This document shows positions 1 through 33,016 of a DNA stretch of 33,016 nt, one piece after another. This DNA comes from a virus. Each line of letters starts with the position of its first letter. The first letter of the stretch is position 1. The stretch lies in the IMG/VR virus record IMGVR_UViG_3300008113_000195, positions 1 to 33,016 of that record, one strand, 5' to 3'. The position numbers and the translations under genes were made by a program. The notes beneath the pieces are model-generated. The model searched no databases. It had not been told where the DNA came from and saw only the letters and a list, made by a program, of their open reading frames with translations.

Positions 1-260
1 ATTTTGTTGTAAAAGTATCTGGAAAAAAATATAATCCAATTAACATAGGAGAATCTGAAAGAGCATCACAAGCAATAGCAGATTTACTTGAACTAAATTA
101 TGCTCCTAAAGAGTCAGCAGAAGAATTAGCATCACAACGTAATACTGATATTAAAGCTGATTTAGAAGCAGGAAGTATTCCTCCAACACCTGAAGCCCCA
201 CCTTCAGAAGTACCTACCCCTGAAGAAACGCCAGCACCTGAGGAAACTCCTGCTGCCTAA
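1..260 (+). CDS. 3' end of unknown gene with Pro/Glu-rich tail (partial)
   Basis: An open frame enters from the left edge (first full codon at base 3) and stops with TAA at 258-260, leaving about 85 residues. The first part is a mixed alpha/beta-looking stretch. The last 25 or so residues are a disordered tail of proline, glutamate and alanine with repeated PTPE/PEETP units. The same kind of Pro/Glu linker is seen in the product of 1092-1529, so the two may share an architecture, but here the tail is C-terminal. No family is recognised. The gap to the next gene (261-306) is AT-rich, with no hairpin I can see. Confidence 0.7.
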   Translation, partial: FVVKVSGKKYNPINIGESERASQAIADLLELNYAPKESAEELASQRNTDIKADLEAGSIPPTPEAPPSEVPTPEETPAPEETPAA

Positions 261-306
261 AATTTGGATAGGCAAAAAATAAGTTTTATATTTTAAAAAA
301 AATCAT

Positions 307-1044
307 ATGAGTAAAGTAAAAAGACTCTTTTTTGATATTGAAACAAGCCCAAACATTGGTTTGTTTTGGACCGCAGGTTATAGATTAAATATAGGTCACG
401 ACAATATTATAAAAGAAAGAGCTATCATTTGTATTTGTTACAAATGGGCTGACGAAAAAGAAGTACACTCTTTAACTTGGGATGCTAAACAAAACGATAA
501 AAGTCTACTAGAAAAATTCATTAAAATAGCTAATGAAGCTGATGAATTAGTAGGACATAACGGTGATAAATACGATTTACCGTGGGTTAGAACTAGATGC
601 CTATATCATGGCATCTCTTTATTTCCGTCATATACTACAATAGATACGTTAAAATACGCCAGATCTAAATTTAAATTTAATAGCAATAAATTAGATTACA
701 TTGCTCAGTTTTTAGGTTTAGGTGCTAAAATCAGCACTGGTTTTAATTTATGGAAAGACATTGTCTTAAATAAAGATAAAGAAGCCATGGAAAAAATGGT
801 AGAATATTGTAAAGGTGATGTTGAATTGTTAGAAAAAGTATACAATAAATTAGCACCACATTTTCCTGAAAAAAGTAGCGTTAGTGAAGACAAAACAGAT
901 TGCCCTACATGCGGTTCAAATAAATGGACATTCTCTAAACGTAGAATGTCAGCATTAGGAACAATTCGTGTACAAATGCAATGTAAAAAATGCGGTAGAT
1001 ATCACACTGTATCTGAAAAAACAGCTGAGAATATAGCTTTATAA
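307..1044 (+). CDS. DnaQ-fold 3'-5' exonuclease with C-terminal zinc ribbon
   Basis: This 245-aa protein is predicted to remove nucleotides from 3' ends of DNA or RNA by two-metal catalysis. Exo I is DIET (D10, E12). Exo II is HNGDKYD (N85, D90). Exo III is YCKGDVELL (Y167, D171). This YxxxD form, with no long insert, fits the RNase_H_2/YprB-like or DEDDy exonuclease group rather than a full polymerase. After residue 190 there is a four-cysteine zinc ribbon (C199/C202 and C226/C229), probably for nucleic-acid binding. The gene stands alone, with no fused polymerase or helicase. A role in phage replication, repair or host nucleic-acid breakdown is inferred. No Shine-Dalgarno precedes the ATG, and the leader is A-rich. 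Confidence 0.85.
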   Translation: MSKVKRLFFDIETSPNIGLFWTAGYRLNIGHDNIIKERAIICICYKWADEKEVHSLTWDAKQNDKSLLEKFIKIANEADELVGHNGDKYDLPWVRTRCLYHGISLFPSYTTIDTLKYARSKFKFNSNKLDYIAQFLGLGAKISTGFNLWKDIVLNKDKEAMEKMVEYCKGDVELLEKVYNKLAPHFPEKSSVSEDKTDCPTCGSNKWTFSKRRMSALGTIRVQMQCKKCGRYHTVSEKTAENIAL

Positions 1045-1051
1045 TATTTAT
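1044..1051 (+). promoter_or_regulatory. ATATTTAT upstream motif
   Basis: Exact copy of the octamer that recurs upstream of many genes here. It overlaps the stop codon of the exonuclease gene and ends 40 nt before the ATG at 1092. The flank AATATTTATTGGCA is repeated at 3371-3384. Confidence 0.45.
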
Positions 1052-1076
1052 TGGCAAGGTACCTTTATTATCTTTG
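1051..1076 (+). promoter_or_regulatory. Possible Bacteroidetes-type promoter (TTG ... TATCTTTG)
   Basis: TATCTTTG at 1069-1076 matches the Bacteroidetes -7 consensus TAnnTTTG. A TTG at 1051-1053 lies 15 nt upstream, slightly shorter than the usual spacer of that promoter class. The same 15-nt spacing occurs at 17227-17252. It would start the mRNA a few bases before the ATG at 1092. Confidence 0.4.
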
Positions 1077-1091
1077 TAAAAAACAATAAAA

Positions 1092-1529
1092 ATGAACAGC
1101 AAAGTATTACGCCAATTAATCAGAGAAACTATATCTCAATATCTTAAAGAACAAGAAGATTTACCTCCTATTACCCCAGGACCGGGACAAGAACCAGCTA
1201 ATGTTCCTTCACCAGAAGAAGCACCATCAGAAGCTGAAACTCCTGAAACCCCAGCTGGGTCTATTACTAAAGAACAAGCTAAACAATTAATTAAAGATAC
1301 TAAAGGTAAGTTTTTTACTGTAACTTTTATTAAAAAAGATGGTACTACTCGCGTAATGAATGCTCGTTTAGGTGTTAAAGTTTATTTAAAAGGTGGCGAA
1401 TTACCTTACAATCCAGATGAAAAAGGATTAATTCCTGTATATGATGTAAAAACAGGTGGATACAGAATGATAAACGTTAATACTATTACTAAACTAAAAA
1501 TTGGTAATAACGAATATAATGTACAATAA
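1092..1529 (+). CDS. N-terminal helix tag + Pro/Glu linker + SH3-like domain protein
   Basis: This 145-aa protein has three parts. Residues 1-21 form an amphipathic helix (VLRQLIRETISQYLKEQ) with IRE and LKE sites of the kind cut by T4-type prohead proteases. Residues 22-57 are a disordered Pro/Glu/Ala linker. Residues 60-145 form a compact beta-rich domain with VTFIKKDGTTRVMNARLG and a later PVYDVKTGGYRMINVNTI stretch. The last domain resembles the small SH3-like beta-barrel proteins (DUF2693-like) common in Bacteroidetes phages, whose function is unknown. Packaging into the head is inferred from the tag only. The stop overlaps the next start (TAATG), so the two genes are probably translationally coupled. 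Confidence 0.75.
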   Translation: MNSKVLRQLIRETISQYLKEQEDLPPITPGPGQEPANVPSPEEAPSEAETPETPAGSITKEQAKQLIKDTKGKFFTVTFIKKDGTTRVMNARLGVKVYLKGGELPYNPDEKGLIPVYDVKTGGYRMINVNTITKLKIGNNEYNVQ

Positions 1530-1900
1530 TGATTAAGTTAGTAAACATAATCCAAGAAATAGATAGTAATAAAAAATACTACATTGAGTTAATTCCTGTA
1601 GAGGATCTTAAAAAATATCAACAAGTAGAAAAAACTATAAATAAGTTAAAAGACTTAGAAGTAAATATTAACGATATAAACGTTGATAAAATATATGGAG
1701 ATAAAGTTAGACGATATTTTATAGGTACATACAAAGACGGGAGTAGTATCCCGGCTCAATATAAAACTAAAAATGATTTATTTAATCATCCTATGGGGGA
1801 TATTAAAGTAACATTATTTACTAAAGAAGAAGCCGAAAAACAGAAAAATAAAATAGATAATTACGTAAAAGAATTTGTAGCTAATATAAAGATGATATAA
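1529..1900 (+). CDS. Unknown 123-aa protein
   Basis: The ATG overlaps the previous stop codon in a TAATG junction, which fixes the start. The N-terminus (MIKLVNIIQEIDS) looks like a short version of the amphipathic tag seen on other products here and contains an IQE site. The rest is mixed alpha/beta and lysine-rich, with the segment RYFIGTYKDGSSIPAQYKTK followed by a C-terminal helix. No domain is recognised. It probably shares an mRNA with the SH3-like gene and ends before the hairpin pair at 1917-1989. Confidence 0.7.
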   Translation: MIKLVNIIQEIDSNKKYYIELIPVEDLKKYQQVEKTINKLKDLEVNINDINVDKIYGDKVRRYFIGTYKDGSSIPAQYKTKNDLFNHPMGDIKVTLFTKEEAEKQKNKIDNYVKEFVANIKMI

Positions 1901-1916
1901 AAATAAATAATTTATA

Positions 1917-1935
1917 GACCGATTCATAGCCGGTC
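1917..1935 (+). other. Small hairpin GACCG/CGGTC
   Basis: GACCG (1917-1921) pairs with CGGTC (1931-1935) around a 9-nt loop. It directly follows AATTTATA, a variant of the recurrent upstream motif, and precedes the stronger hairpin at 1963-1989. Confidence 0.35.
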
Positions 1936-1962
1936 GCTCGTAAGAGATAAAATTATGGAGCT

Positions 1963-1989
1963 GTGGCCCACCCCTAAAAGGTGGGCCAC
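1963..1989 (+). terminator. Strong hairpin, terminator-like, without a U tract
   Basis: A perfect 10-bp GC-rich stem (GTGGCCCACC, 1963-1972, with its complement at 1980-1989) encloses the loop CCTAAAA. It is followed by CTTAGTTTG rather than a run of T, so intrinsic termination would be weak. It separates 1092-1900 from the dehydrogenase gene. The loop is nearly the same as that of the terminator at 17188-17213. It may instead stabilise or process the mRNA. Confidence 0.55.
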
Positions 1990-2031
1990 CTTAGTTTGAA
2001 AGTCAAAATAAAGATATTAAATTTATAAAGT

Positions 2032-3387
2032 ATGAATAAAAAAATAGTAATCGTAGGTGCTGGTGTTGCAGGTATAAATGCCGCTACCAAATTAGTAGAC
2101 AATGGATACCCAGGTGAATTAATCACTATCATAGATAAAGGCAACGACCCACATAATCGTTTACCTGAAGAGGTAATGACAGGTATGTTAGGAGCAGGTG
2201 GGTGGTCAGATGGTAAACTTACTTATCACACAGCAATTGGAGGTCAATTATCAAAATATTGTGGTGAGGACAAAGCAATGGAATTAATGAAACAAGTAGT
2301 AGATAATTTTACTCGTTTCCATCCTAAACCAGAAGAAATATTCATGTCTGATCCTCAGGAAGAACCTGAATTTATTAAACCATATTTTGGTTTAAGAATG
2401 TTTCCTGTATGGCACATAGGATCCAATTTCTTGCACGAGATTGCTAAAGCATGGTATCAATATTTGTTAGATAAAGGTGTTAAATTTTGTTGGAATTGTG
2501 AAGTTACATCTATTGATTTTGATAAACAAATAGTATTATTTGTCGATAATACAATAGTAGATAGATTTGATAAATTAGGAAAAGAAAGCGGATTGGCTAA
2601 TTTTAGACCTTATATTAACACTGAGATCGAATATGATACTCTCATATTTGCTGTAGGTAAATCAGGTATTGACTTTGCTCAACAGCTATCAAATGATTAT
2701 AAATTACCAACTGAACCCAAATCAGTTCAAATAGGTGTTCGTTTTGAAGCACCACAAAAATATTTCCAAAAATTAATTGATGTCTCTTATGATTTTAAAC
2801 TATATCAAAAATTTGATAACGTATCTTTGCGTAGTTTTTGTACTAACAATAACGCTGCCTATGTGGCTGTTGAAGAAACTTATGGTGATATTACTTACAA
2901 TGGTCATGCGAAAAAAGGTGAAGAGTATCGCAATGATATGACTAATTTTGGTATATTAATGGAAATTAAAGGTATTGAAAATCCGTTTGAGTGGTCACGT
3001 CATGTAGTAGGACAGTTACAAGTTGATGGTAAAGGATTATATTATTCACCAAATAAAACTCGTACGCCAGGTATAACATCAGAAGGCGCAGTTGTATCAG
3101 CATATCAAACTGATGATTTAGAAGATTTTGATAAAGTATTAGGTAAGTATGCATTTTATATAACTAACTTTATTGAACAAATGAATGAAGTATTTAACTT
3201 TGGTGATGACTGGGGCATGTATATACCCGAGGTAAAATATTTAAGTCCTGAACCATTAGTTGATTATAATAGTTTAGCATTAACTGAATATCCAAATGTG
3301 CATTTTGTTGGTGATGCTTTATCAGCTCGTGGTATCACAGTATCAGGAGCGCATGGAATATATGTTGCTGAATATTTATTGGCATGA
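2032..3387 (+). CDS. FAD-dependent dehydrogenase (COG2509-like)
   Basis: This 451-aa protein is a full-length flavoprotein oxidoreductase. It starts with a Rossmann dinucleotide-binding motif (IVIVGAGVAGINAA, glycines 9, 11, 14), followed by a beta strand ending in the acidic IIDKG. It then has GAGGWSDGKLT near residues 54-65, which is typical of the uncharacterised FAD-dependent dehydrogenases of COG2509. The C-terminus carries the second FAD contact, VHFVGDALSARGITVSGAHG (GD at 427-428). Length and both FAD motifs are intact, so the enzyme is probably active; the substrate is unknown. The stop overlaps the next start by 4 bp (ATGA), so it is coupled to 3384-3857. A metabolic enzyme of this kind is unusual in a virion-gene segment and may have come from a host. 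Confidence 0.85.
   Translation: MNKKIVIVGAGVAGINAATKLVDNGYPGELITIIDKGNDPHNRLPEEVMTGMLGAGGWSDGKLTYHTAIGGQLSKYCGEDKAMELMKQVVDNFTRFHPKPEEIFMSDPQEEPEFIKPYFGLRMFPVWHIGSNFLHEIAKAWYQYLLDKGVKFCWNCEVTSIDFDKQIVLFVDNTIVDRFDKLGKESGLANFRPYINTEIEYDTLIFAVGKSGIDFAQQLSNDYKLPTEPKSVQIGVRFEAPQKYFQKLIDVSYDFKLYQKFDNVSLRSFCTNNNAAYVAVEETYGDITYNGHAKKGEEYRNDMTNFGILMEIKGIENPFEWSRHVVGQLQVDGKGLYYSPNKTRTPGITSEGAVVSAYQTDDLEDFDKVLGKYAFYITNFIEQMNEVFNFGDDWGMYIPEVKYLSPEPLVDYNSLALTEYPNVHFVGDALSARGITVSGAHGIYVAEYLLA
3372..3379 (+). promoter_or_regulatory. ATATTTAT motif 4 nt before an ATG
   Basis: The octamer lies inside the last codons of the dehydrogenase gene and ends exactly 4 nt before the ATG at 3384. The same 4-nt spacing occurs at 14379, 16778 (variant), 20648 and 26477. 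Confidence 0.4.
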
Positions 3388-3857
3388 TCCCTGTTACTTT
3401 AACATTATCATCTAAAATACCATTTGGTAAATATAAAAACCGATTAGTATCTGATATAATGATAATTGATCCACAATATCTTAAATGGTTATGGGTTGAA
3501 AAACGCGCCATTGCTCCTGATAATGCATTAGAGCAACGCCTAAACCTAATTCCATCAAATTTTGCGGTAGCAGGAATGAAATTACCTAGAACTAAATTAA
3601 AAGAAAATATGAAAATTAAACAACTACGCGAAGCTATTCGTGAAATAATTCGTAAAGAACTAAACGAAAATCAACCTAAACCAGCTACTACACCAAGTGA
3701 ACCAGCAGTTTTACCTAGACCTAAAGTGACTCCAGACGAACCTAAACGTAGAAGAATTGGTAATCCTGATGTAAAACCTGCTCCTAAAAATTTAAAGGAA
3801 GAGGAAATGATTGATAAGATTACTGCTCGTTTTATGAAAGCTAAAAAAACAAAATAA
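3384..3857 (+). CDS. ExoX-C/DUF3820-like domain joined to a helix-tagged Pro-rich tail
   Basis: Residues 9-42 (KIPFGKYKNRLVSDIMIIDPQY...W) match the short domain found at the C-terminus of exonuclease X and in DUF3820 proteins, whose core is PFGKYKG ... DPxYLxWL. At M76 (base 3609) the frame enters a second module, MKIKQLREAIREIIRKELNE. This is a near copy of the N-terminal tag of the 1092 product and is followed by a proline-rich, basic linker and a short C-terminal helix. Normally this tag sits at a protein's start, so either two genes have fused in frame or the internal ATG at 3609 is used to make a separate 82-aa protein. The start at 3384 overlaps the dehydrogenase stop by 4 bp. The end overlaps the next start (TAATG). 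Nuclease activity is not expected, because the catalytic ExoX domain is absent. Confidence 0.7.
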   Translation: MIPVTLTLSSKIPFGKYKNRLVSDIMIIDPQYLKWLWVEKRAIAPDNALEQRLNLIPSNFAVAGMKLPRTKLKENMKIKQLREAIREIIRKELNENQPKPATTPSEPAVLPRPKVTPDEPKRRRIGNPDVKPAPKNLKEEEMIDKITARFMKAKKTK

Positions 3858-4873
3858 TGAAACGTTTATTAGAAGTAGAATACGAAGATATATTCAGCCC
3901 TGAAACAATGGCTGCCTTAAAAGGTAAGTCAGGTGAATCATTGCGTGCTATGTTAGGTAACAAAAATCTAATGCAAACAATGATGCGTTCTCAGGAATTA
4001 CTAAGTCAAATTATTGAGGCTGAATCTGATTACCGTATTGAATTAGCAATGATAGCTGAAATTATGGCTAGAGAAGCTTACCCTATTTTAGATTATGCTA
4101 ATGTAAAAATAGATGCTAAAATAGTAAGTATGGGTCAAGTTCAACAAAATGAAGATGAAGATGAAATATCTATAGACGAAATACCATCAACTGATACCGA
4201 AGCTATGGAGAAAAAACGCCGTATAATCAACGGTATCACTCAAGGCGCATCAGTACGTGGAACTTTTGGTTTCTTATTATTTAGAGAACATTTAGATGAT
4301 TTAAGTCCGGAATTAGTTGAAAAATACAACGAAATAATGAAACTAGTTTTTGGTATATATGATGATGAGAATGCTATCGCTATGATGTTAGCGGCTCTTG
4401 GTCAAAAACAAAATATTAGTGGTGGATCATCTGAAATGGTGTATGATGAAGAAGAAGATAGATTTGTTATTAAAGCAAGAGCTATATGTTTTCCTATGTT
4501 ATTTCATGAGATAGTAAAAGGATTATATGAAATAGTAGGAACAGAAGGATTTGGAACTGATAAAGAACAAAATAAAGCTATTGTTGGTAAAGTAGATAAA
4601 GTATCAAACGAACCTCGTGATTTTCAATATGGTAAATTTATTTATGATGCTTTATCAAACTTATATAACCAAAGTAATATAGAAGATGCTCGTGTTCGTG
4701 AATTATTCTTTGCTGAAGTATATAAATTAGACGATAAAAATTTCCTTCTATTTATAGAAAACATCATTAATAATAAATTAACCCCAGCTCAAAAGAAATG
4801 GGCAGCAGACACGATGAAAGAAATTGAGGTAGATCTGAAGAAAGATGATACCGAACTTTCAGGCTTGGATTAG
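3857..4873 (+). CDS. Conserved-looking phage protein of unknown function, 338 aa
   Basis: The start is set by the TAATG overlap with the preceding gene. The first residues (MKRLLEVEYEDIF) contain an LLE site and resemble a shortened tag. The protein is mostly helical and acidic, with a low-complexity DEDEISIDEIPS segment near residues 100-112. Two segments look well structured: GTFGFLLFREHLDDLSPELV (about 135-155) and AICFPMLFHEIVKGLYEIVG (about 210-230). I do not recognise a family. The mix of acidic helical core and tag would fit an internal head protein or a DNA-associated phage protein, but this is a guess. A small hairpin follows the stop. Confidence 0.65.
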   Translation: MKRLLEVEYEDIFSPETMAALKGKSGESLRAMLGNKNLMQTMMRSQELLSQIIEAESDYRIELAMIAEIMAREAYPILDYANVKIDAKIVSMGQVQQNEDEDEISIDEIPSTDTEAMEKKRRIINGITQGASVRGTFGFLLFREHLDDLSPELVEKYNEIMKLVFGIYDDENAIAMMLAALGQKQNISGGSSEMVYDEEEDRFVIKARAICFPMLFHEIVKGLYEIVGTEGFGTDKEQNKAIVGKVDKVSNEPRDFQYGKFIYDALSNLYNQSNIEDARVRELFFAEVYKLDDKNFLLFIENIINNKLTPAQKKWAADTMKEIEVDLKKDDTELSGLD

Positions 4874-4889
4874 TGAAAAAGAAATATTA

Positions 4890-4908
4890 ACTTTCGAAAA
4901 AAGAAAGT
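4890..4908 (+). other. Leader hairpin ACTTTC/GAAAGT
   Basis: A 6-bp stem (4890-4895 with 4903-4908) with an A-rich 7-nt loop sits just upstream of the ATG at 4915. It may affect translation or mRNA stability. The stem is weak. Confidence 0.3.
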
Positions 4909-4914
4909 AAAAAT

Positions 4915-5157
4915 ATGACAAGAACTTTTAGAACGAAAGACGGTACTATATTACATTATAGTGACACAACAGGAGTAAATAAGCTCCATAACTGGGATGG
5001 CCCAGCCTTAATCCCTCAAGGTAACATGAAATTAGCAGAATATTATATCTACGGTATTCAATATTCAAAAGAGGATTGGATAGACCGTAAACGTGATACT
5101 AATGGATTACCATGGTTTAAAACCGCTATAGGTAAAAATACAGGAGCAAGAGTTTAA
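4915..5157 (+). CDS. Small protein with NWDGPA / YYIYG motifs
   Basis: This 80-aa product begins RTFRTKDGTILHYSDTTG and contains HNWDGPALI and YYIYGIQYSKEDW. The order of a DGPA turn followed by an aromatic YYxxGxxYSKE strand recalls the short 'HREDGPA ... YLNG' repeats scattered through phage genomes, which have no known function. The gene lies alone between the leader hairpin at 4890 and a clear terminator at 5163-5185, so it is probably a one-gene unit or the last gene of one. Confidence 0.65.
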   Translation: MTRTFRTKDGTILHYSDTTGVNKLHNWDGPALIPQGNMKLAEYYIYGIQYSKEDWIDRKRDTNGLPWFKTAIGKNTGARV

Positions 5158-5162
5158 AAATT

Positions 5163-5185
5163 AGGGTCGTCAAGACCCTTTTTTT
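5163..5185 (+). terminator. Intrinsic terminator
   Basis: A 6-bp stem (AGGGTC 5163-5168 with GACCCT 5174-5179), loop GTCAA, leads into seven T (5179-5185). It follows the stop at 5157 directly. The T run merges with TATCTTTA (5185-5192), a TAnnTTTG-like box just before the ATG at 5197. Confidence 0.8.
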
Positions 5186-5196
5186 ATCTTTATAAC

Positions 5197-5445
5197 ATGA
5201 AACAATTTACAAGAACGTTTATTAATGATGATGGTACTACTTGTGTTTGGAAATATGATTTAAATAAATCCACTAGTGGACCTATTGAAACAACTACGTC
5301 TTATCCTAAAGAGTATTTAGGAACTGTAGAAAATACTAAAGACAATAAAACAGATAAAAAATATTTAAACCCAGCAAATGGTAAATATGTTTCCTACCAG
5401 AGAGCTAGAGCTTTGGGACTTACTTCTCCTTCTAACGGGAAATAG
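5197..5445 (+). CDS. Unknown 82-aa protein
   Basis: The ATG lies 11 nt after the T run of the upstream terminator. The N-terminal part (FTRTFINDDGTTCVWKYDLNKS) is a plausible beta hairpin with a DDGT turn, distantly like the start of the 4915 product (RTFRTKDGT); the two may be related small beta proteins. The C-terminal part is basic, with NPANGKYVSYQRARALGLTS, which looks like a short helix-turn element. No family is recognised. TATCTTTA immediately upstream may serve as its promoter, giving a near-leaderless mRNA. Confidence 0.6.
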   Translation: MKQFTRTFINDDGTTCVWKYDLNKSTSGPIETTTSYPKEYLGTVENTKDNKTDKKYLNPANGKYVSYQRARALGLTSPSNGK

Positions 5446-5455
5446 GTATTCCTAT

Positions 5456-5463
5456 ATATTTAT
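5456..5463 (+). promoter_or_regulatory. ATATTTAT upstream motif
   Basis: Copy of the recurrent octamer, ending 6 nt before the ATG of the GIY-YIG gene and 11 nt after the preceding stop. Confidence 0.45.
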
Positions 5464-5469
5464 TATCAT

Positions 5470-6153
5470 ATGACAGGAATATATAAAATAACAAATCCTA
5501 AAGGTAAAATTTATGTAGGACAATCTATTAATATACAAAATAGAAAATACCAACATAAACATAAAAGTAAATCTCATATAGGTTCTAAACTATATAATTC
5601 ATATCAAAAATATGGTTGGGAACAACACATATTTGAAATAATTGAAGAATGCAATTTAGAACAATTAAATGAAAGAGAAATATATTGGAAACAATATTAT
5701 TTAGATCAAGTAAATGGAGATTGGAAACAAGTATTGTTTTGTGAATTATACGACAGAGGAACAGGACCTCGATCAGAAGAAACTAAAAATAAAATTAGTA
5801 AATCTAATAAAGGAAAAATAGTTTCTAATGAAACTAAAAATAAAAAAAGAATATCAATGATAGGAAAGTTTCCATCTGAGATAACAAAAGAAAAAATGAG
5901 AAAATCAGCTATAGGAAAATTTAAATCTGAAAGTCATAAAAATAACATAAAATTAAAAAAAGACAATATAATAAAAGGAGTAAGATTAGCTAATAGTAAA
6001 CCAATTAACCAATATAATTTAGAAGGTGATTTTATTCAAGAATGGCCTTCAATTGTTGAAGCTAAAAAATATATAGGAAAAGGAGATATACAGGCTTGCT
6101 GTAAAGGTAAACAAAAAACAGCAGGAGGATTTATTTGGAAATTTAAAATATAA
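5470..6153 (+). CDS. GIY-YIG homing endonuclease with NUMOD3 and NUMOD1 modules
   Basis: This 227-aa protein is a free-standing mobile endonuclease that would cut DNA site-specifically and spread its own gene. The catalytic domain has GIY (3-5), YVG (15-17), the conserved R25 and H29, and the metal-binding Glu in LNEREIYW (E70). Residues 101-150 carry repeated NUMOD3-type DNA-binding units (SEETKNKISKSNKGK and following). Residues 177-225 form a NUMOD1-like DNA-binding helix-turn (KPINQYNLEGDFIQEWPSI ... FIWKF). All modules look intact. It lies between unrelated small genes, starts just after its own ATATTTAT motif, and ends 6 nt before the NTPase gene. Its codons are very A-rich. There is no sign of an intron around it. 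Confidence 0.9.
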   Translation: MTGIYKITNPKGKIYVGQSINIQNRKYQHKHKSKSHIGSKLYNSYQKYGWEQHIFEIIEECNLEQLNEREIYWKQYYLDQVNGDWKQVLFCELYDRGTGPRSEETKNKISKSNKGKIVSNETKNKKRISMIGKFPSEITKEKMRKSAIGKFKSESHKNNIKLKKDNIIKGVRLANSKPINQYNLEGDFIQEWPSIVEAKKYIGKGDIQACCKGKQKTAGGFIWKFKI

Positions 6154-6159
6154 AAAAAT

Positions 6160-6684
6160 ATGGCACGAATAGGATTAGCAGGAACAGTATCAGTAGGCAA
6201 AAGCACTTTAGTTAAAGAGCTAGCCAAATTAGAACAATTTAAAGATTATCATGTAGCTACAGAACGTAGTAAATATTTACGTGATCAAGGAATCTTATTA
6301 AATGACGACTCAACAACTAAAGGACAATTTGTGTTTGCGGCAGAACGCAGTTTAGAATTAATGCATGATGATTTATTGACAGACAGAACAATATATGATG
6401 TGTGTGCATTTACTATGAGTGCTAAGTCAATTAGTTGGGAAGATAAAATAAAATTAATTGAATCATTTTTAATAATTAGAGGTGATTATGACGTTATAAT
6501 TTATGTATCACCTGAAGGCGTTGATATTGAAGACAACGGTGTGCGCATAACGGATGCAGAATATCGTCAAAAAATTGATTTTGTTATAAAAGGTTTACTA
6601 CAACAATATCCACCTAAAAAATTAATAGAAATTAAAGGTTCTACAGAAGAACGCATCAATTCAATACTTTCCCAAATAAACTAA
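6160..6684 (+). CDS. P-loop NTPase / nucleoside-kinase-like protein (AAA_28 type)
   Basis: This 174-aa protein has a P-loop at residues 8-16 (GTVSVGKST) close to its start and a DRTIYD motif at 75-80. That pairing is typical of the deoxynucleoside/NadR-like kinase and AAA_28 families, where the DR pair contacts substrate. RITDAEYRQKIDF near residue 130-145 fits the lid region. The size matches a single-domain kinase. It could phosphorylate a nucleoside, nucleotide or nicotinamide riboside; the sequence does not say which. The ATG follows the GIY-YIG stop by 6 nt in an A-rich gap with no Shine-Dalgarno. Confidence 0.75.
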   Translation: MARIGLAGTVSVGKSTLVKELAKLEQFKDYHVATERSKYLRDQGILLNDDSTTKGQFVFAAERSLELMHDDLLTDRTIYDVCAFTMSAKSISWEDKIKLIESFLIIRGDYDVIIYVSPEGVDIEDNGVRITDAEYRQKIDFVIKGLLQQYPPKKLIEIKGSTEERINSILSQIN

Positions 6685-6691
6685 TATTTAT
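6684..6691 (+). promoter_or_regulatory. ATATTTAT upstream motif
   Basis: This copy overlaps an ATG at 6690. That makes 6690 an unlikely start and favours the ATG at 6717, which is 25 nt downstream of the motif. Confidence 0.45.
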
Positions 6692-6716
6692 GTATACAGA
6701 AATAAACGCAAACATC

Positions 6717-7613
6717 ATGACCCCGAAACAAATTCGTGCCGTAGTTAAAGAAGTAATATCAGAAGTAGGATTATATACATTAAAAAATCCAACAGATGCC
6801 ACTAAAGGTTTATCGTCAGTAATTGATCCTGATGATAATACAGAAAAATCTTCTGCTTTTCAACAAAAATATAAAAAAGTAACGGAAATGGCTCGTAAAG
6901 CTAAAGGATACCAAATTGTTGATCCTGAATTTGATACCACACCATATGCTACTAAAATGATTAGTGGTGTGTCAGTAGCTGATGTTATTAATTACATTAA
7001 AGAGAATCCAGGTGTAGAAAAGAAAGATATCCAAGATCAATTTAACTTTATTCGTCCACAAATAGCAAATGCGTTAATGAATGGTTTGAAAGATGCCGGT
7101 GTTATAGCTAAAATGGGTGAAGTAGTAGTGGATGATGAAACGGGAGAGACTACAGTAGTTAGTGAACCTGAAACAGTCTCAGGACCACCCAGTATGGAAG
7201 ATTTTTTCATAGGTGGAAGAACAGGTGAATTTTTCCCATCTGGTATGCCTCAACCTGAAGAAGAGGAAGAGCCAGAAATGCCAGAACTACCAATGGACAG
7301 ACCATCAGTAGGAGGATTATCAGATGAAGATTATAATGCTTGGATGGATTATTCTAAATTTAAAGAACGTTTAGCTAGAACTAAAAGTGCATTAACACAA
7401 GCTAAAAAAATGGGTAAAAGTAGAGATGATTTATCATTAGGTTCAAGCGAAGTAGAACGTTTAACTAAATTAAAAGCATCTCTTGAACAACGTGTTCAAA
7501 GTATAATTGATTCAAACGAATACGTTAGAAATAAAGTAGAACAAGAAAAAAACGCTCCATCTGAAGATGAAATAATGGAACGGTTCCAAAAGTTAGCAAA
7601 TATAATAAAATGA
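6717..7613 (+). CDS. Tagged winged-helix / coiled-coil protein with scaffold-like C-terminus
   Basis: I choose the ATG at 6717, not 6690, because the new N-terminus (MTPKQIRAVVKEVISEVG) matches the amphipathic tags of other products and because the ATATTTAT motif overlaps 6690. From this start it is 298 aa. About residues 75-130 form a winged helix-turn-helix (VINYIKENPGVEKKDIQDQF ... GLKDAGVIAKMG, then a beta wing). An acidic linker (EEEEEPEMPELP) and a coiled coil follow. The protein ends MERFQKLANIIK, almost the same as the scaffold C-terminus at 18402 (SRMQKLANIIK). With tag-like sequences at both ends, it could be a prohead core or DNA-binding head protein; this is inference. Its stop overlaps the next ATG by 4 bp. 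Confidence 0.7.
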   Translation: MTPKQIRAVVKEVISEVGLYTLKNPTDATKGLSSVIDPDDNTEKSSAFQQKYKKVTEMARKAKGYQIVDPEFDTTPYATKMISGVSVADVINYIKENPGVEKKDIQDQFNFIRPQIANALMNGLKDAGVIAKMGEVVVDDETGETTVVSEPETVSGPPSMEDFFIGGRTGEFFPSGMPQPEEEEEPEMPELPMDRPSVGGLSDEDYNAWMDYSKFKERLARTKSALTQAKKMGKSRDDLSLGSSEVERLTKLKASLEQRVQSIIDSNEYVRNKVEQEKNAPSEDEIMERFQKLANIIK

Positions 7614-8272
7614 CAAATAAATTAATATGGTTATTAATAGGAATAGTAGTAGGTATTTTACTTACTACTTATTCTGTTTGTAATGGTCCGTCGGACGCTA
7701 AATTTCAACAAACAATAGATAGCTTGAATAAAGTAATTGATTCTGAAAAAATAATTGTAGACGAACAAAATTTAATTATTGCTGGTTTAGCTAAAAAGGA
7801 CTCAGCTTTAGCAAAACAAGTAGTTTATTTAGCCCAAGAAAGAAATAAAGCTAGAGCTGAAGCTAATAAAAAAGCAAATAACCCTAATTTATCTAATTCA
7901 GATACATTACATAAATTTTTTGTAGACAGATACCCAACTGAAGATAAAACAGCATTTTCTTTACCTAAGGAATCAGCAGTAGGTGCTGCTCGTGATCTAT
8001 TATATTGTGATGGTGATAGACAAGATTTATCATATGCTGATAGTATTAACACTGTATTAGGTCAACAGATAGTCATTAAAGACAGTACTATACACTCGTT
8101 CCAAATAAAAGATACAGCACAACAAAATATCATATCTTTACAAGATGTAAAGTATAATACTTTAAATAAAGAGTATACTAAAGTAAATACTCAAAATAAG
8201 CTTTTAAAATTAAGTACTAAGGCCGTAACTGCTGTTGCTGCTATTTTAACTGTAATACTTGTAGTAAAATAA
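7610..8272 (+). CDS. Membrane-anchored coiled-coil protein, spanin candidate
   Basis: This 220-aa product has a hydrophobic N-terminal segment (about 5-23, LIWLLIGIVVGILLTTY), a long helical region rich in SLNK, DSAL and IISLQD stretches, and a second hydrophobic segment at the C-terminus (about 203-219, AVTAVAAILTVILVVK). Phage spanins join the inner and outer membranes through a periplasmic coiled coil. The order here (membrane anchor, coiled coil, hydrophobic end) would fit an inner-membrane or single-chain spanin. The cysteine after the first segment (SVCNG) is a poor lipobox. No holin or lysin is next to it, so the lysis role is uncertain. It is coupled to the upstream gene by an ATGA overlap and sits just before the terminase. 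Confidence 0.6.
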   Translation: MTNKLIWLLIGIVVGILLTTYSVCNGPSDAKFQQTIDSLNKVIDSEKIIVDEQNLIIAGLAKKDSALAKQVVYLAQERNKARAEANKKANNPNLSNSDTLHKFFVDRYPTEDKTAFSLPKESAVGAARDLLYCDGDRQDLSYADSINTVLGQQIVIKDSTIHSFQIKDTAQQNIISLQDVKYNTLNKEYTKVNTQNKLLKLSTKAVTAVAAILTVILVVK

Positions 8273-8300
8273 ATATCTTATTTGAGATAATAAATCTTAT

Positions 8301-8308
8301 ATATTTAT
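8301..8308 (+). promoter_or_regulatory. ATATTTAT motif before the terminase gene
   Basis: Copy of the recurrent octamer within TATATATTTATATA, 21 nt before the terminase ATG. An ACACA/TGTGT inverted repeat lies between the two. Confidence 0.5.
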
Positions 8309-8329
8309 ATACAACACATTGTGTAGTAT

Positions 8330-9928
8330 ATGAGTAATCAACAACAAATTAAGGAGATCATAAAGCAAGAATACATTAAATGTGCTACTGATCCAATCCA
8401 TTTTTTTCGTAAATATTGTTATATAACCCATCCTGTAAAAGGACGAGTACTATTTCACCTATATCCATTTCAGGCCGATACATTACAAGATATTCGAGAT
8501 AATAGATTTACTATCATCAATAAATCTCGCCAGTTAGGTATATCAACTCTAGTAGCTGGATATTCATTATGGACTATGTTATTCCATAAAGATAAAACAG
8601 TACTATGTATCGCTACTAAACAAGAAACCGCTAAAGGCATGGTTGAAAAAGTACAGTTTATGTATAACAATCTTCCTAGTTGGTTAAGAGGTAATCAAAA
8701 ACCTATTTCCGATAACAAATTATCACTTAAATTAGCTAATAACTCTCAAATCGTAGCTACATCAGCAGCATCCGATGCTGGTCGATCATACGCAGTATCT
8801 TTACTAATAGTGGATGAGGCTGCGTTTATCGAGGGTATTGATAAAATATACACGAGTATTAAACCTACAATTGCTACTGGTGGTGGTATTATAGCTTTAT
8901 CTTCACCTAATGGTGTAGGTAACTGGTTTCATAGAATGTATACTGAAGCAGAAGTTGGTGACAACGACTTTAAAGCAATTAAATTACCATGGAATTTACA
9001 CCCTGATCGTGTTGCCCCTGTAGACCCTGAATGGGAACAAAGAGAACGATCTAATATGTCGCCTCGTGAATTTGCTCAAGAATATGATTGTGACTTTTTA
9101 GGATCAGGTAATACTGTAATAGAATCAGAAATTTTAGGATTTTACGAGCAAACATATATTCAAGATCCTATAGAAAGACGATTAATGGGGGGTGATTTAT
9201 GGATATGGCAATATCCAAATTACTCTAAAAACTATATAGTATGTGCTGACGTTGCTCGTGGTGATGGAACTGACTATTCTACATTCCATGTTATTGATTT
9301 AGAAAATTGTGAGCAAGTAGCCGAATACAAATCTCAGGTTAGTACCCGTGAATTTGGTCATGTATTAGTTTCTATAGCAGGTGAATACAACAATGCTTTA
9401 CTCGTAGTAGAAAACGCTAATATAGGATGGGACGTTGTAAATACAATTATAGAACGAGGATATCCTAATCTATATTATTCACCTAGATCATATGGTGAAA
9501 TGAATATAGATAAATGGATGGCCAAAATGGAAAGCGATAACACAGTTCCTGGTTTTACTAACTCTACTCGTACAAGACCACTTGTCATCTCAAAGATGGA
9601 GACGTACATTAGAGAAAGATCGTTTATTTTTCACTCTAAACGTCTATTAGAAGAGCTACGTGTGTTTATTTGGCAAAATGGTAAAGCACAAGCGCAAAAT
9701 GGATATAATGATGATTTGGCAATGGCATTAGGTATTGGTTTATTTGTTCGTGACACTGGTCTAAAATTTAGCGCTCAAGGTTTAGATTTAACTAGAGCAG
9801 CTGTTTTAAATATAAGCAATACTAAAACCCCAGGAATGTATAGTAACATGCAACCGGGATTTCAAAATCCATACCAACTAGATAATGGTGTTGGTGGAGT
9901 AGAAGATATTAGCTGGTTATTAGGCTAA
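8330..9928 (+). CDS. terL: Large terminase subunit (T4 gp17-like)
   Basis: This is the DNA-packaging motor ATPase and headful nuclease. The Walker A is SRQLGIST (66-73), the adapted form used by T4-type terminases, and the Walker B is LLIVDEAAF (158-166) with catalytic E163. ATP coupling is suggested by ALSSPNG near 189-194. The RNase H-fold nuclease has D307 in VCADVARGDGTDYST, E361 in LLVVENANIGWDVV and D461/D462 in NGYNDDLAMAL. At 532 aa it is a little shorter than T4 gp17 and complete. No small terminase is recognised in the window. The gene has its own ATATTTAT motif and is followed 29 nt later by the portal gene, the partner to which it docks. Confidence 0.96.
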   Translation: MSNQQQIKEIIKQEYIKCATDPIHFFRKYCYITHPVKGRVLFHLYPFQADTLQDIRDNRFTIINKSRQLGISTLVAGYSLWTMLFHKDKTVLCIATKQETAKGMVEKVQFMYNNLPSWLRGNQKPISDNKLSLKLANNSQIVATSAASDAGRSYAVSLLIVDEAAFIEGIDKIYTSIKPTIATGGGIIALSSPNGVGNWFHRMYTEAEVGDNDFKAIKLPWNLHPDRVAPVDPEWEQRERSNMSPREFAQEYDCDFLGSGNTVIESEILGFYEQTYIQDPIERRLMGGDLWIWQYPNYSKNYIVCADVARGDGTDYSTFHVIDLENCEQVAEYKSQVSTREFGHVLVSIAGEYNNALLVVENANIGWDVVNTIIERGYPNLYYSPRSYGEMNIDKWMAKMESDNTVPGFTNSTRTRPLVISKMETYIRERSFIFHSKRLLEELRVFIWQNGKAQAQNGYNDDLAMALGIGLFVRDTGLKFSAQGLDLTRAAVLNISNTKTPGMYSNMQPGFQNPYQLDNGVGGVEDISWLLG

Positions 9929-9929
9929 C

Positions 9930-9937
9930 ATATTTAT
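9930..9937 (+). promoter_or_regulatory. ATATTTAT motif before the portal gene
   Basis: Copy of the recurrent octamer starting 2 nt after the terminase stop and ending 20 nt before the portal ATG. Confidence 0.5.
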
Positions 9938-9957
9938 TAATATATTAAGTATATAAA

Positions 9958-11862
9958 ATGGCAGAAAATAATATAAATAACACGGGACTATTTGGGCAAT
10001 TAAGACGTCTATTTAGTACTGATGTTATCATTAGAAATGTAGGCGGAAAACAACTAAAAACAACAGATGTTGACCGCATTCAAGCATATGGTAACGTAAA
10101 AACAAATGCCCTGATTGATAGGTTTACTAAACTCCATAGATATGGAGCTAATATGCCTTATAATCCTACAATGAATTACCAAACACTTCGTATTCAGTTA
10201 TATACTGATTATGAAGCAATGGATACAGAATCAATCATAGCCTCTGCTCTTGATATTGTAGCTGATGAAGCTACATTAAAAAATGAAACAGGAGAAATAA
10301 TTCAAATTAGAAGTTCAGACGAAAATATTCAACGCATATTGTATAATTTATTCTACGATATTTTAAATATTGAATTTAATTTATGGGTATGGATTAGAAA
10401 TATGTGTAAGTATGGTGATTTTTATTTACACTTAGACATAGCTGAAAAATTTGGAGTATATAATGTATCTCCATTATCAGTTTATGATATGGTTCGTGAA
10501 GAAGGAACTGATCCTGAAAATCCTAATTATGTATGCTTTAAGATAGATCCAATGGTTATTGCTGCTGGTGGTATTAATAGCCGTATAAACGATAGAGAGG
10601 GAAAGATTAAATTTGAAAACTACGAAATAGCTCACTTTAGATTATTAGCAGATGCTAACTATCTTCCATATGGTAGATCATACATAGAGCCAGCTCGTAA
10701 AACATATAAACAATATATTTTAATGAAAGATGCTATGTTACTACATCGTATTACTCGCGCCCCAGAAAAACGTGTATTTTACGTTGATATTGGAAATATG
10801 CCACCAAATGAGGTTGATGGTTATATGGAGCGTTTAAAGCAAAAAATGAAGAAAACTCCTTATATTGACCAAAACACAGGTGAATATAATCTTAAATATA
10901 ACATGATGAATGTTATGGAGGATTTCTATATACCTCAACGTGGTACTAATTCAAATACTAAAATCGATACTATTAAAGGATTAGAGTATAATGCTATTGA
11001 GGACGTAAATTTCTTACGTGATGAAATGTTAGCTGCTCTTAAAGTACCTAAAGCGTTTTTTGGATTTGAAAAAGATTTAACAGGTAAAGCAACATTAGCA
11101 GCTGAAGATATTCGTTTTGCTCGCACAGTAGAACGTATCCAACGTATTGTATTATCCGAATTATATAAAATAGCATTAGTTCATTTATATGTTCAAGGAT
11201 ACGATGGTGAATCATTAGGTAATTTTGAATTATCATTAACTACTCCTTCAATCATATATGATCAAGAGAAAATAGCTATATGGAAAGAAAAAGTTGCATT
11301 AGCTAAAGACTTATTAGATACTAATTTAATCCCGTCTGATTGGATTTATGATAATGTATTTAAACTATCAGAAGATCAATATGATGAATTACGTGATTTA
11401 GTAATGGAAGATAAAAAACGTACATTCCGTTTAGGCCAAATCGAAAACGAGGGTAATGACCCAGCTAAATCAGGTAAATCATACGGAACACCTCATGACT
11501 TAGCAGCACTGTATGGTCGTGGTAGAACAGGAATGGAAGCACAACAAAACATACCTGGTGGATATGATGAAAAAGCACCAATAGGTCGTCCAAAAGAAAA
11601 ATCTTCTATTATAAACACACAGAAAGATCCATTAGGTAAAGATAGATTAGGTAAAAAAGGCATGAATACTCTATATACTGCTAATAAACCTAGTAATGAT
11701 ATGGATAGTGGTACACCTAAAGGTGGTTCTCCATTAGCATTAACTGAACTACATAAGAATAAGCATTTACTTGAATCTATGAATCATTTAAGAAAAGATA
11801 TAGTATATAATCCTGATTTAGATTCTGACTTATTATCTGAAGAAAATATTAAGGACATATAA
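9958..11862 (+). CDS. Portal protein (T4 gp20-like)
   Basis: This 634-aa protein would form the dodecameric portal at the special vertex, through which DNA enters and leaves. Features typical of gp20-like portals are YEAMDTESIIASALDIVADEAT (about 82-105), then FNLWVWIRNMCKYGDFYL, the long stem region with LLHRITRAPEKRVFYVDIGNM, the KMKKTPYIDQNTGEYNLKY segment, and FLRDEMLAALKVPKAFFGFE. It is longer than T4 gp20 (524 aa), with a C-terminal extension from about residue 490 rich in Gly, Lys and Pro (PHDLAALYGRGRTGMEAQQN and following), probably flexible. Its place directly after terL and upstream of protease, scaffold and capsid matches the T4 head-gene order, but the tail sheath and tube genes that T4 has between gp17 and gp20 are missing here. 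Confidence 0.95.
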   Translation: MAENNINNTGLFGQLRRLFSTDVIIRNVGGKQLKTTDVDRIQAYGNVKTNALIDRFTKLHRYGANMPYNPTMNYQTLRIQLYTDYEAMDTESIIASALDIVADEATLKNETGEIIQIRSSDENIQRILYNLFYDILNIEFNLWVWIRNMCKYGDFYLHLDIAEKFGVYNVSPLSVYDMVREEGTDPENPNYVCFKIDPMVIAAGGINSRINDREGKIKFENYEIAHFRLLADANYLPYGRSYIEPARKTYKQYILMKDAMLLHRITRAPEKRVFYVDIGNMPPNEVDGYMERLKQKMKKTPYIDQNTGEYNLKYNMMNVMEDFYIPQRGTNSNTKIDTIKGLEYNAIEDVNFLRDEMLAALKVPKAFFGFEKDLTGKATLAAEDIRFARTVERIQRIVLSELYKIALVHLYVQGYDGESLGNFELSLTTPSIIYDQEKIAIWKEKVALAKDLLDTNLIPSDWIYDNVFKLSEDQYDELRDLVMEDKKRTFRLGQIENEGNDPAKSGKSYGTPHDLAALYGRGRTGMEAQQNIPGGYDEKAPIGRPKEKSSIINTQKDPLGKDRLGKKGMNTLYTANKPSNDMDSGTPKGGSPLALTELHKNKHLLESMNHLRKDIVYNPDLDSDLLSEENIKDI

Positions 11863-11869
11863 TTATTAC

Positions 11870-11877
11870 ATATTTAT
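11870..11877 (+). promoter_or_regulatory. ATATTTAT upstream motif
   Basis: Copy of the recurrent octamer 7 nt after the portal stop and 19 nt before the ATG at 11897. Confidence 0.45.
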
Positions 11878-11896
11878 AGATAGTGTACACTTTTTT

Positions 11897-12751
11897 ATGA
11901 AAATTAAACACAACAAATTTAAAAACACGGGCATATTATTTGAACTACTTGTTAGACAAATAGCATCCGATACTATATCTAACAAAGACTCAGCAGCTAT
12001 TGATTTAGTTAAGAAATATTTTAACAAAACTGAATTAGCTAAAGAATACAAATTGTATCAAGTTCTTGTAAACTCTAAAGCACTTACTGAAAGTAAAGCG
12101 GAGATATTCATAAATAGTACTCTAAATGCATCATCGCGTTTAAATAAATCTACTTTACGTAAAGAAAAGTATAATTTGATTAAAGAAATTCGCGAGCATT
12201 ACAATATAGAAGAATTTTTTAAAGCAAAAATCAACCACTACTCACAGTATGCTGCTGTGTATAATTTAATAGAGGCTCAAAACTCAAGTGAGTTTGTTGA
12301 ACCTAATCAAATTATAGATAATAAAGTAACATTACTGGAGCATATCACACGTAAAGAAGTAAATAAAGATCAGGTTAAAGACCGTATTCTTGAAGAATAT
12401 GCTAAGATGGATAAAGGTACTCGTTTACTAGCTTACAGAGTATTGCTAGAAAGATTTAACAAAAAATATTCTACTCTGAATAATAAGCAAAAAACAGTAT
12501 TAAAAGAATACATCAACAATATTACCAACACAACAGCATTAAAAGAATTTGTTAACACTCAGTATGCTTTAATTACTAAAGAATTAACAGAACTAGTTAA
12601 AAGTGTTGATGACAAAACAACTCAAATTAAATTAACTGAAGTAATTAATTTACTACAGCCTCTTAATAAAAATCAAAACGTAAAGGACGAAAATATCATC
12701 TCTTTACTCCAGTACCACCAATTAATTAACGAGTTAAATTCTATTAAATGA
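11897..12751 (+). CDS. Helical head-cluster protein of unknown function, 284 aa
   Basis: The product is almost entirely helical and lysine-rich. It opens with MKIKHNKFKNTGILFELLVRQIASD and has further helices such as GTRLLAYRVLLERFNKKYSTLNNKQK near 180-205. There are no cysteines, membrane segments or catalytic motifs I can see. Its fixed place between portal and the protease/scaffold genes suggests a head-assembly role comparable in position to T4 gp67/gp68, although it is much larger and I see no sequence similarity to them. The stop overlaps the next start by 4 bp, so it is coupled to 12748. Confidence 0.7.
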   Translation: MKIKHNKFKNTGILFELLVRQIASDTISNKDSAAIDLVKKYFNKTELAKEYKLYQVLVNSKALTESKAEIFINSTLNASSRLNKSTLRKEKYNLIKEIREHYNIEEFFKAKINHYSQYAAVYNLIEAQNSSEFVEPNQIIDNKVTLLEHITRKEVNKDQVKDRILEEYAKMDKGTRLLAYRVLLERFNKKYSTLNNKQKTVLKEYINNITNTTALKEFVNTQYALITKELTELVKSVDDKTTQIKLTEVINLLQPLNKNQNVKDENIISLLQYHQLINELNSIK

Positions 12752-13857
12752 TGAAAGTATCTTTATTAAAACAGATTATTAAAGAAGAACTAGAAAATGT
12801 TCTTGAAAATGAATCTAGTAACTGGGATACATTATATAATTGGTTAAATATTTATACTAGAAATGATGATAAAGCTAAATCATTTTTATATAAACATAAC
12901 ATAATAAATGGTACTTGGTTAAAAAAAGCACTTGATTCAGGTGAAGTAACTATTGATCAAATAGATAACTTAGCTAAGAATCCTGAAGGTCAAAGCTTAT
13001 CTGATTTATCTATGTATAAAAAATTAATGGGTATGAATGAAGAATCAGCTACTGGCGCTATTGGTGTTGGAGCAGGTCCTATTCAAACCCCATATGCTTT
13101 TGCTCCTAAAGGACAAAAGAAAAATAAAGCAACTAAATACGCTGAAAAAATGGGATTTAAAACAGTTAAAGGTATGCCTAAAAATTCTAAAATGTTAGAT
13201 TATAAAGAACTTTGGAAAGGTAAAAAATCAGCAATGAATGAACAAAATATTAAATACCAAGAATCTGCAAATAATATACTATCAGCAATAAAACCTATTT
13301 TTGAAGAAGCTAAAATAGTTTATTCAGGTAAAAATAAAAATTTAGCCAGAGTACAAATACCTGTTGATTATGCAGATGGTTCTGGATTTATGACTTTAAT
13401 ATGTGGAGAAACTACATCTGGTGATAAACCATATTTTGTTTTAGAAATAGATAATTTAGGAAGAGAAGAAGGATATACTTATTTTAATAATATTGAATCT
13501 TTAATAGAATATATTAAAAGTAGTAAAATAACAGGTGAAGAACCATTTGATTATCCTTTAGAAGAAGTGTTGAATAATCTTATTAAAGAAGAATTATTAA
13601 ACGAAGTATCGTATAATAAATTTAAAAACGAAGTTAAATATAGAACTAAAGCAGAAATGCTTCATAAAAGTATTCGTGAAGTAAAACGTAAATTATCTGA
13701 AGTAGATCAATTAATTGAATATACTACTCGTATTAAACAAGAATTAAGTGAAAACGAAGATGGTACAAACTATTGGAAGCGTAGCTTAAAAGCTATAAAT
13801 GAAATTAGTGAAATATCAAATAAAATTAGCAATAAAATTAAATCAATCTACCAGTAA
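12748..13857 (+). CDS. Tagged head-cluster protein with a possible internal second tag
   Basis: The start is ATGATG at 12748 overlapping the previous stop; either Met could be used. Residues 1-22 are an amphipathic tag (KVSLLKQIIKEELENVLENE) with IKE and LEN sites. Residues 95-140 hold TGAIGVGAGPIQTPYAFAPK and a basic KKNKATKYAEKMG stretch. Residues 165-255 look like a compact alpha/beta domain (ARVQIPVDYADGSGFMTLIC ... YFVLEIDNLGREEGYTYF). From about residue 270 a second tag-like helix appears (EEVLNNLIKEELLNEV), followed by a long C-terminal coiled coil. Repeated (I/L)xE sites suggest cutting into several pieces by the phage's own prohead protease. The function is unknown. It ends in a TAATG overlap with the next small gene. 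Confidence 0.7.
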   Translation: MMKVSLLKQIIKEELENVLENESSNWDTLYNWLNIYTRNDDKAKSFLYKHNIINGTWLKKALDSGEVTIDQIDNLAKNPEGQSLSDLSMYKKLMGMNEESATGAIGVGAGPIQTPYAFAPKGQKKNKATKYAEKMGFKTVKGMPKNSKMLDYKELWKGKKSAMNEQNIKYQESANNILSAIKPIFEEAKIVYSGKNKNLARVQIPVDYADGSGFMTLICGETTSGDKPYFVLEIDNLGREEGYTYFNNIESLIEYIKSSKITGEEPFDYPLEEVLNNLIKEELLNEVSYNKFKNEVKYRTKAEMLHKSIREVKRKLSEVDQLIEYTTRIKQELSENEDGTNYWKRSLKAINEISEISNKISNKIKSIYQ

Positions 13858-13988
13858 TGGCAAAAGCAAAAGCAGCATCTAAAGAATCACGTAAAATAAG
13901 CTTTGGCGTTCGTAAAAAAGGCAAAGCTCAAAAACGCACTAACAAACACGATAGCTCAGAACAAAACTATAGAGGACAAGGACGATAA
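13857..13988 (+). CDS. 43-aa highly basic protein
   Basis: A short frame begins at the ATG of the TAATG overlap at 13857 and ends at a TAA that itself overlaps the next ATG at 13988, so both ends are joined to neighbours with no gap. The peptide starts MAKAKAASKESRKISFGVRK, continues through KKGKAQKRTNKHD and ends NYRGQGR. About one third of the residues are Lys or Arg. Double TAATG coupling and normal codon use make it a real gene. It is probably an RNA/DNA-binding or head-internal peptide; a basic internal peptide would neutralise packaged DNA. It has no (I/L)xE tag. Confidence 0.8.
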   Translation: MAKAKAASKESRKISFGVRKKGKAQKRTNKHDSSEQNYRGQGR

Positions 13989-14374
13989 TGGATATATCAT
14001 ATACACCAGAAAAGATAGATGAATTTGTATTATCTGCTGAAAAAGAAAAATCAACAGCAGAAAATATATTTAGAACATTACGTTCAAAAATATATGATAT
14101 TAGCATACAAAGCGTCATTGAATCTCCAGATGAAATAAATTCTTTGTTAGATAAAGTAAAACAAACTAGATCATTTCTTGATAGTAAAGCTCAAAAATAC
14201 TACAAAGTAGTTGAAATGTATGATGTCGCTGAATACCCAGATAACGTGTCTAAATTAGATAATCTAGTTACTAAATTAGATAATTTAAATGACGATCTTT
14301 ACTTATTAGAAGAAGCTTTAGACCATATTGTAGAAGCTGTAGACAAATTAAAAAGCCAGTATTTTAACATATAA
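13988..14374 (+). CDS. Helical coiled-coil protein, 128 aa
   Basis: The start is set by the TAATG overlap with the 43-aa gene. The product is an acidic, fully helical protein with heptad-like leucine/isoleucine spacing, for example SKLDNLVTKLDNLNDDLYLL near residues 88-107, where LDNL occurs twice in tandem. There is no tag and no known domain. Its location between the basic peptide and the 585-aa protein suggests a structural or assembly function in the head cluster. The ATATTTAT motif of the next gene follows 5 nt after the stop. Confidence 0.7.
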   Translation: MDISYTPEKIDEFVLSAEKEKSTAENIFRTLRSKIYDISIQSVIESPDEINSLLDKVKQTRSFLDSKAQKYYKVVEMYDVAEYPDNVSKLDNLVTKLDNLNDDLYLLEEALDHIVEAVDKLKSQYFNI

Positions 14375-14378
14375 CATA

Positions 14379-14386
14379 ATATTTAT
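14379..14386 (+). promoter_or_regulatory. ATATTTAT motif 4 nt before an ATG
   Basis: Copy of the recurrent octamer placed exactly 4 nt upstream of the ATG at 14391. If it is a promoter, the mRNA would be leaderless or nearly so. Confidence 0.45.
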
Positions 14387-14390
14387 ACGC

Positions 14391-16148
14391 ATGAAAAGTG
14401 TAAAACAACAATTTATAGATTTAAAAGAAGGTAAAATGAATCAAGCGCAATTTATGCGTAACGTTCGTATGACTTTACCTCATTTAGTTACTAATACAAC
14501 ATCATTTGATGATACTGTTAAAATATTAAGAAATAAAGCTATCTTAACTGAAGCTGATATTAAAGATAAAAATCAAGAAAAATTAGAAAAATATGATCAA
14601 TATACTTATACCTTAAATGGTAAAGAAGTATTTCCTGAATTAGCTTTTTTTGATAATATACTAAAAGCAGAATTAGATGATACTATATATAGAATATCAG
14701 AACCTGTTAATGGTGTTGTTGAATTAAATCCTATTAAAGGTAAAACAGGAATGTATACTGAAGAAAACGAAAATCCTTATTTTTCATCTGATCCAACTGA
14801 TGGCGATCGTGATTTTGATATGAAATCTATGGTACAAGCTGAAGAATACTATGAAAAAGGATTACAAGCATACTCTGAAGGTGATTTATTAAAAGCTGAA
14901 AAATATTACGATGCTGCTTTAAAAGCAGGTTCATGGTTAGGATGGACTGAGTTTGATTTACCACCATACGAATCATTAAAAGAAGCTGATATCTACGGAA
15001 TAGCAGGTGACCCTGAAGCAGAAGCAGAAAGAAAAGCAGCTAGTATGAGTATCAAACCTAAACAAACCCCAGAAGAAAAATATGGTGTTGATAAAAAAAT
15101 AGACCAATCTGAGCTTAATTTCTTAAAGAAAATATATGCTAAAACGCCAACTGAGAAAATTAAGAAAATGATTGATGACTTAGAGCAAAGAATGTCATTG
15201 AATGAATCTTATACTACTAACACCAGTGGTAAAGAATTATATTCTAAATTTTCTGAAATCGACAATTTAAACGGTCAAGAAGTTTTAATCGGTATAGATT
15301 ATGAAATTGAAAAAAATAACGATTTAACCAAAAAAGAAGCCGCAAAAATCGCAATTAAGAATCTAAAAAAGAATCCATTTTATTATACTGACTCATTAAT
15401 GGCTGGTAAAGAAGGATACGAACTAGAATATATTGGTGGTAAATCAGCTAATGCAGATGCACGTCAGATGCAATTACTTGATAAAAACATGAGCAATGTA
15501 GTTGATAAGAAAATGGGAATGCAACCCGTAAAAGGAATTGAAAAAGATAAAGCATCTGCTAATAAAGCTAATAAAGAAACCAATAAACCAGAAACCGGTA
15601 TCAAAATAATGTCATTAGTAGCTAAAACAGTTCGTGGCGTTAAGAAAATGGATGCTACTGGTGAAAAGATGAAAAAAGCAGCTTTAAAAGAAAATCAAAA
15701 TACTGATGTAAATGCTTTAACAAAAAAAATTATAGACGAACTTGAAAATAGAGACAGTTATGACTCTAGTGATGTATTGGAATTGATCAAAATGTATCAA
15801 AAGAAGTATAATTTTTCAGATGCTATTGCTAAAGAAATAGATGATAATATATTCCAATATAACGCTGACGAAAGATACGATAGTGGTATGGATGATATGT
15901 TAGAGTATTCGACTTTACCTGGTGGTGATAATATGACAGATGTAGCTGGTCATCAAATGGATGAAGCTAAAGCAAGCTCATTATCGGTAGGTAATAAATT
16001 TAAACTAGGAGCTGATTTAGGTAAATTTGTAATGGGTGAAGAAGTAGAAGTAGTTTCTGTGGAGCCCTTCGGAAATGATATTAAATTAGTATTATCTAAT
16101 GGTAAAGACCAAGACGATTTTTACTTAGATAGAAATGACGAAATATAA
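14391..16148 (+). CDS. Large multidomain head-cluster protein with TPR-like segment, 585 aa
   Basis: The N-terminal 55 residues (MKSVKQQFIDLKEGKMNQAQ, then FMRNVRMTLPHLVTNTTSF) form a helical unit. Residues 150-181 read as one TPR-like helix pair (AEEYYEKGLQAYSEGDLLKA...YYDAALKAG). A middle region has NGQEVLIGIDYEIEKNNDLT and a basic linker near 385-430. The last 60 residues (SLSVGNKFKLGADLGKFVMG and following) look like a small beta barrel. Charged, low-complexity linkers with many (I/L)xE sites separate the parts, so the product may be cut by the prohead protease encoded 3 nt downstream. The function is not recognised. The mosaic of small modules suggests repeated domain gain. Confidence 0.65.
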   Translation: MKSVKQQFIDLKEGKMNQAQFMRNVRMTLPHLVTNTTSFDDTVKILRNKAILTEADIKDKNQEKLEKYDQYTYTLNGKEVFPELAFFDNILKAELDDTIYRISEPVNGVVELNPIKGKTGMYTEENENPYFSSDPTDGDRDFDMKSMVQAEEYYEKGLQAYSEGDLLKAEKYYDAALKAGSWLGWTEFDLPPYESLKEADIYGIAGDPEAEAERKAASMSIKPKQTPEEKYGVDKKIDQSELNFLKKIYAKTPTEKIKKMIDDLEQRMSLNESYTTNTSGKELYSKFSEIDNLNGQEVLIGIDYEIEKNNDLTKKEAAKIAIKNLKKNPFYYTDSLMAGKEGYELEYIGGKSANADARQMQLLDKNMSNVVDKKMGMQPVKGIEKDKASANKANKETNKPETGIKIMSLVAKTVRGVKKMDATGEKMKKAALKENQNTDVNALTKKIIDELENRDSYDSSDVLELIKMYQKKYNFSDAIAKEIDDNIFQYNADERYDSGMDDMLEYSTLPGGDNMTDVAGHQMDEAKASSLSVGNKFKLGADLGKFVMGEEVEVVSVEPFGNDIKLVLSNGKDQDDFYLDRNDEI

Positions 16149-16150
16149 TT

Positions 16151-16771
16151 ATGAATAAGCAATTACTAGTAGATCATATACCGTTCCACGTAGCCAAACT
16201 ACAACCTATTACTGAAGGAAAAGACAGTAAACTAGGCGATGGTTTGATGCGCGTTAGAGGTAAATTACAAGAAGCCGGTGTTAAAAACGGTAATGGTCGT
16301 GTTTATCCTCTTAATGTTTTAAAGGAACAAATAGACAAATATATAAATGGTCCTTTAAAAACTAGAACATCAACAGGTGAATTAGATCACCCTGAATCAT
16401 CTATCATTAATTTAAGTAATGTATCTCACTTAATTACTAAAATATGGTGGGAAGGTAATGATGTAATGGGAGAATTAACTCTATTAAATACTCCATCAGG
16501 TAAAATCGCTCAAGAAATTATTAAAGCTAATATTCCATTAGGTATATCATCAAGAGGTATGGGCTCAGTACGCCAAATAGGTGAAACTGTTGAAGTTCAA
16601 GACGATTTTGAATTACTATGCTGGGATTTAGTTTCAGTACCTAGTACTCCAAACGCATATATGACATTATCTGAAGGTAAACAATATCAATCAGATAAAA
16701 ATTATAGTAAAGTAAACGAATTAATTACAGAAATCATATGTACTCAAACAGGAGTATGTGCTTTGTGTTAA
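16151..16771 (+). CDS. Prohead maturation protease (T4 gp21-like, S78/U9 type)
   Basis: This 206-aa serine protease would sit inside the prohead, cut scaffold, core and capsid proteins and then itself. The GELDHP motif gives catalytic H80, and GISSRG gives the nucleophile at S133 or S134. VRGKLQEAGVKNGNGRVYP (35-53) is the usual N-terminal signature of phage prohead proteases, and LLCWDLVSVPSTPNAYM follows the serine as in the gp21 family. T4 gp21 is 212 aa and prefers (L/I)-x-E sites. It starts 3 nt after the preceding stop and precedes scaffold and capsid genes as in T4. Many neighbours carry IxE/LxE sites near their N-termini. Confidence 0.93.
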   Translation: MNKQLLVDHIPFHVAKLQPITEGKDSKLGDGLMRVRGKLQEAGVKNGNGRVYPLNVLKEQIDKYINGPLKTRTSTGELDHPESSIINLSNVSHLITKIWWEGNDVMGELTLLNTPSGKIAQEIIKANIPLGISSRGMGSVRQIGETVEVQDDFELLCWDLVSVPSTPNAYMTLSEGKQYQSDKNYSKVNELITEIICTQTGVCALC

Positions 16772-16777
16772 AATATA

Positions 16778-16785
16778 ATATTTGT
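16778..16785 (+). promoter_or_regulatory. ATATTTGT, variant upstream motif
   Basis: One-base variant of the recurrent octamer, again exactly 4 nt before the ATG at 16790. The G at position 7 makes it more like the Bacteroidetes TAnnTTTG box. Confidence 0.35.
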
Positions 16786-16789
16786 AACT

Positions 16790-17146
16790 ATGAAAACACA
16801 ACTAAATGAAATTAAAAGAATGCAGCAATTAGCTGGATTGATTAAAGAAGAATATTCTTCTAATTTTAAAGTAGGAGATAAAGTAAGATTTAATCCTGAA
16901 GTAATGTATGCATATGGATTTGAAAATCCTATAGAATATTATGAAGGTTTAACAGGAGTAATAACACAAATCCAACATTATGACATAATGTCAGATAACA
17001 ATCCAACAGATATATTAAATATAGAATTAAGTAAACCTATCCAACCCCCAGGAGGATATGTTCCTGAACCAGGAGAAGATGCAGAAATGAAAGATATAAT
17101 GTTAGTCAAATCACAAGGTGATTTTGATATGATAACCAAAATGTAA
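16790..17146 (+). CDS. RMQQLAG-tagged small protein, 118 aa
   Basis: Residues 1-21 (MKTQLNEIKRMQQLAGLIKE) form an amphipathic helix ending in an IKE site. This tag is nearly the same as that of the 20660 product and close to the C-terminal end of the scaffold. From residue 25 on (NFKVGDKVRFNPEVMYAYGF ... GLTGVITQIQHYD) the protein is a small beta-barrel, KOW/SH3-like in pattern: a VGDKVRF strand, then a GxxGVIxxI strand. It lies between protease and scaffold, where T4-type phages keep head-internal proteins. A packaged internal protein is the simplest reading, but this is not proven. It is followed by a terminator. Confidence 0.7.
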   Translation: MKTQLNEIKRMQQLAGLIKEEYSSNFKVGDKVRFNPEVMYAYGFENPIEYYEGLTGVITQIQHYDIMSDNNPTDILNIELSKPIQPPGGYVPEPGEDAEMKDIMLVKSQGDFDMITKM

Positions 17147-17187
17147 AAATAAAATAATATCCCCCCTATCGATAGTATCGTTAGGCT

Positions 17188-17220
17188 AATGCCTCCCCTA
17201 AAAAGGAGGCATTTCTTTTG
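17188..17220 (+). terminator. Intrinsic terminator before the scaffold-capsid operon
   Basis: The stem AATGCCTCC (17188-17196) pairs with GGAGGCATT (17205-17213) around the loop CCTAAAAA and is followed by TCTTTTG. A smaller inverted repeat, CGATAGTATCG, lies just upstream (17170-17180). The loop resembles that of the hairpin at 1963-1989. Confidence 0.7.
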
Positions 17221-17226
17221 CGTTTT

Positions 17227-17252
17227 TTGCTATTTTCATATATGTATATTTG
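17227..17252 (+). promoter_or_regulatory. Bacteroidetes-type promoter for scaffold and capsid
   Basis: TATATTTG at 17245-17252 is a full match to the -7 consensus TAnnTTTG. A TTG at 17227-17229 lies 15 nt upstream. It sits between the terminator and a structured leader, about 113 nt before the scaffold ATG, which is where a promoter for this heavily expressed pair is expected. Confidence 0.6.
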
Positions 17253-17260
17253 ACCGCAAT

Positions 17261-17334
17261 GAGCTATTCATAATCATTCTGCATTATAGCTCGGTATTTT
17301 AAACAAAATTCTATTAAGATTCCTAATAATCTTA
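17261..17334 (+). other. Two-hairpin 5' leader of the scaffold-capsid mRNA
   Basis: Hairpin 1: GAGCTAT (17261-17267) with ATAGCTC (17286-17292), loop 18 nt. Hairpin 2: TAAGATT (17315-17321) with AATCTTA (17328-17334), loop CCTAAT. The first begins about 9 nt after the putative promoter box, so it would lie at the very 5' end of the mRNA, where such stems protect against decay. The second lies just upstream of the ribosome binding site. Confidence 0.5.
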
Positions 17335-17351
17335 TTTCCAAAAACAAATTT

Positions 17352-17358
17352 AAGGAGG
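17352..17358 (+). promoter_or_regulatory. Strong Shine-Dalgarno AAGGAGG
   Basis: AAGGAGG stands 6 nt before the scaffold ATG (17365). No other gene in the window has such a strong site by eye; most starts are preceded by A/T-rich sequence only. Confidence 0.8.
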
Positions 17359-17364
17359 ACAAAA

Positions 17365-18402
17365 ATGTCAAACAAAAAACTATTTGAAGAGGCTATCGTT
17401 GACGCTAAAGCCGTTCGCGAAGCAGCGTTGTTAAACGCAAAAGAAGCCCTTGAAGAAGCTTTGACTCCAAGTATTCAAAACATGTTAGTCGCTAAATTAA
17501 ACGAGATGGACATGGATGAAGAATATGGAATGGAAGAAGAAGCTATGAAAAAAGGCGAAAAAGAAATGGAAGAAGGATTTACATCATCTCACGAAGAAAA
17601 CAGTGATGCTAATCTTGATTTCAATCTTGAAGAAGAATTCGATCTATCTGCTATTTTAGCTGAACTAGAAGCTGAAGAAACTTTAGAAGAAGCTAAGAAA
17701 GAAGAAGAAAAAGAAGAAGAAGGTGAAGAAGAAGGCGAAGAAGAAACCGAAGAAACTGAAGAAGAAGAAATGGAAGTTAAAGACATGTCTATTGAAGATC
17801 TTAAAGATCTAATTAAAGACATCGTTAGCCAAGAATTGGAAACAGGAGAAATGGGAGCTGAAGCCGGTGAAGAAGAAATGAGTATGGACATGGGTGATGA
17901 AATGGGTGGTGAAGAAATGGAAATGTCTGACGAAGAAGAAATCAATCTTGACGAATTACTAGCTGAACTAGAATCATTAGATGAAAATGAAGAACTAGAA
18001 GAAGCTAAAAAGAAAAAAGTTATGAAAAAAGAGAAAGAAGAAGAGAAAAAAGAAATGAAAGAAGCTATTAACGTAATTAATACACTTCGTAAAGAATTAA
18101 ATGAAGTGAATTTATTAAACGCTAAATTGCTTTACGTTAACAAAATTTTCAAATCTAAAAACTTAACTGAATCTCAAAAATTAAACGTGATTGCATCATT
18201 CGACAAAGCAACTACACCTAAAGAAGCTAAAATGGTTTACGAATCATTAGAAACTACTTTAAGCGCAGTTAAAAAGAAATCACCTATTAAGGAATCTTTA
18301 GGATTTGCTTCAAAAGCAGCAGGTATTGCTCCTAAGAAACAAATCGTAGAGTCAAATGACGTTATTTCACGTATGCAAAAACTAGCTAACATTATTAAGT
18401 AA
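17365..18402 (+). CDS. Acidic scaffold / prohead core protein (T4 gp22-like role)
   Basis: This 345-aa protein lies directly before the capsid gene, as the T4 scaffold gp22 does. The first 50 residues are helical (LFEEAIVDAKAVREAALLNA). Residues 50-235 are extremely acidic, with long Glu runs and two similar blocks (LAELEAEETLEEAKK and LAELESLDENEELEEAKK). The C-terminal third is a helical domain ending SRMQKLANIIK. Acidic, helical, low-complexity composition and many LxE/IxE sites are expected for a core protein that is digested by the prohead protease before DNA entry. The C-terminus matches that of the 6717 product and the N-terminal tags at 16790 and 20660. Expression is probably high: own promoter, leader hairpins and strong Shine-Dalgarno. 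Confidence 0.85.
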   Translation: MSNKKLFEEAIVDAKAVREAALLNAKEALEEALTPSIQNMLVAKLNEMDMDEEYGMEEEAMKKGEKEMEEGFTSSHEENSDANLDFNLEEEFDLSAILAELEAEETLEEAKKEEEKEEEGEEEGEEETEETEEEEMEVKDMSIEDLKDLIKDIVSQELETGEMGAEAGEEEMSMDMGDEMGGEEMEMSDEEEINLDELLAELESLDENEELEEAKKKKVMKKEKEEEKKEMKEAINVINTLRKELNEVNLLNAKLLYVNKIFKSKNLTESQKLNVIASFDKATTPKEAKMVYESLETTLSAVKKKSPIKESLGFASKAAGIAPKKQIVESNDVISRMQKLANIIK

Positions 18403-18427
18403 CAATTTAATTTAATTTTTAAACAAA

Positions 18428-20023
18428 ATGAACATTCAACAATTATTAGAATCATCAAACCAATTTAAATCGGTTCAAGATGACGCAAAACGCCTTCAAG
18501 ACAAATGGGCAAAATCAGGCCTATTAGAAGGTTTAAAAGACAATAACAGCCGTAACACAATGGCTATGTTATTAGAAAATCAAGCAAAACAATTAGTAGT
18601 AGAAACTTCTCAAACTGGTACTCAAGCATCTGGTGCTGGTACTTACAGTGGTGAGAGCTGGAACGGTGTTGCCCTTCCATTAGTTCGCCGTGTATTCGGT
18701 GAAATCGCTGCAAAAGAATTCGTTAGTGTACAACCTATGAACTTACCTTCAGGTCTTGTATTCTATCTTGATTTCAAATATGGTACTGGTGTAAAACCAT
18801 TCGCTACTAACGGTTCATTGTATGGTGCTAACGCAACTACAAACGTAACTGATATCGCTTCAGCTTCATTATATGGTGCTGGTAGATTCGGTTATTCTGT
18901 TAACCAATTCTCAGCTTCTATCGCTGCTACAACTGGTTCAACTAGCTGGGCTACATTTAACTTAGATGCTGATTACACATCTTCATTCTCTACTTACAAA
19001 GTAATTAATGTTCCTCTACCTACTGCTGCTGACCAAAATGGTGTACGCGCGTTTGTATTCACTTCAGGTTCAATTACCGCTACTGATATTTTACAAACTT
19101 ACACTACTGTAGCCAACAACACAGCTTCATTCGTAGTAACTGGTTCATTAGTATCTAATAACCCTACTCAAACTGTAGTATTATTCTACAACGTACAACC
19201 TACAGCTACTTCACGTGGTGATTTCGAAGATGCTAGCGGTGCTGGTTATCCTAACGCTCTTAGCAATTCAGCAATTTCTATCCCAGAAATTAACGTTCAG
19301 TTAAAATCTGAAGCTATCGTTGCTAAAACACGCAAATTGAAAGCTCAATGGACACCTGAATTCGCTCAAGATTTGAACGCTTACCATTCAGTAGACGCTG
19401 AAGCTGAATTAACTGGTATCTTATCACAATACATTTCAATGGAAATTGATCTTGAATTGTTAGATATGTTAATCGAAAACGCTTTCACAACTGAATACTG
19501 GTCAGCAATTAACAATCAAGCTGTAGGTGCTAGTGGTGTAACTAACAACGCTTTAGGTTTCTATAACACTCAAGGTGGTTGGTTCCAAACTTTAGGTACC
19601 AAATTACAGAAAGTATCTAACAAAATTCATCAGTTAACCCTACGTGGTGGCGCTAACTTCTTAGTTACTTCACCTACCGTAGCAACTATCTTAGAATCTA
19701 TCCCTGGATTCGCATCAGATGGTGATGGTGAGAAAATGGAATACAACTTTGGTATCCAGAAAATCGGTAGCTTAAACAGCCGCTACAAAGTATACAAAAA
19801 TCCATACATGACTGAAAACGTAATCTTAATGGGTTACAAAGGTGCTCAGTTCCTAGAGTGTGGTGCTGTATTCGCTCCATACGTTCCGTTGATCATGACT
19901 CCACTTCTGTACGATCCAAATACCTTCACTCCACGTAAAGGTTTGATGACTCGTTACGCTAAGAAGATGATACGTCCAGATTATTATGGGAAGGTATATG
20001 TTGCTGGTTTAAATACTCTTTAA
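18428..20023 (+). CDS. Major capsid protein (T4 gp23-like)
   Basis: This 531-aa protein (T4 gp23 is 521 aa) forms the shell hexamers. The N-terminal 60 residues are helical and look like the removable delta domain. LLE at 48-50 and VVE at 57-59 are candidate protease cut sites, just before the glycine/threonine-rich segment that begins the mature protein. SGESWNGVALPLVRRVFGEI and MNLPSGLVFYLDFKYGTG are typical of gp23-type HK97 folds, as is GFYNTQGGWFQTLGTKLQKV and the C-terminal TRYAKKMIRPDYYGKVYV. Its codon choice uses more C-ending codons than neighbouring genes, as expected for the most highly expressed product. It ends before a tandem hairpin terminator. Confidence 0.95.
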   Translation: MNIQQLLESSNQFKSVQDDAKRLQDKWAKSGLLEGLKDNNSRNTMAMLLENQAKQLVVETSQTGTQASGAGTYSGESWNGVALPLVRRVFGEIAAKEFVSVQPMNLPSGLVFYLDFKYGTGVKPFATNGSLYGANATTNVTDIASASLYGAGRFGYSVNQFSASIAATTGSTSWATFNLDADYTSSFSTYKVINVPLPTAADQNGVRAFVFTSGSITATDILQTYTTVANNTASFVVTGSLVSNNPTQTVVLFYNVQPTATSRGDFEDASGAGYPNALSNSAISIPEINVQLKSEAIVAKTRKLKAQWTPEFAQDLNAYHSVDAEAELTGILSQYISMEIDLELLDMLIENAFTTEYWSAINNQAVGASGVTNNALGFYNTQGGWFQTLGTKLQKVSNKIHQLTLRGGANFLVTSPTVATILESIPGFASDGDGEKMEYNFGIQKIGSLNSRYKVYKNPYMTENVILMGYKGAQFLECGAVFAPYVPLIMTPLLYDPNTFTPRKGLMTRYAKKMIRPDYYGKVYVAGLNTL

Positions 20024-20039
20024 TCTAGTATAACATAAC

Positions 20040-20090
20040 TAACCGTAAGGTTAAAAAGAGAATGGCCGGACTTTGTAGTCCGGCCTTTCT
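20040..20090 (+). terminator. Tandem hairpin terminator after the capsid gene
   Basis: A small stem TAACC/GGTTA (20040-20044 with 20049-20053) has a GTAA loop of the stable GNRA class. Next comes a 9-bp stem GGCCGGACT (20064-20072) with AGTCCGGCC (20077-20085), loop TTGT, followed by TTTCTTTTG. An ATG at 20062 lies inside this element and should not be taken as the start of the HNH gene. Confidence 0.85.
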
Positions 20091-20095
20091 TTTGT

Positions 20096-20103
20096 ATATT
20101 TAT
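20096..20103 (+). promoter_or_regulatory. ATATTTAT motif before the HNH gene
   Basis: Copy of the recurrent octamer (with upstream T giving TATATTTA) between the capsid terminator and the ATG at 20110, 6 nt away. Confidence 0.45.
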
Positions 20104-20109
20104 ACACGT

Positions 20110-20676
20110 ATGAAAACATGTAAAAAATGTGGTGTTGATAAACCACTAGATCAATATTGGAAACGCAAAGGAGAAAAAGACGGACTACATCGTTATTGTG
20201 TAGACTGTCAAAAAGTAGAAGGTAAACAATATTATTCTACTCACAAAGACGAACACAATACTCGTACATCAAAATGGAGAGAAGAAAACAAAGAATACCA
20301 TAAAAAATTAGTAAACGAACATTATCATACAAATAAAGACTACTACCGCGAATGGAATAGGTATAAAATGGATACAGACCCACTATTCCGTCTCCGCCAC
20401 GCAATCAACGCTCTCATCAACCACCACCTTAAAAAAGGTAAATCACAAAGTAGTATTGAATATTTAGGTTGTACAATACAAGAATACAAAGAATACCTTG
20501 AACCAATGTTCACACCAGAAATAAATTGGGATAATTATGGTTCATATTGGGAAATAGATCATATATATCCGTTAGCTAAAGGCGGATCATTCCACTACAC
20601 TAATACCCAACCACTTACAATAACTGATAATAGAGTAAAGTCTGATAATATTTATATACATGAAAACAGTAATTAA
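20110..20676 (+). CDS. HNH endonuclease, probable homing type
   Basis: I start the gene at 20110 because the earlier in-frame ATG (20062) lies in the capsid terminator. The 188-aa product has a zinc finger at its start (C4/C7 and C30/C33), a charged helical middle rich in Tyr/Lys/Glu with repeated HxxxxxYYR-like units, and a C-terminal HNH-type core. The core reads WEIDHIYPLAKGG (D150, H151), then TNTQPLTITDNRVKSD (N165 and following). It would nick or cut DNA. Its position right after the major capsid gene and before a small tagged gene is typical of a free-standing homing endonuclease that targets a conserved neighbour. The last 17 bp overlap the next gene's start. Confidence 0.85.
   Translation: MKTCKKCGVDKPLDQYWKRKGEKDGLHRYCVDCQKVEGKQYYSTHKDEHNTRTSKWREENKEYHKKLVNEHYHTNKDYYREWNRYKMDTDPLFRLRHAINALINHHLKKGKSQSSIEYLGCTIQEYKEYLEPMFTPEINWDNYGSYWEIDHIYPLAKGGSFHYTNTQPLTITDNRVKSDNIYIHENSN
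20648..20655 (+). promoter_or_regulatory. ATATTTAT motif 4 nt before an ATG
   Basis: Copy of the recurrent octamer inside the 3' end of the HNH gene, exactly 4 nt before the ATG at 20660. Confidence 0.45.
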
Positions 20677-20950
20677 TGAAATCAAAAGAATGCAGCAGTT
20701 AGCTGGGATTATAAATGAAAACAATAATAGTTTATTAAATACATTATATGATAAAGTTATATTTTATATGGATAATAACTATAACAACAATGAAATTTCA
20801 CATGATGATGTATATACAATAGTAAATGACGTAATCATCCCAAGAAACCCTAACCTAATACCAGGAAATAAATTAAGCAGTAGTGATTTTCGTCAACTTA
20901 TTAACAAAATATCAGACGAATCAGAATATACCTTTATTGAAAATATCTAA
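20660..20950 (+). CDS. RMQQLAG-tagged small protein, 96 aa
   Basis: The first 20 residues (MKTVINEIKRMQQLAGIINE) are nearly the same as the start of the 16790 product. The matching DNA is also close (AAAAGAATGCAGCA then TTAGCTGG), which points to recent duplication or exchange of the tag. The rest differs completely: an Asn-rich helical protein with YDKVIFYMDNNYNNNEISHD and FRQLINKISDESEYTF. There is an INE site at the end of the tag. No domain is recognised. The gene starts inside the HNH gene and has its own ATATTTAT motif and terminator (20975-21001), so it is probably transcribed alone. Confidence 0.7.
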   Translation: MKTVINEIKRMQQLAGIINENNNSLLNTLYDKVIFYMDNNYNNNEISHDDVYTIVNDVIIPRNPNLIPGNKLSSSDFRQLINKISDESEYTFIENI

Positions 20951-20974
20951 TCTAACTTAACTTAGAAATATAAG

Positions 20975-21001
20975 AAAGCCGAGCATTGCTCGGCTTTTTT
21001 T
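20975..21001 (+). terminator. Intrinsic terminator
   Basis: A 10-bp stem (AAAGCCGAGC, 20975-20984, with 20988-20997), short ATT loop and a run of seven T (20995-21001). It directly precedes the ATATTTAT motif of the PhoH-like gene. Confidence 0.88.
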
Positions 21002-21004
21002 GTT

Positions 21005-21012
21005 ATATTTAT
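21005..21012 (+). promoter_or_regulatory. ATATTTAT motif before the PhoH-like gene
   Basis: Copy of the recurrent octamer (TATATTTATA) 17 nt before the ATG at 21030 and 3 nt after the preceding terminator's T run. Confidence 0.5.
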
Positions 21013-21029
21013 ATTAAATAATTGTTATT

Positions 21030-21698
21030 ATGAAGGAGCCAAATCGTGAACGCAAAAGCGAAATTAAAGCAATCAACGCCCTACAATTAAATGAAGAACA
21101 AAAAGAAGCCAAACGATTAATTATTGAAAATCAAATAGTAATAATCACAGGTAGAGCAGGTTCAGGAAAATCATTAGTATGTGCTAACGCAGCATTAGAT
21201 TTTTTAAAGAAAAAACAAATTGACTGTATATACAACACACGCGCAGCAGTTGAAGTAGGTAAAAGTTTAGGTTATTTACCTGGTGCTTTAAATGAAAAAT
21301 TTGATCCATACATGGAAGCATTAGTTGAAAATTTAAACAAATGCTGTGTTGACAAAAATGAAGTATCTAAATTAATTGAACAAGGCAAAGTAAAAGCAAT
21401 GCCAGTACAATTTATACGTGGTAAAACAATTGATGATATATTAATTGTTGAAGAAGCTCAAAACCTAACTAAAGGCGAAATGTTAGCCATATTAACTCGT
21501 TTAGGTAAAAACGGTAAAATCGTTGTAAATGGCGATAATGAGCAAACAGACATCAAAACACCTGACGGACAAATGAATGGTTTAACATATGCTATTGAAA
21601 TGTCTAAAAAGATTGATGAAATAAAATGGGTTAAACTAAAAGAAAACCACCGCTCAGATCTAGTTGGTAAAATATTAGATTATGAATACGGAAAATAG
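21030..21698 (+). CDS. phoH: PhoH-like ATPase
   Basis: This 222-aa P-loop ATPase belongs to the PhoH family. Walker A is TGRAGSGKS (40-48), Walker B ILIVEEAQN (137-145). NGDNEQTDI then follows, with the late KENHRSDLVGKIL (arginine) motif of the superfamily-1 helicase-like fold. Its order NEEQKEAKRLI / GRAGSGKSL / RGKTIDD matches bacterial PhoH; the N-terminal domain of longer relatives is absent, as in most phage copies. Its job in phages is not settled; links to RNA handling or phosphate stress have been proposed. It sits between tagged head proteins and fibre genes and has its own motif and an upstream terminator, so it is probably controlled separately. Confidence 0.92.
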   Translation: MKEPNRERKSEIKAINALQLNEEQKEAKRLIIENQIVIITGRAGSGKSLVCANAALDFLKKKQIDCIYNTRAAVEVGKSLGYLPGALNEKFDPYMEALVENLNKCCVDKNEVSKLIEQGKVKAMPVQFIRGKTIDDILIVEEAQNLTKGEMLAILTRLGKNGKIVVNGDNEQTDIKTPDGQMNGLTYAIEMSKKIDEIKWVKLKENHRSDLVGKILDYEYGK

Positions 21699-21707
21699 TA
21701 TTTTCCA

Positions 21708-21715
21708 ATATTTAT
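21708..21715 (+). promoter_or_regulatory. ATATTTAT upstream motif
   Basis: Copy of the recurrent octamer 10 nt before the ATG at 21726, at the start of the first fibre cluster. Confidence 0.45.
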
Positions 21716-21725
21716 AGTAAAACAC

Positions 21726-22133
21726 ATGTCAGCTGGAAAATATTCATTTATAATAGAGCAAGGGGCTACTTTAGATTTTGAAATTCAATATAAAGATTCT
21801 AATGGTAATCCTATAGACCTAACAGGATATACTGGAGCTATGCAAATACGCTCAAGTTATAGTGGTAGTGGCACAACTTATTTAACATTTACCTCTAGTT
21901 TAGCTGATCTTACTCCTGCTAAAACTAGTGGTAGTGTATTTTTATGTTTTGCCGGTAGTACCCAAACAAAACCAACTACATCAGGTAGTATAGGAATATA
22001 CGCTGGTTGGGCAGCTACAGACGCTTTAACATTTACTGACCAAGCATATTATGATTTAGAAATAACCTCAGGAAGTATTAGAACAAGAATATTAGAAGGT
22101 AGAATAAGTATTTCTAAACAAGTAACATATTAA
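21726..22133 (+). CDS. Beta-rich baseplate/fibre-associated protein, 135 aa
   Basis: The protein opens YSFIIEQGATLDFEIQYKDS, NGNPIDLTGYTGAMQIRSS, then continues with Ser/Thr/Gly-rich beta strands and ends in DLEITSGSIRTRILEGRISI. The pattern (a QGxTxxFxIxYKDxxGxPIDLTGY start followed by an R-x-L-E-G-x-ISI end) matches a small family of phage structural proteins similar to the N-terminal domain of baseplate upper proteins, which link fibres to the baseplate. It is coupled by TAATG to the fibre gene 22133, so it probably attaches or precedes that fibre. No tag. Confidence 0.65.
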   Translation: MSAGKYSFIIEQGATLDFEIQYKDSNGNPIDLTGYTGAMQIRSSYSGSGTTYLTFTSSLADLTPAKTSGSVFLCFAGSTQTKPTTSGSIGIYAGWAATDALTFTDQAYYDLEITSGSIRTRILEGRISISKQVTY

Positions 22134-23377
22134 TGGCTACACCTAATCAAGTTGAAATAGTAAACACAACTAATAGTGTTACTGTACAAAATAATAACAA
22201 CCAAATAACAGTTGTTAATGAAACCAGTAACATTGAAATTAGTCTTATCCAACCCGCACTCAATATAATACAGGTAGCAACGCCCGGCCCTCAAGGAATA
22301 GCAGGAGCAGCTGGATCTCCAGGTACAGGTTCATTTGCAACAGGTTCATTTGCTACTACAGGTTCAAATAACTTTAATGGTAATCAAATAATAACAGGAT
22401 CTACAACATCAACTTTAGGATTTACAGGTTCATTATTTGGAACTTCTAGTTGGGCAAATAATAGCATAACATCATCTTTTGCTTCAAATATTAACAGTGG
22501 ACTAAATTTAACAGCCTCAAATTTATTAGTTAATAATAACATAAATACAAATATATTAAACGCAGTATCTGCTTCTATTGGATATGTAGAATATATTTCT
22601 GGATCAGCTGTAATTATAGGAGATCAATATATTGTTTTAAACTCATCTGGTACACCAGCTCGTTTTTCAGGTATTCAAGTGTATGATTCTGGATCGAATA
22701 CTACTTCTTCTATTGTTTGGGATTCTCAAACAAATCACTTTGTTTACGAGAATGCTAGTGGAAGCACATATAATGGTGGAGGATTCATGTCAGGACCTCG
22801 TAACACTGGATCATTGTCAAATGTAATTTATCCTACTCAATACAGAGTATTAAGAGGACAGGGTGGAGACCATTTATATGATTCAAATATTATAGATAAT
22901 GATTCAAATGTTTCTATAGGTATTAATACCTCTATTACAGGTACTTTAAATGTTACTAATGGTATAACTGGGTCTTTATTAGGTACTTCTAGTTGGGCAA
23001 ATAACAGTATATCATCCTCATTCATTAATAATCTTAATCAAAGTGTTGTTATCACAGGTTCTACTCAAGGAAATGTTACAACTTTAACTATATCATCAAA
23101 CACAGCATCATTAAATTTAAACTCAGGTAATTTCTTTACTTTACAGTTAGTAGCAGGAGTAAATACACATATTAATCCTTCAAATATTAAACCAGGTCAA
23201 TCAAGTATACTTCTACTATCTACTACAGGATCTGCTACAGTTAGTTTTCCTTCTACAGTTAAACAACCAAGTGGATCTTCTTATACTCCTACAACTACAA
23301 CTGGAACAGATATATTAACTTTTGTATCATTAGATAGTAGTAATTTGTATTTAGTAAATGTGAAGAATTTGATATGA
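22133..23377 (+). CDS. Tail fibre protein with a short collagen-like stretch, 414 aa
   Basis: Residues 1-50 are beta-rich and Asn/Val-rich (probable attachment domain). Residues 51-66 (PGPQGIAGAAGSPGTG) are Gly-X-Y collagen-like triplets, often used for trimerisation. The shaft then carries GSLFGTSSWANNSITSSFA near 98-116 and a second copy, GSLLGTSSWANNSISSSFI, near 282-300. A variable middle (about 140-260) lies between them. The C-terminus is beta-rich. This is typical of a trimeric receptor-binding or decorating fibre. It is joined to the next gene by an ATGA overlap and to the previous by TAATG, so the three form one cassette. Confidence 0.8.
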   Translation: MATPNQVEIVNTTNSVTVQNNNNQITVVNETSNIEISLIQPALNIIQVATPGPQGIAGAAGSPGTGSFATGSFATTGSNNFNGNQIITGSTTSTLGFTGSLFGTSSWANNSITSSFASNINSGLNLTASNLLVNNNINTNILNAVSASIGYVEYISGSAVIIGDQYIVLNSSGTPARFSGIQVYDSGSNTTSSIVWDSQTNHFVYENASGSTYNGGGFMSGPRNTGSLSNVIYPTQYRVLRGQGGDHLYDSNIIDNDSNVSIGINTSITGTLNVTNGITGSLLGTSSWANNSISSSFINNLNQSVVITGSTQGNVTTLTISSNTASLNLNSGNFFTLQLVAGVNTHINPSNIKPGQSSILLLSTTGSATVSFPSTVKQPSGSSYTPTTTTGTDILTFVSLDSSNLYLVNVKNLI

Positions 23378-24396
23378 TTTATCCTATATTTGGTTTTTTT
23401 GCTCAAAGTACACCTTCTCCTGTATCACCCCCAGATACATCTTCTTTATATGATTTTACAACATTTACTTTCACTAATGCTGGAGCCACAGGTAGGCAAG
23501 GTCCTACTTACCAACAATTGACAGCTTCATATGCTACCACCGCTTCTTGGGTAACATCATCATTATATTTTTCAGCTTCCATTCGAGGTATTCAAGAATG
23601 GACTGTACCAGCCACAGCAACTTATAGAATAGTAGCAGCAGGTGCAGCTGGAGGTAATAGCCCAACATTAAATTTTAGTGGTGGATTTGGAGCATCTGTA
23701 ACTACAGATATTTCTTTAACTCAAAATCAAAAAATATTAATTGTAGTAGGACAAAGAGGAGGAAATAGATTTACAGGTTCAGGAGCAGCAACATTTAATG
23801 GTGGATCAGGTGGTGGGGGTACATTTGTTTATGATAGTTCTTCTATAACATATTATTTAGCTGTAGGTGGTGGTGGTGGTGCTGCTGGTGCTTTAGTTAA
23901 CTTATTTTCAAATCAAGCTACAGCTAGTGGTAAATTTAACACCACATCCGGCTCTACAGTAAATATAGGAAGTGGATTTTCAGGTTCAGGAGGGTTTAAT
24001 GGTAGTGGTGGATTTAGAAGTAATAGAAATATTTTATATGGAGCCCCAGGAGCAGGTATTAATTCATCAGGTTCAGCTGCTAATGGAGGTCAAGGATTAT
24101 CTAGAGTTGGAAATTGGTTAGGTGGTACTACTGGTTCAACTTCAAATATAAATGGTGTTGAGGGTGGATTTGGTGGAGGTGGTGGAGCTGTTGATGGTGA
24201 TGCAAGTGGTGATCCTAATATTATAGGATGGGCTGGAGGTGGAGGTGGATACTCAGGGGGTGGTGCTGGAGGAAATTCAGGAGCATCTAATAGTTCATTT
24301 GGTGGTGGTGGAGGTACATTCTATACTGGATCATTTGTTACTGGTTCTAGTAACATTAATCAAGGACATGGTTATGTTATTATAACTAAGCTATAA
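23374..24396 (+). CDS. Glycine-rich fibre tip / adhesin, 340 aa
   Basis: The N-terminal part (about 1-75) has fibre-shaft motifs (LTASYATTASWVTSSLYFSA). From IQEWTVPATATYRIVAAGAA (about 72-92) it becomes the phage glycine-rich domain: VGGGGGAAGA, GGFGGGGGAV, GWAGGGGGYSGGGAGG and a final GHGYVIITKL. Poly-Gly tip domains of this type act as receptor-binding adhesins in T-even relatives (gp38 of phage S16 is the structural precedent for packed polyglycine helices), although no sequence homology to gp38 is claimed. It starts inside the end of the fibre gene 22133, so the two are probably made together. The variable loops between Gly runs are the likely host-range determinants. Confidence 0.8.
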   Translation: MIYPIFGFFAQSTPSPVSPPDTSSLYDFTTFTFTNAGATGRQGPTYQQLTASYATTASWVTSSLYFSASIRGIQEWTVPATATYRIVAAGAAGGNSPTLNFSGGFGASVTTDISLTQNQKILIVVGQRGGNRFTGSGAATFNGGSGGGGTFVYDSSSITYYLAVGGGGGAAGALVNLFSNQATASGKFNTTSGSTVNIGSGFSGSGGFNGSGGFRSNRNILYGAPGAGINSSGSAANGGQGLSRVGNWLGGTTGSTSNINGVEGGFGGGGGAVDGDASGDPNIIGWAGGGGGYSGGGAGGNSGASNSSFGGGGGTFYTGSFVTGSSNINQGHGYVIITKL

Positions 24397-24403
24397 TAGT
24401 CAT

Positions 24404-24411
24404 ATATTTAT
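24404..24411 (+). promoter_or_regulatory. ATATTTAT motif before the neck genes
   Basis: Copy of the recurrent octamer (ATATATTTATAT) 30 nt before the ATG at 24442. A partial copy, ATATTTAC, follows downstream. Confidence 0.45.
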
Positions 24412-24441
24412 ATGATATAACAATATTTACAATAATATAAT

Positions 24442-25599
24442 ATGGCAAACATTCCTATTTGGCCTGGCTCAAGTTCATTCGTACCTGGAAGTACCCCATT
24501 TGGTTTCTATGATTATGACGCGTCTTTTCAACAAGAAGCTGATAAAGTAGCAAATTGGTGTGCTCGTAGATTAGGTTACCCATTAATGGAAATTGAATTG
24601 CAAGACATTAATTTCTACACAGCATTTGAGGAAGCCATTACAGTTTACGGAAATGAAGTATACCAATGGAAAATACGTGAAAACTTCTTTGCAATGCAAG
24701 GAAATTCAACCGGTTCTTCATTCAATAACCAAGTAGTTACCCCTAATTTAGGTAGTACAGTACGTCTTTCCCAAACATATGCTGTTGAAGCGGGTTCAGG
24801 AGGTAATATTACTCAATACACAGCTTCATTTGATATGATTCCTGGTGTCCAGGATTATGATTTAAAAACAATCATGTCTAGTTCATATGGTATTACATCA
24901 TCTATTGAAGTTAAGAAAGTATTTTACCAAGAACCACCAGCAATAGTTCGTTATTTTGACCCATATGCTGGTACAGGTACTGGTATTCAATCATTATTAG
25001 AAACATTTGGATTTGGTCAATTTTCACCTGGTATTAACTTTTTGTTAATGCCTATATATTTTGATGTTCAAAAAATACAAGCTATTGAATTAAATGATCA
25101 GATTAGAAAATCAGCTTACTCATTTGACTTAATAAACAATAAATTAAGAATATTCCCTATTCCTACTACTGATCTAAAAATGTTTTTTCATTATATATTA
25201 GTAAATGAAAGAAATAGTATAATCCCTCTTAGTGGTAGTGGTTTAGGTTCTGGTAGAATAACAGACGTTTCAAATGTCCCTTATACTAATCCTACATTTG
25301 GTTTTATTAATGCTGTAGGTAAACAATGGATATATCAGTACACTTTAGCAATATGTAAAGAAATGTTAGCCTACATTAGAGGTAAATACAGTACAGTACC
25401 TATTCCTGGAGCTGAAGTTACTTTAAATCAAGCTGATTTATTAGCTGATGCTAGAACTGAAAAAGAAAAATTATTAGAAGTTTTAAGAGCTACATTAAGT
25501 GATGCTTCTCGTAAAACTCAATTAGAAAACCAAGCATTGGAAGCTGAAAACATGCAAAAAGCATTAATCAATGTACCAATGGGAATTTATATATTTTAA
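24442..25599 (+). CDS. Neck / head-tail connector candidate (T4 gp13-like role)
   Basis: This 385-aa protein begins MANIPIWPGSSSFVPGSTPF followed by FYDYDASFQQEADKVANWCARRLGYPLMEIELQDINFYTAFEEAI. That helical start, with an acidic ELQD segment and FEEAI, is a pattern I associate with virion proteins of T4-like marine phages placed among the neck genes. Further on it has DMIPGVQDYDLKTIM, FDVQKIQAIELNDQIRKSAY and a C-terminal helix rich in Leu/Glu (LLADARTEKEKLLEVLRATL). Its location just before the 25941 gene and the gp15-like terminator supports a connector role. The exact match to gp13 is not certain. Length is greater than T4 gp13 (309 aa). Confidence 0.6.
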   Translation: MANIPIWPGSSSFVPGSTPFGFYDYDASFQQEADKVANWCARRLGYPLMEIELQDINFYTAFEEAITVYGNEVYQWKIRENFFAMQGNSTGSSFNNQVVTPNLGSTVRLSQTYAVEAGSGGNITQYTASFDMIPGVQDYDLKTIMSSSYGITSSIEVKKVFYQEPPAIVRYFDPYAGTGTGIQSLLETFGFGQFSPGINFLLMPIYFDVQKIQAIELNDQIRKSAYSFDLINNKLRIFPIPTTDLKMFFHYILVNERNSIIPLSGSGLGSGRITDVSNVPYTNPTFGFINAVGKQWIYQYTLAICKEMLAYIRGKYSTVPIPGAEVTLNQADLLADARTEKEKLLEVLRATLSDASRKTQLENQALEAENMQKALINVPMGIYIF

Positions 25600-25602
25600 G
25601 CT

Positions 25603-25941
25603 ATGGTAAAATTACAAAATTTATTACTTGAAGTACTTTCTATATATGAAATAGAAGTAATGATTAAAGTAGAAAGACAAGCAAATAAAGTAGATATCTA
25701 TAATGAAATTAGAGGTATAGATGGAGTTGTTGTTGTTAAAGTAGAACAAAATACTTATCTAAATACTTTAATTACAGATCAAACTGAATATGCTTTACTG
25801 CATATGAAATATATTGTGAGAAAAGATCCAAAAGAATCAATAGCAGAAATTAAAAGAAGAGCCTTAGCGACCCAAAAAATTCCAGGATTATTAAAATTTA
25901 TGCCTAGGTTTAAAACTTTAGAAAAAATAACTACCCTATAA
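25603..25941 (+). CDS. Small alpha/beta (ferredoxin-like) protein in the neck cluster
   Basis: This 112-aa product starts MVKLQNLLLEVLSIYEIEVM; the LLE site and amphipathic start look like a short tag. The core reads beta (EVMIKVERQA), alpha (DIYNEIRGIDG), beta (VVVVKVEQN), beta (YALLHMKYIVR), alpha (SIAEIKRRALAT), which is a ferredoxin-like order. No catalytic motif is visible. It lies 3 nt after the connector candidate and overlaps the next start (TAATG). It may be a neck or tail-completion accessory, but I do not recognise it. Confidence 0.6.
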   Translation: MVKLQNLLLEVLSIYEIEVMIKVERQANKVDIYNEIRGIDGVVVVKVEQNTYLNTLITDQTEYALLHMKYIVRKDPKESIAEIKRRALATQKIPGLLKFMPRFKTLEKITTL

Positions 25942-26477
25942 TGAGTTTATTTGGAGCAAATAGGGATATAAGTCTATTTAGACATATAAATAGAGAATTA
26001 CTCAATGATATCATTGAGCAAAAGGTAGGATATTATAAAATAGTATTGGATCGTTCTTTACCTAACATGTATGGTGAGGCTCCTAAAAAGACATATAATG
26101 ACCCGGTATTATTAAATTGTTTAATTGAACGCGGAGATACTATCTCAACAACAGATGATTTTGGACCTGATATAAATCGTAATATTACTTGCCGCTTTTT
26201 ACGCGATGATCTCGCAGGTATTGACTTAAGCACCGAACTTGGCCCAGATGCTAGAGGCTTTACATATAACATAGTACCTGAGATAGGAGATGTTGTTTTA
26301 TGGAATAACGATTACTATGAAGTAGACAATGTAAACGAAAATCAGTTAGTTGTAGGTAAGGATTATAACTATTCTTATTCAACTAACACAGATAATTTTG
26401 GTTCATCATGGTCGATCATAGTAACATGCCATTATATGAGACCAGAAATATTAGGTATAACTCAAACAAGATTATAA
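25941..26477 (+). CDS. Neck protein candidate (T4 gp14-like role)
   Basis: This 178-aa protein has LFRHINRELLNDIIEQKVGY at the start, then YYKIVLDRSLPNMYGEAPKK, a central beta region (NRNITCRFLRDD), and IVPEIGDVVLWNNDYYEVDN near 112-131, followed by a VVGKDYNY segment. The 'GDxxxWxxxxYEVxxVxExQxxVGKxY' order is what gp14-type neck proteins of T4-like phages show, so I assign that role tentatively. It starts in a TAATG overlap. After it comes the ATATTTAT motif starting at its last stop codon base. Confidence 0.55.
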   Translation: MSLFGANRDISLFRHINRELLNDIIEQKVGYYKIVLDRSLPNMYGEAPKKTYNDPVLLNCLIERGDTISTTDDFGPDINRNITCRFLRDDLAGIDLSTELGPDARGFTYNIVPEIGDVVLWNNDYYEVDNVNENQLVVGKDYNYSYSTNTDNFGSSWSIIVTCHYMRPEILGITQTRL

Positions 26478-26484
26478 TATTTAT
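26477..26484 (+). promoter_or_regulatory. ATATTTAT motif 4 nt before an ATG
   Basis: Copy of the recurrent octamer overlapping the preceding stop and ending exactly 4 nt before the ATG at 26489. Confidence 0.45.
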
Positions 26485-26488
26485 TAAC

Positions 26489-26851
26489 ATGATTAAATTA
26501 TTAGATATATTAAATGAAGCTGAAATCCCTGTAACTGGGAAAAGTGGTGAAAAAGTAGCTGCTTTTAAACCTAAAAAAGGTGATGAGGCTTTTGAAAGAG
26601 GATATAAAAGTATAAAAACTTCTATGGATCCTGAAACCGGCGCTTATACACAAGAGTTTGAAGCACTTCCTAAATTTGATGAAATACGAAGAAATGTTTT
26701 AAAATACAGAAGAGAAGTACAGGCATTTAAATATTCTACTAATGAAGATATAGCTAAAGTAGCTAAAGACGCTAATAGTTATTTATATAAAGCCGCCCAA
26801 ATGATATTAGCATTAGATAAAATGTTAGAATTACAAAGAAAACAACAGTAA
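26489..26851 (+). CDS. Tagged small helical protein, 120 aa
   Basis: I start at 26489 rather than an in-frame ATG at 26408, because the latter lies inside the previous gene and the ATATTTAT motif ends 4 nt before 26489. The N-terminus is then MIKLLDILNEAEIP, a short amphipathic tag with an LNE site. The rest is a helical protein with a basic KPKKGDEAFERGYKSIKTSM segment and a C-terminal helix (ANSYLYKAAQMILALDKMLE). No family is recognised. It is coupled by TAATG to the gp15-like gene. Confidence 0.65.
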   Translation: MIKLLDILNEAEIPVTGKSGEKVAAFKPKKGDEAFERGYKSIKTSMDPETGAYTQEFEALPKFDEIRRNVLKYRREVQAFKYSTNEDIAKVAKDANSYLYKAAQMILALDKMLELQRKQQ

Positions 26852-28119
26852 TGGCTAGATCTCTTAAACCTATACCTAAAAATGCAGCTGAAATTAGTCA
26901 AGAACAAGTTATTCCTTATTTAAAAGATCAAGGAAAACCTGTTAGTAATACTGTATTTTCTAAAAATAGAGGTAAAGATATTTCGTTTAAAGGAGACACT
27001 GTTAAAGACGTAAGTATAGGACTAGAAGATTTAGATTATGCTGTATTATATTATTTTGAAAGTGTTATAAAACCATCTGTAATACAAAACGGACAACAAA
27101 TAACAGTTCCTGTAATTTATGGCTCTCCAGAACGTTGGAAATCAGTTCAAGCAGATGGTTTCTATCGTGATGCTAACGGAAAAGGATTAGCTCCTCTTAT
27201 AATGTTCAAACGTGAAAATGTTGAAAAAAATAGAACATTAGGAAATAAATTAGACGGCAATAGAGCTCATTTATATCAAGTTATAGGTACAAAGTACAAT
27301 ATCAGAAATGCATATGATAGATTCTCTGTTATAAATAATAGAATACCCTCAGAACAGTATTACATGAGTGCTGTACCTGATTATGTTACTTTAACATATT
27401 CATGTGTTGTATTTACAGATTATGTTGAACAAAACAATAAGTTAGTAGAAGCAATTGAATTTGCTTCTGATTCATATTGGGGTGATCCAAACAGATGGAA
27501 ATTCAAAGCCAGAATAGATTCATTTACTACAACTACTTTATTAGAACAAGGAGAAGATAGAGCGGCTCGCTCTACTTTTAATCTTGTTTTAAATGGATAT
27601 ATCATTCCTGATACAGTAAATAAAGATTTAGCAGTAGCTCGTAGTAAATTTTATACAACATCTCAAGTGGTTTTTAATTTAGAAGTAATAGACGGAGCAG
27701 GAACAACAACAAATATAGATGAAATGAAATTTGCAAATAAACCAGCAGCTAAAAATGCTACAGGTGCAACTTCATTTATAGGAGGAGGAATTAATGTAAC
27801 TAATGTAACAAGCACAGGAGCAAGTAATGCTGATTTAGAATATATTAATACCAATATTACTAAAATAGCAGGTTCTGTAACAGTTCCTAATATCGCTACA
27901 TTTACTAGTGCATCTATATTACAACCACCAGCAGGATCAAGTTTACCAGCTACAACAGTAAGTAACTTTGTGTTTTATATTAACGGCCAATACGTTCCTT
28001 CTTCTGCTGTATCTTTATTAGAAAGTGGAGGAAATGTAGTGACAACTTTCAATACATCATCTATAGGTTATTCATTAAATTTAACAGACGAAGTAGTAGC
28101 AATAGGAAAATTCACATAA
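26851..28119 (+). CDS. Tail terminator (T4 gp15-like) with C-terminal fibre-type domain
   Basis: In T4, gp15 caps the tail tube and sheath and joins them to the neck. Here residues 60-130 have YAVLYYFESVIKPSVIQNGQ, TVPVIYGSPERWKSVQ and ILxFKR-like LAPLIMFKRENVEKNR. Residues 170-270 have YVTLTYSCVVFTDYVEQNNK, WKFKARIDSFTTTTLLEQGE and RSTFNLVLNGYIIPDTVNKD. This order fits gp15-like proteins. T4 gp15 is 272 aa; this is 422 aa. The extra C-terminal 130 residues are Ser/Thr/Gly-rich and end with NFVFYINGQYVPSSAVSLLE and DEVVAIGKFT, which look like a surface or fibre domain. It is coupled to the next fibre-like gene by TAATG. Confidence 0.75.
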   Translation: MARSLKPIPKNAAEISQEQVIPYLKDQGKPVSNTVFSKNRGKDISFKGDTVKDVSIGLEDLDYAVLYYFESVIKPSVIQNGQQITVPVIYGSPERWKSVQADGFYRDANGKGLAPLIMFKRENVEKNRTLGNKLDGNRAHLYQVIGTKYNIRNAYDRFSVINNRIPSEQYYMSAVPDYVTLTYSCVVFTDYVEQNNKLVEAIEFASDSYWGDPNRWKFKARIDSFTTTTLLEQGEDRAARSTFNLVLNGYIIPDTVNKDLAVARSKFYTTSQVVFNLEVIDGAGTTTNIDEMKFANKPAAKNATGATSFIGGGINVTNVTSTGASNADLEYINTNITKIAGSVTVPNIATFTSASILQPPAGSSLPATTVSNFVFYINGQYVPSSAVSLLESGGNVVTTFNTSSIGYSLNLTDEVVAIGKFT

Positions 28120-28502
28120 TGGCATTAATTACCAGTAAACAAATACAATATCCGTTATCCGGTTCATTTAGTGGGTCATTTTTTGGCGATGGTAGTGGTT
28201 TAACTAATTTAACAGTAAAAGGAAATGAAATAACATCAGGTAGTGTAACTGCTAGTGTAAGTCCCATTGGTAATTTATTTTTAGTTAAGTCAGCTAGTGC
28301 TGAATTAATATCTATAACTTCAGACACTACTACTATTACTAATAACATATTCTTAATTAAAAATAATACAGGTCAAACAACATTTAAAGTTAGTGAAAGT
28401 ATAGTATATTTTGCCACTCAATCAGCTCCATTAACAGGTTCAACAGTAGCTGGAAGCATATACTTTACTTCTTCATCTTTTTATGTAGGATTAGAAAATT
28501 AA
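28119..28502 (+). CDS. Small fibre-like protein, 127 aa
   Basis: The product is Ser/Thr/Gly-rich and beta-patterned. GSFSGSFFGDGSGLTNLTVK near residues 14-33 is a signature of phage tail-fibre shafts (the 'GDGSGLTNL' turn). SSFYVGLEN ends the protein. It is short for a fibre and could be an accessory fibre, a fibre connector or a tip, or a remnant of a longer gene; no frameshift is visible. It follows the terminator gene with a TAATG overlap and precedes a new ATATTTAT motif, so it ends that operon. Confidence 0.65.
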   Translation: MALITSKQIQYPLSGSFSGSFFGDGSGLTNLTVKGNEITSGSVTASVSPIGNLFLVKSASAELISITSDTTTITNNIFLIKNNTGQTTFKVSESIVYFATQSAPLTGSTVAGSIYFTSSSFYVGLEN

Positions 28503-28504
28503 AC

Positions 28505-28512
28505 ATATTTAT
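28505..28512 (+). promoter_or_regulatory. ATATTTAT upstream motif
   Basis: Copy of the recurrent octamer 23 nt before the ATG of the fibre gene at 28536. Confidence 0.45.
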
Positions 28513-28535
28513 AACAAACATTAAAGTAATATATA

Positions 28536-29267
28536 ATGGCAACATGGAAAAAAGTCATAGTATCAGGTAGTAATGCGGAATTATTATCAGTTACTTCATC
28601 ATTTTTAGGAAACTTATCAGGTACAGCATCATATGCTTCTCAAGGTTTAAGTTCATCCTACGCTCTAAATGCTACTAGTGCATCATATGCTCTAAATAGT
28701 ACCTCAGCATCATATGCCTTAAATGCTACTAGTGCATCATATGCTTTAAATAGTACTTCAGCTTCATATGCTTCATCTGTTAATAATTTAACAAATGCTA
28801 TTACTAATAATGTTGATAATAGAATAATAACAGCAACTGGTGGTGGTACTATTAATGGTGAATCTAATTTAACATTTGATGGTACTTTATTAACAGTCAC
28901 AGGTAATGCTGTTATTACAAATAATTTAACAGTACAAGGTACAGCATCATTTCAAAACACTACTAACTTAGAAGTAGCAGATAGATTTGTATTATTAGCC
29001 TCTGGTTCAAATACAACTGGTGATGGTGGTATTGTAGTTCAACAAGGTACTCAAAATGTAGGTGAGTTATTTGCATTTGATAGTGGTACTACAAGATGGG
29101 CATTTACTAGTTCATTTAATGGTGCTAATAGTTCTTTTACTCCTGATGCTTTTGTAGCTGCAGCTGTTATAGGTGCAGGCACATCACCAACAGCAGCACC
29201 AGCAAGATACCAAGTAGGAGGTAATATATTTATAGGTACAGACGAAAATATTTGGATTTATTCATAA
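28536..29267 (+). CDS. Tail fibre protein with ASYAL repeats, 243 aa
   Basis: The N-terminus MATWKKVIVSGSNAELLSVT is shared with the giant fibre gene at 29821 (PNWKKVIVSGSNA), so it is probably the attachment domain by which both bind the same virion part. Residues 41-76 are four 9-residue repeats of the type SYALN(A/S)TSA. Residues 85-243 form a beta-rich domain with LNNL/TVQGTASFQN and DRFVLLASGSNTTGDGGIVV, typical of fibre tips ending FIGTDENIWIYS. It may be a short decoy or accessory fibre. It has its own ATATTTAT motif. Confidence 0.8.
   Translation: MATWKKVIVSGSNAELLSVTSSFLGNLSGTASYASQGLSSSYALNATSASYALNSTSASYALNATSASYALNSTSASYASSVNNLTNAITNNVDNRIITATGGGTINGESNLTFDGTLLTVTGNAVITNNLTVQGTASFQNTTNLEVADRFVLLASGSNTTGDGGIVVQQGTQNVGELFAFDSGTTRWAFTSSFNGANSSFTPDAFVAAAVIGAGTSPTAAPARYQVGGNIFIGTDENIWIYS
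28656..28763 (+). repeat. Four 27-bp tandem repeats in a fibre gene
   Basis: Four in-frame units of 27 bp (core TCATATGCTNTAAAT) encode SYALN(A/S)TSA. Units alternate GCTACTAG and AGTACYTC in their second half, so the true period may be 54 bp. A partial fifth unit follows. Copy number could vary by slippage. Confidence 0.85.
29226..29233 (+). promoter_or_regulatory. ATATTTAT motif inside the fibre gene end
   Basis: Exact octamer (TATATTTATA) in the last codons of the 28536 gene, 51 nt before the ATG at 29285. It could drive the two small genes that follow, or be coincidental. Confidence 0.3.
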
Positions 29268-29284
29268 AATTTTTTAAATCAGTT

Positions 29285-29494
29285 ATGAGTTTTACAGCTA
29301 ATCATATTGAAGGAGTTAACTCTACTCAGGTTAAACTAACACAAACTAAACAAACTCCAAATCAATTAAATTCTAAGGAGTTAGAGGTGTTATTAACTTT
29401 AATAAAGAGATCAAGTTTCCTTGGAGAAGACGTAGAGGCTATTTACACTATGGTAGTTAAACTACAAAATCAATATTTAGAACAAACAAAATAA
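29285..29494 (+). CDS. Small helical protein, 69 aa (paralogue of the next gene)
   Basis: I take the ATG at 29285 as the start. A TTG at 29252 would give 11 more residues but lies inside the fibre gene. The product has LNSKELEVLLTLIKRSSFLG followed by EDVEAIYTMVVKLQNQYLEQ, a pair of helices with a turn at G-E-D. The following gene repeats the same plan (EL ... I ... G(K/E)D ... L), so the two are probably an old duplication. No function is known to me. Gap to the next gene is 6 nt. Confidence 0.6.
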   Translation: MSFTANHIEGVNSTQVKLTQTKQTPNQLNSKELEVLLTLIKRSSFLGEDVEAIYTMVVKLQNQYLEQTK

Positions 29495-29500
29495 TAAGTT

Positions 29501-29722
29501 ATGGATATATTTTCAATTGATTTAACTCACAATGAGTTAAATTTTATTCGTCAATCTTTAGAGACAGTGACAATTCAGGGTAAAGACGCTAAATTTTTAG
29601 CATCACTTCAATCAAAAATTGAACATGAACTCTCTGAAATCAAAAAAATGATTCAGGAAGAAGAACAAAAAAAGATGTTAGCATTATCTGAAACTATAGC
29701 TAAAACATCACCTAAGAAGTAA
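29501..29722 (+). CDS. Small helical protein, 73 aa (paralogue of the previous gene)
   Basis: The sequence LTHNELNFIRQSLETVTIQG then KDAKFLASLQSKIEHELSEI follows the same helix-GKD-helix layout as the 29285 product, with a longer charged C-terminal tail (KKMIQEEEQKKML). It is probably a helical hairpin protein working in dimer or with its paralogue. Their place between two fibre genes may point to a fibre-assembly or chaperone role, but nothing in the sequence proves it. Confidence 0.6.
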   Translation: MDIFSIDLTHNELNFIRQSLETVTIQGKDAKFLASLQSKIEHELSEIKKMIQEEEQKKMLALSETIAKTSPKK

Positions 29723-29728
29723 TTTCTG

Positions 29729-29736
29729 ATATTTAT
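29729..29736 (+). promoter_or_regulatory. ATATTTAT motif before the giant fibre gene
   Basis: Copy of the recurrent octamer, 84 nt before the ATG at 29821, the largest spacing seen. The structured RNA candidate 29739-29807 fills the gap. Confidence 0.45.
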
Positions 29737-29738
29737 AC

Positions 29739-29807
29739 TAGACCATTGGCCCATGTAGGGAAGTAGGCTCATGCACGGCATAAGTGTGTGTATCTAACCA
29801 TGGTTTA
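29739..29807 (+). ncRNA. Candidate structured leader RNA of the giant fibre gene
   Basis: This 69-nt stretch is more GC-rich than its surroundings. TAGACCAT (29739-29746) pairs with ATGGTTTA (29800-29807) through 8 pairs (one G-U) to close the element. Inside, ATGCAC (29771-29776) pairs with GTGTAT (29788-29793, one G-U), and CCC (29750-29752) pairs with GGG (29758-29760). This could form a three-way junction. It begins 3 nt after the ATATTTAT motif and ends 13 nt before the fibre ATG. It lacks the T-arm sequence of a tRNA. Unknown family. Confidence 0.4.
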
Positions 29808-29820
29808 ATTATATAATAAT

Positions 29821-32800
29821 ATGCCAAATTGGAAAAAAGTCATAGTAAGTGGCTCTAATGCTATTTTAAATTCATTAACATCATCAAATGGTGTTGTAAT
29901 AACAGGTTCTTTAGTAACAACCGGTTCAAATACATTAATAGGAAATACTTCATTAACTGGTAGCTTAAACATATCAGGTTCTACTACCCAAATAGGTAGT
30001 AATAATTTATTAGGTAATACTACATTATCAGGTAGTATCATTATATCAGGTTCAACCACAGTTCCAACAGTTCAGGTTTATGGTAATGTAACTCATGATG
30101 GATATATAAGATTTAATCCTGTATCAACTAATTTAGATACAACCATATCAGCCTCTTACATTTATGTAAGTGGATCTACTCAAGACTTATATTTTTCTCA
30201 AAATAGTAAAGGATACAATAATGTAACTCGTTTACGTTGGATAGAAGGTACCTTATATACTGGCTTATTACATGGAGGTGTAATCACATCCCAATCATCT
30301 ACTGTTTATCAAGTAAGTAGTGGTAGTGGTATTATTGTGGATTTAAATGCTTCTTTAAGTGATGATCCTTATCCAACAATACAATATCTAGAATGGTCTA
30401 ACTTATCAGCTAGTATTAATGCTTTTACAGCATCACACCAACAATGTTTTGTTGGTATAGATTCAACAAATAACATCTTTGCTCAAGCAGATCCTTTTAC
30501 TAATAGTCAATTTAATACAATAATTAATATTGGTAATGTATTATTTCAAAATCAAACTAGTATTAATGCTGTTAAAACACAACCATCAACAGCCTATGGT
30601 TTTATACAAGCACAAAATATATTTAATAGAGCATTTGGACCTTTAAAACTTTCTGGTTTTACACTATCTCCTAGTGGTTCAAGTACAGGTAGTTTAGTAG
30701 TAGGAAGTGGTACAGCTTACTCTCCTGGTGCTGATTATGTTAATGATCCTAATGAACCTTATTATGTAAATGATACAGGAACTAATATATCTAAAATATT
30801 TAGATATCGCCAATCAGGGTCTACTTGGGTATATGATACAAATGCAGGAGCAGGATATGCCGCAATAGACCCTACTAGATATTCTAATAATGGTGTATTA
30901 ACAGCAGTACCCGCCCCAGCTAATCAAAATTGGACTATTCAAAGAGTGTTCTATTTTCCAAGTTCACCAATAAAAGCAATAGTTGTTTATTACGGTAATG
31001 CTTATTATGGATCAGAATCAGAAGCTTTAGCTAATATTGCTTTTGAATCTTTTATTGAAGCCCCTGACACAGCAGCTAATGCTATTTATTTAGGAGCAAT
31101 TGTAATTAATGGTACTGGTGTTTTTACTAATGCTGCTACTTTTACAATTTACCCATCAGGTTTATTTAGACAAGTAGGAGGATCTGGTGGAGGTGGTTCT
31201 ACTGTAACAACAACATTAGCAGGTTTATCTGATGTTAATATATCAGCTCCTACAGATGGGCAAGCATTAGTATACAATAATGCAGCTCTTAAATGGGAAA
31301 ATAAATCATTTATAAGTGCTTCCATTTCAGGAAATGCAGCTACTGCAACAACAGCCTCATTTGCAAACACAGCATCTTATGTCTTAAATGCAGTTTCTAG
31401 TTCATTTGCTTCAACAGCATCATATTTAAATACATTAAATCAAGATTTAACTTTTAATGGTAATTTAACATTAAATGGTACTGCTTCAATTTCATTTTTA
31501 AATGTAACATACGAATCAGCCTCAATAATTTATTCATCTGGTTCAAATCAACTTGGTGATGCTACTAATGATACACAAACATTAATAGGTAGAACAATTG
31601 TAAGTGGTAGTTTTGAGGTAACAGGAAGTACTAACATACCTAATATAACAGGTAGTTTACTAGGTACAGCCTCATACGCTACTCAAGCTTTAAGTAGTTC
31701 ATTTGCCACTACAGCCTCTTATGTTTTAAATGCTATTAGTTCATCATTCGCCCCAACAGCATCATATGTAAATCCATTAAACCAAAATGTAATTATAACT
31801 GGTTCACTTACAGTTATCACCGGTTCAAATATCGAACTTCAAGTACTAAATACAGGTGTTAGACTAGGCAACATAATAGGTGATGCCCATACAGTAACTG
31901 GTAGTTTAGGTGTGAGTGGTTCAAGTAATTTTAATGGTAATTTAACTATAACAGGCTCAGCCTCAAACTCATTATTAGTAAAAGGTAGTGGTACAACAAA
32001 TGCTACAAATGCATTACGTATAGAAAATAGTGCCGGTAGTAGTGGTTTAATAGTGAATGATGTAGGTAAAGTTGCTATCGGTACTAACATAACACCAAAT
32101 GCATCAAATGCATATGATTTAACAACAAGTTACATAATAGCAGCTTATATGAATAATAACCGATATGACCTAGCAGGTGTTCTTTTCGGTAGTTACCCAG
32201 GCGGCGGTATATTTAATATAGGTGAGTCCGGATGGACCGGAAGAGTAAATTATTCAACATTTAATATATTAAGTAATGTTGGTATAAATAAAACCTCACC
32301 AAATGCTAATTTAGATGTTAGTGGTAGTGTTATAATAACGGGTTCATTAACAGTCATGACTGGATCAAATGTTGAACTCCAAGTTACAAACACAGGTGTT
32401 AAATTAGGAAACGCATCAACAGATACTCATACAGCCACGGGAAGTTTTAATGTAAGTGGTAGTTTTAATGTTATTGGCCAAAGTGTTTTTGCATCAAACC
32501 CAGCTGGAACTGTAGGTGATGTAGCTCAGTTTTATGCGGGTGTACGAAGTATATTTATTAGGTCTACTAATAATGAATCTAGTATAGGAAACACAGCTGG
32601 TGGTCTTGGTAATTTAATTAGTTTTTCAGGTGCAAGTAATGCTATAGGATTCCAAGCCGGAGCCGTAACAAGAATGTTTTTAACAGATACTGGGTTAGTA
32701 ATAGGTGATGGTTTAACATCTCCAAATGCTAAACTGCATGTTAATGGCAATACCCAAATAACCGGCTCATCATCTAATTCTTTATTAGTAAAAGGTTCTG

Positions 32801-33016
32801 GAGCAACAAGTGCTACAAATGCATTGCGTATAGAAAATAGTAACGCTAGTGCTTCATTCACTGTAAGAGATGATGGTTTAGTTAGTGTAATGCCAAACAA
32901 TGCTAACATCACAATAGATGGTTCAACGTCTTCAGGTGGTAGAATAATAATACAAAATCCTACAAGTAACGCTTTAATTGGTATTAATTCTTATAATACA
33001 TTTCTTTATCCAACAG
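29821..33016 (+). CDS. Giant tail fibre protein (partial, runs past the window end)
   Basis: An open frame from the ATG at 29821 continues without a stop for 1065 codons to the edge. It starts with PNWKKVIVSGSNA, the same attachment motif as the 28536 fibre. Residues about 20-90 are repeats with TGS/SGS turns. Residues about 100-460 form a large folded domain with HDGYIRFNPVSTNLDTTISA, DYVNDPNEPYYVNDTG and FYFPSSPIKAIVVYYGNAYY. After a GGSGGGGS linker the shaft is built of repeated ASFANTASYVLNAVSSSFAS-type units and TGSLTV(I/M)TGSN blocks. The C-terminal tip and any self-cleaving chaperone lie beyond the window. It is the likely long tail fibre for host recognition. Confidence 0.88.
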   Translation, partial: MPNWKKVIVSGSNAILNSLTSSNGVVITGSLVTTGSNTLIGNTSLTGSLNISGSTTQIGSNNLLGNTTLSGSIIISGSTTVPTVQVYGNVTHDGYIRFNPVSTNLDTTISASYIYVSGSTQDLYFSQNSKGYNNVTRLRWIEGTLYTGLLHGGVITSQSSTVYQVSSGSGIIVDLNASLSDDPYPTIQYLEWSNLSASINAFTASHQQCFVGIDSTNNIFAQADPFTNSQFNTIINIGNVLFQNQTSINAVKTQPSTAYGFIQAQNIFNRAFGPLKLSGFTLSPSGSSTGSLVVGSGTAYSPGADYVNDPNEPYYVNDTGTNISKIFRYRQSGSTWVYDTNAGAGYAAIDPTRYSNNGVLTAVPAPANQNWTIQRVFYFPSSPIKAIVVYYGNAYYGSESEALANIAFESFIEAPDTAANAIYLGAIVINGTGVFTNAATFTIYPSGLFRQVGGSGGGGSTVTTTLAGLSDVNISAPTDGQALVYNNAALKWENKSFISASISGNAATATTASFANTASYVLNAVSSSFASTASYLNTLNQDLTFNGNLTLNGTASISFLNVTYESASIIYSSGSNQLGDATNDTQTLIGRTIVSGSFEVTGSTNIPNITGSLLGTASYATQALSSSFATTASYVLNAISSSFAPTASYVNPLNQNVIITGSLTVITGSNIELQVLNTGVRLGNIIGDAHTVTGSLGVSGSSNFNGNLTITGSASNSLLVKGSGTTNATNALRIENSAGSSGLIVNDVGKVAIGTNITPNASNAYDLTTSYIIAAYMNNNRYDLAGVLFGSYPGGGIFNIGESGWTGRVNYSTFNILSNVGINKTSPNANLDVSGSVIITGSLTVMTGSNVELQVTNTGVKLGNASTDTHTATGSFNVSGSFNVIGQSVFASNPAGTVGDVAQFYAGVRSIFIRSTNNESSIGNTAGGLGNLISFSGASNAIGFQAGAVTRMFLTDTGLVIGDGLTSPNAKLHVNGNTQITGSSSNSLLVKGSGATSATNALRIENSNASASFTVRDDGLVSVMPNNANITIDGSTSSGGRIIIQNPTSNALIGINSYNTFLYPT
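31801..31920 (+). repeat. Fibre module repeat, copy A
   Basis: Encodes GSLTVITGSNIELQVLNTGV, RLGN and a following HTVTGSLGVSGS. The second copy is at 32341-32460, exactly 540 bp downstream and in frame. Confidence 0.75.
31971..32040 (+). repeat. SLLVKGSG repeat, copy A
   Basis: Encodes LLVKGSGTTNATNALRIENS. The matching copy is at 32781-32850, 810 bp downstream. Confidence 0.75.
32341..32460 (+). repeat. Fibre module repeat, copy B
   Basis: Encodes GSLTVMTGSNVELQVTNTGV, KLGN and HTATGSFNVSGS, matching copy A at 31801-31920. It probably arose by in-frame duplication of a shaft module. Confidence 0.75.
32781..32850 (+). repeat. SLLVKGSG repeat, copy B
   Basis: Encodes LLVKGSGATSATNALRIENS, differing at two residues from copy A at 31971-32040. 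Confidence 0.75.

Follow-up and report, generated by a model that had tools for sequence, protein, structure and literature searches.

Short interchangeable N-terminal tags with a protease site, one of them like the scaffold tail, suggest plug-in loading of the virus particle in T4-like phages

The window analyzed here is the whole stretch of 33,016 nt (positions 1 to 33,016 of IMG/VR record IMGVR_UViG_3300008113_000195). It is a T4-like head region with terminase, portal, S77 protease, gp22-like scaffold, and gp23, and the phages concerned are a large, poorly known T4-like group. All features given below are on the + strand. The S77 (gp21-type) prohead protease lies at 16151..16771 (PF03420, E 3.4e-33; phrog_207, E 9e-54), which confirms the gp21-like protease that the first-pass annotation had placed at 16151. 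The acidic gp22-like scaffold (17365..18402) is placed between the protease and the gp23-type major capsid protein (18428..20023; phrog_138, E 4.6e-73), our reference gene, in the T4-like order 21-22-23.

The same annotation listed ten product N-termini as copies of one shared amphipathic tag with a protease site. All ten are present at their coordinates, and all contain [IL]xE within the first 20 residues; the starts at 3609, 6717, and 26489 are internal ATGs inside longer ORFs. Nine of the ten hold as tags, but they are of three kinds rather than one. Class A, MKxxINEIKRMQQLAGIINE, occurs as MKTQLNEIKRMQQLAGLIKE at 16790..16849, on a 118-aa protein that is the sole member of its family in the compared set, and as MKTVINEIKRMQQLAGIINE at 20660..20719, on a 96-aa protein. 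Class B, LRQLIRE/LLKQIIKEEL, occurs as MNSKVLRQLIRETISQYLKE at 1092..1151, at 3609..3668 (the internal start of ORF 3384-3857), as MTPKQIRAVVKEVISE at 6717..6764, and as MMKVSLLKQIIKEELENVLE at 12748..12807, in a family of 89 in the compared set. Class C, MIKLxDILxE, has the layout of the T4 tag and occurs as MIKLVNIIQE (1529..1558), MVKLQNLLLE (25603..25632), and MIKLLDILNE (26489..26518, the internal start of ORF 26408-26851). Here, genes were called mechanically (ATG, longest ORF), and each tag class is a regular expression. The remaining N-terminus, that of 3857..4873, is not modular: it is continuous with the body and unchanged in homologs (an 11-member family, one truncated at the locus start), and is kept together with the body.

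In ORF 3384-3857, the part 5' of the 3609 tag matches the ExoX-like C-terminal domain PF20600. The internal start is nevertheless plausible, because eight of the nine other family members are, by eye, without the ExoX-like part and start at or near the tag. The body following 26489 matches all 31 members of its family (family 113), 27 of which are class C. In the family of 25603, L8 and E10 are invariant and LxE is found in 15/15 aligned sequences.

The word amphipathic applies to only some of the N-termini. When the hydrophobic moment was compared with those of 375 internal 20-mers of the window, using the 90th percentile or above as the cut-off, 1092, 3609, 6717, 16790, and 20660 qualified, whereas 1529 (82nd), 12748 (74th), 3857 (68th), and 25603 and 26489 (both 67th) were not clearly amphipathic, i.e., four of the nine tags. 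In the predicted model of the 25603 product, residues 1-9 have very low confidence and the fold starts from residue 13, which places the tag outside the fold; the order of strands and helices is ferredoxin-like, and a fold search gave no match at E 0.001 or better. The model of the 1092 product agrees at low confidence, with a predicted helix at 3-21, a disordered linker, and a beta body. This product (1092-1529), previously called SH3-like, has a WYL_2 domain (PF10902, E 1.2e-8), i.e., an Sm/SH3-like barrel. The Pfam match is better evidence of identity than the fold search, which reached WYL regulators at E 0.03 only.

Taken by itself, [IL]xE is frequent even by chance, in about 20% of 21-residue windows; what carries the signal is its excess near the head genes combined with the motif. 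In the window, [IL]xE occurs in residues 5-25 of 16/37 called + strand ORFs, including non-tags such as terminase and scaffold, against 80/353 internal windows (binomial p 0.004). The corresponding numbers from 11 large contigs are 286/640 genes against 1507/8352 internal windows within 30 kb of the protease, and 310/1364 against 2640/12826 farther away; in four phages without S77, they are 73/323 against 812/3745. The tags are clustered likewise: up to 30 kb from the protease, 717 genes include 23 class A and 45 class C tags, and the 1902 genes beyond include 13 and 8, respectively. Class A counts are not frequencies in loci L086-L202 or in six whole contigs out of the ten from IMG/VR (G001, G002, G006, G008, G026, and G027), because these were found via the class A motif.

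A motif equally common in phages that lack the protease had been named as the outcome that would speak against capsid targeting; in the phages compared here, the result was the opposite. No class A tag was found in 403 genes of the four S77-less genomes that make up this comparison set, and S77 was present in 10/10 tested contigs of at least 75 kb found by the class A motif (L171 and L176 are outside the test); this co-occurrence is not an independent test, since lineage and protease go together. Seven smaller motif contigs are without S77; as they likewise gave no match to the capsid protein of the window, we take them as fragments. Comparing N-termini de novo, pair by pair within each genome, has little power and gave a clear excess in G027 only, with nine pairs scoring at least 45 against none in the middle and none at the C-terminus. 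The other numbers were two against zero and one in G019, one against zero and zero in G024, one each in crAss001 and phi38:1, none in phi14:2, and three against one and zero in T4.

Class A extends the modular arrangement well beyond the window, to about 94-120 unrelated body families in relatives (94 and 120 by two clusterings; 62 without the motif-found loci, the six whole contigs excepted). Some loci are pieces of one contig, and identical proteins were counted once. Among 1457 distinct ORFs, from loci fetched by the protease plus stretches of Flavobacterium phage immuto, the class A core is N-terminal in 57, C-terminal in 46, and in the middle in three. A DNA pattern search of IMG/VR gave 128 matches in 117 loci (89 N-terminal, 21 C-terminal, 11 internal, and seven without an ORF). 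In prokaryote genomes, the motif is at scattered places: the 80 matches comprise five N-terminal, no C-terminal, and 44 internal ones and 31 without an ORF. Chance or composition was considered as an explanation of the motif and is ruled out by internal-Met and protease-less controls and by the prokaryote genomes. The position of [IL]xE relative to the core Arg is fixed in most of the 94 body families, at -5 in 77/92 and at +8 in 72/94. In addition, [ILV]xE follows the core within seven residues in 111/119 families, with S, N, or A next in 76. When one class A tag was used as a tblastn query, four immuto records were the only matches among 50,697 named phage records, a 25-residue query being insensitive. 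In immuto, the class A proteins are KNV73_gp083 and gp230.

The second position of the core was missed in the first-pass annotation. The window's scaffold ends in RMQKLANIIK (18370..18399), which is the class A core, with IVE just 5' of the tail (tail after IVE, 18352-18399). Every one of the 92 scaffold family members compared, the window's included, terminates in the tag A core R[MFW][QK]xLA[GN]; 65 of them are from loci not found by the motif and 27 from motif-found loci. In 17 aligned sequences, E329, R336, L340, A341, and I343 are invariant. A further collection, which mixes protease-found and motif-found loci, started from 85 capsid matches. Removal of ten duplicates, one match without an upstream gene, and one with a gap left 73, and seven upstream genes were then dropped as non-scaffolds (six capsid paralogs or pieces and one 54-aa frame). 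The resulting 66 scaffolds comprise 46 that fit the first pattern and a further 20, added by eye, that have Trp at its second place. Trp also appears in 4/33 tags of phages with a Trp scaffold against 0/51 in the others, a co-variation that runs along lineage and is therefore no more than suggestive. [IL]xE upstream of the tail (77/92 scaffolds against 50% of random 16-mers; [ILV]xE is missing in 9/92) is too weakly enriched to count as evidence. The scaffold is not the only protein with such an end: the 6690-7613 product has a class B tag at its N-terminus and the class A core RFQKLANIIK (7581..7610) at its C-terminus, and 50/61 members of its family have the C-terminal motif in a looser form.

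These C-terminal copies bear on the idea that the N-terminal conservation is a nucleic-acid effect, either a translation start signal or a recombining promoter cassette. Seven of 18 tag positions exceed the synonymous identity expected from codon usage by at least 0.1 (e.g., 0.73 against 0.35 for the Arg, and 1.00 against 0.74 for the Glu at -3); some tag copies may accordingly have spread as DNA. In the upstream sequence, the base A is favored at -6, -3, and -2. As a general explanation, the idea is hardly credible, because the other 11 positions are near or below the expected identity, the remaining upstream signal is a weak A/T preference over 30 bases, and both the scaffold and the 6690 family have the same peptide C-terminally.

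That the tags direct proteins to some other destination, such as the membrane, the tail, or a host partner, with an incidental protease site, is very improbable. Amphipathic helices are common membrane anchors, and the frequency of [IL]xE by chance also favors this explanation. Against it are the motif common to tag and scaffold, the clustering around head genes, the fixed offsets of [IL]xE, and the invariant LxE of the 25603 family.

Tags are exchanged on the same body. We found 15 body families with more than one tag class, and one of them joins MIRLVDILKE/AYVDKQGNLIS and KRMQQLAGIKLNE/AYINKQGNLIS exactly after [IL]xE (slash). In relatives of the 1092 product, three of four have class A in place of class B.

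Class B is the weakest class. It is possible, though rather doubtful, that only A and C are capsid-targeting sequences and that class B is an ordinary amphipathic oligomerization or assembly helix of some head or tail proteins. Its enrichment is lower (45/1613 families against 4/669 internal-Met controls and 4/340 protease-less proteins), and it is found on a protein adjoining an annotated baseplate gene of immuto and matches the N-terminus of terminase; these two matches imply that the class B pattern takes in non-tags. Moreover, in family 1619, A and B stand in tandem on one protein. On the other hand, in families 1257, 1618, and 1619, the same body is found with B in place of A, and B swaps with C in families including 244, 236, and 1157.

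Short interchangeable tags with a protease site, one of them like the scaffold tail, suggest a plug-in loading of the virus particle. The tags are quite probably capsid-targeting sequences that S77 removes to release the cargo, with class A using the docking site of the scaffold tail. At the level of sequence, the original cargo-tag proposal stands as regards modularity, [IL]xE, the gp21-type protease, clustering at head genes, tag exchange, and co-occurrence of class A with S77, to which the two terminal positions of the motif are added. It has changed in that there are at least three classes instead of one, 3857 has no tag, and class B is less certain.

From these observations we infer docking, cleavage, packaging, and injection as follows. 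During prohead assembly, a tag would dock its protein into the growing core. Class A would do so via R[MFWL]QxLA[GN]I, and since this is the same short motif as the end of the gp22-like scaffold, the cargo would occupy scaffold-tail sites, possibly on the shell protein, the scaffold, or another core protein. On closure of the shell, S77 would cut at the [IL]xE that follows the tag in the cargo and perhaps also, in many scaffolds, at one preceding the tail. The tag would exit as a peptide, and the body would remain in the head and presumably be injected with the DNA. Our search of the open-access literature (for immuto, by title) turned up neither proteomics of virions nor cleavage data for the phages concerned.

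Alternatively, the motif might serve the protease as an exosite instead of docking to the capsid, with scaffold and cargo both being S77 substrates that share its recognition helix. In favor of this, the motif adjoins [IL]xE in the cargo, many scaffolds have such a site on its upstream side, and class A and S77 are found together. We nevertheless regard this as unlikely, because inspection of the sequence of the major capsid protein (18428..20023), an expected S77 substrate, revealed no class A core, and because targeting and processing of the T4 capsid-targeting sequence (CTS) use different residues (PMC9026906).

This kind of system is already known from T4 (IPI, IPII, IPIII, and Alt, cut by gp21 at L/I-x-E), whose experimentally defined CTS has the same layout as the tags here (PMC9026906). 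In both cases, a short N-terminal propeptide (putative here) ending in [LI]xE is carried by otherwise unrelated proteins, internal in T4 and predicted to be so here, with a gp21-type protease in the same phage. In our data, at the level of sequence and model, the segment has about 10-20 residues outside the folded body and ends at [LI]xE in class C by definition and in class A in most families but not all, as the +8 count indicates. By eye, class C has the layout of MKTYQEFIAE and MAKINELLRE. Class A, in contrast, does not resemble the T4 CTS in sequence, and T4 has no class A motif. Further differences are the far larger number of body families, the at least three interchangeable classes, and the identity of the class A core with a scaffold C-terminal motif. 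This breadth, the interchangeable classes, and the likeness to the scaffold tail were not found in the open-access literature searched, nor were the letters of the class A motif.

Other phages offer partial parallels. In phage P1, the N-terminal 30 residues of DarB suffice to bring a reporter to the capsid, the signal being shown for one large protein (PMC9024508). In phiKZ and SPN3US, the prohead protease removes N-terminal propeptides from several internal proteins, including two paralogs with an identical 15-residue N-terminus (PMC5694885); however, several propeptides exceed 100 residues, the motif is AxE/SxE, and there is no confirmed gp22 counterpart. In engineered P22, cargo enters fused to the C-terminal part of the scaffold (PMC9962691). 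That is a man-made fusion with a long scaffold piece, whereas the motif here is natural, short, mostly N-terminal, and accompanied by a protease site.

Copying of a scaffold terminus might be a general rule of T4-like heads, proteins entering the core via the copy, although we hold this only tentatively and at somewhat less than even confidence. In this clade, the copied terminus would be the scaffold C-terminal R[MFW][QK]xLA[GN]I. In T4, two proteins, which we take to be IPII and IPIII, start with MKTYQEFIAE/A, a CTS that by eye resembles the gp22 N-terminus MLKEQLIAE/A. Counting against the capsid-targeting explanation, the gp22 proteins of T4 and Syn33 are without the class A motif, and Mel-JY01 combines the scaffold tail with a lack of class A N-terminal tags. 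Because a related tail is also present in RM378, the tail may predate the tags. Under a rule of terminus copying, the acquisition of about 20 residues could suffice for any gene to have its product packaged.

If capsid targeting is right, a 20-residue signature would reveal, from sequence, the proteins that uncultivated T4-like phages carry into cells. It would also bring the binding target of the T4-type CTS within reach of a direct test, because scaffold tail and tag should compete for one site, and supply several natural, mutually exchangeable tags with which proteins could be loaded into phage heads.

The set of carried proteins is otherwise hard to see, since few of 150 cargo representatives match Pfam (11 families, ten of them in a single member each), and for the same reason an injected function of the cargo is mostly unsupported. 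The polyvalent proteins of phages and plasmids are likewise predicted to be packaged and include ART-PolyVal among their effector domains. They have 2 to 15 domains, whereas the tagged proteins are mostly small and no multidomain layout was seen by Pfam among the 150 representatives. One class C cargo is itself an ART-PolyVal ADP-ribosyltransferase (E 2.1e-10), and T4 Alt is a packaged ART (PMC5512222).

The window, a 33-kb virus contig, has a T4-like head region in which the gene order is that of T4: terminase (8330), portal (9958), S77 protease of the gp21 type (16151), acidic gp22-like scaffold (17365) and major capsid protein (18428). Judged by the capsid protein (60.6% identity over the whole query), the nearest named phage is Flavobacterium phage immuto. 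By eye, homing-endonuclease-like ORFs (GIY-YIG-like and HNH-like) lie within this region at 5470-6153 and 20062-20676.

The first-pass annotation had proposed that a common amphipathic N-terminal tag with a protease site loads at least ten proteins into the capsid. All ten listed N-termini are present, but they are of three kinds rather than one. Class A tags are found at 16790 (MKTQLNEIKRMQQLAGLIKE) and 20660 (MKTVINEIKRMQQLAGIINE); class B tags are helices, such as LRQLIRETIS (1092, 3609, 6717 and 12748); and class C tags are ten residues of the form MIKLxDILxE (1529, 25603 and 26489). By eye, class C has the same layout as the N-terminus of two T4 internal proteins, MKTYQEFIAE followed by A; these are presumably IPII and IPIII, names consistent with a published T4 review. 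The start at 3857 was dropped from the tags because its N-terminus is conserved together with the body. Strong amphipathicity is seen in five of the ten N-termini and is not evident in those at 1529, 3857, 12748, 25603 and 26489, and for this reason the earlier observation as a whole is only partly confirmed. At 3384-3857, an in-frame ExoX-like C-terminal domain (PF20600, E 2.3e-8) precedes the tagged protein; by eye, this part is absent in eight of nine relatives.

The gp21-type cleavage motif, [IL]xE, occurs in residues 5-25 of 16 of the 37 window ORFs, compared with 80 of 353 internal windows. In ten IMG/VR contigs and immuto, the frequency is 286/640 near the protease (internal, 1507/8352) and 310/1364 far from it (internal, 2640/12826); four phages in which no S77 was found (phi38:1, phi14:2, crAss001 and FCL-2) give 73/323 against 812/3745. 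At the family level, true N-termini (n = 1613, with some loci picked via the class A motif) include 112 of class A, 45 of B and 33 of C, while the counts are 2, 4 and 0 for false starts at internal methionines (n = 669) and 0, 4 and 0 for proteins of S77-less phages (n = 340). With a looser class C pattern, class C N-termini number 6-15 and class A N-termini 2-8 in each of the ten IMG/VR whole contigs; the respective counts are 8 and 2 in immuto, 5 and 0 in Mel-JY01, 4 and 0 in T4, and 0-1 and 0 in each of the four controls.

Tagged genes are concentrated near the protease: in 11 contigs, 23 class A and 45 class C tags occur in the 717 genes within 30 kb of it, and 13 and 8 in the 1902 genes beyond. 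S77 was found in all ten tested motif-found contigs of at least 75 kb. Nine tested contigs without S77 (44-71 kb; two with only spurious motif matches) are taken as fragments, since the window capsid protein is also unmatched in all nine.

In 1457 distinct ORFs, the class A core, R[MFLI]QxLA[GN], is N-terminal in 57 cases, C-terminal in 46 and elsewhere in 3. Among the virus matches listed for the RMQQLAG DNA pattern (128, in 117 loci), 89 lie at the N-terminus and 21 at the C-terminus of an ORF, 11 are internal and 7 fall outside any ORF; the corresponding counts in prokaryote genomes (80 loci out of 94 stretches) are 5, 0, 44 and 31. The scaffold has this motif too, but at its C-terminus: all 66 true scaffolds encoded 5' of the capsid gene, and 92 of 92 scaffold family members, finish with R[MFW][QK]xLA[GN] plus a few residues. 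The window scaffold ends in RMQKLANIIK, and those of Mel-JY01 and RM378 in ERMKKLAGIVK and ERIKRLAGL, respectively; gp22 of Syn33 and of T4 lacks the motif. Of the 61 members of the 6690 family, 50 have a looser form of the C-terminal motif and 46 begin with a class B or C sequence. Immuto KNV73_gp067 (YP_010114616.1, L082:25627-26868), annotated as 'DNA polymerase phi-like protein', looks like a gp22-like scaffold: its gene likewise precedes gp23, and the protein can be aligned with the scaffolds and shares their tail motif. In Mel-JY01 (L239:3188-3415), prohead protease and scaffold genes flank a ribosomal protein S21 gene. Several relatives (contig G002, 97902-101301; loci L030, L050 and L054) have a tandem pair of gp23-type capsid genes, one of which is perhaps a gp24-like vertex paralog.

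At least two tag classes were found on 15 body families, several of which reflect borderline B/C calls on one tag (e.g. families 113 and 114). The exchange is clearest in families 1618 (A on five, B on five), 1257 and 1490; in the last, MIRLVDILKE before AYVDKQGNLIS is matched by KRMQQLAGIKLNE before AYINKQGNLIS. In the alignment of family 1257, which includes the window 1092 protein, class B occurs in the window and G019, and class A in G026, G027 and L132. Family 1619 has classes A and B in succession within one protein. Such exchange on the same body is direct evidence that the tags are modular, and suggests that the classes are used equally.

On the simplest reading of these sequences, classes A, B and C would act as removable capsid-targeting sequences (CTS). 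A class A tag would target its protein as a copy of the scaffold's own tail; the tag would dock on a partner and be cut by the protease, and the protein would be packaged and injected. In class A body families (94, or 62 without motif-search loci, a count that still includes six whole contigs found by motif), [IL]xE occupies offset -5 from the core Arg in 77 of 92 cases, and offset +8 holds it in 72 of 94. Less probably, the class A motif may be a protease exosite rather than a dock, and class B is the weakest candidate of the three. The kind of system is already known. P22 nanocages are loaded with cargo by man-made fusion to the scaffold protein (PMC9962691), and a T4 review suggests that the CTS may let T4-like phages take in various proteins (PMC9026906). 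The literature searched held no description of so wide a range of tagged proteins, of tag classes that replace one another or of a tag resembling the scaffold tail.

The 150 tagged representatives gave few Pfam matches: one ART-PolyVal ADP-ribosyltransferase (E 2.1e-10), one WYL_2, DUFs and a weak Zeta toxin/AAA match in one protein. The ART-PolyVal protein (G026:C1:4514-4900, locus L294) has a class C tag and is a possible counterpart of T4 Alt. The window 1092 protein has a WYL_2 domain (E 1.2e-8); its model, of low confidence (mean pLDDT 69.7), places a helix at residues 3-21, then a disordered linker that extends roughly to residue 50, and then a beta body. In the 25603 model (mean pLDDT 89), pLDDT is below 50 at residues 1-9 and the first strand starts at residue 13; LxE ends at residue 10. 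ORFs at 28119-33015, the last open at the window end, resemble tail fibres by eye, with many TGS/SGS/ASYA repeats.
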